DNA of 64,000 bases, taken from NCBI GenBank assembly GCA_011316305.1, contig SAUG01000035.1, positions 186,001 to 250,000 on the forward strand, given 5' to 3'. Each line of letters opens with the position of its first letter. Positions within the stretch are counted from its first letter, which is position 1. The notes under the pieces were generated by a model. It saw only the letters and a program-made list of their open reading frames with translations. It ran no database searches and was not told the origin of the DNA. Positions 1 through 64,000 of the stretch are shown here, one piece after another. A program made the position numbers and the translations under genes. Source of the stretch: Rusavskia elegans (Eukaryota; Ascomycota; Lecanoromycetes; Teloschistales; Teloschistaceae).

Positions 1-985
1 CTGGGAGGCTCCTATCTGGGGTTATATTGAGTTTTTATATATATATATATGTTCTATTAACGTTATATACGGTAACGATTATTGTATTTTATATATAAAG
101 AAATTTTTACAGTTAAATATATATAGTTCGTCAGGTAAGGTTTACAGCGCAGTTAATTACTTTTATTTAACTATTTCCTTCTTTATTCGATTACGAATCC
201 TCTACTATATTTAAATACTATATATTCCTTCCTCGATGTTATATATAATTATCAGCTTCTAATATTTCCGCTATATCTATTTACTATACTGCGAAGTAAT
301 TATTTACGTCTGTTACCTCGGCTATACTTATCGTATAATCCGTACCTAAATATTCTATTAAACTATTAAAGTACTCTTTAGCCTATATAGCTTTAAAAGG
401 GTTACTAGTAATAGGGTTGCCTACTAGTACGCTAGCTATTATAGCTAGAAGCTTTACCCGATCGATTAGATTAAAGGGGGGTAGGGAGATCGGATAGCGC
501 GTTTTAAAGGCGATAAAAAAGAGATTTTTATTAAAGTCGGAATAGGTTACTCTAGCTATAATAAAATAGTCGACGACCGCGCGGATAGATATAGTTATTA
601 CGGATATAGGAAGGTACTACCGTCTGGTTTAACTGCGGTATAGCTGTTACGGGAATATATATATACGCAAGGGGTTTTAGTAAGTTATAGTACTTGCGAG
701 GGTATGGTATTGCAGGGTTTATATTGCTGGTAAAAGAAGAAGAAGCGATGACTGCGAGGTATACTTATCTGTAAAAATTTCTACGTTAGTTAAATTATTA
801 GTAGAAGGATACGTTATATTACTAAGTAAATTTAAATTAAAATTCTATAGAACCGTTATTTACGTTATCTAAACTAGAGTATAAATTCTGCTACCGTATA
901 TTTAATGCTGGTATATTAACGCTTGATTTATTTACCGAACCACTGGTTTACCGGATACCAAAGCCAAAACAAATAACTAAATATA
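1..985 (-). repeat. 0.93-kb dispersed repeat, inverted copy 1
   Basis: The reverse complement of this segment matches 6925-7858 over nearly its whole length. Shared landmarks are the outer end (an ATAACCCCAGATAGGAGCC-type end), a TA-rich stretch, a segment reading CTGTAAACCTTGTCTGACGA and an inner end around TTATTTGTTTTGG. The copy is cut by the window start. The class of element is not clear: it could be an LTR or an internal retroelement fragment. Further same-family copies lie at 9640 and at 63365. Confidence 0.8.
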
Positions 986-1141
986 AAAGTATTATATAAT
1001 ATAATAGCGATAATTATAGATAGACTTATAAAATATATAAAACTCGTATTATATAATATAACAATAACAGCAGAATAGTTAGTATTTTTACTTTTAAAAA
1101 CGGTCTTCTATAAAAACGATATTATAGAGAAAATTATATTA

Positions 1142-1940
1142 GATAAAAATGAACTTTTTATTTCTAACTTTATAAAAGGATTAATATAGGGAGTAGAAAT
1201 TAATTAAGTAACATCAATATTGTTCTACCCGTAGACCGATAGGCAGATAGAAAGGATAAACCAGATATTAGAATTATATCTACGAATTTACTATTTAGAA
1301 AAAGAAAACGACTAGGTTTAGCTATTTTTAATAGTATAAATAGTAATTAACTCGATATATAATAAAGATATTTAAATAATACTAGACGAACTCTTATATA
1401 ATAGAAAACAAAAATACGAAATAGTTTTAGATATAAATAATCTAGTAGTATAAGCTTTCGTTAATAAAATAAAAGAAAAATAGAATAAAACTAAAGAGAG
1501 AATTTAGAAAACTAAAAAAAGAATAAAAAGTAGAATAGATAAATCTAAAAGAAACTATAACTTTAAAAAAAGAGATAAAATATTACTTTTAATAAAAAAT
1601 CTTATAGATAGGAAGTTAGATTGGCCCTATATTAGAACTTTTAATATCTAGGATATTAGAGGAACTATAATATACTTTAAGTTTCCGGTAATAGAAATTT
1701 TCCCTAAATTCTACGTAGGACTTTTTAAAAAAACTTCTAACCGAATTCCGCTAGCGAAAGAGTAGTAATACTAGAAAAAAGATAAATATAAAATAGAAAA
1801 AATTATAGAGGAAAAAAAGAAAATAGACGAGTTTTTAGTTAAATAGAAAAGGTTTTCTAATAAAGAAAATATATAGAAACCTAGAAAATATCTTAAAAAA
1901 GATTAAAAAACCTTAAAAAAATTTAGAAAAGCGATATAGA
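1142..1940 (+). pseudogene. Chromovirus (Ty3/gypsy) integrase and chromodomain relic
   Basis: One frame from 1142 to about 1938 reads as the C-terminal half of a gypsy-type integrase. It shows a TDRQIERINQILELYLR block around 1232-1290, the RNYNFKKRDK-like GPY/F region near 1550, and a PKFYVGLFKK segment near 1715. A chromodomain follows from about 1781 (DKYKIEKIIEEK, then LVK-stop-K where LVKWKG is usual). Stops occur where Trp or Gln is expected. No indel breaks the frame over about 800 bp, which fits RIP rather than neutral decay. The product is not functional. Upstream pol domains are not visible. Confidence 0.85.
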
Positions 1941-1944
1941 AAGG

Positions 1945-2341
1945 GCCGTATTACGTCTATAATTCTATAGAGGTACGTTAGAGAATTAGCTAATTAAACG
2001 AGTCTAATAATCTATAGCCGCCTATAGCCGCCGTAGCCGACCCTTTTAAAGGGGGCTTTTAGCGGATAGCTATCTATCGGCTCTATCGGCTACTTTTATT
2101 ATATATATCGCTCGTTATTTCTATTAGATAGCTTTTCTCGTTAGTTATTAATATAATTATTAAATACGTTACTACTAATCTCTTATTAATTACCTCTATA
2201 ATAAAAACGCTTCGTAATATCGTAACTATATTTTCGCGGCTACGCGAGATTTGTTACGATAATTTATACTAGGACTCTTTTACTATTTAGTAGTTCGGAC
2301 TACGCCTACGGCTATAGCTAGGCTCGAACGTAACGCCTTTT
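1945..2341 (+). repeat. LTR-like repeat, copy a (3' of the integrase relic)
   Basis: Follows the chromodomain relic directly, where the 3' LTR of a chromovirus should lie. It ends near CGTAACGCC at about 2341. Its reverse complement matches 4988-5375 and 10803-11180: TGTTACGTT-type end, a segment with CTATAGCCGTAGGCGTA, then CTATCTAATAGAAATAA and a pyrimidine-poor tail. All copies are RIP-degraded. Confidence 0.65.
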
Positions 2342-4034
2342 GATATATAGGGACGTTATAATTATATCTATTTAAATATTAATCTATTTTTATAATTAAT
2401 TTATTATATTAAATATATATATATATTCTATTTCCTATAATCTAAACTATTAGATTAACTATATCTTTTATATAATATAAAATTGTATTTTTTATATTCT
2501 TTTCGTAATTTCGTATTATAATTCCAAGTATCGGGATATATTTTATCGAACTTTTATCTACTATCGATCTCGTTATTACTATAGTTAACTAACTGTAATT
2601 TGTACTTTTATAGTTTATTTAATAGTTTGTAAAATAAATCGGTTATTTTTTAGTTATTAGATATTATATATTATAAATATAATATTCGGATTAGTATTTC
2701 CGATTTATAAATAGAAAAAATATTATAAAAAGAAAAGAAATATTATTTTTTTATATTATTTACTTTTTTTTATTATACAAAAAAGAACTAATAATTAAAT
2801 TCTTTTTAACTATTTTCCAGCTCATAGAGATAAGCGAATATACTATTTTATAAAAAGGAATAATAGTATAATTTAATAGTCAATTTAAATTATCGGCTAC
2901 GGTATTTATTATAGTATAGTCATTTGTATTTCTTAAAAGTTTCTTTTTATTAAAGATTTTAATCCCCGACTATTTCCTTGTATACGAAAATATATAGGAT
3001 TAGTTCTATTTTACTATTTTTAGATTATTTTATCGAAATCTCTTTTTTTAACTAGCTATTACGACTATATACTCTCTATCTATAACGTAAACTTTAAAGT
3101 TAAAACTTTTATATTTTCTAATTCTGTTTTTAAATTATTAGATCTAATAAAATCTAATACGCGTAACTAAAATTAGATAAATAGTATCTTTTCAACATCG
3201 TTTATCTCGATTATAAAAAACATTTTATTAATAAAAGTCATTAGAAATATTTTTAGAATAAAGTTAGTTTTATATAAACTTTGTATTTAATTCCGTACTA
3301 TGAAACTCCCGAATCCATTTTCTATATCTATCTATTTACTTTGTTTTTCTATATTTTAATTAGTATACTTTAATAGAATTATAATTCTAAAAAACTATAT
3401 AACTACTAAAAAATACTATAAAAAAACGATGAAAAAAAAATAGAGATTTTATAAAATACTACGTTTATTAAATAGATTTTAACTAATTAACGTATTTATT
3501 TATTATTCCGCTACTATTTCTATTTCGTTTACTTTATAGAACGCGGTTATTTTAACTAAATTTTTTAGCTATCTTTTAATTTATTTTATTTATCTACTTA
3601 GAAACTAGTTAACTATTTTATTTTAATATTATAGAATATTTTATTTTAGCTAATTTAAATATTATAAATACGTATTTTATTATTTCTCAAGTTCTATTTA
3701 TTTCTAGTTTTTCTATTTTCTCTTAATTTACTAACTTCGTTCTATACTTTTAATACTTTTATCGTCCTTAGTAGTAATTTATAGATTATATATAATAGCT
3801 TTATCCTCGCTATTATTTTTTATTAAATTATCGTAAGCTTATATCTATCTCTATTTTAAAATTTTCTTTTTAAAAATATTCGTTTACCGACTTTATCTAT
3901 TTATCGAAAAAAACTCTAGTTAATTAACTACGCTAATTAGGAAGAGTTTATTAAAATTAAATAATTTATCAAATTATATTACTTTAATTAATTATTAGTT
4001 TATCTATTAACTTTAATCTTTAACTATTAATAAG

Positions 4035-4175
4035 AATTTTAGTAGATTTCTATATAATTTCCGAATTCGATCCGGAATCGACTATTTAGTAAATTAAACC
4101 GTATTAATTCGCTAAAAAATCGGATCGGATTATAGATACCAATAGAAATTCGTATCGAAGTAACTAGTTTAATTA
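4035..4175 (+). repeat. Small dispersed RIP-degraded element (family 3), copy 1
   Basis: Shares with 4550-4690, 8020-8140 and (inverted) 5560-5660 and 23535-23675 a series of blocks: GATTTCTA, then TTTCCGAATTCGATCCGGAA-like, then TTTAGTA, ending in ATACCAATAGAAATTCG-like sequence. No coding capacity. Probably a miniature non-autonomous element. Confidence 0.5.
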
Positions 4176-4549
4176 ATTTACTAAAATTTAGTCGAATTTT
4201 TAAATACTAAAAGAAATTTATACCAAAATAGCGGATTTATCTAGATTAGAAAAACTAATCCGATTTAAATCGGTTCCGACTTTTCTAAATACTAAACCGA
4301 TAGATTTTTAGTTATTAGTTTATTATTTAACTCGACCTATATTAGAACTACTAAAATACTAAAACTAATATAAAAATATAATTCTAATATAAAAGTAATA
4401 TATATATTTTTTTTAAAAATATTTTAGTTAAATAACTATATTAACTAGATAAATTATAATTGGACGAAATATATATTCTAAATGAATTATCTTTATAAAT
4501 ATATACTAAAGCAAATAAATTATAATATATAACTATTAATATAGTTTTA

Positions 4550-4690
4550 GCGTATATCTATTAGATTTCCGAATTTAATCCGAAATCGATCGTTTAGTAA
4601 ATCGAACCGGTTCGATTTATTAAAAAATCGAGTTTAGTTATATATACTAATAGGAATCTATTTTAAAAAAGCTATTCTATTTATATTTAA
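4550..4690 (+). repeat. Small dispersed RIP-degraded element (family 3), copy 2
   Basis: Same block order as the copy at 4035: AGATTTCCGAATTTAATCCG, CGTTTAGTAAATCGAACCGG, then a TATACTAATAGGAATC tail. Confidence 0.5.
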
Positions 4691-4987
4691 TTTCGAGATT
4701 TTAATAATTAGATTTTTTAATTTCGATACGCGTACTTTCTTTAAATTATAGACGTAAATTAAGCTATCTAATCTATAGTATCGATACTAACGCGATGAAT
4801 ACTAGGAGCTACTATTTTAGATAATTTACAAGCGTTATCTTGCGGGTAATTATATAAATTTATGTATATAAATTCATATTGACAATTTTTTTTATAAATA
4901 TTTAATTTCGAAACTATTATAAATTAAATTTCCATAACTTAATATTTCGTCTATATTAAATTATATCGTCATTATTTATTAAAAGAT

Positions 4988-5375
4988 GTTACGTTTAAGT
5001 CTAACTATAGCCGTAGGCGTAATCCGAGCTAGTAAATAGTGGGAATGTTCTAGTATAGATTATTGTAACTATTTCTATATAGCTAAAAAGATAAAATTAT
5101 AATATTATAACAAGATTTCGTAATATAGGTAATGATAAAAAACGAATAGAAGAATTTAGTAATTATTTTAAAACCTAATAAAAAAAGCTATCTAATAAAA
5201 ATAAGAAGCGATATATATAGTAAAAACGTTAATATATCCGATAGAGCCGATCTATTAAATAGAAACGGCTTTATAGTCCTAGTAATTTTAATTAAACGAA
5301 ATAATTAGTCCGTTTATTTAATTAATAAACGTGAGAAACTACTATAAAGTTATAAATATAATACGACCTCTTTAA
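4988..5375 (-). repeat. LTR-like repeat, copy b (inverted)
   Basis: Begins near TGTTACGTTTAAGTC on the plus strand, then CTATAGCCGTAGGCGTAATC. It runs to about 5375 and matches the reverse complement of 1945-2341. No internal retroelement sequence is seen beside it, so it may be a solo LTR. Confidence 0.6.
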
Positions 5376-5559
5376 TAGCGCTATTTACCTAGTATATTTC
5401 TTTTTATAAAATAAAAATCTATCTATTTCTATTTATTTCTTTTTTTCTTTATCGAATTTATTAAATATCTTTATAAGTTTTAATTTAGATTTTATCAACT
5501 CATTTTATATTAAGAGAATATAATACTATTTCCTTATAAATATTCTACGCGGATAGACT

Positions 5560-5660
5560 AGCTATTTCGATATAGATTTCTATCAGTATTTAGAAATCGA
5601 TCCGCTAAGCGGTTAGTTCTAAGTCGGATTGTAAATACTAACTATAATTCGAACTGATTT
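5560..5660 (-). repeat. Small dispersed RIP-degraded element (family 3), partial copy
   Basis: Contains GCTATTTCGATATAGATTTC and a GTATTTAGAAATCGATCC block, as in the better-preserved inverted copy at 23535-23675. It is shorter and more degraded. Confidence 0.4.
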
Positions 5661-6924
5661 ACTAAATTTTCAATATATAGTATAGTATTATCATTAATTA
5701 ATTAGTTAATTTACTATATGGATTATTTATATAGATAATAAATTTAGTTTAACTAAAATTCTTCTAGTTAGCGTAATTACTTAACTAGAATTTTTTTTAG
5801 ATATTTAGAGATAATATTTATACTAGAATTGTATTTTTATATTAGAATTTAATATTTTCGTAGGTCTAATTTAAATCGGATTGATTTTTTAATTAGAAAT
5901 TCAAAATCTATTAGTTTAATATTTTAAAAAATCGAAATCGATCGGATTGGATTAATATTTTAAATCCGGGATCGAAATCTAATCCTATAGTTAATCTACT
6001 AGCGAGATTTAACGTATAATATATTTTTTAACAAATTAATATATATATTTTATATACTATTTTAATATTATATATTAATCTCTTCTAGAAAAAAATTTAA
6101 ATCCGAAAAGGCGAAGTTTTATACGAAAATCGAAAATATTAAATTAAAATATTTTAAAGAAAATTAAAAGATTCAATTATTATATTTTCGTTAAATAAAA
6201 ATTTATAATAATTTATCTACTCGCGAACTAAATTTTCGTTCTTTATTTATAAAATGGATTTGCTTTATTTAGTATTTTAAAACTTTTAAAAAAAAAGTTG
6301 AATATTTTTATTATTTAAAAATAATAAATTTTATTAAGTTTTAGTAAAATTTATAATTCTCTTTCTTTTAGTTTTTCTAAATTTTTTTAAATAATTTTAT
6401 AAATGATAATCTATAAATTAATATCTAGACTAGATATAAAAAAATTCGATCGATTTTTTAAAAAGATAAATACTTTTCACTTTATAAAAAAAATAATATA
6501 AAAGAATAGCTAATTAAAAATTTCTTTATTCTAGATTTATTTTATATTTTTTTTAATTGAATTTCGATATTATAAATTACCTCCGGGTCTTTTAGTTTCT
6601 CTATTAACTTTTATTTTTTAGCTACTATTTCTTTTTGTAATAATAATAATAATAAGAAAAGCTAATTAATATCTACGTTTTTAAGTTAAATATTTAATAT
6701 AAAATCTAATATTTTTTATTCCTTCGAATTTTATTCTAGAATATAGTTAGATTAGCCGTCGGATCGGATTTTAAATTCGAAATCGAAGAATCGATCCGTT
6801 CTAAATCGGTTCCGACTTTTCTAGATATCGAATCGATTAGGTTTCGGTTCTAGATTAAAAAAATATATTTAATCCGCTAAAATATTAAATATTAAAATAA
6901 AAGTATAATTCTAGTATATAATTA

Positions 6925-7858
6925 TTTAGTTATTTGTTTTGGTTTTGGTACCCGGTGAACCAGTGGTTCGGTGAGCAAATCAAGCGTTGGTATACCAGCA
7001 TTGAATATACAATAGCAGAATTTATACCCTAGTTTAGTTAACGTAAATAACGGTTCTTTCTATAGAGTTTTAATTTAAATTTACTTAGTAATATAACGTA
7101 TTATTCTATCGATAATTTAACTAACGTAGAAATTTTTATAGATAAATATACCTCGTAGTTATCGTTTCTTCTTTATTTACTAGTAATATAAGCCTAAAAG
7201 CCTTTACGTACGTATATACTTCTACTAATAGCTATAGCTATAAGCTAAACCAGACAGTAGTATATCCGTAATAACTATATCTATCCGCGCGGTCGTCAAC
7301 TACCTCGTTATAGCTAGAATAACCTATTTTAACTTCGATAAAAATAGCTTCCTTATCGCCTTTAAAACGCGCTATCCGACTTCCCTACCCCCCTTTAGCC
7401 TAATCGACCGGGTAAAGCTTCTAGCCGTAGTAGCCAGCGTACTGCCTAGCGACCCTTTTAAAGCTAGGTAGGCTAAAGAGTACCTTAATAGCTTAGCGGA
7501 GTATTTAGATACGGGTTATACGATAAATATAGCCGAGGCGACAGACGTAGAAAATTACTTCGCAGTATAGTAGGTAGATATAGCGGAAATATTAGAAGCT
7601 GATAATTATATATAACGTCGAGGAAGGACTGGATATATAGTATTTAAATATAGTAGAAGATTCGTAATCGAATAAAGAAGGAAATAGTTAAATAGAAGTA
7701 ATTAACTACGCTGTAAACCTTGTCTGACGAACTGTATATCTTTAGCTGTAAAAATTTCTTTATATATAAAATACAATAATCGTTGCCGTATATAACGTTG
7801 ATAAAACATATATATATATATGAAAACTCAATATAACCCCAGATAGGAGCCCTCCAGG
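6925..7858 (+). repeat. 0.93-kb dispersed repeat, copy 2
   Basis: Best-preserved copy, inverted relative to 1-985. Starts near TTATTTGTTTTGGTTTTGG and ends near CCCCAGATAGGAGCCC. Together the two arms enclose about 6 kb holding the chromovirus relic. No intact ORF was seen inside. Confidence 0.8.
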
Positions 7859-8019
7859 GGGGAGTATATAATTATACTAATTTTTTTAAAAGAATTCTAA
7901 TTAATTAATTATATTAGCTAAAAAGATTCTATTTGGATTGAATATATTATCAAGATATATTACCTTTATTCATATATAGTTATTTAGGTAATAATAGTAC
8001 TATACTATATTTCAATAAT

Positions 8020-8140
8020 TTAACGGATTTCTATTAAATTTCCGGATTTAATCCGAAACTAACCGTTTAGTAGGTCGGATTAAACCGATTCGTTAAAAAT
8101 TTAAATCGGTTCCTAGATACCGACGAAAAACTATACCGAA
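8020..8140 (+). repeat. Small dispersed RIP-degraded element (family 3), copy 3
   Basis: ACGGATTTCTATTAAATTTC, GGATTTAATCCGAAACTAAC, CGGTTCCTAGATACCG and ATACCGAAGTAGCC blocks. It abuts the inverted-repeat element at 8162. Confidence 0.5.
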
Positions 8141-8161
8141 GTAGCCAGACTAGATTAGATC

Positions 8162-8319
8162 AGACTAGCCACTTCGAATCAAAGTAGCGACTCGACTTCG
8201 CGATAAACGCGGCTAACGCCTCAAAATTACTAGTTAAAATTAGTTTCCTTCCTAATACGATTAGAAATTCGAACTCGGGATACGAACCCGGATTCGAAAC
8301 CCGACAAAACGGCCAGTCT
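8162..8319 (+). mobile_element. 160-bp TIR element (MITE/SINE-like), copy A
   Basis: One of four copies, all in the same orientation. Common core CGACTTCGCGATAAACGCGG, then a TTAAAATTAC..GTTAGTTT block, then a TTCGAAACCCGACAAAACGG block. The ends form an inverted repeat (AGACTRGCC...GGCCAGTCT). The internal GATTCGAAACCC resembles a tRNA-type B box, so a SINE origin is an alternative. No coding capacity. Confidence 0.8.
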
Positions 8320-9639
8320 AGATTGGATTACTAAAATCGAGTGGGGTACCCGACGGTTCGACGGGAATTTGATCTAAATCGGCTGGTTTAATTTCGCCTT
8401 TCTTTTTAAACTTTTTATCTAGATCTTGAATTTATTAATAATCTACTAAAGTTATAAGATTAAATTCTTTATATAAAAAGTTTTTAAAGGTTAAAAAATA
8501 TATTATTTATAATTCTATTCTTTTTTCTATATTGCTTTCCTATATTAATATTCTAAAAAACGATTTTTTCTATTCGTTTTCTAATACTATATACTATTTT
8601 AGATCTATAATTAATCTAAAGTTACTAGTTTCGATATATCTATTTTATATTTTATATTCGGCTTTTTTAATCATATTATTTCTAATAGAACGCGTTAAAA
8701 TATATTCTATAATCTTTTTATATAGCTTTTTTATAAATTTTTTTTATTTTTTATTATTTATTAAAATTATTATTCAATCTTTTCCGACATTAAATATTAA
8801 ATACTACTATAAAAGACTTTTCGATTTAATATAGTTTATAGTCTGTAATCGACTTTTTAGTTTTTTTTTTTTTTAATTCTATAAAATACAATTCTAAATT
8901 TTTTTTATCTAATAGATAAATCAAGTAAATATTATTATAATAGTCAATTTTACTTTTAATTATTTATTTCAAAATATTATTTCTAAATAATTTCTTTATT
9001 ATTTTAAACTAATATTCTATTCTTTCAATTAATTTTTTAATTGAATAATTTCTTTTAGGTTATTTGATCTTTCTATATATATAATAAATTTCAGTCTATA
9101 ATCTTTTAGTTTCGATAAAATCGAGTTTTATTAGATTTCCTTTAAATTATTTTTTAATAAATGATATTTTAATAAACGTCTACTATATTTATCTAACTAT
9201 CTTGTATACTATCTAATATTAATTTTTATCGCTAGTTTAATTATTACTATTAGTAAATTAGATTTTTCGATTACTATTATTCTTTAATTCTTTATTATAT
9301 TTTTTCTAGAAATTAACTTTTGGAGCTAAATTTTTCTAGTCGATTTTATAAATTAACATCTTTAATTAAATAGTATGGATAGTTATCGACTTTTACTATT
9401 TTAAAATTCTTAGTTTCTTTTCTATTATTTTATTTTTAATTATTATTACCGAAGGTTTTATTTATTACTATAATTATATTATTAAAATGTAAAAAATTCA
9501 AGATATTTTATTTTTCTTTATTTTTTCGAATTATTAAAATAGTTATCTCTATAGAACAATTTTTAATTGAAAACTATTTTTTATAAATATAATATTATAA
9601 ATAAGATTTTAGTTATTTTATTTATTATTCTATTATTTT

Positions 9640-10668
9640 TTTCATTTTTTTAATATCCGGTTTACCGTCGGTTCCGTAATTAATTTACTTTAATATTAGT
9701 ACGCTAGCGTTAGATATACGATATAAAAACTAGTATTCTAGTCTAGTAAATTTAAACTAAAAAATTATATGAAATTAACTCGAATCTATATCGTAATACG
9801 TTCGTAGTATAAATTTCTATAATTTATTTAAAATAGTATTAGAATTTTAGTAATATATATACTTTATAATCGCTTCTTTTTTTTCTTCTTTTATCAGCAT
9901 CTATAACTACTACGGACTAATTTAATTTAATACTATCGTATTTAGTATACGCATCATTTATAATAGTTTAAACTATAAACTAATATATATAGAACCTCTA
10001 CTAATAATACTGGATCTATAACTACGATTATATCTTTTTAATTAGAAGAAATAGAACTCGAAACCGCTAAATTCGAGCTATTCGATAACGTCGACCGAGT
10101 CTTCGCTAATCTATTTACTATAACGGATTTTAAATTCTGAAACCCGTTTATTCTAACTATAATATTAAAGTTTTAGATTTCGAATCTGCCGAAACTATAT
10201 AGTTTTAGCGACTATATTAAATTACTAATAAAGGCTTTTATTCTACTAGAATTCGAGCTAGTAGTCGTGGAGTATCTAAATAGATTAATAGGCCGTTTGG
10301 ATTCGGGTATAACCTTAGATAAAAATAAAGTAATAAAAGTAAAAGATATTATTACCGTCTAGTAGATAGTCTTAGAAGTAATATTAGTAGCTTATAATCG
10401 TACGTATTTCGAACTTATATACAGGAATTCTGGTACGTAGAAGACTGCGAGTAATAAAAGGTATATTTAAATAGAGGAAGAATAGTAATTAAATAGACGA
10501 TATAATAGAATAAAAACGATTAACGCTGTAAATCTTGCTTAACTATTTCTTTTGACTACGAAAATTTTTTACTATATAAACAATAACCATTATTGCCGTA
10601 AAGAAACTACGCTAGTATAACGTATATATATAATAGTCAATTTATAACTCCGGACAGGGGTTCTATAA
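9640..10668 (+). repeat. 0.93-kb dispersed repeat family, diverged copy 3
   Basis: Matches the right-border copy at 63365-64000 in the same order and orientation (TACGCTAGCGTTAGATA, AATTCGAGCTATTCGA, GACGTCGACCGAG-like and CTAGTAGTCGT blocks) and more loosely 6925-7858. It ends near ACTCCGGACAGGGGTTC. RIP-degraded; no intact ORF. Confidence 0.7.
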
Positions 10669-10802
10669 AGAAAATTATTACATTTAGAAATTTTTATAGA
10701 TAGTAGATATAGCCGTTTTAAAAGTATTTGTTCGGTCTATAATATAAAAAAAAAATTTAATATAATAGATTATTAAAATATAATGTTTTTATATATTAGA
10801 AA

Positions 10803-11180
10803 ACATTACGTTCGAGTTTAGCTATAGTTATAAACGTAGTCCGAACTACTAAATAGTAGCGGTATTTTAATATAGATTATTATATTTACTTTTAAATTGT
10901 TATTTAAATAGAATTATATTATTACGAATCCTTTTTATCACGTAAATAATTATAGAAATTAAATAGAAATGTTTTTTATTTATATTAATAATTAATAAAA
11001 GAGGCTATCTAATAGAAATAAAAAGCGATATATATAATAACACAGTCGATATATCTAATCGAGTCAATCTATTAAATAGAAGCGGCTTTATAGCCCCGGC
11101 GGCTTTAACTAGATTAAACTATAAATCCGTTAATCTAATTAATAAATATAAAATACTACTATAAAATAAAAGACGTAAAA
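10803..11180 (-). repeat. LTR-like repeat, copy c (inverted)
   Basis: CATTACGTTCGAGTTTAGC, GTAGTCCGAACTACTAAATA and GAGGCTATCTAATAGAAAT blocks match copy b at 4988 in order and spacing. No adjacent internal retroelement sequence. Confidence 0.6.
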
Positions 11181-13847
11181 TAAATATTTATATCGATAGA
11201 CTTTCTTGTAGTCGATTAATATAAAGTAGAGTCGATAGAAAAACGATTTACGTAGCCGTATATACTTCTATTAAATTAGTTATTTTATAACGCTAAATTA
11301 GATATCGTTTTTAACGTTTCGGCTCTTTTAATTTAAAACGAATATACGTAGCGAGATTTAGAAATATAGTTTATTATATCTTCGAGGCGTAAAAATCTAT
11401 TACAAAATTTTAGCGGCTATAAAAATCTTGTATTCTTTTAAATAGATATAACTTTAAAAACTAGGATTTATAAAATTTATTGATAATATATCTTCTAGAA
11501 TTCCATTTATTTAATAGATTTACTTTTTTAGAATTTTATCTTTTCTACTATATAGCCAGACTTTAAAATAAACTGGAGTTAAAGGAAGAGATTTCGGAGA
11601 TCTTAGATATTTTAAAGTTCTATTCTACTAAAACTGTTGATTTAATAACGCTTTACGATTTAATAATGATCCTATAATTATATTTTATTAAATTTCGTAT
11701 GATAGAATATTTTCGTTAGATTCTATAAATGAAATTTACTATAATCTTTATAGAATATAGTATTAGTAGTTTACTACAATATCGATAGTAAAAGATTTGT
11801 ACGGCTGCTAAAATCTTACGATAGATTTTTATATTCCGAAAATACAACGGATATAGTTATTAAAAGTTTAATTCCGTAATTCGATCTGATTTAGTAAATT
11901 TAGAACGCTGTTAATTCCTTTAACTGTAGATATAATTATAGATTTTTAATTAATTAAAAATCTTTAATAAATTTACAATTTCTATATTTTATATTGTCTT
12001 ACTATTATAGATACGCTAAAATAGTCGGATAAAACTCGTATCTATTAAAATATATTTTTAATAAATAGATCGATATAGTAATTAGTATATTAAAATTATA
12101 GTAAATACGCTCGATTTCGTAGCTTCTAGTAACTATTAAGTCTGTCTAAATTTTTTATTTTCGAAGAATTACCTTATATATAAAGCTTTAGTAGATATTA
12201 ACAAATTAGTACTATTAATAATTCATTTTTCTAAATTTTCGTATCTATCTAGTTTTAAAATAATTTTAATTACGTATTTTAGATATATTTACTATAATAT
12301 TCTATTTAATAAAATTTTCTATAATATTCTTTCGTATATAGATCTAGAGTTCTTCTAGGCTATAGTCTAGATATTTTTTTTTAAAAACTTCTATATACGA
12401 TTTACTACTAGAATATATTTTTTAATATATTAAAAATCTTATTATTATAATAAAATAATATATTTTTTTTGCTATACTATATCTACGTTATAGTAAATAA
12501 TCGTAAAAGCTTTATAATAGATATTTCAATAACTTTAACTTTTAATTTAAAGAAAATAAAATATTTTATATAGTTAATATTTTCGGTTATTTTTTTATTG
12601 TATTTAAAAATATCGTTGTTATATAATAAAAAATTTAAATTTGAATAAACGCTTTAATACGCTTACGTTACATTAGATTAAATATACCAGATATTTAAAA
12701 TATTATATTTAGCTAAAAAGATTCTATTATTTTATCTAAATTCTATTATATTAAACGCGCGTTTTAATGAATTAAGTTTTTATACTAGTTTATTTATTCT
12801 AAAAAACTATATATTTTTAGATATTAAGAATATTTAACGTATTTAGTTATTTTTTTAATATAGAACCTAGTTAAATAGGAATTAGCAAATTTAGAATATT
12901 TTTACTATTTTTTATAAAACGAATATAATCTAACGAGAAATAAAAGTTAGGATTATTTATTAGTAATTAGCTACTACTTATTTAAAGACTTTTTTTTATA
13001 ATAGAAAGAAGTTTTTAGTTAAAACTATTTTCGGATATCGAATTATTTATTTTACGAAAGTTTTTATAATATAATCCGATATTCTATTTAATATATACAA
13101 AAAGAATATAGTCTATATTTTCGACGACTATAATATATATTTCTTTATTTATATAAATCTTTTATATTTAAATAAGGTTGTTTTTAGAGATATATACTAC
13201 GATCGCTCGACGCCGATTTTTTATTTTCAAATATAAAGCTACTATATATAGCATCGTACGCGGTTAATAAAATAGAAAATAATAGATAAATATATATTAA
13301 AAAGACGTAGATTAGATAATAAAATAGAAGAAAAGAAATAGTAATAGCTGTCTATATATTTATCGGAACTATTAAATATATTTATATATTTCAAAATAAT
13401 CTAGATATTATATTAGAAGGCGACGGTATATAGACTATATAGAATTCAAGATATAACGCTATCTAGAAAGATATATACTCTATAAAATATCTATATAATA
13501 TATTTCTTATTTAAACGATATTCGTTTTATATTCTAGAATCCGTATTACTATCTATAAATTAATTCGTCGCGATTCTTTCGTTTGTTGTTTTATTTTTAT
13601 CTTCCGTTATATTATACTAGTTATTCGCTATAGTCCCCGCTAGACTATAAATATTGATTAGATATCTATTTATTAAATACTTTATTTTAAACTTTTTGTT
13701 TCTATTATTTACAATCTTTTATATTTTAATCTAATATCTTCTCTATCCGAACCGCTAGAATACTATTATAATATTTTAGTAAACGGCTTTTATTTTATTA
13801 AATTTTATACGATTTCTGTCGATTTCGATATTATAGACGGTAATATT

Positions 13848-14341
13848 TGTTATAGGGCTACCTGGGGGGCCTGGTATCTTCAAAGGTTGGTTGGACTTAT
13901 TAGTATATCTGTAAACGGAGGTGTAACGGGTAATTATTTAAGTTAATATAAGAACAAGTTAGTTTAATTGCTAGAGCAGTATATAACGATAACTAATAAA
14001 TTAAATACGAGCTATAAAGGCGTCGAGTTCGGGATCTATATAGATAAATAAGATCCTCCGCTGCTTAGGTCGCTTATTAACTAAGACGACTGAGATAGCC
14101 TTATTTTAGGGTACTTATTTACTAAGACTACTAAGATCAAGGTAACTTATAGTACTTATTTACTAAGACTACTAAAATTAGGGTAGCTTATAGTACTTAT
14201 TTACTAAGACTACTAAGATACTTCTTAGTATTGATACTAAAGTCTTCCCGTACTTCCCTGCCTGTTAAGGCGTAATAGAGAATCCAGCGCTGTACTAAGC
14301 ACTACGGCGTTCCCGAAGTCACGCCGCCCGTGCTTATAACA
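13848..14341. mobile_element. Solo LTR, 494 bp, with 5-bp target duplication
   Basis: Starts TGTTATAGGGC and ends GCTTATAACA, so it is bounded by TG...CA with matching inverted ends (TGTTATA/TATAACA). The 5 bp before (13843-13847) and after (14342-14346) are both ATATT, an exact target-site duplication typical of LTR retrotransposons. It is clearly less AT-rich than its surroundings and not visibly RIP-mutated, so it inserted after the RIP of the neighbouring DNA. It contains a 41-bp tandem array. No internal retroelement genes are present, so it is a product of LTR-LTR recombination. Confidence 0.85.
14070..14233 (+). repeat. 41-bp tandem repeat array inside the solo LTR
   Basis: Four units start at 14070, 14111, 14152 and 14193 with a constant 41-bp period. 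The unit contains CTTATTTACTAAGACTACTA; the first unit is the most diverged. Confidence 0.85.
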
Positions 14342-15501
14342 ATATTGTAAAAGTTTATTATAAAACCGTCTATTTATAGATTCAATTATTTTATAATCGT
14401 ATTCTAAAGGAATAGTAAAACTATCTTCCTATAAAACGATATAGTTAAAGTAGAAAAACGTAGTATAAATAAAGGAAACGATCGATCTAGACTAGATCTA
14501 ATAGCCGGATAATTCCGTAAAAATTATACGGACTAATATATTAGAGACAATATAAATAACGGAACGCTAGAAGATTATAGAACGATACGGAAAGACTAGT
14601 CTTCTATAGTCGGTTAATCAGATTATTTAATAAGTCTACGTTTTAAAGAAATAGTAGAATGGTTAGAAATTATCCTAGTACTAGTTTAAAAACAAAAATA
14701 GTTATAAAATATCCTAAATTTAGAATATAAACGAAATGGAAAAAAACGAATAGATTAAATAATATTATAATAAACTAATAGATCTATCTAACTAGTATTT
14801 TGAATATATAACGAAAATAATAACTATTGACGTTTTAATAAACGTCGACAATATAAATAGGAATAGTAGTTATTATAATAATTTACTAGTTTTTGACTAT
14901 ATATTACGGATTATTTAAGTTTCGATAAATATAAATAAATAAACGACGGTAATAATATTAGAAATGAAATTGTTAATAGATCGTCGACGACTTTAAAATA
15001 GCTTATTAATATATTAAAACGTAAAGAAATTACTTTCTATAGATTTTATACTAAAGATATACTATATATATACTATCAAAAATATTTAATATAGAGATAA
15101 CTAATATTAGTAGAGTTTATTTTTTAAAATATCCACTTAAATATCATATTAAACGAGCCGGGAAATAAAGAATAAATATATTCTATATTTAAAATAAAGA
15201 AAAAATAGATAATCTAAATATAATTGGATTTTAATATATCGTTTAAAAGAGTTAGATTAATATTAATATCCTAAATCTATATTTCTATCTACGACTATTT
15301 TTTTATAGTAGATATTTTACTAATTCGAAATCTACGGAAAAAAAAAATATTTATTAAAGATAAATAACTTTTTTATCCGGTTAAAATTCTCGAATTTCGA
15401 AATACTATCTAGATATTATTACTTTCTATACTTTAAATAAATATTTCAAAAGCTAGTTAAAGAAAAAACTTTATTAATATCTAAGATAATATTCCAATAA
15501 T

Positions 15502-15661
15502 TAGACTGGTCATTTCGGTCCAAAATGGCGACCCGACTTCGCGATAAACGCGGCTAACGCGTTAAAATTACTGGTTAAAGTTAGTTTCTTTCCTAGTACG
15601 GTTAGAAACTCGGGTCGGTTCCTCCGACTCGGGTTCGAAACCCGACAAAACGGCCAGACTA
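15502..15661 (+). mobile_element. 160-bp TIR element, copy B
   Basis: TAGACTGGTCATTTCGG at the left and AAAACGGCCAGACTA at the right. The core CGACTTCGCGATAAACGCGG and the GGGTTCGAAACCCG block are well preserved. Same orientation as the other three copies. Confidence 0.85.
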
Positions 15662-18600
15662 CTAATAATAACCTTTATTTTCAAAGTTTCTCTACGAAAT
15701 CCGCGATAAAATCTATATTCTAATCTTTATTTCTTATATTAATCTTCTAATATCTTTTTAAAAGACCGGCTAGCGTTATAGAAAAATCGTTAAAAGCTAG
15801 ACAACTTCTAATAATAGATATATCTTTTACTTTTTACTATTAACCTGAAATAGTCCCGTTATAACTTTATCGTAGGATAATTATTAATGAAAAAAAAGTT
15901 AAACTATTTTATTATTAGTCTGTTTAAATAAATGATATTATATATATAATCGATGTACGATTTAAAAACTGTAAATTATAGTCTATCTAGATCTATATTT
16001 TTTTATCCAATAATTAAAATAGAATATTTAGATATTAATTCAAAGTTTTTCGATATTAAATATAACGGTAATTTATTTTAGACTTATAGTAGACCTAGTA
16101 TAACTCTTATTATACTTCTTTAAATATTAAATTATTTATTATACTATAGTTTACGTTTTTTATATAAAAATAAAAAGTTTCGAAATCGAAATATTAATAT
16201 TTTAACTATTAACGTATTATATAGATATATCACTATAATTCGACCGATTAATAGAATATTTCTAAAAAGAGATAATTTTATACTAAAATAAAAACGATTT
16301 ATTAAATGGAACCGAAAATAGATTTATTGATTAATTTATTAATAATTATATATTATAGTATATTAAATATTAATTTTAAAATGTTTTTAAATATTAAAGA
16401 TCTATAATAACAATATTATATTATTTTATACTATAGTAGATATTCTACCTTCTAATTTACTATTAAAAGAATTGTTTAGATAAAATTTTATATAGAAGGA
16501 AAATAAAATAATAAAAGTTAAAAAAATTCAATTTTCCGATATTTTCCGATTCGAGGATAGAGAAAGAGAAGCGGAAGAAAAAAAAATTAAAATAAAGAAA
16601 AATAATAAAAATATCTATCGAAAAGGAATTTAAATTACTAGAAGCTAATAATATATATAGAAACTCGAAAATATATTTATTCAAAATTTAATAATAGGTA
16701 TATTTAAATTTATAGATTTGCTTTCGAGTTATATTATATATTCGGATTATTATAACTCGGAATATATATCTATATATTAATTATAGTATAAAATATCTAA
16801 TTTTATATATTTAAAAACGCCTTTGATTTTAGACGATAGATTTTTATAAAAAATTACCCCGAAACCGATCTTTATGGTTAGCTTATAATATTTAAAGTAA
16901 TACTACCATCTTTTTTACCTTCTAAATCGAAAATACTATACTATTATAAAAACGTTATCTAAAATAAATACTATCCGTAGTTTCTCTCTGTACTTTTATA
17001 TAATATTTTAACTGTAGATTATTCAACTTTATATATTATTTATATTTTTGATTAATAATATATTATTTTAGAGATTTCCAATTTTTAGTTATTATTATAA
17101 AATAGAAATATTAGGCGAAGCCGGAAAACGCTATAGATTAACAATATTAATTTAGTTTATCGAATTCTAAAAATCGTTATACTAGAATTTTCGTTATAAA
17201 ATACCTATAATTATTCATTTCTTTTTATAATCGATTATTAATACGACGAGACTAGCGTACTTTAATCTTTATAGAAACGCGTTAGATTATTAAATAAAGC
17301 TAACTATCCGAGCTTTTAATAAATAGCTATTATATAGTTACTACTAGTTTAAAAAACGAAAAGAGTTATATATAATACCGTCTATTTTTTTAGATATTAT
17401 CTTTCTAATTATAATAAAAAACGATATTATACCTGATTTAACTATATCCGGAATATTCGAATTTTTAAAGTTATCGCTAACGATAGTATCTATTATCGAT
17501 AATTTCGATTATTTAAGTATAAATTTCTAACAAACTTTAATTATCTATTAAAATTAAATTATATATAAATTTTGTTTTAATATAGTTTTAAAGATTTTTA
17601 TTAGATTTAGTATTTCTTTTATCGATTATCGTAACCTAGTACGCTGTTTTCTAGAGAGTTTTAATAACGAAAAGTTCCTTCCGTATTACGGCTATTCTAT
17701 ATTAAAAGTTATGTTTTTAGTATTTATATTAAATCAGTAATATATAAAATAACTAGTATTTTAATAACACTTTTATATAGCTATAATAGTATTATACTAA
17801 TAGCTTTTTCTAGATGAATATTCTTTATATCTAGTAAATCAATTTATAAAACAGTAATTCTAAAAAATAAAATAGGCGATATATATAGAAAAATCCGAGC
17901 GAAATTCTATTAAAAGTTTTAATATTTATTTAAAAGATTCTAATTCTTACCCGGTAATTCGTTATTATTAATTTAAAAGATTATATTTTCGTATTTTTAA
18001 ATATCGTCAAAAAAGTAGTTAAAAAATAAAAACGTTTTATCTATTTTCGATATTAGCAGACAATACAAAAATGAACTAAAAAAACTATATTTATATTACA
18101 ATATTTATAATAGTAAATACTAGCTAGTTAGAATATTTAGTTACTATTTTTATAAAATCTATATATGATTTTTTCTTTTCACTATATTAAATAATAGGTT
18201 CCACAATAAATTTATTATAACCTTTAATATTAGAACTTTTAATCTAGCTGATTATTATTTCGTTTCGATACTAGAAGAATTTTTAGCTTTATAAAATAAG
18301 AGTTTAAAATTAGCGATAGCTATATATATTTAAAACTCCGAAAACGTTAAATATTTATTTATAGGAAAACTAAATAGAATTTAAAAATAGAACGGAAATA
18401 TATTTTTATATATAAATCGTCGGCTATATATCAAAATTCTAAATTAAATAGATCCGACTCGTTTTTTTAACGGTTACGGGAAAGTGTAAAAAAAAAGCCG
18501 AGTATATAAATACTATAGCCGACGACCGTACTAGAGTATATAAATATACTATACTTTTTAAAAAATAGATACTAATTTTTCTAGATATTTTCTTTTATAT

Positions 18601-18741
18601 AGTTATAGATCGTCGACTTTTTAAAACCGAAAGTAAATAGTTTAGTTTAGAATCGCAGTCGTTATAGATAAAAGATATTATTTAAATACTAACCGCTACT
18701 CGTATACTATCTTTCTATAGAAGATAGTAAATAGATATAGA

Positions 18742-18901
18742 TAGACTGGCCATTTCGAACCAAAGTGGCGACCCGACTTCGCGATAAACGCGGCTAACGC
18801 GTTAAAATTACTAGTTAAAGTTAGTTTTCTTTCTAATACGGTTAGAAACTCGAACCCGGGATACAAATCCGAGTTCGAAACCCGACAAAACGGCCAGTCT
18901 A
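18742..18901 (+). mobile_element. 160-bp TIR element, copy C
   Basis: Best terminal inverted repeat of the family: TAGACTGGCC at the left and GGCCAGTCTA at the right are perfect complements. Internal core as in copy B. Confidence 0.85.
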
Positions 18902-21900
18902 GATATAGAAATCTATATAAATTTAAGGGCGAAATATATATTTATAGTAGTATATACGGAAAATCTTTTAAAAATAGAAAAATAAAGTAAAATTCTTTTA
19001 TATTATACTAAGTAGTTTATAGATAAAGCTCTTTTTACCCCGTTTTTTCTAGATCTATAAGATTTATTACCGGAAAATCTATCTCGATTTAACGGAATAG
19101 TATTAAAGAAAAATTTAACTAGAGTTTATATTAAACTTCTCCGTAAAAAATAAATTAATTACCGATAAATATAATCTTTATAGCTAACTATCGAGGTTTG
19201 TATTAAATGGAAATATACCGTAATAAAAGTATATAGACGAAAATATTTAATAAATATTTTAAAAAGATAATTAAAACGTTTCAATAACTAAAATAATAAA
19301 TAATATACAATATATCTTATTATTTTTTATAATCATTTTAACTTTAAACTTTTTTACCTTTATCTATAAATTCTTTAATTTCTCTGTTTAAATATTTCCT
19401 TCTAAAGAATAATCTCTTAGTATATATATAATAAATATTTTGAAAACCGTCTTTTAAATATTAGATAAACAAGTTTATATTATATTAGATATTTTTTTAT
19501 TTAGTACTTTGGATATATTTATAATAATATTATATTTATATCGTTTCGTTTTCTAGAAATATAGTAAAGATAGTAAAACTCAATTAGAATTATAGGAAAA
19601 AAATCGGAGTATATCGAGCTTCAACTATTAGCCGATTAATTAATTAATTATTAGAATGAAGTCTTAAAAGTCGGAGAAATAGAAAATATATTAAAAATCG
19701 TAGTATAAAATAGATAGAAAACTTTTAAAGTTTTAGAATAAAGTAAAAGAAGTAGTAGCTAAAGCTAGTAAAAAAGAAAAAAATATTTGAATAAAAAATA
19801 GTAATATAATAAAGATTAAAACTATTAGTAAATATTATTTAAATATTTTAGTTATCGCTAGGCCTTTATATATATAGTCTATTTACGGATATTCGATTTT
19901 ATTTTTTCAATCTTTAAAATATAAAATATAAGAAATTATAGATATATTGAAATACGTATACCACTATATATTTCGCTAAAAAAAATGATCTGCTTTAGAA
20001 ATAAATAAAAATATAAATAGTAGAAGATAATACTACTATACTAACAGCTATGTAAATACTATATTTTCGTCTTTAGATTTATTTAACTAGCTCGATGATA
20101 GTCTGATATTATAAAAGTCTTTAATAATTATAGAATAGTAGAATATTTAAATCTAAAAAAAGGGTTTTACCTTTAAAATCTCCCGCTAAATATCGGTTCT
20201 ATTACGACTGCGAAGATAATATTACCGTATAATCTTATCAGTAGAATACTAGCTAATTTATAAAGCGATAAATTTACAGATAAAATCGGTATTTTATATA
20301 TAAATTTATACTTTACTATTTACTCTAACTAGTTATCTAAAACGTCTCGTCGCGTTATAATATTACTTAAAATATATAATCAAATATCGTTTTTATAGTC
20401 TTTTTTTCCGACGTTTTAAAATAATCTATATCAAAAATATAAAGTCTCCGTTACTACAGTAAAAATATATAATATATATTTTTAAAAAGTTATATATAAA
20501 GAGCTACGGTTTAATTAAAAACGTCTATTTATATTCTATTAGTAGAAAGAAGACGATTATAGAATATAATATTATTAAAATTATTATCTATATCAACGGC
20601 TAGTAGATATCTAATATATTTTCGAAAAGTAGCCAAAGTAGTTTCTTTCTATAATAAAAGCTATTATTTTCTAAATAGCGCGGTTTTCGATCCTTAATTT
20701 AATAATAATAAAAAGTAAAAAACAGCGATTGGATTATATAAAATATCTCGCTTTTTAAGATTTATATTGAATATTAAACTTTAATCGATAATCTATTAGA
20801 TTTACTCTAATAATATCCGGAAATCGATATATAATATAAAAAGTCGTCTCGACCTTTTATATATTTTACAGGCTAATCTACTAGAATCTTTTCGAAAATT
20901 AATTTAATTTAGCTTCGAACTTCGAAGATTTTGATATATATCGTTATTTATAATAAAAGATAACTCTAGTATATTTCGATTTCTTAAATAGAACTATAGT
21001 TTTACGAATATCTTTATTTTATTATAACTATTAGAGTAGTAAATTGTATTTACTAGTATAGATTTCTTTTATTAGTTCGCTAAAAAGTAATTTCTAGAAA
21101 ATATAATCGACTTTTAATAGATTTATTAGCTTTATCTAAAGTAAATATTAGGATACGAATATTCGACGAGATTTATCTAAAATTATTTTAATAAATTATT
21201 TAATAAAAGATTATTCTTTTAGATAAATTTGCTATATTCGGATATTAGGATACGTTACTAGATTTATTAAAACTATCGAAATTTTTATTAAAAAATATTA
21301 TTATTATATCGCTATAGACGTATCGGAAATCTACGGATCTTCTACTATTTCTAAATACTAGAATAAAATAGAAAAAATTAAACGTATAATCGAATTCTAG
21401 TAAGTGAATATTTTATACTATATATAGATTCGGATAAAATCTAATATTACCAATAAACTGTTTTAACCCGATCGGAAGAGTATTCGATTAATATCTACTA
21501 TAATTACTATCTAAATCAATTTTATTATATTATTTTAGAAATAGTCTAATATCAAAAGTTTTCTTTTAAATTAAAACGATTTCTATAAAGTAATTTGATC
21601 GTTATACGTTTAAAATAGTATAGAAATAGAATACGTTTTAACTAGATACCAGAATTTAATCTAGTTATTTAATAATAATCTTTTTTAAACGCGCTATAGT
21701 ATTTATTAAACCGAGAAACGACTATTCCGATTCTAATTTAAAGTTTCTAGTTTTATAATAAAGTCTATATAAACTATAGATCGACGAGGCTAACTATTTA
21801 GTTTATTATAAACGTTTCGGTTAGAAATTATTTTTCTTAGACTATTACTATTAACGAGCGTAAAATAAATAGAAATAATTAGAAAAACTAGCAGCGATAC

Positions 21901-23534
21901 TAACTAGAGAATATAAATTTCTTCCTATAGTTTTATCGCCGTAAAAAAATGAAGAAAAAATACTACTAGTAATAATAAATACGTACTTCTACAATATTAA
22001 CGCTAATTAGTCTATAGTAAAAAAAGCGGCGAGATAAAATAATACCTTTCTAGTATTATTTTTATTATCGCGTTACCAATTTTGAATTTTATTGGCGTTA
22101 GCTGATTTAAAGCTAGTCGAACCGAATCAACGCGCGATAACCGCGTCAAGTTTAGAGTATAGAAAATAACAATAATCGTTAACACGCCGTTAATAGACCG
22201 TTCTGGAACGATCTATTTTATTAAAGTTTAAAATTTATATACGTTCTATTTATATTAGAATCTGCTAGTTTATTATTTTACTATTTTTTTAATATCGAAA
22301 TTTTCCGATAGAATTACGGTTCCCGCTATCGAATTTTCTATCTAATACGGATCAATTATTATTTCGATCGAAATTCTATATACTAGAATCTAGGCCTCGT
22401 ATACTAGCTAATATCTAGCTCGAGTTACCGTCTATATATCTCTTTTTTCTCTTTTTCTTTATATAATCGATATAGATTAATCTTTTTCTAATACTTTAAA
22501 GATATTTAAATAAAAACTTTCTTTTATTTAGATCGATCTAGATTATATTTCTATTTTTAATTCGGTATATCTAAATTAGAAAATCTATTCGTCTATAAAT
22601 ATCCGCCTAACTATAATAACTTTCTTACGACAATATAGTTAGTTATTATTACTAATTCTATCGATCTAGCCTTCGCTATTATTATTATAGCTATTCGATA
22701 TTATATTAAATTCCGTATTACTAAAATCTTAGAATGGGAAAACTATATATTAATATCGTTCTAGCTATTATTCTCGATTTAATACTAATATTATAAAGAT
22801 TTTTTAATTCTAGAATTGATTACTTTTATTATATATTAGATTTTAAATTTTTTTAGCGATTCGAATATAGTAGAAATTGCTATTTTTACGATATACCTCT
22901 ATTAATATACTATACTAATCTTTATATGAATTTCTATAGCTAATAGCTTTATAGTTCTATTAATAATTATTTAATCTTTCTTTATATATATCTAAACTAG
23001 TATTATAAAAGACTATTTCTATATTTTTGATTTTATTTTAACTAAATTATTTTTATATTGGTTTCTATATTATATTTTTAAATTCAATTTAATTTTCTAC
23101 GTATTATTATAGATTTTTAGCGCAGTTTTTATTATTTAAACGATTTTTTCCTTTCTATTCTATATCTTCGCGTATTAATTTATTGAAGTAAATTAGATTT
23201 TATAAATTGAACTGGATTCTACAAATAAATATCTAATTAAAGTATATAATATTAATAATATTTATAGTTATTATAATATTATTTTTAATTTTATATTCCT
23301 TTTTTTATCCGTTTTTTTAATATGAAAACTTTATATAGATAATAAAAAGAAATTTGATTTCGCTATCGTATTTAGTATAGATACTTTATATATATTTCTA
23401 CTACTTTATAATATTTCTATTTTATATTTATATAATTTATAGTATCTATACTATATCGATCGTATATTGATATTTTAACTACAATATAATTAAAAATAGT
23501 AATAATTATAATTTAGAAAAGTTCTATATATAGT

Positions 23535-23675
23535 TAGATTGGCTATTTCGATACGGGTTTCTATCGGTATCTAGAAACCGACTAGAATCTTTATCGAATT
23601 AATTCGATCTAATCTATTAAACGGTCGATTCCGAATTAAATTCGGAAATTCGGTAGAAATCTATTAAATTTTCCA
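23535..23675 (-). repeat. Small dispersed RIP-degraded element (family 3), inverted copy
   Basis: GGCTATTTCGATACGGGTTT, ATCGGTATCTAGAAACCG and CGATTCCGAATTAAATTCGG blocks are the reverse complement of the copy at 8020-8140. Confidence 0.5.
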
Positions 23676-23950
23676 AATATAATAAAATATTAATTTATTT
23701 AAATAATTAATTGTCTATAAAAAAATTTATTTAAATAATATATTTAATCCAGCTAGAATTTTTTAAACTAGCGTAGATAATTAATTAAAATTTTTTTAAA
23801 AAAACAGTATTATTTTATACTAGAATTATATTAGAGTTTCACTTTTATATTAGAAATTAGTATTCTAGTAGATTAGGTCGGTTTTTCTAATCCGAAATCG
23901 AAAACCGGTCGATTCGATATTTAGAAAAGTCGGAACCGATTCGGGTCGGA

Positions 23951-24110
23951 TAAACTGGCCATTTCGGTCCAAAATAACGACCCGACTTCGCGATAAACGT
24001 AGCTAACGCGTTAAAATTACTAGTTAAAATTAGTTTCCTTTCTAATACGGTTAGAAACTCGATTCGATTTTTTCGATTCGGGTTCGAAATCCGATAAAAC
24101 GGCTAGACTA
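23951..24110 (+). mobile_element. 160-bp TIR element, copy D
   Basis: Left end TAAACTGGCCATTTCGG, right end AAAACGGCTAGACTA, with the family core between. It lies about 350 bp before the composition boundary. Confidence 0.8.
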
Positions 24111-24440
24111 AAGTCGGGTCGATTTTTTAATTTTAGATTCGAAATTCGATCCGACGGCCAAACTATATATAATATAAATCTTTTTCTTTTTAATATATAT
24201 ATTTTCTATAATATTTTATTTATATAATTTATCTTTTAATTTACTTTTATTCGAATTTAGTTTTTTAATTATCGTCGTCTATATTCTAGTTATTATATTT
24301 TGTTTTAAAAAATCTTCTATCTTCGCTGTTTAGCTTCCGGGATTTAGTTCCAGACTCGGCGTATTAAACGGCAGATAGAAAGAATCGAAGCTAGTATAGA
24401 ACTAAAATATTAAATATAGTCCTATATATTATAACTAAAA

Positions 24441-25181
24441 CCCGCCCGCTATATAAAAAGTACCGGCTATATAGTATAAACCCGGGTAGTTAAGGTTTAC
24501 TGGATATAACGATGCCAGTTATAGGAGTGATTTGACGCTGCAGGATCTGCGTGAGATGGCTCCCTCAGAGCACAGGATCCGGTGGCGCTGCGCACCAAGC
24601 GACTTCTCAGCACCAGGCATCGTTGGCGGATACACGGGTTCAGCTGCCTTCCCCGACATGTTCGGTGATAAGATAGCAATGAAGCATCAAAGTTGCAGAG
24701 GTAGGTGAGTGTCACGTACAGAGTACCGGCACAAACACTCGAAGCGCTATGGGAAGCACCCTTGGCATGTACTCACGGGTCCCAGGATCTTAGGGTTGGG
24801 ACGGAAATCTAACGCTTCGGGAGATTCACTGTGAGGTGGTCAAGTGGGAGCGCTGCGTACAAACTGCTTTGTTGTCGTACTTTACGAGATGAGCAAAAAT
24901 GTTGGTACACTTTTGGTGCTTCATGGTTCGGTACTTTAGGGTTAGTGTCCCAGTATCAATATGGTTGCCTGTTGGTGGGTACTGAGGTAATTTAGTAGAA
25001 CATCATTTGGCGGCGCACTCCTGGACGTCATCATCAGCTGAAATGGACTAGCTCTGTTCTTGGCCGGGGGCCATCCGACCTTCGTTACCTTCGCTCACTT
25101 TCACACTCACCCTCTATGTTCTCCCGTCTCTACTACCGGTCGCAACTGATAAACCAGGCCCTTCGAAATTGAACCTCTCTA
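24441..25181. other. Composition boundary and gene-free stretch
   Basis: AT content falls sharply between about 24,420 and 24,500. From there to the P450 stop codon I see only short ORFs with no family motif or plausible splicing. It may hold remnants of a lost gene or the P450 3' flank. No feature can be supported. Confidence 0.7.
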
Positions 25182-26934
25182 TTATTCTAGCATCGCCATC
25201 AGATCAATTTCCTTCTCCTCCCTACGCCGCACCTTGATCGTTGCCGCCCGATTCGACATGTTCGCTCCCGCAGATTCCCGTATATATTCTGGCGAAGCTT
25301 CATCCACCTGGAGATCGAATTCAAGCAAGAAGAATACCAGCGCCAGCTTTAGCTCTGTCACAGCGAGGAAGCGGCCTGCCCATTGACATTCAGCATTGGT
25401 CTTTCCCTTTGGCTTGGAAAAAAAGACGTACCTGGACATGCCCATGAACCGTATCCGAATTGGATCATATTGGTCGAGAGCCCTGTATATGAAAAACCAT
25501 CGTTGTGCTCGCCTCGGAGACGGAGGAAACGACGTGCATCAAAGACGTTGGGGTTGGGATATACAGATGGATCCATGTTGTTCCCGGCAAAGGTGACGAA
25601 TGCGCCTTTCGGAAGGACGGTGCCGTCGGAGAGGATGCTTTTGCGGGTCACGATGCGGCGTAAAGGAGCTGTAATGCCGTGTCAGTCTGCTGAGGAATAG
25701 AGGTTGTTGCGATGGCTTCACACACCGATGCTATTCTGAGCGATCACGAGTACTGGATCAGTAAGTAGTTCGAGGAAGATGTATCTTGTATCGAACTTAC
25801 GGGAAGCATCCTTTGTGACTCCTTCAAAAAACTATCCATCAAATGCAGCTTGGCGAAGACATTCTTATTCCACCCTCCTTCTTCCGTCAACACCCTTACA
25901 ATCTCCTCCCTTAACGGCTGCACAACATCGGGATGCTTGCAGAGATCTAAGACGGCCACGTTCATCGTCTCTGTGGTATTGTGTACCGCACCAAGCGTCA
26001 AAAGCATCTGCGAACCAACGCAATCTATGTATTGCCCATAGCGCCGGCTCGCCTCCAGCAACCACCCAAGCGTGTCACCGACCTTGAGAGACTTGTACTC
26101 ACCGGCAGCGATCAGCCGTTGGCGCTTCTCAATCATAGGTTTGATCATCTTATTAGCATCTGCGCATTGCTTGCGCACAATCTTGCCCTCGGGGAACCAG
26201 AAGCGATGCGCCCACGGCCGCCAGAAAGGTGAGCAGGCGCGAAGCCTTGCCGATGCCCTGAAGGCATTGAACGTATAGCTTCTGACGACATCAAGCCATT
26301 TGCGGTCCCGACAGGCGTCTCGGCCAAGGAACAATAATGTCGAGAGACGGGCGACCATCTCCTCGCAGACCGGCTGCATGGCTACAGGATGCCACTCACC
26401 ATTTGCGGCGTTCTTCGAGGGCATAGATGCGTCAATAACAAGGGCTGCTTCAGAGGCTAGCTCCTTCGTCATCGCGAGCATCGCAGCGTTGACCTTTCCA
26501 CGCACGACATGTCGGATTGGTTCTGGGTACTTTCTCATCGCTTTGAATCCTATCATACCAGGGTAAGTCCAGAAATGCTCTGTTGAGAAGGCTTTTTGTG
26601 CATCCAAGCCCTTTTGTGCATCCAGATCCTTGTTAGCTTTGATTTCCTCCAGGAATCGGTTTGGGGCGACAATCTTGGGACCATTGCCCGTCATGATCTG
26701 GAAGAAGCCGTCATGGGTGACTTCACGGCCTCGAAAGATTGTCTCTGAGGCGTGTTCTGTCCAGCTAGTCGCAGCGTCGAGGCCCTCCAATTGGATCAGG
26801 GGAAAATCGCGCCATGGTTTGGTCGGAGCAACCAGAGATAAGTATACTCGAAACAAGACGAAGGCCGCACCGAGGAGTAACAGAAGCTGCGCAGCCAAAA
26901 TGCTGTCACTAATAACGCCCACGGCGAAGGACAT
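25182..26934 (-). CDS. Cytochrome P450 monooxygenase
   Basis: Haem-thiolate monooxygenase, probably oxidising the cluster intermediate at the ER membrane. Model on the minus strand: exons 26934-25801, 25735-25726, 25668-25432 and 25375-25182, giving 524 aa. All junctions have GT-AG ends. Visible are an N-terminal membrane anchor (about residues 12-35, Leu/Ala-rich), an I-helix block with GAVHNTTE, the ExxR helix in FLKESQR, and, across the last intron, the haem loop FGYGSWACPGRFLA with its Cys ligand. Length is normal. Exon 2 is a 10-nt microexon needed to join MLP to NSIAPLRR. Residues LDAQKG/LDAQKA are an in-frame 18-bp duplication. The gene is divergent from the PKS and shares its 577-bp upstream region, which supports co-regulation. 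Substrate unknown. Confidence 0.93.
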
Positions 26935-27511
26935 GGTATGAATTGCCTCGCAATGGAAGAGGAAGTGAGCCTGGAGGGGTGAACTGAACCGAGTATGTCG
27001 ATATCCAACGCCAACCGATTTATTAACGTCGGGACGTCAGGAAAGGACTGGAAGCCGTAAAGATTCGTGATGCTCGAACGAGGTGCATTAACAGCAACTT
27101 TCGTCCTCGGCGATGCGAATCAAAGACAGCAGCAAGCCGATTAGCCGACGTTACCTGTGCTAGGCGGACAAAGTTCTCCCTGAGGCCACTCTGACCGGAC
27201 TAATGACGGCATATGCTTGCTTACTCCTTGAAATAATAAGGTATGAATTGATTGCTAAGGCTGACAATGTCCGATTAAAGCTGACTGAGATCTAGCCGGA
27301 TTGGGCAATATTATTACACTGAGCTTTTCTCACACAGGGCACACACAGTGAATAGGAGTCATACCTTGTCGACCTACCGTATACAAGTACACACTACACC
27401 ACGTTACCGTATAGAGAGCAACAACAGAATTGGTCCTACCACCTCTACCACACTTCTGGTGTATCTATTTTTTATTCACTGCTCCCCAGGGACCCCATCT
27501 AAATAGCCAAA
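26935..27511. promoter_or_regulatory. Bidirectional promoter region P450/PKS
   Basis: 577 bp between two divergent start codons with no coding sequence. GGACGTCA near 27030 resembles a bZIP/CRE-type site, but this is only a single motif match. No clear TATA box was identified. Confidence 0.5.
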
Positions 27512-30500
27512 ATGGTGTTTGAAACCATGGACAACGGAGGACGGCATAGTAGGGTAGATGGCAGTGTAACCGGCAGACGGGAAGCAGAAGCCATCCCAGT
27601 GTTATTCGGACCGCAGGGTACAGTCACACGCGAGTCATTGCTCGAGATGCGCAAATTCCTGCGAGACAACCCAGCCTTGGATTTCCTTTCGACGACAATC
27701 TCCGAACTCCCAGCCCTCTGGCCGGCCATTCTCGACGTTTGCCCTGGGCTAGACAAGATTCCAGCGAAGACGAGGTTGAATGAACTCGTCTGTTTCTTTT
27801 TTGAAGGAGGAGACCCAGCGGCCATATTATCCTCAGAGCCGCTCCCCACGAACAATATCATAATGAGCCCATTGACGGTGATATCCCAGATCATTGATTT
27901 TTGGAAGCTCACTCATGGCTGCTTCTTCGACAACATCGACGGCCACCATCCATCAATCATATCAGGTGTGCAGGGATTCTGCCTGGGCTTCTTAACCGCA
28001 ATGTCTGTCTCCTGTTCGCGAAGTGAAGCCCAATTTCAAGCTCTGTCTTCGAAAGCGGTGCGTCTGGCCCTGTGCCTCGGAGCCTGGATCGATCTCGATG
28101 CACTCAGCCACAACGTGTCTGAATGTGCATCGGCCATTGCAGTTCGATGGAAGTCGGATGCGCATTGGCAGCATCTGGAACGCACCATGGAGCTGTATAC
28201 TAGAGTTAGTACCCATCAGTCATTGACGTTACTCACAGTCCCAGCTCATACAAGATATGATAGGCCTACATCTGGTGTCACACTGATGCGAAAACCGTAA
28301 CCATCTCGCTCCCAGAATGCGACACGGTTCCGTTCATGTCGGATCTGGCCCGATTGAATGTGCCCGCGATGTTGCTCGCAGTACGAGGACGCTGGCATCA
28401 CCGCCATAATCTCCCCGGACTACGTGACCTTTTAAATCTCTGCCAGCATGACGAACGTTTCCAGTTCCCCGATGCCGATGCCCTGAATAGCGCTCTTCTT
28501 TCCAACATCAACGGGGAACCCATCACGCAGGGATCATTGCATAGCATCGCCCTGCAGTCCATTCTCACCGAGCAATCCCGATGGGATCTGATTTTTGATA
28601 CTTGGTTGCGCGAGGACCGAAGCTTTGGTTACTTCATGATTGGTGAAAAGGTCATTGTCCCCCGAATCGTCAACAACGGATCGTCTGACGCCGCCGCTGT
28701 ACCGTTACCGCCGCCAGCAACATCCACACCAGCAGCAAAAATGCTCGAAGATCAACAAGAAGCCAGTCTCCCCGACTCTGCAATTGCCATCATTGGCATG
28801 GCCTGCAGGTATCCTGATGCCGACTCGGTGGAGGAGTTCTGGGACCTGATCAACGCTGGGAAATGCGTGATTCGACAGTTTCCCGAGGATCGCTTCCAAC
28901 CATCCCGTCTCAGTCGTGAACCAAAGGGACCGTTCTGGGGCGGCTATGTTCGGGAGTCAGATGTATTTGACCACCAATTCTTCGGCATTTCGGGCCGTGA
29001 AGCAAAGTCCATGGACCCCCAGCAGAGGATGTCTCTGGCGGTGGCTTACGAAGCGATGGAATCCGCGGGATACTGCGGCCTTCGCTCCGGTCAATTTGAT
29101 CGAGACGTCGGATGCTACGTCGGGGTCGCCAACGACGATTACGATTGCAACGTGGCTTCACACCCGATCAATGCTTTCTCGCTGACGGGCACTTTGAGAT
29201 CGTTCATTGCCGGTCGAATCAGTCATTTCTTTGGATGGACCGGACCTGCTGTCACGCTGGACACGGCATGCTCTGCCGCAGCTGTCGCCATTCATACAGC
29301 TTGCAGGGCACTTCAAGCCAACGATTGCTCCATGGCCTTGGCGGGAGGCGCTTGTGCCATGACCAGCTCCCGCATGACGCAAAATCTGATTGGGGCCGGG
29401 TTCTTGAGTCCAACGGGAGCGTCCAGGGCATTTGACGTCGATGCGGATGGGTATTGTCGTGCTGAAGGAGCAGGCCTGGTGGTCTTGAAGCGCCTTGGAG
29501 ATGCACTACGGCATGGGGACTCCATCCTCGGCGTCATCACCGGATCGGCCGTGAATCAGGGATCCAACTCCTCTTCCATCATCGTGCCAGATACACGATC
29601 CCAGCTCGCCCTTTACGATAAGGCATTGACCATGTCTGGTACCCTTCCTGCGGAGGTAAGCTACGTAGAAGCTCATGGCACGGGTACTCAGGTCGGCGAT
29701 CCGATCGAGTTCAAGAGCATCCGGGAGACATTCGGGGGCGTGCACCGACGGGACGACGTCTTTGTCGGTTCCGTCAAAGATAACATCGGCCACACGGAAG
29801 CTTCGTCGGGCGTGGCCTCGCTGTTGAAAACGATTTTGATGATGCAGAAGAAGACAATACCCAAACAAGCCAATTTCGCTCGTCTCAACCCCAAGATTGA
29901 GCCCCTGGGCAAAGACCACGTCGTGATACCGACGCAGTCGAGCGAGTGGAGAGCCGGGAAACGACGGATCGCATTGATCAACAATTATGGTGCCTCCGGA
30001 AGCAACGCAGCTCTTGTCCTTCAGGAAGCCACGACAACCCTTTCTCCCACCGTCTCCTCTCGGGCTTGTTCTGACTATCCTATATACATTTCCGGAAAGT
30101 CGACGGAAGCCGTTCGCTCCTACTGTGATCGCCTGAGAACATTCCTCTCGACGGATGATAATTGGTGCCTGCAAGATATCGCTTACAATCTGGCCATCAA
30201 ACAGAACCGGGATTTCGAACACTCCCTAACAATGACCACTTCCACTATGGAGGAACTTTCGAGCCAACTCGAGCAGGCCGCATCCGACGCCACATCTACC
30301 GAGCTCCAAATAAGATCCAGCCACCAGCGGGGTCCCGCCGTCGTGCTCTGCTTTGGTGGTCAGGACGGTAAGATGGCACATATCTCGAAAAGCCTGTACG
30401 ATAACTGCGTACTCTTGCAACACCACCTCGTGAGTTATGACTGCTGGACTTAATTGGGATCTTTTTGCTGATATATGATCTCCTCTAGGCTGAGTGCGAG

Positions 30501-33500
30501 TTGGCTTGCACACAGGAACTAGCCCTCCCTAGTGTCTTGTTCCCAATCATTTTCAACCCTGGCCCGATCGAGGACCTGGTGACTTTGCACTGTGCCCTCT
30601 TCTCGATCCAGTATGCGTGCGCCAAATCATGGCTGGACGCTGGCTTGAAGCCCGACAAACTCATCGGGCACAGTTTCGGTCAGCTGACTGCCTTGTGTGT
30701 GGCTGGATCGCTGTCCCTTGTCGAGGCAGTCCGACTCGTTGCGCAGCGTGCCTGGCTGCTGCAGACACACTGCGGCCCTCCCCACAATGGACTGATGCTG
30801 GTCGTGGAGGGAAAGCCATCGGACGTGGAGCATCTCCTCCGTCTCGCTGAGCAGCAGCAGCAGCAGGGCTTTTCGGCCGATATTGCATGCTACAACGGCC
30901 CTCAAAGCTTCGTTGTTGCCGGTAACGAGACGTCTATTCAGGCAGTCGAAGAAGCAGCATCACTACTATCAGGCGCATGCCGTTTCCGGACGATACGCTT
31001 GGAGAACAGCCACGCGTTTCATTCACAGCTCCTGGATGGTATCATTCCCGGTCTGCTCCAGGCAGCTGAAGAACTTCATTTTGAAGCCCCTGCGATACCG
31101 ATCGAAGCATGCGTCCACAACGATGATGATGATTGGAACAACACGATCACTGCAGACAAAATCGCCCAACATACTCGTGCCCCTGTTCACTTTATGGACG
31201 CCGTCAGGAGGATCGAACAGCAAGCCCGGAATGGCCCGGTGATCTGGCTCGAAGCAGGCTCAGGGTCGCCAATTATACCCATGATCAAACGAGCCGCCGT
31301 TAATCATCTCGATCAGCATGTCTACATCGCCACACCTCTCCGATATGATGCGAATGCCCAGCTCAACCTCGCAAATGCTACATGCCGTCTATGGTCTGAC
31401 GGGGTGAGAGCGCAATTCTGGCCATTTCACGCCTATCAGCGCTCATCATACGACTGGGTTAATCTACCTCCGTACCAGTTTGCTAAGACCCGTCATTGGC
31501 TAGATTATGAACCGGCGGTGGCCGTCTGGAAGGAGAAGTCTATCACGGGCCCTGACGCGGAGTTGGGTAATAATGCCGAATTGATTCGACGACTCCCTAC
31601 CAACCATCATCAACCTCATCAAGGTGGGGGCAAGGACGACGCCGCTCTCTTCGAAATCAACCCCAAGCATGAGCTCTATCAGCTTGGCACGCAGGGACAC
31701 GAAGTCGTCGACCAGAGCCTCTGTCCAGCATCAATGTATACGGAATTCGTCCTCGCAGCCTCCCGCTTGTTAACGCATGCTGAGACGGCTTTGGTGCCGC
31801 GCGTATCAAGACTGGCGATGTCTTCGCCTCTCGTACTCAACCCGGTTGGGCGAGTCTTCTTGAAGTTGCAAGTAGAAGAGAAGCCAACGTCGTGGAACTT
31901 CTCAATCTACAGTCATGACGAGCAAACCCCGGCGACGATCACAACACACGGCACGGGACGCATCACGTTGGTTTCCGAGGAGTCCAGCAGCAGCAGCAGC
32001 ATCCTGTCGTCTTCGACCATCAGTCCCTTTCGCTCACTTCAAAGCCTAATACTTCAACGGTGTCGCGAAATCGAAAACTCTCCCATGTCCATCGGCTACA
32101 AAGGTCCTACAGTCTACAAAGCATTCCGGCCAGTGGTAACTTACGTAGACTACTACCGCGGAATTCAAAGTATCTTCAACCTAGGCCAGGAAGCCGTCGC
32201 CCACATCACCATGCCGCCAGCACGACCACCCAATATGGGAACGGGCGTCTGCGACCCAGTGCTGATCGACAGCTTCACGCAAGTCTCGGGCGTTTTAGCC
32301 AACTGCTTTGCGCTAGGCGAAGGGAATCCAGGCGAGATGTGGGTGTGCAACTTCATCGGCGACATTGAGCTAAGCCGAGAATTCATTCAGCACGCAAGGG
32401 AGGAGAAACACGCGTGGACGGCGTATGGCAAGTATGAGACGCCTAGTCCTAAAAGGCTGACGTGCGACATTTTCGTGTTTGAGCCGCGGTCGGGGAACAT
32501 CGTCTTTACAATCAGGTCGATTGAGTTTCAGAAGGTCTCGATCAAGTCTTTGTCGAAGATTCTTGGGAGGCTCAATCACGATGATAGCCGCAAGAAGACG
32601 ATGCCAGCATCACCAACACCACCAGCCCAGGATCCATGGGCTCCAGCAGAAGAAAAGGTGCAGGTGCCTGACATAACTACGAGATCATCGACGACAAGCA
32701 CAATAAATAGAGCAGCAACAGGTGCAACTAGAATTGTGGATCGCTTTGGATCTCAGTCAATGCAAGAGGAACTCGAACTCTCTGCCAGAAGAGTCACAGC
32801 GGATATATCCATAAATGAAACTCATACGGCATTATCATCGCCATCGTCACTGGATAACATCCGAGAAATGTTAAAAGACATCCTGGAGATCCCCCTCGAG
32901 CAGATTTCTCCCAATGCACTTCTCGAGAACCTTGGCATCGACTCTCTCATGGCCACGGAGCTCTTCTCCGAGATGAACAAGCGCTTTGCCGTTTCCATCT
33001 CACATTCGGAATTCGCCACCATCTCTGACGTTCAAGGTCTCGCTCGGTTGGTGTTGATATCGACTACTCCCGAAACATATCGTCGCCGCGAAGGTCCGGC
33101 ATCATCGACTTCAACCTCAAGATCACCCTCTTCTTCGACTGAGACGGCCTCAACACGCCGATCCACCGCAGAACCATCTCCTCGCTCATCGCTGTCTCCT
33201 GCTACTTCATCTACTCCGATTGAGAGAGAAACGATCGTTTACGGCAAACGGGATGGGATCTCCCTGTCAGCTGATATCTATTATCCCAATGGTTATAATG
33301 GACTGGAAAAGCCGCTCCCGATTGGTGGGTCAACACCATCCTTGTTCAATTGTTCTTGACTTGGGATGGAGAACACAATCGTCGCGGACACTGATGCTCG
33401 GATCATCTATATAGCTCTAATGATCCACGGCGGAGGTCACGTCATGTATACACGCAGAGATATTCGCGACGACCAGACCCAAATCCTTTTGCATGCAGGA

Positions 33501-34340
33501 TTCCTACCCATCAGCATCGACTACAGACTGTGTCCCGAGGTCTCACTCCTAGAAGGTCCCATGCGGGACGTCTGTGATGCACTGTATTGGGCACGAAAAA
33601 TCCTACCTACTCTTACACTCCCCGGACGCCCGGATATCCACGCCGATGGGGACAGAGTCGTGGCCGTGGGGTGGTCGTCTGGCGGCCATCTCGCCATGTC
33701 GCTGGGATGGATGGCAGCTTCATCGGGCGTCAGACCTCCAGAGGCCGTGCTCGTGTTCTACTGCCCCACCGACTATGAAGACCCGTTCTGGTCTCGACCC
33801 AATCGACCGTTTAACCAGGAACCTGTCCCGCCGCCTTCTTCAGCTGAGTCGGAATGCTACGACTATCTCCACGAAGGACTCTATGACAAGCCAATCGTGG
33901 GATATTCTCCTGGTGCGTCGAAACGTGCGTTGGGAGGCTGGATGTCGCTCGACGACGCCCGCTCGCGCATCATTCTTCACATGAACTGGGAGGGTCAGGC
34001 CTTGCCCATCCTCATCAACGGACTGTCCAAAAAGCGTGTCCCAAAGAAACTTCCAGCTCCATCCATTGAGGAGATCCGCAACATCAGTCCTTTGGCACAG
34101 ATCCGCGCCAGTAGATATACAACGCCAACCTTCTTTATCCACGGAACACGAGACGATCTTGTCCCTTGGCAGCAGTCGCAAAGAACGTACGAGGCGCTGA
34201 TCGAGAAGGGAGTACCCGCACAATCGGTGGTTTTGGAGGACGCCTTGCATCTGTTTGACATGTATCGCAACTTTAAGCGGAATGAGCGTGCCATCAAAGC
34301 GGTCAATGACGGCTTTGAATTTCTTCGAGCGTATATCTAG
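27512..34340 (+). CDS. Non-reducing polyketide synthase (SAT-KS-AT-PT-ACP-hydrolase/TE)
   Basis: Builds an aromatic polyketide from acetyl and malonyl units. Exons 27512-28204, 28264-30429, 30489-33324 and 33415-34340 give 2206 aa. Domains in order: SAT (GFCLG, Cys157; GRWHH, His about 276), KS (about 402-830; DTACSAA, Cys567; EAHGTGT; NIGHTEA), AT (GHSFG, Ser1015), product template (about 1330-1640; QGHEVVDQ, His1357; LIDSF, Asp1547), one ACP (LGIDSL, Ser1772), a Ser/Thr/Pro-rich linker, then an alpha/beta-hydrolase (HGGGH; GWSSG, Ser1986; late Asp in TRDDLVPW and His in ALHLF). The hydrolase resembles the releasing domain of methylated-orsellinate (DMOA-type) synthases, but no C-methyltransferase is seen and the protein is shorter than those enzymes. 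All catalytic residues are present. The product is inferred only as an aromatic acid or related compound. Confidence 0.95.
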
Positions 34341-34350
34341 ACAATACATG

Positions 34351-34380
34351 TTATTACAACAGGAGAGTACCGTTGCCATT
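34351..34380. repeat. 30-bp direct repeat, left copy
   Basis: Matches 34489-34518 at 27 of 30 positions. The right copy is the 3' end of the aldolase gene (last codons and stop). The left copy lies on the other side of the MITE-like insertion, so the gene end appears duplicated. Confidence 0.8.
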
Positions 34381-34382
34381 CG

Positions 34383-34483
34383 CCAGTGGGTGCAATGACT
34401 CGTGGTCCACCTATAGGGCAACAAACGACCTGAACTACCGGTAGGTACCGAGTGCGTGGGCCGTGAGTTGTTGCACCCACTGG
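34383..34483. mobile_element. MITE-like element, copy 1 (101 bp)
   Basis: Bounded by CCAGTGGGTGCAA and its exact complement TTGCACCCACTGG; the imperfect pairing extends to about 30 bp. The centre carries CTACCGGTAGGTACCGAG, shared with the second copy at 41468-41539. It sits between the convergent stop codons of the PKS and the aldolase gene, so it may affect both 3' ends. Confidence 0.85.
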
Positions 34484-34488
34484 TGATA

Positions 34489-34518
34489 CTATTACTACAG
34501 GAGAGTACCATTGCCATT
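34489..34518. repeat. 30-bp direct repeat, right copy (aldolase 3' end)
   Basis: Covers the TAG stop of the aldolase gene and the codons for its last residues. See the matching copy at 34351-34380. Confidence 0.8.
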
Positions 34519-35790
34519 GGTCTCAATATGCCTATTGATACCCAGAAGATGGTTAAACAACCTCACCAGATCCGTGACGGCCTGGGCATCAATCTGATGA
34601 TGGCACACCACTCTCGGACCATCCAACACAACACCAGACTTCTTTCCCAATTCAATCAACGTCCGTCTATCCATCGCCACCGCATCAATATCTAACCACA
34701 CAATATTCGTCTCAACCTCCTTCGTCAACCGTCCCCCTCTCCTGACCCACTCCTCCCCCAACCCCTTAGCAACCCGATGCACATCCCTCAACACCGTCCT
34801 CTCAATCTCCGCCCCCATCCCAAAATTCTCAAACAACGCCTCCCGCGCCGCAGCCGTAAGCACACCCGCCTGCCTCATCCCGCCCCCAATAGCCTTTCTC
34901 GTCCTCCGCATCCACCGTATCACACTGGCATCACCCAAAACCATCGCTCCCATCGGCGCCCCAAGATTCTTGCTGAAATCCACCGATACGAGATCCACGA
35001 GCTGGCAATATTCCCTCAACGACCCGGCGCCCGCAGCCACGGCTTCAAACAATCGTGCGCCGTCAAGATGTGTTTTGATACCATGTCGTTTCGCCCAGTC
35101 ACTGATTCTTTGGAGTTCGTGGAGGGGAAGGATGATACCCCCGTTGGTATTCTCCATCGATATGATCCCTGTCGGGCATTTATGCACATCCCCATCATCA
35201 TCATCATCGATAATAGCACACCTCTCCAAATCCTCCACCCTCAGATATTTCCCATTCTCAGGGGTAACACATTGCAGCATCCCACCACTCAACACCGATG
35301 GCCCCCCGCCCTCGGAATGAACACTATGCGCACTTTTATCAAGGATTATGCCGCAAGGGCGGGATGTGACGAGAGCATGCAAACAGAGTTGATTCGCCAT
35401 GGTGCCGGTGATTACGAACATGCCTGATTCACGACCGGTTATGGTGGCGACGTGGGATTCGAAAGAGAGGGTTGTGGGGTCTTCGCGGAAGACGTCGTCG
35501 GCGAGGGTGGTGGTGAGGATGGCAGCGAGTTGGCGGAGGGAGGGGCGGGTGAGGACGTCGCCTTTTTGGTTTTGTTTGTTTTGTGTGGATTATTTTGGGG
35601 GGGAAATGGGGGGGATGAAAGGGGGTTGGGGGACGGGACGGGACTTACTCCTGAAGTCACATCTTGCTGTCCCTGGTTGACCCCAGGCCATGGTTCCATC
35701 ATCAAAAGAACGGAGGATATCGATCGTGGAGTCTTTAACAGTAGTACTAGTATTGGGAGTTTGCTGCTGCTGTGACTGAGGAGGATGCAT
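34495..35790 (-). CDS. Threonine-aldolase-like PLP enzyme
   Basis: Family members cleave threonine or allo-threonine to glycine and an aldehyde, or run in reverse to form beta-hydroxy-alpha-amino acids. Exons 35790-35649 and 35561-34495 give 402 aa, the usual length or slightly more. CDFRSDVLTRP is the family's N-terminal DxRSDT-like block and is restored only by splicing. Also visible are TGTMANQ, a THLDGAR block (Asp214) and the PLP lysine Lys245 in DFSKNLGAP, followed by GGGMRQAG. The N-terminal 35 residues are Gln/Thr-rich and family-atypical. Inside a PKS cluster it more likely builds an aryl or alkyl beta-hydroxy amino acid from glycine and an aldehyde than acts in primary metabolism (inference). 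Its 3' end abuts a MITE-like insertion. Confidence 0.92.
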
Positions 35791-36728
35791 TTTGTTTTGG
35801 ATGTGCCACTCAGATTTCGTTCTAGAATTATTCCTTTTTTTCTCGATGTTTTCGACGGTGATGTATACAGACACTCGATCAAGATACGCAAATACACAGT
35901 TTTGGGATATTAATTCGCCACTACCATGCCTACATACATGCCCCATGTCATTGCGACATGCCTTACAACCTACCGTAGTCAGTCACTACAGCAGGCCACG
36001 CGTAATTGCGGATTGGAAATTCCAAGCCGGTGATCTTCTGCTGCAAGCTGACTGCCCCATCATCATCATCAGCCGTAAGCGGTTTGTCATTTTGTAGTCG
36101 CTAGCGGCTGGCTGCTTATGCGACGTTGCTGACGCTGCTGACGCTGCTGACGCTGCTGACGCTGCTGACGCTAACGCTGACGGTAAGCCTATACCTTAGT
36201 AATCATTGCCAAATTAATTTGGTGACTTATATGTTAGGATTTAGGGCTGTAATGAATCGTCAGGCTCACGGTCAGGGAACCAATTTAATGACATTTGTCA
36301 GAAAAACATTTGGCTAAACGGCGTTCTAGGCACCCGATTCACTGTTGCAAAACCGTCTGCAACTACCCATTTTGATATCGTGTCGGCTATGACAGGGGCG
36401 ATCTCCGTTAAGCTTTCGCCCGGGCATCCTGCCGGCGCACGGGATAGCCATGAGGCGGCAAGCTTGGACTCCAGACTTTTGGAAGAGATATCTTAATAGT
36501 CAGTGAAAATATGAGATGTTGACAGAATATCGGCTTCTGCCAGCAAAGTTGTCTTTTTGTCGACATGTCGGCATCCCATACCACAGTTGAGCAAGGGCAG
36601 GCAGTAGATCCTCGAATGTGGGATCGAGGTGCTCGGCTCCTCGACTGACTGGTATGCGTCGTACCTTGGCATTTGCTTTGAGGGTGTTGGTCGGCCGAGC
36701 TCAGTAGTAGTAAATGTGTGAAACTGTA
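35791..36728. other. Intergenic: aldolase promoter and MFS 3' flank
   Basis: 938 bp between two minus-strand genes. The part near 35,790 should hold the aldolase promoter. Apart from a 9-bp tandem array at 36128-36172, nothing could be supported. Short reading frames here are artefacts of that array. Confidence 0.6.
36128..36172 (+). repeat. 9-bp tandem repeat (GCTGACGCT) x5
   Basis: Five perfect consecutive units, with a degenerate sixth (AACGCTGAC) and a degenerate copy just upstream. Non-coding context. Confidence 0.95.
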
Positions 36729-38533
36729 TCACGAACGATCCTGCTCCCGCTTCGTCAGATTATCTATTCCCGTCTTCGTCTCCGTGTGTTCCGTGCTCAT
36801 GTGCTTCTGCTTGATGAAAATGCTCGCCACCACGGTAACAGCCGCCACGCTTGTATACAAGATAAATATATTCCTGACACTCCACGCAAATGCGTCTTGC
36901 ACGACTCGACGCTGCGTAGCGTCTGTTATAGTCTTGACGATTTCTACATTTGCCGCTGCGTGTTCGCCGGACAAGGCATTGAGGACAGACTCGCCAAGAC
37001 CCGCGGCGGCAAGAGTGAGATGCCGAGTTGACATGCTGTTCTGAAAGACGACACCGCCAACCACGATCGACACCGATGTTGCCAAGCTGCGGAGAAAGCC
37101 CAAAGACGCTGTAGCTGACGCGACATCGGCCTGCTTGACCGTGTTGTGGATGGCGAGCATGGGCGTTTGGAATAGAAGAGCAGTACCAGTACCGCCAATA
37201 AGTTCGATTCCGATGATTGTCGCGAGGGGAGTGTCAGTCCAGAAGTCAATGTACAGGCCTGTCGCTAGTGTCATAAGCGTGACTCCAACCCAGATGATTT
37301 CCCTGTACCGGCCGGTCCGATGGATTAAGATGCCGGCCACAATGTCCGCAACCGCTGCCGTGACCGTTATAGGAAGCAATAGAATACCGCTACGGAGCGG
37401 TGAGGCTTGTCTTACACTCTGAAAGAACAGCGGGAGATAATACTCTACGCCGATGTTGACTATACTATGCCCCACGGCCACGATAATGACTGCGTTATTG
37501 GACAACGTCTTGAAGACGCCTAGCGGCATGAGGGGATACTTTGCCAGGCGTTTCTCGCTGTAGAGAAAGAAGGCGATCATAACCACACCGAATACAATCA
37601 GGCAGATAACTTGGGCACTGTTCCAGGGAAATGTCGCGCCCCCGAAGTTGAGTCCCAGAAGAAGGAGAAGGGAGACAGCCAAGATGGAGACCATTCCGGA
37701 CCAGTCAACAGCTATGAGGCCGTCGCGTAGCTTGGTGCGTGGATTGTGCACGTCTAGGAAGAGCAGCAATAGTGCAAAAGAGAGTCCACAAACGGGAAGA
37801 TTGATCCAGAAGCACCACCGCCAACTGGCGAGCTCGGCGAATGCACCTCCAATCAAAGGCCCGGCGGATCCAGCGAGCGCCCACACGCCGCCCATCCAGC
37901 CGAAATATAGCGCTCTCTCTCGCAGACTGAAGAGGTCTGAAATGGTGACAGCGACCAGTTGGAATAGGCCACCGGCAGCTGTGCCCTGCAGTGCTCGCGC
38001 AGCAATCAACATCCGTATGTTTGAGCTCAGGGCGGCAATGATGCTGGCAACGGCAAAGATCAGGACTGATGCCAAGAGAGCAGGCTTACGCCCCCAGATG
38101 TCGCTACCCTTGGTCCAAATGGGCCCTGCTGCAGCGTTGGCCAGCAAATAGGCGCCACCGATCCATGTGTACCCTGCGGCGGAGTGCAGAGAGGCGGTGA
38201 TTGTCGGGATGGACGTTCTAAAAGGCCGTAGCCCAACATCAGTGCATGTCTCCGATGCTATGGCGTCCCGTGATGGCCTTACGCGATGATGGTTTGATCG
38301 AGAGCTGCAATGAATAGGACCAGATAGAGGGCGGACACGATAGCGTAGATACGCAGCTTGGTGCGGACGTTGGGGTTGGCTTCTTCTAAATGGAGGGGCT
38401 CGGCCGTATGCTTCTGGTCGTCGCCCTTGTCGCTGGAGTTGGACGTTGGGGCCTGGGTGGGAGATGCACCAGCAGCCGCAGCATCTGCCGCCAAAGCAGG
38501 CGTGACGGGACTCGCGGTAATAGGGTCGGCCAT
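36729..38533 (-). CDS. MFS transporter, DHA2-like (14-TM drug/H+ antiporter type)
   Basis: Probable plasma-membrane exporter of the cluster product. Exons 38533-38283 and 38217-36729 give 579 aa. A hydrophilic Ala/Thr-rich N-terminus of about 60 residues precedes TM1 (LRIYAIVSALYLVLFIAALD), which runs into DQTIIA. The splice then restores TSIPTITASLHSAAGYTWIGGAYLL. Other family motifs are KGSDIWGRKPALL (loop 2-3, motif A) and GTAAGGLFQLVAVTISDLFS with LRERALYFGWMGG. The many hydrophobic segments are consistent with 14 helices. The start was taken at the first ATG (MADP). The upstream gene faces away, so it shares a 1-kb divergent promoter region with the FAD monooxygenase. Confidence 0.93.
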
Positions 38534-39556
38534 TGTCACCGGCCTCTGATAGGAACGGACGTTTCTTGCAACAGGAAAGAAGGAGAGCTGAAGAAGATCA
38601 GGCGGAGTGCTTATATACGATCACTAAGCAGCGGTTCTGTATCCAACCAGACACAGCCACGAGCTCCCCGCATGTTTGCCTTAGGTTCAAATCAGGGTCC
38701 GACGCCAGCCCTAACCCTAAACCTTAAGGGTTAGTTGCTTGGCGTGGGCAAGCCGACTGTGATGTGATTCTGGGTTTGGTCGTGCTGAAGAAAAGGCTGT
38801 TCTTCCCCGCCTACGTACAATACCTGTAACTTACTAACCAACGATTTGTTTATGGACTAGACCATTGACACGACCACTCTGTACGAATCCGAGACGCAGC
38901 GCATGCCAGCCTCTGTACAAAAGGTGTATGTCGATACAGATAGGAAAAGAAGTGGTCATCAGGTCTCTCATAATTACTGGCGTTGTCCGCATCACCAACA
39001 GTATGGACGGCAATCCGATTCACACCCTCTCGTTTGACTTCAACCGAATACTCGGAAACGCCAGGCCTTGCACGGACGAAGTCTATCAGCTGGCGAGTAG
39101 GTACGTGTTAGGGGATCGCAAGCCACGACGGAGGTGTTGACCAAGTAATCTGCTTACCCCGAAGCGCATACCGCAATCGTGGCAAAGCTCGACAAATGGA
39201 ACCAACTGCTGACCGAGAGTTCCTGCAAGCGTAAGATGCTTATGGCTGCTAGCACGACGACGCGTTAATACACGCTATCGCTATGACGGCCGACTTGAAC
39301 TCGCATGGCATGTGGATAAGCACTATTTTGTACCCTAGAGAGTAAGGTTGTGATTGTATTCTCTTATCGCTGATGAGATCAAAGCATGACCATATTGCTG
39401 TAGACTTCTCACCTTGTTTGTTCTGTGTTTGAAGCAACTACACTCACGTGCGGTCACTCTTTGCATCTCCTCATCCTCTGTCAACACTCAAATCCTTGTT
39501 GCTTATATTAATACACCCCTTTTCCAAGTCGAGACACTTCCCCAACTCGTTCAATC
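38534..39556. promoter_or_regulatory. Bidirectional promoter region MFS/FAD-monooxygenase
   Basis: About 1 kb between divergent start codons. It contains TTACTAA at 38831-38837, the classic site for Yap-type fungal bZIP proteins. It also has a telomere-repeat-like inverted pair (CTAACCCT...AGGGTTAG) at 38711-38734, and TATATTAATA at about 39504-39513, roughly 45 bp before the monooxygenase ATG. The roles are inferred from motif matches only. Confidence 0.5.
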
Positions 39557-41412
39557 ATGTCTGGCGGACTAGGAAAAAAAGTCTGTGTGATTGGTGCCGG
39601 AGGCCTTGGCCTGGCCGCTGTGAAGAACCTCTTAGAGACAGGTTTCGATGTAACGGCGTTCGAGCGGGCAAGCTATATTGGTGGGCTTTGGCATGCAACC
39701 ACGGATCCGGATCAAACGTCTGTCCTTCCGCAGACCAGAGCCGTCCTTACCAAATACTCGGTTCGTTTCCCCAGTGTCGTTAAGTTCTCGCCCCTTGATT
39801 AACGCATGGGACTTCAGGTGGCATACACCGACTTTCCTATGAGCGAGGGTAGGTCATGGTACTGTGCAAGATATGGAGGTCATCTCATTGAGCTTACTTG
39901 TGTAGAATCCGAAAGATTCCCAACCGCAGCTGAAATGTGCGAATACGTCGAAGCATATGCAAAACACTTCGGCCTCCACCGACACATTCGTCTGAACACC
40001 ACAGTGGTCAGGGTCCTGAGGGATGAGACCGACAGCAAATGGCTTATTGAGGTTCGGCCGAAGGGATCACATGGCGTACCGACTGAAACACATTCTTTCG
40101 ACAGACTCGTTTTTGCTACGGGCATTCATTTGAAGTTGAACTGGCCCGATATCAAAGGCCGGCAGAGGTTTGCCGGCGAGATCATCCATGGCCTGCGGAT
40201 GAAGGAGCCATCCAAATACAAGGGCAAAAGAGTCTTGATCATGGGCCTCGCCCTCACCGGAGCTGATTGTGCTCGCCACCTAGCACGTGAGGGCGCAGAG
40301 CAAGTGTACTGTAGTCATCGCCGGCAGGTCCGCCTTGTAAGTGTAACAAATTTCTTCGGATATCTTGACAGACAGAAGGAACAGTCGCTTACGTGTGTTT
40401 CAAGATCCCACGTGTAGTAGAAGGCAGGCCGCTGGCGCCACCTTTGCGCAGTAAATTGTTTAATGAACGCATCGAGGCGTTGGCCCCTGCCATCTCACGA
40501 GCTATGGCGAAGCGATTCCTGCAGTCCATTCAAGAAAAGTCATACCCGGAGATGAAAAATCATCCAATACTGAACCGGGCCACTCGAAAGGACGTCCCCG
40601 TCGATACTCGCATCCCGGTCTATGCGGACAACCTCGTTCCACTTCTTAAAACGGGTCAGGTGAAATCTGTCCAGGCGGTCGACGAAATCATCAGTGCGCA
40701 CTCAATCAGACTGACAGACGGTACCGTGTTAGATAACATCGATGCTATCATATGCGCAACCGGTGCGACCACCGATGCTTCTGCGCTGCTTCCGTCTCAA
40801 TGCGACCCTGCGAATCCTGACCTGGCCCCTGATGTGTTTGCTCTAATCCCAGAAAGGTACAGAAAGCAAAGACCGGTGCTGAGGCTCTATCAAAACTGGC
40901 TGTCCCTCCAGTATCCGCATTCGCTCGCCATTCTAGGCTATGCTGTGCGAATTCAGGGATCATTCCCACTCGGAGATGTCGTGTCAAGCGCAATGGCACA
41001 GCTTTGGAGCGGCGGATATCCGATGCCGTCGCATGCAGAGATGGAGCGAAACGTCGATGCGCACTATCGCCATGTGGCCAAGCTACTGAAACATGGCGAT
41101 GTGATGTTCCCAGGGCGTATACCGGGCCTGGAATGGGAGCATTGGCACGACAAGGTTGCCGGTGCTGGCGTCTATGATCGGCTGGGCAACTGGTGGAGTC
41201 GGGACTCATGGAAGCTGTGGTGGACGGATCCTAAGCTGTACAAGCTGCTAATGGATGGCACGTCGTCGCCGCACTTATTTCGCTTGTTTGACACTGGCAA
41301 AGGAAGGAAACGGTGGGATGGTGCGCGGGCTGCGATTGAAAAGGCGAGTAGCGCCGAGGAAGAGACGATAGAAAAGTGGAAGCGCCAACAGGCAGGGAAG
41401 GAGAAGTACTAG
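39557..41412 (+). CDS. FAD-dependent monooxygenase (FMO-like)
   Basis: Class B flavin monooxygenase relative; would use FAD, NADPH and O2 to oxidise N, S or a carbonyl. Exons 39557-39760, 39818-39848, 39906-40336 and 40372-41412 give 568 aa. GAGGLGLAAVKNLLE is the FAD-binding Rossmann motif. RFAGEIIHGLRMKEPSKY fits the FMO signature FxGxxxHxxxY/F, and FATGIH the ATG-type motif. The second Rossmann motif reads GLALTGAD rather than GxGxSG, so NADPH use may be altered. Exon 2 is only 31 nt. The last intron is 35 bp if GTAAGT at 40337 is the donor; a donor at 40328 (45 bp) also keeps the frame. Convergent with the next gene; transcribed away from the MFS gene. Confidence 0.9.
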
Positions 41413-41810
41413 GAAACATTGTACTCAACAAAAACAACAGAAAGGTACGGGATCTTTTCTCGGAGCACAGTGGGTGTAATACCTCGCGAAACTACCGGTA
41501 GGTACCGAGAACGAGGACCGTGAATTATTGCACCTACTGGCTGAGAAGCATGCTATTGGAATATGGAAATTCAGTCATCACGTTTGATTATGTAATCTCA
41601 GTGAGGATCAGGAGGTTCATCTGGGACCAATCGCTTAGCGGCGACTAGCCTGTTTAGGCATAGTAGCCTTGGCATTGGCCTTTTGACGTCTTCTGGTTCT
41701 CCAGCACATAGATTCTTAGATAATTCAATCAGTGCCTACTCTACCATTTTATTACATGCTAGTAGATTGTACATCCGACAGTCGTTTTGTGATGGGACGA
41801 GTTTCGCATG
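41413..41810. other. Convergent intergenic region
   Basis: 398 bp between the stop codons of the FAD monooxygenase and the FMN enzyme. It holds a MITE-like copy at 41468-41539; nothing else was recognised. Confidence 0.6.
41468..41539. mobile_element. MITE-like element, copy 2 (72 bp)
   Basis: CAGTGGGTGTAAT at the left and ATTGCACCTACTG at the right form an imperfect inverted repeat. The centre shares CTACCGGTAGGTACCGAG with copy 1 at 34383. It is about 29 bp shorter than copy 1 because an internal stretch is missing. Like copy 1, it lies between convergent gene ends. Confidence 0.8.
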
Positions 41811-43112
41811 TCACAATCTAGCCAATGGCCCATCATTCCTAACCACACCTAGACTTGCTCTACTAATGTCTTTCACAGTCCGGCAACCGGCGAGTTTCAT
41901 GCACCGTACAAAGTCTTCGTAGAGCACCTGCAATATGAGATCCATACCTTTTTCGCCATTATACTGGAGCAGAAGTTAGAGGAGATATTTGAGGAAGAGG
42001 GCCAGAGTACTGACAGCCAATGCCCAGAGCGCCGGTCGACCCAGCCAGCAATGCTCCGCCCCTAGAGCTATCGCCTTGAAGATATCGGATCCCGTTCGAA
42101 TCCCACCATCGATGTGCACCTTCAACCGCCCATTCGCCGCCTCGACACATTCTGGTAGAGCGTCAATCGTAGCCGGCACGCCATCCAGCTGCCTTCCGCC
42201 GTGATTGCTAACGATGATTCCCTGACAGCCCATCTCAACCGCCTTGTGCGTGTCCTCGGCAGTCAGCACTCCCTTGATCCAGACCTCCATCTTGGTTTGG
42301 CTCTTGAACCAGGCAATGTCGCGCTCCCAGTTTTGGCTGTCGTCCAGCGTGTCCTGGCCTACGGCGTCGTTGCTCTGCGCCCGCAACCGTTCGGCCGTCC
42401 AGCCGATATTGGGGAAGCCCTGGTCGCTGGGTATACGAAAGTCGTCTTTCCACTCCCGGTATCGCACGCCAAGTGCGGGAGAGTCGGCGGTTAGGAAGAT
42501 GGCCTTGCAGCCCTGCGCTTCGGCCTCCTTGATGAGCTTCGCTGCCATGACGCGGTTCTTGAAGGGGTACATCTGTATCGCGTATGTCATATTCGAATCG
42601 ACCGACTTACCGGCGTTGCGAATGTCTTTGACCGCTTTGCTAGCGAGGCTGCTGATGGCCATGTTGATGCCCTTTCGCGCACAGGCCCGGGAGGTGGCGA
42701 TCTCGGCGTCCTGGTGGGCAATGAATTGGACAGCCGGTGCAATGCCCACGGGGAAAGCGACTTCGCGGCCCAGGCATTCAACAGAGGGACAACATTTGGA
42801 CACGTCGACAAGCACGCGCGGTCTGATTCTGTATTTGCTGAAGGCGGACGAGTTCTCTCTCACCGTGATTTGATCCGTGGCGCCGTCGTTGTAGTAGTCT
42901 GATAGATGCCTCAGTCAGTGGACCGTACCAATTTGCGCTTCTGTACCAATGGTGACAAGTCTTTCCAACAGGGCAGACTCACTCCTATACACTCGAGGTA
43001 GTTTTCGGTCCGCGATTTCTTTAAAGTCCTGAACGCACATCATCCTCTTGCCTGTCGTCTCATCCTTCTCCGTCGTCACCGGCTCCTTGTTCTCCGCCAC
43101 CTGTTTCAACAT
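41811..43112 (-). CDS. FMN-dependent alpha-hydroxy-acid dehydrogenase/oxidase
   Basis: Oxidises an alpha-hydroxy acid to the 2-oxo acid (lactate/glycolate/mandelate oxidase family, without the cytochrome b5 domain of cytochrome b2). Exons 43112-42983, 42898-42015 and 41963-41811 give 388 aa, the family length. VQDFKEIADRKLPR and, after splicing, NYYNDGATDQ form the N-terminal block. FPVGIAPA, IFLTADSPALGVRY, WIKGV, the catalytic base His in IIVSNHGGRQLDG and HIDGGIRTGSDIFKAIALGA complete the FMN barrel. The third exon, read after a GTCAGT donor, supplies the expected tail (YNGEKG...CMKLAGCRTVKDI); without it the protein would end in an unrelated hydrophobic run. It could feed a 2-oxo acid to an aminotransferase (inference). 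Confidence 0.93.
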
Positions 43113-43672
43113 CTCGAAAGACTTAACCTTAGGTGGTTAGTGATCGAAAAGGAGTAGAGATTCCAATCTTTTTTTCTTATCGCGGTCACAGTATATTAAG
43201 GGGCGGCTTCTAATCGAATTCTACCGTGTCTCGTCCAGCAGCGTACTACGCCGCCCTTCTCGCCTCTAATTCCCTGCCTTCGGCCGCAACCCCACTTACC
43301 TAGCAGCAGGCGTGGGATGATTTCCATGTTCATCATCAGCTTCAGGGCTGTAATCTTCATCATGACAATGCTGACAAAATGCTGACAGTACCAATCGAGA
43401 CCCTGCGGTAAGCTCGATAATACACAGCCTCAGCTCGATGCATTAGCTGTGGGCCGCCCCACTCAATGCTGTTTTCATGGTATGTAAGCCCCGTCTTACA
43501 TGTATGCAGCTGACAATACATCCTTGTCCCTCGTACTGGGATCAAGCATCGAAGCATCAACGTCAACCTCAACGATGGAACAGAGACCTATTACTGAATC
43601 GATACTTCAGAACAACGCAGTGTTTCAGAGCAATAGATACCTCCTGTTACTGCGAGGAATTTCTTTTTCAAA
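43113..43672. promoter_or_regulatory. Bidirectional promoter region FMN enzyme/gamma-synthase
   Basis: 560 bp between divergent start codons. A TATATTAAG-like element lies near 43,191 for the minus-strand gene. No other motif could be supported. Confidence 0.45.
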
Positions 43673-45544
43673 ATGACCACAACCACTACGCTGACTAATA
43701 CTACCGCCTTTTCTACTTTCTCAGAACCCCATTCTCTCCCGCTCGGGGAATCCCTACCATCCAATGACAAACATGTATGTGATACCGGCTTGATCACTGG
43801 TATAATGACTGATTTTGAACACCTAGGCCGTCAGCGTCTCTCTTCCAACATGGGACGATATTGTGCGTTATATGGCGGCCGACAAAGACATTCACGACAA
43901 ATTGCAATGTGATTATCCGAGGCATGTCCCCATCTCATCGTTCAAACTCACCATCTTTCTGACGGGGGACTAACGGGGGGTTTGATCTGCTGCAGATTCT
44001 ATCAACACGCAAGCGTTCAGAAGTTGAACGACGCCGTTCTTCACCGTATTGGAGCCCCTGAAACGTACCGCTGCGCCATATTTCCTTCTGAAGATGGTAT
44101 GAGACGATGTAGCCAGTATCTTCGCCAAAAGACCAGTCATGATGGCCCCGAAAGACAAAAACTCCCCATCCAGGAAGTGTCGTTCCGTTTGGCCCAGCCA
44201 TCAGCAGCTACGGTGGAGAATGTCAAGTGGGCTCGGTTCAGTGCCGTGATCTATTCCGAACCTCTTACCGATTATGCCAGTGAGGTCTGGGGTTGGATGG
44301 GCGACGGCATCTCCAGTCGCCATGCCGATTTCTGCTTAGACAGATTTCGTTTCATGGAGTCCGTCCCATTGTCCGCCGATGACGATTCTTCCTCGTCGTT
44401 AACTTTGCAATCGCATGCAAGTCGTAATGAGGCCGACACGATGATCTCCACAGTGCCCTGGGCACCTTCTGATACTGACACCAAGGGCAAGATCAAGACG
44501 CTTATTGCAAATTGGGTGACGTCGCAGAAGCCGGGCCAAGGAGTCGTCAGCCCACACGACCATGTCTTTCTTTACCCCAAGGGCATGTGCGCAATCGGCG
44601 CCATAGCAAGAACCCTCGTCCCAACAACCTGCACCCGTGCATCCGAGGCCGTCATATTCGGCTGGCCATATGGCTCAACGCCCAAATGCGTGCAAGCAAG
44701 CGGCTACGAGCGCTTCACCTTCTACTCCCAAGGCACATCCCAAGACCTCGACGAACTCGAATCATCCCTCAAATCCGGCCACCGCATCGCATCTCTCTTC
44801 TGCGAAGTCCCCTCCAACCCCCTCTGCGCGACTCCAGATCTGCACCGTATCCGTAACCTCGCCGATAAATACCATTTCGCCATCATCTGCGACGACACCA
44901 TCGGCACCTTCATCAACGTCGATGTCCTCCCCTACGTCGACGTCATCATAACCAGTCTCACAAAAATATTCAGCGGAGCTTGCAACGTCATGGCCGGTAG
45001 CGTCGTTCTCAACGCCCTTTCCCCCTTCTACAAGAAATTACACTCCGCGCTCACCACCACCCACGAAGATCATCTCTTCCCCCTCGACGCCCAAATCCTC
45101 TTCCACAACTCCCTCTCCTTCCCCTCCCGCGTGGCAAAAACAAACCTCACCGCCCTCTCCATAATCACATTCCTACAAACCCAACCCCCATCCCTAATCG
45201 CCCAAATAAACCACCCAACCATTGTCTCCAGCTTTCCCCTCTACGAACGATACCTTCGACGTCCCGACGGAGGCTACGGCTCTCTCATCAGCGTCGTTTT
45301 CCGCACCGTGGATATCGCAAAGAACTTTTATAATAATGTGGACTTATGTAAGGGACCTAGTTTCGGCGCGAATTTCACGTTGGTACTACCGTATTCGCAG
45401 TTGGCGCATGCGTTTGAGTTGGATTGGGCGGAGGGGAAGGGGGTGGCGAAGCATATTATACGGATTAGTGTGGGGTTGGAGGATGAGGGGATTTTGATTG
45501 GGAAGTTGGAAAGGGCATTGATACAAAGTACTCCAGCTAAATAA
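43673..45544 (+). CDS. Cystathionine gamma-synthase-like PLP enzyme
   Basis: Cys/Met-metabolism PLP family. Members make a vinylglycine-type intermediate from an O-acyl-homoserine and replace the gamma group with a sulfur or carbon nucleophile. Exons 43673-43774, 43827-43921 and 43996-45544 give 581 aa. This is close to the long fungal cystathionine gamma-synthases, with their extra N-terminal part. HAVSVSLPTWDDIVRYM and YPRFYQH are restored by splicing. Later blocks are ISSRHADFC, CEVPSNPLCATPDL, the PLP-phosphate region ICDDTIGTF and Lys389 in SLTKIFSG. Intron 2 starts with GC, not GT, and only this GC-AG splice keeps the frame. Its presence in a PKS cluster suggests formation of an unusual gamma-substituted amino acid rather than methionine synthesis (inference). 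It ends 34 bp from the stop of the convergent NRPS-like gene. Confidence 0.9.
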
Positions 45545-45578
45545 CAAAACAACAAATCAAGATAATTTTTTCGCTATG

Positions 45579-48443
45579 CTATGCATTCCACCAAAGAGGA
45601 CGTATATCCAACGCCGTCTTCATCATAGACACATTCTCTGTCAATCTCGAACCACCCTCCTTTTTGATCATCTTCATCATCTGTCGTATCGTGACATTGT
45701 TGCTGAGGACATCTTGCACAGTGAGAACCAGACCTTCGTTTCGACAGCGCGCGACAAGGTCCATGGCTGAGAAGGAATCCCCGCCTAGTACAGAGAAACT
45801 TTCATCGACGCGGATGACATTATCCGTTGTGTTCTTCTTTTCGCTGAGATTGTCGTGTTTGTTGATGTTGAGGACTTGGTCCCAGATATTTTGTAATCGC
45901 TTCTCAACGGCAGCGTCATTATCGTCGTCGTTATGTTTTTCTGATTCATTAGGGCGGTCCTGCTGCATCACCTCTTCTTTTTCCTCTTCTTCTGCTTCTG
46001 TTTGGGGCAGGCTTTCCACCGTTGTCAGACTCTCAACAAACTTCTTCACCAAGACGCGATTCATCTTGCCCGAGATCAATAACGGAATATGTTGCACCAC
46101 CACCCACGCCTGAGGGAGCATGTACGATGGAAGTTTGTCGGATAGAAAACCCTTGATCTCCGCCACTTCTGCGGTGCATGATTCTTCAACCATAGAGATC
46201 GATATTTCTTCTTCGTTGTTCCCCTTGGTGACATTGTTGCTGCTGCTGATAGTGGTGGGAACCACCACAATCGCCACAAGTCGTTTCGCATATACTCCCG
46301 CGCTGGGCAACAAGACCATCGATTGCCGCACCAAAGGATGTGAAGCCAAATGATGTTCAATCTCTCCAATCTCGATCCGGCGGCCATGTAGTTTGATCTG
46401 TGTATCCTTGCGACCAACGAAACTCACCGTGCCGTCGTTGTTATACCTCACCAAATCGCCCGACTTATAGAATCTTCTTCTTTGCTCAGACTCAGACCGA
46501 GACTCCGATTCCATCCATTTCGGATTCTCAACAAAGTTTTGTTTCGTTTGCTCAGTATCCAAATATCCTCTTGCGAGCACAGGGCCTTCGATGAGTAATT
46601 CCCCAATACACCCCATGGGGACAAGGCGATTGTGATCGGTGCTTCTGGTAATCCATAATCGCGCTCCGTAACCATGTCCGATGTTATTCGCCTGGCTGTC
46701 AACTCTCAGACCCGTTTGTGCCGTACACCAGATCGTGCATTCAGAAGGCCCATACAACGCATTCAAAACCACTTTCCCCGCCCAACGCTCCAGATTCTCC
46801 TGTATAAGCGCCTCCCCGCCCAAAAGAAGCGTCAAAAGACAGGGTACATCCCTCGGGTAAAGAATGCGCGCGACGCTGGGAATTAAGCATGCCGTATTGA
46901 CATTCATGCGGACAATAGCTCCCGCTAGGTCATTGACACGTTCGTGTTCAGAAGGCACGCAGATGCAACCTCCTTGCGAGAGCGTGACGAAGATGTCGCC
47001 GAAGCTGAGGTCGAAGATGTAGGAGGCGAATTGGAGGACGCGGGAGGTGCTGGTGATGCGCATGGGGGAGGCGAGGGCGGAGACGGCGGTGCAGAGAGCG
47101 CGGTGTTCGATCATGATGCCTTTGGGGATACCGGTGCTGCCGGATGTGAAGTGTATGTATGCGGTGTTTGAGGGGATAACACGACATGCAGTGAGAGAGA
47201 GAGTCGTGGGAGGTAATGGAAGTTTTTCGAGGTACGTCGGATCCATTGCAACAATGTGCTTCCCCTGAAACATGTCTTCAAAGAGATGACGGTGTGTCGG
47301 CTGCACCAGTACCAAGGGGGCATTCGTAGCTTGGATAATGTTCTTAATGCGATTGATGGGATACGCCGGGTCGACGGCGACGAATGCTCCACCAGCCTTG
47401 AATATGGCCAGCATCGAAACCATAGCAATAGAGGACTTGTCGAAGCAAATGAGAACGGGTGTCTCTGGTACCACAACGCCCAGATGATTGGCAAGATGGT
47501 TCGCCAACTTCGTTGTGATAGTGTCAAGCTCACGGTAAGTGTAATCATGGCCATCCCATGAGCAAATGGCGGGAGCGTCGGGCGTTTTGAGGACGATCTG
47601 TTCGAACAAATGGTGGAAGCAAGCATCGACCGCGCTCGGGAAGGACTGGTTCCAATTCATCACTGTCTCATAGTCGCACCGGGTAAAGGTATCCAAGTCG
47701 CCAACAGTGGTGGATTGAGGACCCGCCGCGGCCAGGGTTTCGAGTATCGTTTGGGCGAAGGTATGGGCAATATGGGCCGTTCGTGCTGCTGAGAACTTGG
47801 ATGTATTTGTGTGGATTGCCACCGCAACGGAACCATCATCATTGATCGATGCTTGGGCTAGAATATGGAAGCCTCCATTATTCTGTGCCGTGATTCCTGA
47901 TTGCTCAGAAAGACGCCGTTTAACTTGTAGGGCCGAGTCGAATAGTGGGTGGCCTTCGAGGCTTACAAGTTCCTGCATCTCTGCAATACCAATGGGATAG
48001 TCTCGATGACGGGTCCGGGCATTGTCCTGGTGTCCCATCATGTCCACCATGATCTGGCCAAGTATGCGTTCAGCAGTAACTTGTGTACGGCAGATGAGGA
48101 TATGATCATCATCGGCACCATCGTCGCCCTCGAAAAATCCAAACGATACATCTTCAACGCCAGCGTAACAGGCCACGACGACAGCCCAAGCGGTTTGAAA
48201 AAGACTGTCTAGTGTAACCTGATGCTGAGAGCAAAAGTCCTGAACGGCACAATGGTTGACGTTGTCCAGCTTGACAATGGCATCCTGGAAGTCGCCGTCT
48301 TGTAGGGTGGTAGTTGTAGATGTACGAGGTCCATCGTCCTTAGGGAACAAAGGGAAGTAAGATGGCTTGAAGTCATGAAGGAAGGTTTTCCAGTACTCGC
48401 TGGTCCGTTCGTGCAAAGACGCGTGACGCTGATTGTCTTTCAT
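45579..48443 (-). CDS. NRPS-like protein (partial C - A - T)
   Basis: Adenylates an amino acid and holds it on its carrier domain. Single exon, 954 aa. Residues 1 to about 245 match only the second lobe of a condensation domain (begins EYWKTFL; no HHxxxDG motif is present). The adenylation domain (about 270-790) has HFTSGSTGIPKG, FDLSFGDIF, ALYGPSECTIW, YKSGDLVRY and GRKDTQIKLHGRRIEIGE, with the catalytic Lys in PLLISGKMNR. An acidic linker follows, then the carrier with Ser890 in LGGDSFSAM. There is no thioesterase or reductase domain; it stops about 60 residues after the carrier serine. The Asp in FDLS is the usual alpha-amino-binding Asp235, so an amino acid is the likely substrate. By hand alignment the pocket reads roughly D-L-F-C-L-G-L-I-W-K, which I cannot assign. 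Confidence 0.92.
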   Translation of the reverse strand: MKDNQRHASLHERTSEYWKTFLHDFKPSYFPLFPKDDGPRTSTTTTLQDGDFQDAIVKLDNVNHCAVQDFCSQHQVTLDSLFQTAWAVVVACYAGVEDVSFGFFEGDDGADDDHILICRTQVTAERILGQIMVDMMGHQDNARTRHRDYPIGIAEMQELVSLEGHPLFDSALQVKRRLSEQSGITAQNNGGFHILAQASINDDGSVAVAIHTNTSKFSAARTAHIAHTFAQTILETLAAAGPQSTTVGDLDTFTRCDYETVMNWNQSFPSAVDACFHHLFEQIVLKTPDAPAICSWDGHDYTYRELDTITTKLANHLANHLGVVVPETPVLICFDKSSIAMVSMLAIFKAGGAFVAVDPAYPINRIKNIIQATNAPLVLVQPTHRHLFEDMFQGKHIVAMDPTYLEKLPLPPTTLSLTACRVIPSNTAYIHFTSGSTGIPKGIMIEHRALCTAVSALASPMRITSTSRVLQFASYIFDLSFGDIFVTLSQGGCICVPSEHERVNDLAGAIVRMNVNTACLIPSVARILYPRDVPCLLTLLLGGEALIQENLERWAGKVVLNALYGPSECTIWCTAQTGLRVDSQANNIGHGYGARLWITRSTDHNRLVPMGCIGELLIEGPVLARGYLDTEQTKQNFVENPKWMESESRSESEQRRRFYKSGDLVRYNNDGTVSFVGRKDTQIKLHGRRIEIGEIEHHLASHPLVRQSMVLLPSAGVYAKRLVAIVVVPTTISSSNNVTKGNNEEEISISMVEESCTAEVAEIKGFLSDKLPSYMLPQAWVVVQHIPLLISGKMNRVLVKKFVESLTTVESLPQTEAEEEEKEEVMQQDRPNESEKHNDDDNDAAVEKRLQNIWDQVLNINKHDNLSEKKNTTDNVIRVDESFSVLGGDSFSAMDLVARCRNEGLVLTVQDVLSNNVTIRQMMKMIKKEGGSRLTENVSMMKTALDIRPLWWNA

Positions 48444-49108
48444 AGCCGCTGTTATCGTAGATAATGATGGAGTAGTAATTACGGCCTTATCCTGCTGTTC
48501 TAGTTACGTATGAAAGGGAGGACTTCATGTACTAAGGGACAGACGGAAAATGGTCCACTCCCCACATGCCTCAGCATTATACATAGACTAAGAATACATT
48601 ATTGAGGCTGAATTTAGGTACCACTGCGGCCTCGGAGAGAAGAAACTGACGTACCCGATCGACATGCAGAATCCACCACCGGTAGACCGGCTTAGAGAGA
48701 TGGGCTGACAGACTATCTTCTTACAGTAATGCAAATGCGTGTATGTCAGCAAGTATATGCAGTCAATTTAGAGTATGACAAGCACATAGCTAGCGTGCAA
48801 ATGTGAAGTTATCAGCGCTTCACCAATGGGGCAAGACCGGAGAAGTTTAGCTTCCAGCCCATGGAGGTCTTCAACAAGTGATTATGAAATAAGTTGAGTA
48901 TGCAGTCAGAACGTGCGTCGGTCTCACATACTGTACTGCCGGTAGGCGGCGAAAGGCCCATTCCTACTCTGACTACTGTTTTCGTGCTGTTGTACCGTAC
49001 CTCGCTGTTAGATCTACTTATTCTTGCCTACGTTTTCGGCAGCCATATTTCTCTGCGTGAATCAATCATCCATCGAGGACTCAAGACTCACACGTGCCTG
49101 ACAGGAAC
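48444..49108. promoter_or_regulatory. Bidirectional promoter region NRPS-like/ATP-grasp
   Basis: 665 bp between divergent start codons. GTTACGTA at 48503-48510 resembles a bZIP (Yap/CRE-like) site. A short reading frame here (from 48,894) has no family features. Confidence 0.45.
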
Positions 49109-51212
49109 ATGTCCAATGTTATTGTTGTCAGGGGTGAAGACAAACAAGAAGGTACTGTAGATATCCTTTCCCTACATCGCCGACTCTTACCAAAACTTAC
49201 AATGTATTTGTATCAATACAGCCCGGTTCCAATGCAGCTGGTGCACGAGAGATGATAACACGACCGACTCATCTCGTACTACCCGCTGGCAAACCATAGA
49301 CGTCTTTTTCAGAGAAATCGCGAGGTCGACAGACTTTTCGTGGCCGAAGAAATCAGAAAATGCTCACCTCTTCATTGAGGTGTCCGCCAACAGGCACCGC
49401 CAAATCCATGAACGAGACTTTGGCTCTGCCGCCGCATTCCGATTTTTCTTCGACTGCCTCTCAGCTGCCAGCCATGACGATGAGCATGAGAGTGTCACCC
49501 GGCTGGTCGTACCGCGCTCTAGTGGGTATATTGTACGCTCCGACATCTTGTCTTTGCGCCTCCTTGACTGCTCTCTGGTGAAAAACGTTGTAGACTTTGC
49601 CAAATCACAGCAGTTCTTTGACGGCAAGCCCATCAGTGTTGATGCTGTTCCGAATGCCTTTGCAGCATCCGTTGGAGGCATGCTTTTGGTGAAGGAGAAG
49701 AAGAGAAGACAATACATCCATTCGAGTGCTGGAATTAGCAACGGAGTCACTGCTCGCGACTCGCTGCTGACTTCTCTGGATCATGAATTGCGCAATCGGC
49801 TGTCGTTCCTTTGGCTGTCCTCGCAACCCCCCTCGAAACGACGTCCTACTCTAGCCATCGTTGACGGTGGTCTTCGAGGTCCTGACGATGGAGGCACGGG
49901 AGGGAGCATATACACGGCAGCCGAAGCGCTAGGCATCGATATGGTCGTGTTCGACAACCCTGGGCATTGGGTGAATGGTTCGAAATACTGCCACTGGCGC
50001 AAAGCCTTCATTCCTCTCGAACTCCAACTCGAGCCTAATCCCGGATTTGCCAACCGTATTGCGGACGCAGTACGCTCGTATGAAGGCCACCTCGACGGAA
50101 TTTTGACCTTCCGCGACCATTACAAAGTTCCCGTTGCGGAAGCTGCCGTGCAATTGTCTTTACCAACATATCCTCCATCGGCCTACGCCATAGCCACGGA
50201 CAAGTTCAAGACGAGTGTCTCCGAGGGCCACATCGCATATCAAGCATCCAGCGCCGAACAAGCTGTCCGAATTGTGCAAGAGCACCATCTGGACTTCCCA
50301 CTCATTATCAAGCCCTGCAATGGCTTCCTCTCCGAGGGTGTCTTCCGCGTCGAGAATCTCCCACAGCTCGAGGCGGGTGCACAGGCCATCGATACCGACC
50401 GGCACGGGAAAGAATTTGTGATTGAAAAGTACTGCGAGGGTCCCGAAGTCGATGTCAACGTGGTACTCTGCGACGGGGAGGTGATCTTCTTCGAAGCATC
50501 GGATGATTTCCCCAAGAGCGCCGACGTCAACGGCCATGGCAACGTCAAGAACTTCATTGAACTTGCCAATGTCCTGCCATCCGTGCTGCCCGAGCACGAG
50601 CAGGGCCTGCTTCGAGACTCGCTTCGTCAAAGCTTAATTCGCATGGGTTTCGTGGACGGATTCTTTCACCTCGAAGCGCGTGTGGAAAACTCTAGCATGG
50701 AATACACGACCAAGAACCATGTCTTGGACATAAGAGAACGCGATAGCTTGGAAAAGGGGGTAGCAGTACCATCAGCTTGGTTGATCGAAGCCAATCCACG
50801 ACCGCCGGGAATCCAAGCTTCGGAAGCGGTGAAGCATACATACGGCGTCGATTATTTTGGTCTCGCCCTGCTGTTCGCTCTCAACGACAAGCAACGGGCT
50901 AAGCAGCTTTCACACGCTTTTGTCCAAGGGCCACAGTACTGGTGCGAGATGGTTTTCATCCCTGTGGAGAAAGGCGGCGTGTATGAATCTGGCGACGTGT
51001 GCGAGGAGCTCTCTGCTCGGCGGCCCGATCTGGCCGATCATGTTTCGGGGAGTTTTTGCTTTCTAAAGAAGGGAGACCATGTGCCGGATCCCTTGAGGAC
51101 AGGGACCAATTCGTGGGTCGCGTATTTCAATGTCTATTCGAGAGAGAGTCGCGCGCAAGTGTTGGAACTTGCTGATTGCGTGAGACGGGAGGTGACGTTC
51201 TCTATCGTGTAG
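49109..51212 (+). CDS. ATP-grasp carboxylate-amine ligase
   Basis: Activates a carboxylate as acyl phosphate with ATP and joins it to an amine, as in carnosine synthase-type ligases. Exons 49109-49151 and 49222-51212 give 677 aa. The ATG at 49109 was chosen because MSNVIVVRGEDKQE splices in frame (GAAG|GTACTG...TACAG) onto ARFQCSWCTRDD, while the frame just before 49222 has no in-frame start. Visible are TDKFKTSV at the start of the grasp domain, FPLIIKPCNGF (nucleotide-binding Lys), KEFVIEKYCEGPEVDVNVV, and the metal-binding end FFHLEARV with WLIEANPRPPG. About 230 N-terminal residues are poorly conserved, as in eukaryotic members. Likely to form the amide bond in the product together with, or instead of, the NRPS-like protein (inference). 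Confidence 0.92.
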
Positions 51213-51678
51213 AAGAGGAGGACGACGACTTCATATCTCAACTACAACAATACCGATCAAGGCCAATCCACATGTTTCCTCGGCTTTGAGCGAGTCAGGG
51301 CTAGGCGGGTTGGATTTGGTTCGAATACCAAACAGGGTCTAATTAACAGGCGGCCCAGGTACATGTCCAGAATGCGTTGGCTGACTTTCAGAAGTCTGAT
51401 GACTGCAGCCACATGCAGCTGACAGATTAGCAACAATTATCCCTCGACAGACTACCTTATGGAGAAGTCATCAGCGCTAACGCGTCAGGGGGTCTGTTAC
51501 GGGAGGCAAGGGACTTTTACATGATTATTGACGATCCGACTCCCATCAAAACTTTCATATCGTTGACTGACTCTTGTAAATGTTGTTTGTCAGATAGGCA
51601 GGGAGCGCGCATGGTGAAAAACCGATAAGAGACTGAAATTTGATCAATTAGTCCATCAACTTGCTCTGTCCTGAAAGA
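51213..51678. other. Intergenic, promoter of the acyl-CoA ligase gene
   Basis: 466 bp between two plus-strand genes. No RNA gene, repeat or clear promoter motif was seen. Confidence 0.5.
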
Positions 51679-53310
51679 ATGGACTATACCACTCGCATCC
51701 TTTCTCATCCTCCAGCAAATATCCATTCTCCTGTCTTATTCGACGCTGATCGACCATATCGAACCGTTTCATGGGCTGAATACGCATCCGCCATCAAACG
51801 AATCGCGGTCGGGCTGCGCTCCCTGGGTGCCGTCGAGCACGACGGCGTCGGCCTGCTCAGCCGCAATGAGATATACTATTATGTGCTCGCAGACGGTGCA
51901 ATCGCAGCAGGTGCGACGTTTATAGGCATCCCGCCGTCGGACAGACAGGACAAATTGGCCACGCACTTGGCAGTGGCGCAGGTGAAATGGCTGTTCGTCT
52001 CCCCAGAGCTCTTAGAGTTGGCTTTGACGTCGGCGGCAACCGTGGGCATTGCCAAGTCTCATATACTCATATTTGATCCGCCTGGCCTAGAACCTTACAA
52101 GCATGACAACGGCCGATCCCGTTTCAGTAGCCTTCTTGATGCAGATGAGAGTCTCTGGCAGGATCCGAACCACGGCAAAGACCCCAGAACACTGACGGCC
52201 TTGCGGTTGTTCACCAGCGGCACCACAGGATCAGTCAAGGCGGCAGAGCTTTCCCACGCGGCGCTCGTGACAAGACTGGATGCGCAGGACTTTGTCCCAT
52301 CGCCGCGCGACCGCGCACAGCTCCAATTCATCAACCTTTCCTCCGCCGGCGGCCAGATGATTTGCCAGCGCGCTTTTGCCGGAGGGCTACCTGCCTACAT
52401 TTCCAACTACGGCGACGAATTAAGCATCATCGACAGAATCCAGTCGTGTGGCATCTCGGTTGTCCAGTTGCCACCTCGGACTATGGAGGCCATAACGGCC
52501 GCTATCAACACGGGAATCCGGTCTCGCGAGCATCTTCAGTCCCTGAACACCGTCCTGGTCGGTGGAGCAACTTCTCGCAAAGAGGGAGTCGACGAATTCG
52601 CAGCCGTTTTACCAAGTCACGTCCTATTGCGATCGGGTTACGGATCGACCGAGGCCGGAATCATCGCCATGACCCCTGCAAGCCTCGACGCCCCCTGGAG
52701 GCCAGGTCCGGGTTATGTTGGCTTTATCCCACCCGGTATGGAGTTGTGCGTGATTGACCACGAGACACTCCAAAAAGTCAGCTCCGACACCGAAGGCGAG
52801 ATCTGTGTCCGCGGCGCATCAATGTTCAGCCGATATTGCAACAATCCGGCGGCTACAGCCGAGACGTTGCTCCCCGACGCGGAGGGAGGAATTCCTTGGA
52901 TCAGAACGGGAGATCGAGGGTACTTGGACCCGCATAGCGGCCAGCTCGCCCTGACCGGCCGCTTCAATGAAATGTTCACAGTTAAGTTGGAGCGAGTTGT
53001 ACCCTCGGAAGTCGAGGCAGAGCTGCTGAAACATGCGTCGATTGTAGACGCCGCCGTGACGGCCACACGGGCGCAAGACATCGAGGGAGACAACGAGTGC
53101 ATAGCATACGTCGTGCGAAGAAATGGTTCCGAATTGACAGCGCGCCAAGTGGTGGAATTCATTGCGGCGAGGCTGTCTAATGACAAAGCCCCAACGGGCG
53201 GCGTCGTGTTTTGCGAGAGTATCCCACGGAACCTCATGACGAAAGTCATGAGGCACAAGTTGATTGAGCTGGAGGCTCTGCCTGGGTCAGCCAGATACAT
53301 CAAGATATAG
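51679..53310 (+). CDS. AMP-dependent acyl-CoA synthetase/ligase
   Basis: ANL superfamily enzyme that adenylates a carboxylic acid and usually transfers it to CoA. Single exon, 543 aa, starting at ATG 51679 (MDYTTRILSHPP). Core motifs: FTSGTTGSVKAAELSH (phosphate loop), GYGSTEAG, IRTGDRGYLD, GRFNEMFTVKLERVVPSEVE (hinge) and the C-terminal catalytic Lys region NLMTKVMRHKL. The usual GRxKExIKxxG hinge reads FNEMFTVKLE, slightly divergent. No peroxisomal C-terminal signal (ends RYIKI). It resembles 4-coumarate-CoA-ligase-like fungal cluster enzymes. Substrate unknown: it could activate the PKS acid, or a beta-keto acid used by the gamma-synthase-like enzyme (inference). Confidence 0.92.
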   Translation: MDYTTRILSHPPANIHSPVLFDADRPYRTVSWAEYASAIKRIAVGLRSLGAVEHDGVGLLSRNEIYYYVLADGAIAAGATFIGIPPSDRQDKLATHLAVAQVKWLFVSPELLELALTSAATVGIAKSHILIFDPPGLEPYKHDNGRSRFSSLLDADESLWQDPNHGKDPRTLTALRLFTSGTTGSVKAAELSHAALVTRLDAQDFVPSPRDRAQLQFINLSSAGGQMICQRAFAGGLPAYISNYGDELSIIDRIQSCGISVVQLPPRTMEAITAAINTGIRSREHLQSLNTVLVGGATSRKEGVDEFAAVLPSHVLLRSGYGSTEAGIIAMTPASLDAPWRPGPGYVGFIPPGMELCVIDHETLQKVSSDTEGEICVRGASMFSRYCNNPAATAETLLPDAEGGIPWIRTGDRGYLDPHSGQLALTGRFNEMFTVKLERVVPSEVEAELLKHASIVDAAVTATRAQDIEGDNECIAYVVRRNGSELTARQVVEFIAARLSNDKAPTGGVVFCESIPRNLMTKVMRHKLIELEALPGSARYIKI

Positions 53311-53797
53311 TCTCGGAGTAGCTAGTTGAACAATGCCCATTGGTCATTCAACCTCCACTCGTCTCGAATGGCTCATGCAAGACTTCTGAGCCGGTAGACA
53401 TTAAAGCACCTGGTCTCGGTAAACCTATCAGATCGTAAAGGTATACCCATTGCTAATTTGGGAGCTCGCCTCAATAAATTCGCCCGACATAGAAACCTGG
53501 TGAGTTCAATAGTATTCGCGGATTCTTTTGTCAATATATATCCCAACTACCTCGATGTTTTTCCCGCTTGAGCGGTACCTTCAAATGTACTCGTGCGGCA
53601 CGCCCAGGACATAGCTGAGGTACCTCCACAGAACAATACAGTCACAAAATATTCCCGTGATAGTAGATAGAGCTTCGATAGCCGTATGGAGACGATTTCT
53701 GCAGAGATTAGAGATGGCGTGAGGAAGCCTAATTGGTTGTTCAAACGCCCGAGCAAAGACAAAGCTAATTCTCGAAAGAGCGATTACGAAGCACGCT
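53311..53797. other. Convergent intergenic region
   Basis: 487 bp between the ligase and aminotransferase stop codons. A 71-codon reading frame near 53,550 lacks any family feature. No repeat or terminator was recognised. Confidence 0.5.
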
Positions 53798-55459
53798 TCA
53801 AGTCTCTGACGTATAAGTCAACTCAAAGGACTCCCTCACCGCCTTTCCAAACCTCTTGATCGCCTCCTGAATCTGATCAAACGGCGCCGCCGCATACGTC
53901 GCGCGGAAGAAGATACCCTGCAACTTCTTTTCCCTGGCCGGACGAAACCATGACCCCTTCATCAATAATGTCTTCTGCTGGATAATCTCGTGAAAAATCT
54001 CCTCCTCAATCTCCTCCAGACTTCTTTGCGGGTAGCGCGGGTGCTTCGTGTGATCGAGACGCAGCCAGTAAAATATACCGGCCACGGGCATGACCCAGCT
54101 GACAATGCCTTTGGGCAGGTGCTGCTCGCAGGCTGCCAGCATGATGTTGCGGCGCGACGTGTATTCCATGCGCAGGTGGATCAACCAGTCGAGGTAGCCG
54201 GCGTGGCCCCAGTGGTCCACGAGCAGTTTGAATAGGACCAGCTGGCTAATGCCGGAGGGGCCCTGAGTAGAGAGTTCGGCGTGGGCGCGGTAGCGGTCGA
54301 CGATTTGTTCCGGAGCGGTGACCCATCCGGTGCGAGTGCCGGGAGCGACGATTTTGGAGAATGAGTCCATGCGGATGACGCGGCCGTCGGTATCCATGGA
54401 GAGGTATGATGGCACGAGCGCCTTGACAAAGTCATCGTGGGAAGTAGGGGGTACGGTGGCGGAGAAGTCTGGGCCGGTGTAGGGTTCCATCTGGAGAAAG
54501 TAGTAGGGCTCGTCTTCTATAATAATCAAGTCGTGCTTCTGAGCGACGGCGTAAATTTCTCTGCGGCGCTGGGCGGTCTGGGTGGCGCCGGTTGGATTCT
54601 GGCCGGTTGGTACAGTGTACACAAGGAAAGGCTTGGGTCCGCCTCGTTCCTTTTCATCCCAATCTATCAAGACATCGTCCAGATCGTCGGCACGCATACC
54701 GTAGTCGTCCATGGGAACGGCGGCAGTTTGCACGCCTAAGGGAGCGGCGGTTTCGACGGCGGCGACGAAGGTGTATTCTTCGGAGAGCATCCAGTCGCTC
54801 CGGTTGGCAAACATGCGGAGGGTCACATCAAGGGCAGAAGTAGAGCCGACGGTCATGGTACAACCCCAGTCCTGGTAAGGCGGATGGTGGATGAGCTCGG
54901 TATGTTCGGCGAGGTAGCGGAGAAGTTGGGCGGAGCCTTGGCCCTGACCGTACTGTAAAGCGGTTGCGACATCGATCTTGTCTTCGGCCATGTCGTGCTT
55001 GCCGGCCCGGAGGAGATAATGGTCCTGTGTATGGCCATTCTGGGAGATGCAGTTGGGGATATGAGGGACCTTGATGTCCAGCTCTTCGACGGGGAAGTTT
55101 TCGCTGGAAGGGAGGCCACCGCCAAGGGATATCAAGCCGGGAGTTTTGAGCCATTTGGCGGCGGCTATCATCGAATTGCCTTTTCGACCTTTGGCCTCAG
55201 TCGTCAATCGATCTAGAACGCGTCAGTTGATATGAAATGAAGATTCTTGAAGGCAGTACATACGGCCCCAGCACTTGGCCTTGGCCTTGTGCAAACGGCC
55301 GGAACGGCCCTTGACGTCGGCTAGAGCACCGGCGCCAGCAACCAGTTTCCCGGAGGCGGCGCGGCGCTTGGCAATAGATTGAAGGGTCAAGCGGTTGGGG
55401 ATGGTGAAGGTGGAAGTGTCGATCTCAGGGTCAACCTCAATGACGGTATGGGGCGCCAT
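53798..55459 (-). CDS. Aromatic amino acid aminotransferase-like (Aro8 type, class I/II)
   Basis: PLP aminotransferase interconverting aromatic (or alpha-aminoadipate-like) amino acids and 2-oxo acids. Exons 55459-55264 and 55212-53798 give 536 aa. The splice joins KAKCWG to HRLTTEAKGRKG, matching the conserved RLTxEAxxRK block. After it come PGLISLGGGLPSSENFP, LQYGQGQGS, GSTSALD, YTVPTGQNPTGAT, EDEPYYFLQ and the PLP lysine in DSFSKIVAPGTRTGW. It could serve either housekeeping metabolism or the cluster. It lies next to the acyl-CoA ligase, so it marks the cluster edge or belongs inside. Transamination of the FMN enzyme's 2-oxo acid product is an attractive but unproven role. An in-frame ATG lies 15 nt upstream (55474). 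Confidence 0.9.
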
Positions 55460-56885
55460 GGTGCGCTCGTGCATAGAGGACCACTCACTTACTGCAAAGA
55501 GGTCGGACTGTCCAACTTGCGATGGTTGAGGTGAAATGGTTGGATGACAACACAAGAGAAAAGACGAGGAAGAGATAGCCGTAACGGAAGACCGCTGCCA
55601 ACATTGACGACCTTTGCGCTTCAAGTGTCCCAATGATAGTGCAATGATAACTGTCAGGGAAGTGCAAACGCGAATGCGTGCAGGCTCCGGTCAGCAGAAG
55701 CGTCAGCAGAAGCAAAGTCGAATGAAGACACTATGGAACCAGGTACGTTACGTAAGATTCGTGCCGTCCAGTCATGGACTTGGCTCTGTACGAAGACTTA
55801 CTGTTCCTTCGGGACGATTATTCAAGAAGCATTGCTGACATTTTGGAGCTTTAGCTCATGGATCCCCTGCTCTTTATATACGCCATCTCTCAGACCGCTC
55901 CTCTAATGCGTCCAATCAACATCAGCACTTTAGTACAAGTCAAACGTCGGTAAGATCCAAATCGTATTGGAGCAGATTCGTGTCCCAGAACATGACTGAT
56001 ATTGGCTAAATATAAGTGCTCAAGCGCCCAAGGCTCACTTAGCACTGCCGCGGAATTCCCAGTGCATATCAATTTGGCACTGATTGCACTCCTATACAAA
56101 GGCGGGGTATGTTGTACATTGTTGTTTCTGCTGCATGAGCTGTCCTTGGCAGAGCCTATTCAGTTCAATCGGGATGCGAGGCCAGGAAAAGATCACACTA
56201 TGAAAATCTCCTGTCACTCCTAATAACTCGGCCATTGCTGCTTGCTCGAGACGATCTCTGCGGACCTTTGACGAGCATATTTTGATGGTCTCTGCGGCCC
56301 TGCCTCCAGCAAATCCTTATCTGCTGTTTCCGTCCTCCCACGGTCGGTTGTTCGTCCCGTCGGAATCCCGCGATCTTTTTGGAAGACTTCTTTGTTCCGT
56401 AAGAGCGAGCAAAAAGACTCCGCATCTAGCCGCGTCATCTAACTGGCTAGAAAGCGTTCCCTTTTGCGAATATTGACAGCAAAGAGATCTTTTTACTCCG
56501 TCGAGAGTCAGGATCCGCTATATCTGTCATGGATTCCCAAGCAATCACCTGCTCCTTAGTGTCTGCCCCGCGGGGTAGCTGTCGAATTATGATATTCGTT
56601 GAGTACATTAGTAATGAGTAGCTGCTCGCAGGGCCAATAATCAATTGAGTAGGTGGTCAGCCTGCAGCTTCGGCGTGAAGTGCTGACCGCATAGCGCAAG
56701 CGCTCCCGACGTGTCCAGCTGGCTTGGCTTGGCACTCACCGCCTAACGCTCGCTCGCTTTCATCTGCCCAAACAAGGCCGCATCCCGGACTCCGACCCTC
56801 AGCACATATACTGAGCATCACAACCCTAACATACACAGGCCCGCGACGAGTCTTTGATCGTCTTCGCCGGCGTTCTTGACGAGAT
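55460..56885. promoter_or_regulatory. Intergenic: aminotransferase and kinase promoters
   Basis: 1.4 kb between divergent genes. TTACGTAA at 55748-55755 is a perfect palindromic Yap/bZIP-type site upstream of the aminotransferase. GTAAGTGAG near 55,490 (minus strand) may be a 5'-UTR intron donor. No other gene was found; short ORFs here lack family features. Confidence 0.5.
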
Positions 56886-58547
56886 ATGACGACAATGGTA
56901 CTCCAGGCATGCAACGCCAAGACGTGTTAGGACGGACTTCTGACATGTCAATCATAGGATCTCCGTGTAGGGAACAAATACCGTATCGGCCGCAAGATTG
57001 GCAGTGGCTCCTTTGGGGACATCTACTTAGGTACATGGAAAAAATCTCTTCCGTGGCTACGACGCCGCGGCCCCGCCGCCGCTCACATCCTCCACAGGCA
57101 CCAATATCATCTCCGGCGAAGAGATTGCTATTAAGCTCGAGAGTGTCAAGGCTAAGCACCCACAGCTGGAGTATGAGGCTCGTGTCTACAAATCAATCGC
57201 TGGCGGTGTCGGCATCCCCTTCGTAAGATGGTTTGGTACCGAGTGCGATTATAACGCTATGGTGATGGATCTGCTCGGCCCCTCGCTTGAGGATCTCTTC
57301 AACTTCTGCAACCGCAAATTCTCGCTTAAGACCGTGCTGCTACTCGCCGACCAACTTATTTCCCGTATCGAGTACATTCACGCCAAGTCTTTTATTCACG
57401 GTAATCTTCAAGGAGGTCAATTTACGGAAGGAATACTTGCTAACATGGTGGCAGTGAGTCTTCCGTCGAGACCGCCACTATCCATTAAGCCCAACTTTGC
57501 CCACTCGGCAGGATCCCGCGGCAGTGTCTCAAACTTCTATCCTAATGTCTTGTATTCGTCATGCTAACTCTAAATCTTGGGTAGCGTGACATCAAGCCCG
57601 ACAACTTTGTTATGGGGATTGGGAAGCGCGGCAACCAGGTCAATGTAATCGATTTCGGTCTGGCCAAGAAATACCGAGACCCAAAAACGCACTTCCACAT
57701 TCCATACCGTGAGAACAAGAACCTGACCGGCACGGCTCGCTATGCCTCTATCAACACGCATCTAGGTGTTGGTAAGTACTGTCAGCCTTTACTGCCCTGA
57801 GTCTTGCACTAGACACGTTCTGCACATGAGCTTTTCAAACCAAATCTCAACCAGCAGGATAGTCATCGACTGCCTCGCTAGACCCACAGTTGCAGTTCAC
57901 TTGAAGGGCCTTCTCAGGATTCCCTTCAAGTTGCAATCAGCGAGAAGTCAAGTTGATTCAGCTCTACCATTAACGCGGGTACAGACTGCGGCTCGTGGAG
58001 CTTTGCCAGGACTCGCGGAAGACGTATTCCCTGTCAACTTGATTGAGATTTTGCTGCTTAAGACACTGTCGAATTCATCAGCTGCAGAACGTGTCTACTG
58101 ACCTCTGATACAGAACAATCTCGCCGCGATGACGTTGAGTCCCTGGGCTACGTTCTACTCTACTTCTGCCGTGGTTCTCTTCCGTGGCAGGGTCTCAAAG
58201 CGGCTACGAAGAAGCAGAAGTACGACCGGATTATGGAGAAGAAGATGACCACCCCTACCGAGGTGCTATGTCGTGGTTTTCCGAACGAATTTGCTATCTA
58301 CTTGAACTATACCCGCAGCCTGCGCTTCGACGACAAGTTGGACTATTCCTACCTGCGCAAGATCTTCCGCGACCTCTTCATCCGCGAGGGCTTCCAGTAT
58401 GATTACGTCTTCGACTGGACGGTTTACAAGTACCAAAAGAATGCACAGGCCATCACTCAAGCTCAGGGTCAGACCCAGGCCGAAGCGGAGCCCAAGGAAA
58501 AGGCTGGTCGAAACCGCAAAAGGCACCAACCCAGCCAGGGGTATTGA
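56886..58547 (+). CDS. Casein kinase I (Hrr25/CkiA-like) paralog, possibly damaged
   Basis: Ser/Thr protein kinase of the CK1 family. Exons 56886-56897, 56958-57030, 57098-57453, 57585-57771 and 58114-58547 give 353 aa. [19 protein letters not shown], the Gly loop [11 protein letters not shown], Lys in [19 protein letters not shown], the DFG motif in [12 protein letters not shown] and [23 protein letters not shown] are all CK1 hallmarks. At the end of exon 3 the sequence reads FIH then GGTAAT. The conserved junction (IH|RD) would need a non-GT donor, and the GT one base later shifts the frame to a stop. A clean in-phase GTGAGT donor 54 nt downstream rescues the frame but inserts 18 residues and replaces the His of HRD. 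So this copy may be inactive. Intron 4 is unusually long (342 bp). Confidence 0.75.
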
Positions 58548-59503
58548 ATTTAGATACTCTATGAAGATTGCGGCTTTGGCTCCATTACGCCTTACTTGCA
58601 AGGAACTCTATGGTCGGCTCGCCTGCGAAATCGGAGACTTCCTGTTGTAAGGGTTCATCCTCTCCGAGCATGGCGACCTCCCCGGTCTACTTCAGGACAA
58701 CCGCCTGGATCATGCACCAGACCTCGAAGGAAGCATAGACCCACTCTTCTGCAGCGCCTGCCCCCGGGTCCACCCGTTTCACTTGTTTTCGGCGGAGCAG
58801 AAAATTATCGCACCATGCTAGCGTGTCTGCTTGGCAGCAGAGGCGGAAGTCGAAATCTGCGAGCAAGTCTCTATCAACTTGGTGGAGCTGGAAAGGATGA
58901 TGATTGCAGCGATCAAGAAGGCTGTAAGCAATAAGGAGAAGCCCGGCACGCATTGTACAGCGTGCGATCAGTTCCATCATTTAGACATTGCGCAGCCCAG
59001 GATAGGCACCGACAGCATCCTACCCCAACATTAGTAGCATTGAATCCGCACCGTCCCAAACCTGAAAGCGTCCACATTAATATATGCATAATATCATCTG
59101 CAGCATATCAAGAACGCAGAGAATAAGCTTGATTTCGAATGCAACCAGCCTTCATTCTTATGAACTCCTCTCATTACTGGAAGGAAGGCGACTGCTCCGT
59201 AGGGATACCTCCATTGCCGGCTCCCTCGCTAAGCACCCCTAGACGAACGTAAGCTCCTAGCCAGTGCTCCATTATCCCGACCTCGCCACCACCGCTCTAA
59301 TCCTCAAACCTTCCCGCTACGGGCCACTCACCGAAGAAAGTCCGAACCAATCATATCAAACATAGAGTCATACTAAAGTAGCCGTGTAACGGTATCTCAT
59401 AATACAAACAAGCGGTGTGACGGTACCTTAGTAGCAGTAATATTGATAAGCGTGTATGACTGCAGTAACTTTCTCTTAGTAAGGTTCGGTAAAGAAAGCT
59501 TGA

Positions 59504-59533
59504 CCAGACCATGAGCTCAACCTCGTCGTGCAA
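59504..59533. repeat. 30-bp direct repeat, left copy
   Basis: CCAGACCATGAGCTCAACCT-type sequence recurs at 59587-59616 with about four mismatches; period 83 bp. Confidence 0.7.
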
Positions 59534-59586
59534 CAAACTTCGCAATCACCCTTCGCATGTGGAAGTTAAGGTATGGACTCCTAGGG

Positions 59587-59616
59587 CCAGACCAAGAGCT
59601 CCACCTCATCGTGCAA
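59587..59616. repeat. 30-bp direct repeat, right copy
   Basis: CCAGACCAAGAGCTCCACCT-type sequence; see the copy at 59504. Confidence 0.7.
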
Positions 59617-60467
59617 ACTAAGGTACCCTTGCTGTTCCGCCATCGCAACTCCCGTGGTTCCCGGGGCATCCATTGTGTGCGTCCGCTGTCTGATGACGCC
59701 ATCCACAATCGCAGCTACCTTAAGGCTTCGAATACATAAATTGCCAGAATGACCATTGTGATACCATACCTATCAACACCATTGACAAGCACGCTAACAC
59801 GAGCATCGATCATTGAAGATATCGACATCAAATTTTGAAATGTAGGGATCTTGGTAACTCTCAATGGGTTCTAGATGCTTGTCCAACGAGGATCTAATCG
59901 ACCATCTATCTGAACCCCTGGCTTTCATCTAAACTTCTTCATCTTGTGATCTGCAGTTTGCTGTGTTTACCACATGAGTGCCTGGCTTTGAAGTGTTTGA
60001 GTCGTTTGTATTCAACCTTAGCCCTCGCTCGAGGCAGTCTTCCGATTCACTCAATCCGAGTCATCTGAAAATTCGAATGGACGACGGCTTGTGCAGTGCT
60101 TTGGTGAGTATATCTGCTGTGTCATCAGTTCTGATATATCCTGGGGGGATCGTCTCTCTGCCCGGATCCAGCAGTGCAGGGTGCCAAACTTCTTAGCGGC
60201 GTTGAGGATGCGACTTGAGTGGCGCTAGGATACGTTGGGAGTCTACGGCACGCCTTAGCACACATCCAACGGGTTACGAGGGAAGACAATACTTAATCAG
60301 CCCGTCTTGATTTCTAGGCAAGAGAGAAGGATGCATGGATGCCCGGCCTTCTCATGTTAATCGCACTCCTGCACGTCTAGATCAAACTGGGCTGCACAGC
60401 CGTCACACCTGTAGATCTAACGATGGACTGGAAGTAATGTGGATGGATGCAGGATTGTTGATTATCA

Positions 60468-61726
60468 TCATTGAGAGAGTCGTTTGACTGGGCGAGTCAC
60501 CGTTGCGTGCATATCGGCCCCCTTGTGAATAAGCAGGACCACGATATCCTCCTGCTTATGCTCGACGGCGAAATGCAGCGCGGTGCGACCACGACTGTCC
60601 GTTACCTCGATATCTGCCCCTCCGAGAAGCAGTGCATTGACCGTGTCCTCATGCCCGCCGCGGATCGCATGATGAAGAGCTGTCAAGCCGTCACCGTCAC
60701 GCGTGTCAGGCCGCATGCCCCGACGAAGGAGATATCGAACGATTGCACAGGAACCCTCTGCAGCTGCCAAATGCAGACATGTCTGCCCATGATCTTCGCC
60801 ACTGGCTGTTCTTGCGGGATAGCTGTTGCGTTCCCGTGGTCGACGATGTTGCTGCTGGTGGAAGCTGGAGGTGCGAGCCCGACCGCCCAGAGATGGCCGC
60901 TGCAATTCTTCTTGGTCTACTTCATCTGTGGACACGGGTGATGAGTTCTGTTGTATGCGACTATCTCTTGTTGGGAATCGCGCCAAAGATTCTCTCGTTG
61001 GATGCGATGACAGTCCGGTCACCACTGATTGCGCACGGGAGCGAGAGCCCATAATCGACGTTGGTGGAGCTGATGGATGTAAGGATGAGGAAGAAGCAGG
61101 CGATGCGTTCGGCAGCGGTAGCCTCTCTCTTCTCGAGCTCAATTCACGACCGGAACCACTGGGTGTACAGCGTTCACGATCCACCAGGACAGGTTGCGAG
61201 TTGATGTTTTTGCTCGCCGTACCCCTTACATCCATTGTTGGTTCATTGTCCGTCATGGGAGAAGGATAGATTGGTTCCGGATGCCAATTGGCGAAGGGTG
61301 GTTCCTGGACTAGGCTATCGAAAACGTCGAGGAGGTCTGTCTGCATTCCTCCCATATGACTATCATTTAGTCTGCTGCCTTGTCCAGGTAAGATGGTGGT
61401 CGTAGGTTCTTCCTCCCATGGCTGTCTTTCAAAAGAAGATGATAATGGATCCTCCTCATCATCGTTATTCGTCCTCCAATCTGGAGGCCAAAGCTGTTGA
61501 GGCTTTTCATGATGTTGTTGTTCTTCATTATGATGATGGGTTTGTTGCAACGGATTCTGCTGCGCAAATTGTCTTCGTCTGCCTGAAAGAAGAGAAAGAC
61601 ATGGTCAATATGCCGCAGCAGCGTCCATTCATACTACGACTACTTACGGTGATTCCTTTGTGCAATTCGGTTCTGCTCTCGGCGCCGTGCAGCCCGATCG
61701 AGGTCAGGCGCGTAAGTATCATCCAT
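60468..61726 (-). CDS. bZIP-basic-region/ankyrin-repeat protein, candidate regulator
   Basis: Probable nuclear transcription regulator. Exons 61726-61648 and 61582-60468 give 397 aa. The splice creates RRREQNRIAQRNHRRRRQ, a Yap-like bZIP basic region (NxxAQxxxR) with His where Phe or Tyr is usual. No leucine zipper follows; instead there is a Gln/His-rich then Ser/Pro-rich low-complexity middle (about 45-265). Three ankyrin repeats then run to the C-terminus (GQTCLHLAAAEGS, GLTALHHAIRGGHED, GRTALHFAVEHKQED). bZIP-ankyrin proteins are a known fungal type, and some sit beside metabolite clusters. It lies 5 kb beyond the last cluster enzyme and is the only transcription-factor-like gene seen in the GC-normal island. 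Control of the cluster is an inference. Confidence 0.88.
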
Positions 61727-63130
61727 AGTAGCAATAACAATAATGAAATCGAAACTCGGAGGTCGTACGATACTTGGTGATGTTGGGGAGCAGACCAGTA
61801 TTACAGGCTCTTCTGGGATTAGACTGCAGCAGGATTACTAGAGGATTACTCAGGCCGGGTTTTCCGTGAAGCATCAGAACATGTAAGCTACTGCAGCTGG
61901 ACTCCTGACTAAAGCCACTAAAATCCCAAACCTTCTGGAACTCCCTGACCGGGAAAAGCGGTGTGGGTAGGTGGCGACCATATCGGAATGGCCGACCATA
62001 TCGTCCCCTCATAGAGAGAGTTTTGATTCGTTAGTGTAGGGTTGTGGGGGACTGTCCTATCCCAGGCAGGTGGCCTGAAGTTATAGTGCTGATATAGGAT
62101 CTTAATAGGGGATGGGCAATATCGTAAGCTGCAGACGCTAAACGCGTCAAACAAGTGGCAATTTTGACAGAAAATCGAGCGTGAGGAGTCGTAAGGTCGA
62201 AATCCTCCAACCTCACGGCGACCTAAAGCAATCTTGTAGGAAACGAGCGAACTGTTGGTTGATCGTTGATTCAGCTTGCTAGGAACGCAGGACCAAGAAA
62301 TGTTGTCACGGTAGCTCACAAGGCTTTGTGAGCTACGACCGAAGCAAATCTAAGAAATCAGTCCTCGCTGAACTGCAATCAAAGCGTTTGGGATTGATCC
62401 CTGCAAAGACGGTCCTGAGGTCGGATACGGGTGAATTTTTGGCCCGTTCGACGCGAGGAATAACATTATGTTCCCGTGTTGTACTTCTGCCAGGTATGCA
62501 TTGGCCAATGGTAAGCAGAGGGTTGTATGATGACCACAGGCCCGGAATAAGATCCTACGACGATCTTCTCGTCAACCACCTGCTTAAAAGAGCGCGGAAG
62601 CCTTCGGATACAGCAAGGAGCTGTATCGAGCCATGAATCGTGTCGGCTGCGGACGGATGGATATCACGCCATCTGATCCTGCCGAACGCCAATGGATTAT
62701 CAACAGGAACGATGGCATGCGCCAACGCCATGGTGACACTCTATGGTCTCCAGAGGCAAGATGTCGACAATGCCGGCAATGCAATTGTCCATGTTTGCTA
62801 CGGCCTGAGTTGCCGTTCTTGTTCAGCGTATTATAGTCGGACGCTCGCTTGAGAATATGCAAAGGTTGACTATCCAGGATAGCCTTCGTTGGCCAGCTAA
62901 CAAGATTCAAGTCACTCCGAGCCCGCAGGCTTGCCACGTCAAAGTATAATTCAAAAAGTGATCTAACTGTGCTGGCCAATCAAGAGATGGCTTTCCTAAA
63001 ACGCAATCGCTCATGCAGCATTTCATGTCGGAAGGCGGAGTGTCTCGGGAGCGCAACAACTGAACGCAACATACTAGCGGGCGCAACAATACCCCACCAA
63101 CTAACAACTCTATATAAGCAGACGACCACT
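61727..63130. other. Gene-free right flank of the island
   Basis: 1.4 kb of normal-composition DNA, including the presumed promoter of the bZIP-ankyrin gene. Several short frames exist on both strands, but none has a recognised domain or convincing splicing. Confidence 0.6.
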
Positions 63131-64000
63131 TTTTATACGCTTTTTAAAAATTATAAAGAGTACGTCTTCTAAAGCTCTATCGAATCTATAGTTCTATTTT
63201 TTTAGAATTTTTCTTAATATACTAGCTATTTATATATAGAGGTAATAGAATTTTAGTAAAGGTTTTAGCGTTCCGTAGAGCTTTAGAAATAGCCAAAATT
63301 TTCGAAAGTATTCTAGAATCTAGATTATATAAATCTAACGAATTATTTTTTTTTTTTATTATTTTATTTGTTTTTTTAATACTCGGTCAACCGTCGGTTC
63401 CGTAAATAATTCACTTTAGTATTGGTACGCTAGCGTTAGATACACGGTATAAGAACTAGTACCCCAGTCTAATTAACTTAAACTAAAGAATTATATAAAA
63501 TTAACTTTAATTTATTCTATAATACGCTCGTAGTATAAACTTCTATAGTTTATTTAAAATATAACGTAGTAGAATTTTCGTATATATATATACTTTATAG
63601 TCGCTTCTTTTTCGTCTTCTTTTACCAGTATTTACTATCGTATCTAACGTACGTATCTTCCGTAACAGCCTAGGCTGCAGGCTAATATATATAGAACCTC
63701 TACTAATACTATAACTACGATTATATCTTTCTAATTTAAAAAAATAGATTTTAAAATCGCCGAATTCGAGCTATTCGATTACGTCGACCGAGTTCTCGCT
63801 AGTCCGCCTACTATAACGGACTTCGAATCCTAAAATCCGATAGTCTTAAATACGACGCTAAAGTCTCGTATTCCGAATCCGCCGGAACCGTATAGCTTTA
63901 GCGACCGTATTAGACTTCTAGTAGGAACCCTTATCCTGCTAGAATTGGAGCAGGAATCTAAGCTGGCCGTTAAGCTAGTAGTCGTCGAGTATCTAGATAG
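63131..64000. other. AT-rich RIP-type repeat block (right)
   Basis: Composition switches to AT-rich within about 60 bp around 63,100-63,160. The block holds a copy of the 0.93-kb repeat family and is cut by the window end. Confidence 0.85.
63365..64000 (+). repeat. 0.93-kb dispersed repeat family, copy 4 (truncated by window)
   Basis: Shares TTGTTTTTTTAATACTCGG, CCGTCGGTTCCGTAA, TACGCTAGCGTTAGATA, AATTCGAGCTATTCGA and CTAGTAGTCGTCGAGTATC with 9640-10300, in the same order and orientation. It is less AT-shifted than that copy. Confidence 0.75.

Follow-up and report, generated by a model that had tools for sequence, protein, structure and literature searches.

Eleven contiguous genes of Rusavskia elegans, located at 25,182–55,474 of the window (the whole stretch of 64,000 nucleotides that was analysed), may form one apparently intact fungal gene cluster whose product would combine an aromatic polyketide acid with amino acids through ATP-grasp/amide-synthetase steps. 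We regard this as a good possibility and put it forward tentatively. The original prediction had described one contiguous run in which an NR-PKS stands together with amino-acid chemistry, three PLP enzymes and three carboxylate-activating enzymes; all eleven genes were found in that run (gene models, Pfam) and this composition is supported. We infer that an aromatic acid would be amide-joined to amino acids made by the cluster.

Organization of the locus

The genes and their surroundings are listed by window coordinates.

24400..63100, no strand: GC island, ~38.7 kb, ~0.52 GC (GC and RIP indices)
25182..26934, minus: cytochrome P450, 524 aa, four exons (Pfam p450 3.5e-33; ExxR; heme motif FGYGSWACPG)
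27512..34340, plus: NR-PKS, 2206 aa, SAT-KS-AT-PT-ACP-alpha/beta-hydrolase, the last in TE position (Pfam domains, motifs)
34495..35790, minus: threonine-aldolase-like PLP enzyme, 402 aa (Pfam Beta_elim_lyase 1.3e-65)
36729..38533, minus: MFS exporter, 579 aa (Pfam MFS_1 7.5e-48, TRI12 6e-16)
39557..41412, plus: FMO-type flavin monooxygenase, 535 aa (Pfam FMO-like 2.6e-42; FAD and FMO motifs)
41811..43112, minus: FMN-dependent oxidase, alpha-hydroxy-acid oxidase family, 388 aa (Pfam FMN_dh 6e-112)
43673..45544, plus: CndF-like PLP gamma-replacement enzyme, cystathionine gamma-synthase family, 581 aa (CndF 8zif, 411 bits)
45579..48443, minus: NRPS-like protein, 954 aa, single exon, with the C-terminal half of a condensation domain, adenylation and thiolation (Pfam, motifs, PDB A domains)
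48900..51212, plus: ATP-grasp ligase, 689 aa, ATPgrasp_N and ATP-grasp_4 (Pfam)
51679..53310, plus: AMP-binding ligase, 543 aa, candidate amide bond synthetase (Pfam AMP-binding 2.2e-47)
53798..55474, minus: Aro8-type aminotransferase paralog, 541 aa (PDB 6s8w, 610 bits)
56.9-58.5 kb, strand not given: extra Hrr25-type casein kinase 1 gene, inside the island
60468..61726, minus: bANK-type regulator candidate, 397 aa, bZIP-like basic region and ankyrin repeats (Pfam ankyrin)

Gene content, order and motifs were read directly from the gene models, with uncertainty at a 10-nt exon of the P450, the third intron of the FMO, a GC-AG intron of the gamma-synthase and exons 1 and 2 of the ATP-grasp gene. 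All eleven proteins were searched against Pfam, seven of them were compared with PDB and five with NCBIfam. Since the best Pfam domain per gene reached E-values from 6e-112 (FMN oxidase) to 8e-14 (ATP-grasp) across all eleven genes, the gene set is beyond chance. Catalytic motifs had been claimed for each assignment, and those searched for are indeed present in most of the proteins, but HHxxxD in the NRPS-like protein, a methyltransferase motif in the PKS and a hand-written MFS pattern were not found, the latter despite the strong MFS_1 match.

The predicted start of the run at 25,182 was recovered, whereas its end lies here at 55,474; the earlier figure of 55,459 agrees with a start of the aminotransferase at a later codon. 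The genes include four divergent pairs, and the convergent gamma-synthase and NRPS-like genes are spaced by only 34 bp. The GC island is flanked by RIP-like AT-rich blocks on both sides. It continues beyond the eleven-gene run to ~63.1 kb, and the bANK-type candidate and the extra casein kinase gene both lie past the originally predicted range (25182..55459). Between the genes of the island, twenty ORFs of 71–143 aa were searched against Pfam as well, without any match.

For all three PLP enzymes and for the ATP-grasp enzyme the genome holds at least one further copy, the best at 35–58% identity. The cluster copies are therefore not the sole ones, which fits dedicated rather than housekeeping roles for them. 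A scan of prokaryote contigs with two short peptide patterns gave 50 pattern matches, none of which was confirmed as a relative; this would count weakly against a recent bacterial origin.

Polyketide synthase, oxidases and exporter

As for a fungal non-reducing PKS, the SAT, KS, AT, PT and ACP domains were all found, with no KR or ER (Pfam, motifs). The protein carries the motifs GFCLG (in its SAT domain), DTACS, GHSFG, GHEVVDQ, GIDSL, HGGG and GWSSGG. Weaker domains are the SAT (2.4e-7) and the PT region, which was matched through a dehydratase(-fold) model (6e-7). Neither a C-methyltransferase nor a reductase domain was detected with Pfam, and the linker between ACP and hydrolase measures only ~70 residues. 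DMOA-type NR-PKSs have the layout SAT-KS-AT-PT-ACP-CMeT-TE with an esterase-like TE; the PKS does not match this type, since no C-methyltransferase domain precedes the hydrolase.

PLP enzymes and FMN oxidase

The threonine-aldolase-like enzyme scored 175 bits against L-allo-threonine aldolase 3wgb (PDB) and 221.7 bits against the GntG family, under the cut-off of 230 (NCBIfam). Its other genome copy (C143) is 46% identical. The aminotransferase shares 58% identity with the C188 copy, which scored higher against 6s8w (682 versus 610 bits).

The gamma-synthase belongs to the same PLP gamma-replacement family as CndF of the citrinadin pathway and is 43.0% identical to it (231/537 aligned residues), versus 35.7% identity to the exon pieces of the C145 copy (185/518). 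Over 505 columns, 87 residues are common only with CndF and 57 only with C145. Judged by these alignments, CndF, a fungal enzyme of specialized metabolism, is the closer relative of the enzyme; the second cystathionine gamma-synthase of the genome, putatively the primary one, stands further off. Its divergent neighbor is the FMN oxidase, not an imine reductase such as CndE of citrinadin biosynthesis. The gene adjacency of an FMN oxidase and a PLP gamma-replacement enzyme resembles the Fub7/Fub9 picolinate module, although the best structures for the oxidase are ordinary lactate/hydroxyacid oxidases (up to 305 bits, PDB).

Carboxylate-activating enzymes

The NRPS-like protein contains the motifs A3, A5, A7, A8 and A10 and, with GGDSF, a T domain (Pfam 2.5e-7). 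Its condensation match covers only positions 190–435 of the 456-position profile, and motif and Pfam searches detected no HHxxxD and no R or TE domain. With this partial condensation domain and no HHxxxD, the protein does not qualify as a multimodular NRPS, which would have an active condensation domain. Alignment to PDB A domains gave, by eye, the code DLGLLGLIWK, which we take to resemble a glycine code and did not count as evidence.

For the ATP-grasp protein the sole PDB match at E≤0.001 was a weak one of 42 bits to the L-amino acid ligase BL00235 (3vot); a paralog (C175) is 38% identical. An AlphaFold model of 657 of its 689 residues, built on a two-sequence alignment, reached a pLDDT of 33.6 and a pTM of 0.25 and was discarded.

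The AMP-binding ligase keeps the adenylation motifs A3, A5 and A7 and the A10 Lys, but alignment to 4CL and luciferase shows leucine in place of the A8 glycine. Among the matches listed, all five structures read K-Y-K-G-F/Y-Q-V where the ligase has T-V-K-L-E-R-V. Twelve genome relatives reach the A8 motif, two of them without alignment over it; the ten that can be read all keep the glycine. The lysine equivalent to luciferase K443 is changed as well, which carries little weight because it is kept in only three of seven gaplessly aligned relatives. The A8 glycine has a role in CoA-ligase chemistry. Its replacement suggests adenylate-only, amide-forming chemistry, and no N-acyltransferase domain able to use a CoA ester was found among the eleven proteins (Pfam). 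The nearest solved structures are 4-coumarate-CoA ligases, with a top score of 134 bits for 4CL against 58 bits for 6sq8/6h1b, presumably the bacterial amide synthetase McbA. The available text of an amide-synthetase paper (PMC11933536) contains nothing on the A8 glycine, the thioester or the lysine point.

Proposed pathway and related systems

From this gene set we infer the following steps. The NR-PKS would produce an un-methylated aromatic acid, freed by its own terminal hydrolase domain. The CndF-like enzyme would turn an activated homoserine into a vinylglycine ketimine, to which it would add a carbon nucleophile; once the product has cyclized, the FMN oxidase may oxidize it in the direction of a pyridine or dihydropyridine carboxylic acid, following Fub7/Fub9 logic. 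The Aro8 paralog and the threonine-aldolase-like enzyme might provide further amino-acid or aldehyde building blocks or shorten them, with the P450 and the FMO performing putative oxidations. One or two direct amide bonds would be made by the ATP-grasp and AMP-binding ligases, as in E-64, while the NRPS-like protein could carry a further aminoacyl unit. Export would fall to the MFS protein, and the bANK-type gene is a possible regulator.

The hybrid reading is supported by contiguity, the divergent pairs, the 34-bp spacing and the RIP-bounded island, by the further genome copies, the CndF affinity, the A8 change and the lack of an N-acyltransferase domain, and, in the accessible parts of the papers, by the precedents E-64 (PMC12568646), CndF/Fub7 (PMC10367076) and fusaric acid (PMC10967133). 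Counted against it are the lack of a common promoter motif, the top score of the ligase for 4CL, the closeness of the FMN oxidase to ordinary oxidases, and the single weak PDB match and low pLDDT of the ATP-grasp protein.

The E-64 clusters cp1/cp2 encode the ATP-grasp enzyme Cp1B, reported to lack detectable identity to other characterized ATP-grasp enzymes, and the amide bond synthetase Cp1D; NRPS-independent amide formation is called rare among fungal natural products (PMC12568646, available text). By gene content, our cluster likewise unites an ATP-grasp enzyme with a stand-alone AMP-binding (ANL) ligase. In contrast to E-64, whose pathway is described in that text without a PKS, it has an NR-PKS and is without an Fe/2OG epoxidase. 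The Rusavskia ATP-grasp protein is of the ATPgrasp_N/ATP-grasp_4 type; Cp1B was compared by its description there only. CndF and Fub7 carry out gamma-substitution (PMC10367076, in the portion available), and citrinadins are spirooxindole indole alkaloids according to the part seen of PMC8260726. In the fusaric acid cluster, FUB7, FUB8 and FUB9 combine a PLP O-acylhomoserine enzyme, an NRPS-like and an FMN-dependent enzyme (PMC10967133, available text). A PLP gamma-type enzyme, an NRPS-like protein and an FMN enzyme are clustered here too. The locus differs in its NR-PKS and in that Pfam found no reductase in the NRPS-like protein. FUB1 is a reducing PKS, FUB8 has a reductase and Fub7 belongs to another subfamily. 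Balanol, considered as a relative, was dropped for want of supporting data; the one paper searched for the word makes no mention of it.

If true, the hybrid reading describes an aromatic fungal polyketide that stand-alone enzymes link by amide formation to an unusual amino acid of the cluster's own making; the CndF-like enzyme, with the oxidase as its partner, and the AMP-binding ligase, altered by nature, would both be of interest as biocatalysts. If ordinary, the cluster would still be one among many uncharted clusters of a PKS-rich fungal genome.

Alternative readings

The main rival, which we consider unlikely, is a viridicatumtoxin-type pathway in which aldolase and ligase build a nitrogen-bearing CoA starter for the SAT, with the ATP-grasp enzyme and the gamma-synthase acting elsewhere. 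According to the available text, the vrt cluster combines an NR-PKS with the threonine aldolase VrtJ and the acyl-CoA ligase VrtB (PMC4294208), to which the malonamoyl-CoA starter is attributed (PMC4591646); in both loci an NR-PKS, a threonine aldolase and an acyl-CoA ligase lie together with a P450 and an FMO. The GFCLG-bearing SAT domain and the nearness of the ligase to 4-coumarate-CoA ligases agree with such a starter; the lost A8 glycine, given its role in CoA ligases, does not. The Rusavskia PKS moreover has its own terminal hydrolase, whereas vrt relies on the separate thioesterase VrtG (PMC4294208, part seen). A separate prenyltransferase and methyltransferase are also part of vrt; Pfam found neither a discrete thioesterase nor a prenyltransferase among the eleven proteins. 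ATP-grasp is absent from the available text of PMC4591646, and CndF-like and FMN oxidase genes go unmentioned in the available text on vrt.

Rather improbable, in our estimate, are two adjacent pathways with separate products, an NR-PKS set (P450, PKS, threonine aldolase, MFS, FMO) and an amino-acid set (FMN oxidase to aminotransferase). The halves are separable on the map, and in eight candidate promoter/intergenic regions no k-mer (7–10) and no gapped 4+4 pattern exceeded its level in Markov shuffles. Co-regulation, on which the original prediction depends, thus has no support from promoter motifs. Tight packing within common island boundaries, the single exporter gene among the eleven and an amino-acid half without any other enzyme for an acid scaffold speak against separate products.

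That the cluster has already been characterized, in a paper or MIBiG record outside the literature searched, seems to us a slight chance, as a full-text search on parts of the set (most subscription papers and MIBiG outside its scope) returned no paper with the whole set. To this extent the claim that no known cluster has these genes is uncontradicted; the enzyme parts are of known types and novelty is not proven. Precedents for subsets do exist in the available texts on vrt (PMC4294208, PMC4591646), E-64 (PMC12568646) and fusaric acid (PMC10967133), so the label "unrecognised" needs qualifying.

Regulator candidate and casein kinase

Returning to the hybrid cluster, its regulator candidate has a basic region, RREQNRIAQRNHRRRR, identified by eye, and ankyrin repeats found by Pfam, which gave no bZIP match. 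True bANK regulators combine ankyrin repeats with a basic region that lacks a zipper. The apicidin F and HC-toxin clusters are accompanied by the bANK regulators Apf2 and ToxE (PMC4109984, portion available), but they yield cyclic tetrapeptides via NRPSs, and ToxE and Apf2 sites were not found in our eight intergenic regions. TGACGT occurs in three of the eight, but 21 times across the island.

It is very improbable, though conceivable, that the product is a protein kinase inhibitor with a novel skeleton, in which an aryl polyketide acid is bound as an amide, with no peptide assembly line involved, to a heteroaromatic amino acid made by the cluster, and that the casein kinase of the island is or was a self-protection copy. 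A literature search on kinase self-resistance gave no match. The island copy equals the C170 copy at 267 residues over the 274 codons compared, with synonymous sites saturated, and one of the seven changes, L to M, falls on the gatekeeper position (CK1-delta residue 82).

Gene content and layout of the cluster

Spliced gene models were built across the right-hand two thirds of the window. All eleven proteins were scanned against Pfam, five of them against NCBIfam, and seven were compared with PDB structures. Spliced models and Pfam together confirmed that the eleven genes named in the original prediction are all there and contiguous: P450, NR-PKS, threonine-aldolase-like enzyme (aldolase), MFS transporter, FMO, FMN oxidase, gamma-synthase, NRPS-like protein, ATP-grasp protein, AMP-binding ligase and aminotransferase. 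Four divergent pairs are formed (P450/PKS, MFS/FMO, FMN oxidase/gamma-synthase and NRPS-like/ATP-grasp), and the gamma-synthase and NRPS-like genes converge with 34 bp between them. The gamma-synthase frame joins well only via a GC-AG intron (GCATGT...CTGCAG) at window positions 43922-43995 (+). None of 20 ORFs (71–143 aa) drawn from gaps in the island gave a Pfam match.

Each assignment had been said to rest on visible catalytic motifs. In our motif search those sought were found, except in three proteins: the NRPS-like protein has a truncated condensation motif according to Pfam, no methyltransferase motif was detected in the PKS by motif search, and the MFS pattern, perhaps written too strictly, was not matched in the MFS protein.

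The cluster had also been described as unrecognised. We found no match to the whole gene set in one described cluster of the open-access literature, judged partly by term counts; this negative is insufficient to call the cluster unpublished, and its newness is limited to a fresh combination of known modules.

The island and its surroundings

The window belongs to contig C150 of the genome (44.16 Mb, 217 contigs), and the island extends from about 24.4 to 63.1 kb. GC content is 0.19–0.27 across the first ~24 kb of the window and 0.16–0.33 per kb in the adjoining 20 kb to its left and right. The composite RIP index was positive in the left blocks (+0.94 to +1.02) and in the four flanking 10-kb stretches (+0.89 to +1.03), but negative in the island (−0.58 to −0.73) and in seven other genomic stretches (−0.48 to −0.73). 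Composition is mixed over the final 1.4 kb of the window (RIP index +0.57). Features of the island and its borders are:

Window 1-24000 and 63100-64000, with flanking stretches L025, L026, L033 and L034: strongly AT-rich, RIP-like DNA flanking the island on either side and continuing through the 20 kb examined beyond each end of the window
Window 56900-58550 (+): extra Hrr25-type casein kinase 1 (CK1) gene, inside the island
Window 60468-61726 (-): gene for a protein with bZIP-like basic region and ankyrin repeats (bANK-type candidate), inside the island

The apicidin F and HC-toxin clusters are regulated by proteins of bANK build (PMC4109984), and here a candidate bANK-type gene shares the island with the cluster. 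Control of the cluster by this putative bANK-type protein is only a suggestion, because eight intergenic regions examined contain neither a common promoter motif beyond shuffles nor the known ToxE and Apf2 sites.

The island CK1 is identical to the copy on contig C170 at 267 of 274 compared residues, despite differences at 77% of synonymous sites (saturated), so either strong selection has preserved it or it was acquired from another source. Among its seven changes is L to M at CK1-delta position 82, known as the gatekeeper. It need not signal resistance, since human CK1-delta has Met there. One splice junction of the gene is out of frame as read. That it might be a self-protection copy is a long shot.

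Ligation chemistry

The ATP-grasp protein contains ATPgrasp_N and ATP-grasp_4 domains (Pfam). Its single relative in the PDB, a weak one, is the L-amino acid ligase 3vot. The neighboring AMP-binding ligase can be aligned to 4CL and luciferase. It has T-V-K-L-E-R-V in place of the K-Y-K-G-F/Y-Q-V seen in all five aligned structures, which comprise one ancestral luciferase and four 4CL entries, three of the latter very similar to one another. Asparagine replaces the hinge lysine of these structures, whereas the ligase retains the adenylation lysine close to its C-terminus.

Among 17 other matches to the ligase in the genome, 12 extend to the motif and all 12 were examined. Two (stretches L056 and L058) gave no alignment across the glycine motif and were left out; glycine was present in all ten readable relatives, seven gapless and three (L049, L054, L055) via a gap or shift. 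The hinge lysine is retained in five of the six gapless relatives covering the hinge. The lysine three residues ahead of the glycine is retained in just three of seven gapless relatives; its change in the ligase is given little weight.

In acetyl-CoA synthetase the same glycine-to-leucine mutation impairs thioester formation and spares adenylation. This favors direct amidation as the putative activity of the AMP-binding ligase. Against this stands that its best matches are CoA ligases. The strongest rival reading, drawn by analogy, is that aldolase and AMP-binding ligase would supply a starter as for viridicatumtoxin: that cluster likewise combines a threonine aldolase and an acyl-CoA ligase with an NR-PKS (PMC4294208), and the malonamoyl-CoA starter is credited to its aldolase and ligase (PMC4591646). 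Direct amidation has been shown for Cp1D in E-64 biosynthesis (PMC12568646); the parallel between our ligase and Cp1D is drawn from described chemistry.

The gamma-synthase and FMN oxidase pair

The closest PDB structure to the gamma-synthase is CndF (8zif, 411 bits), followed by BesB (123 bits). Identity is 43.0% to CndF versus 35.7% to the copy on contig C145, over the C145 exons read; among 505 common columns 87 are shared with CndF alone and 57 with C145 alone. The best solved relatives of the FMN oxidase in the PDB are lactate and hydroxyacid oxidases. Picolinate in the fusaric acid pathway is reportedly made by a two-enzyme cascade. CndF, Fub7 and AnkD are described as fungal enzymes acting via a vinylglycine ketimine (PMC10367076), and the last oxidation to fusaric acid is performed by the FMN-dependent FUB9 (PMC10967133); here an FMN oxidase is divergently paired with the gamma-synthase. 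By analogy, these precedents and the pairing suggest that the two enzymes may yield a cyclised, oxidised amino acid.

Other copies in the genome

The aminotransferase has a match on contig C188 (58%) and partial matches on C102 (44%) and C51 (36%). The C188 copy scored 682 bits over 476 residues against Aro8 (structure 6s8w) versus 610 bits over 520 for the cluster enzyme, so the latter is the more diverged of the two. The aldolase has one match, on C143 (46%), the gamma-synthase has exon fragments on C145 (37–48%) and a partial match on C207 (26%), and the ATP-grasp protein has one match on C175 (38% in the genome search, 35% in a separate alignment); these three cluster genes are therefore at least not sole copies. 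Judged by eye, the ORFs in the 30 kb examined on C175 resemble housekeeping genes of an ordinary kind, with no cluster partners among them. Paralogs of note are:

L028:312-2237 (-): stand-alone ATP-grasp ligase paralog (35-38%), amid ordinary-looking genes
L044:8162-9463 (-), on contig C6: second FMN-dependent oxidase of the same family as that of the cluster (53% and 38% over two stretches)

Ketoacyl-synthase exons gave 79 matches in roughly 35–40 places by eye on many contigs, some of which may be fatty-acid synthases; from these matches the Rusavskia elegans genome appears PKS-rich.
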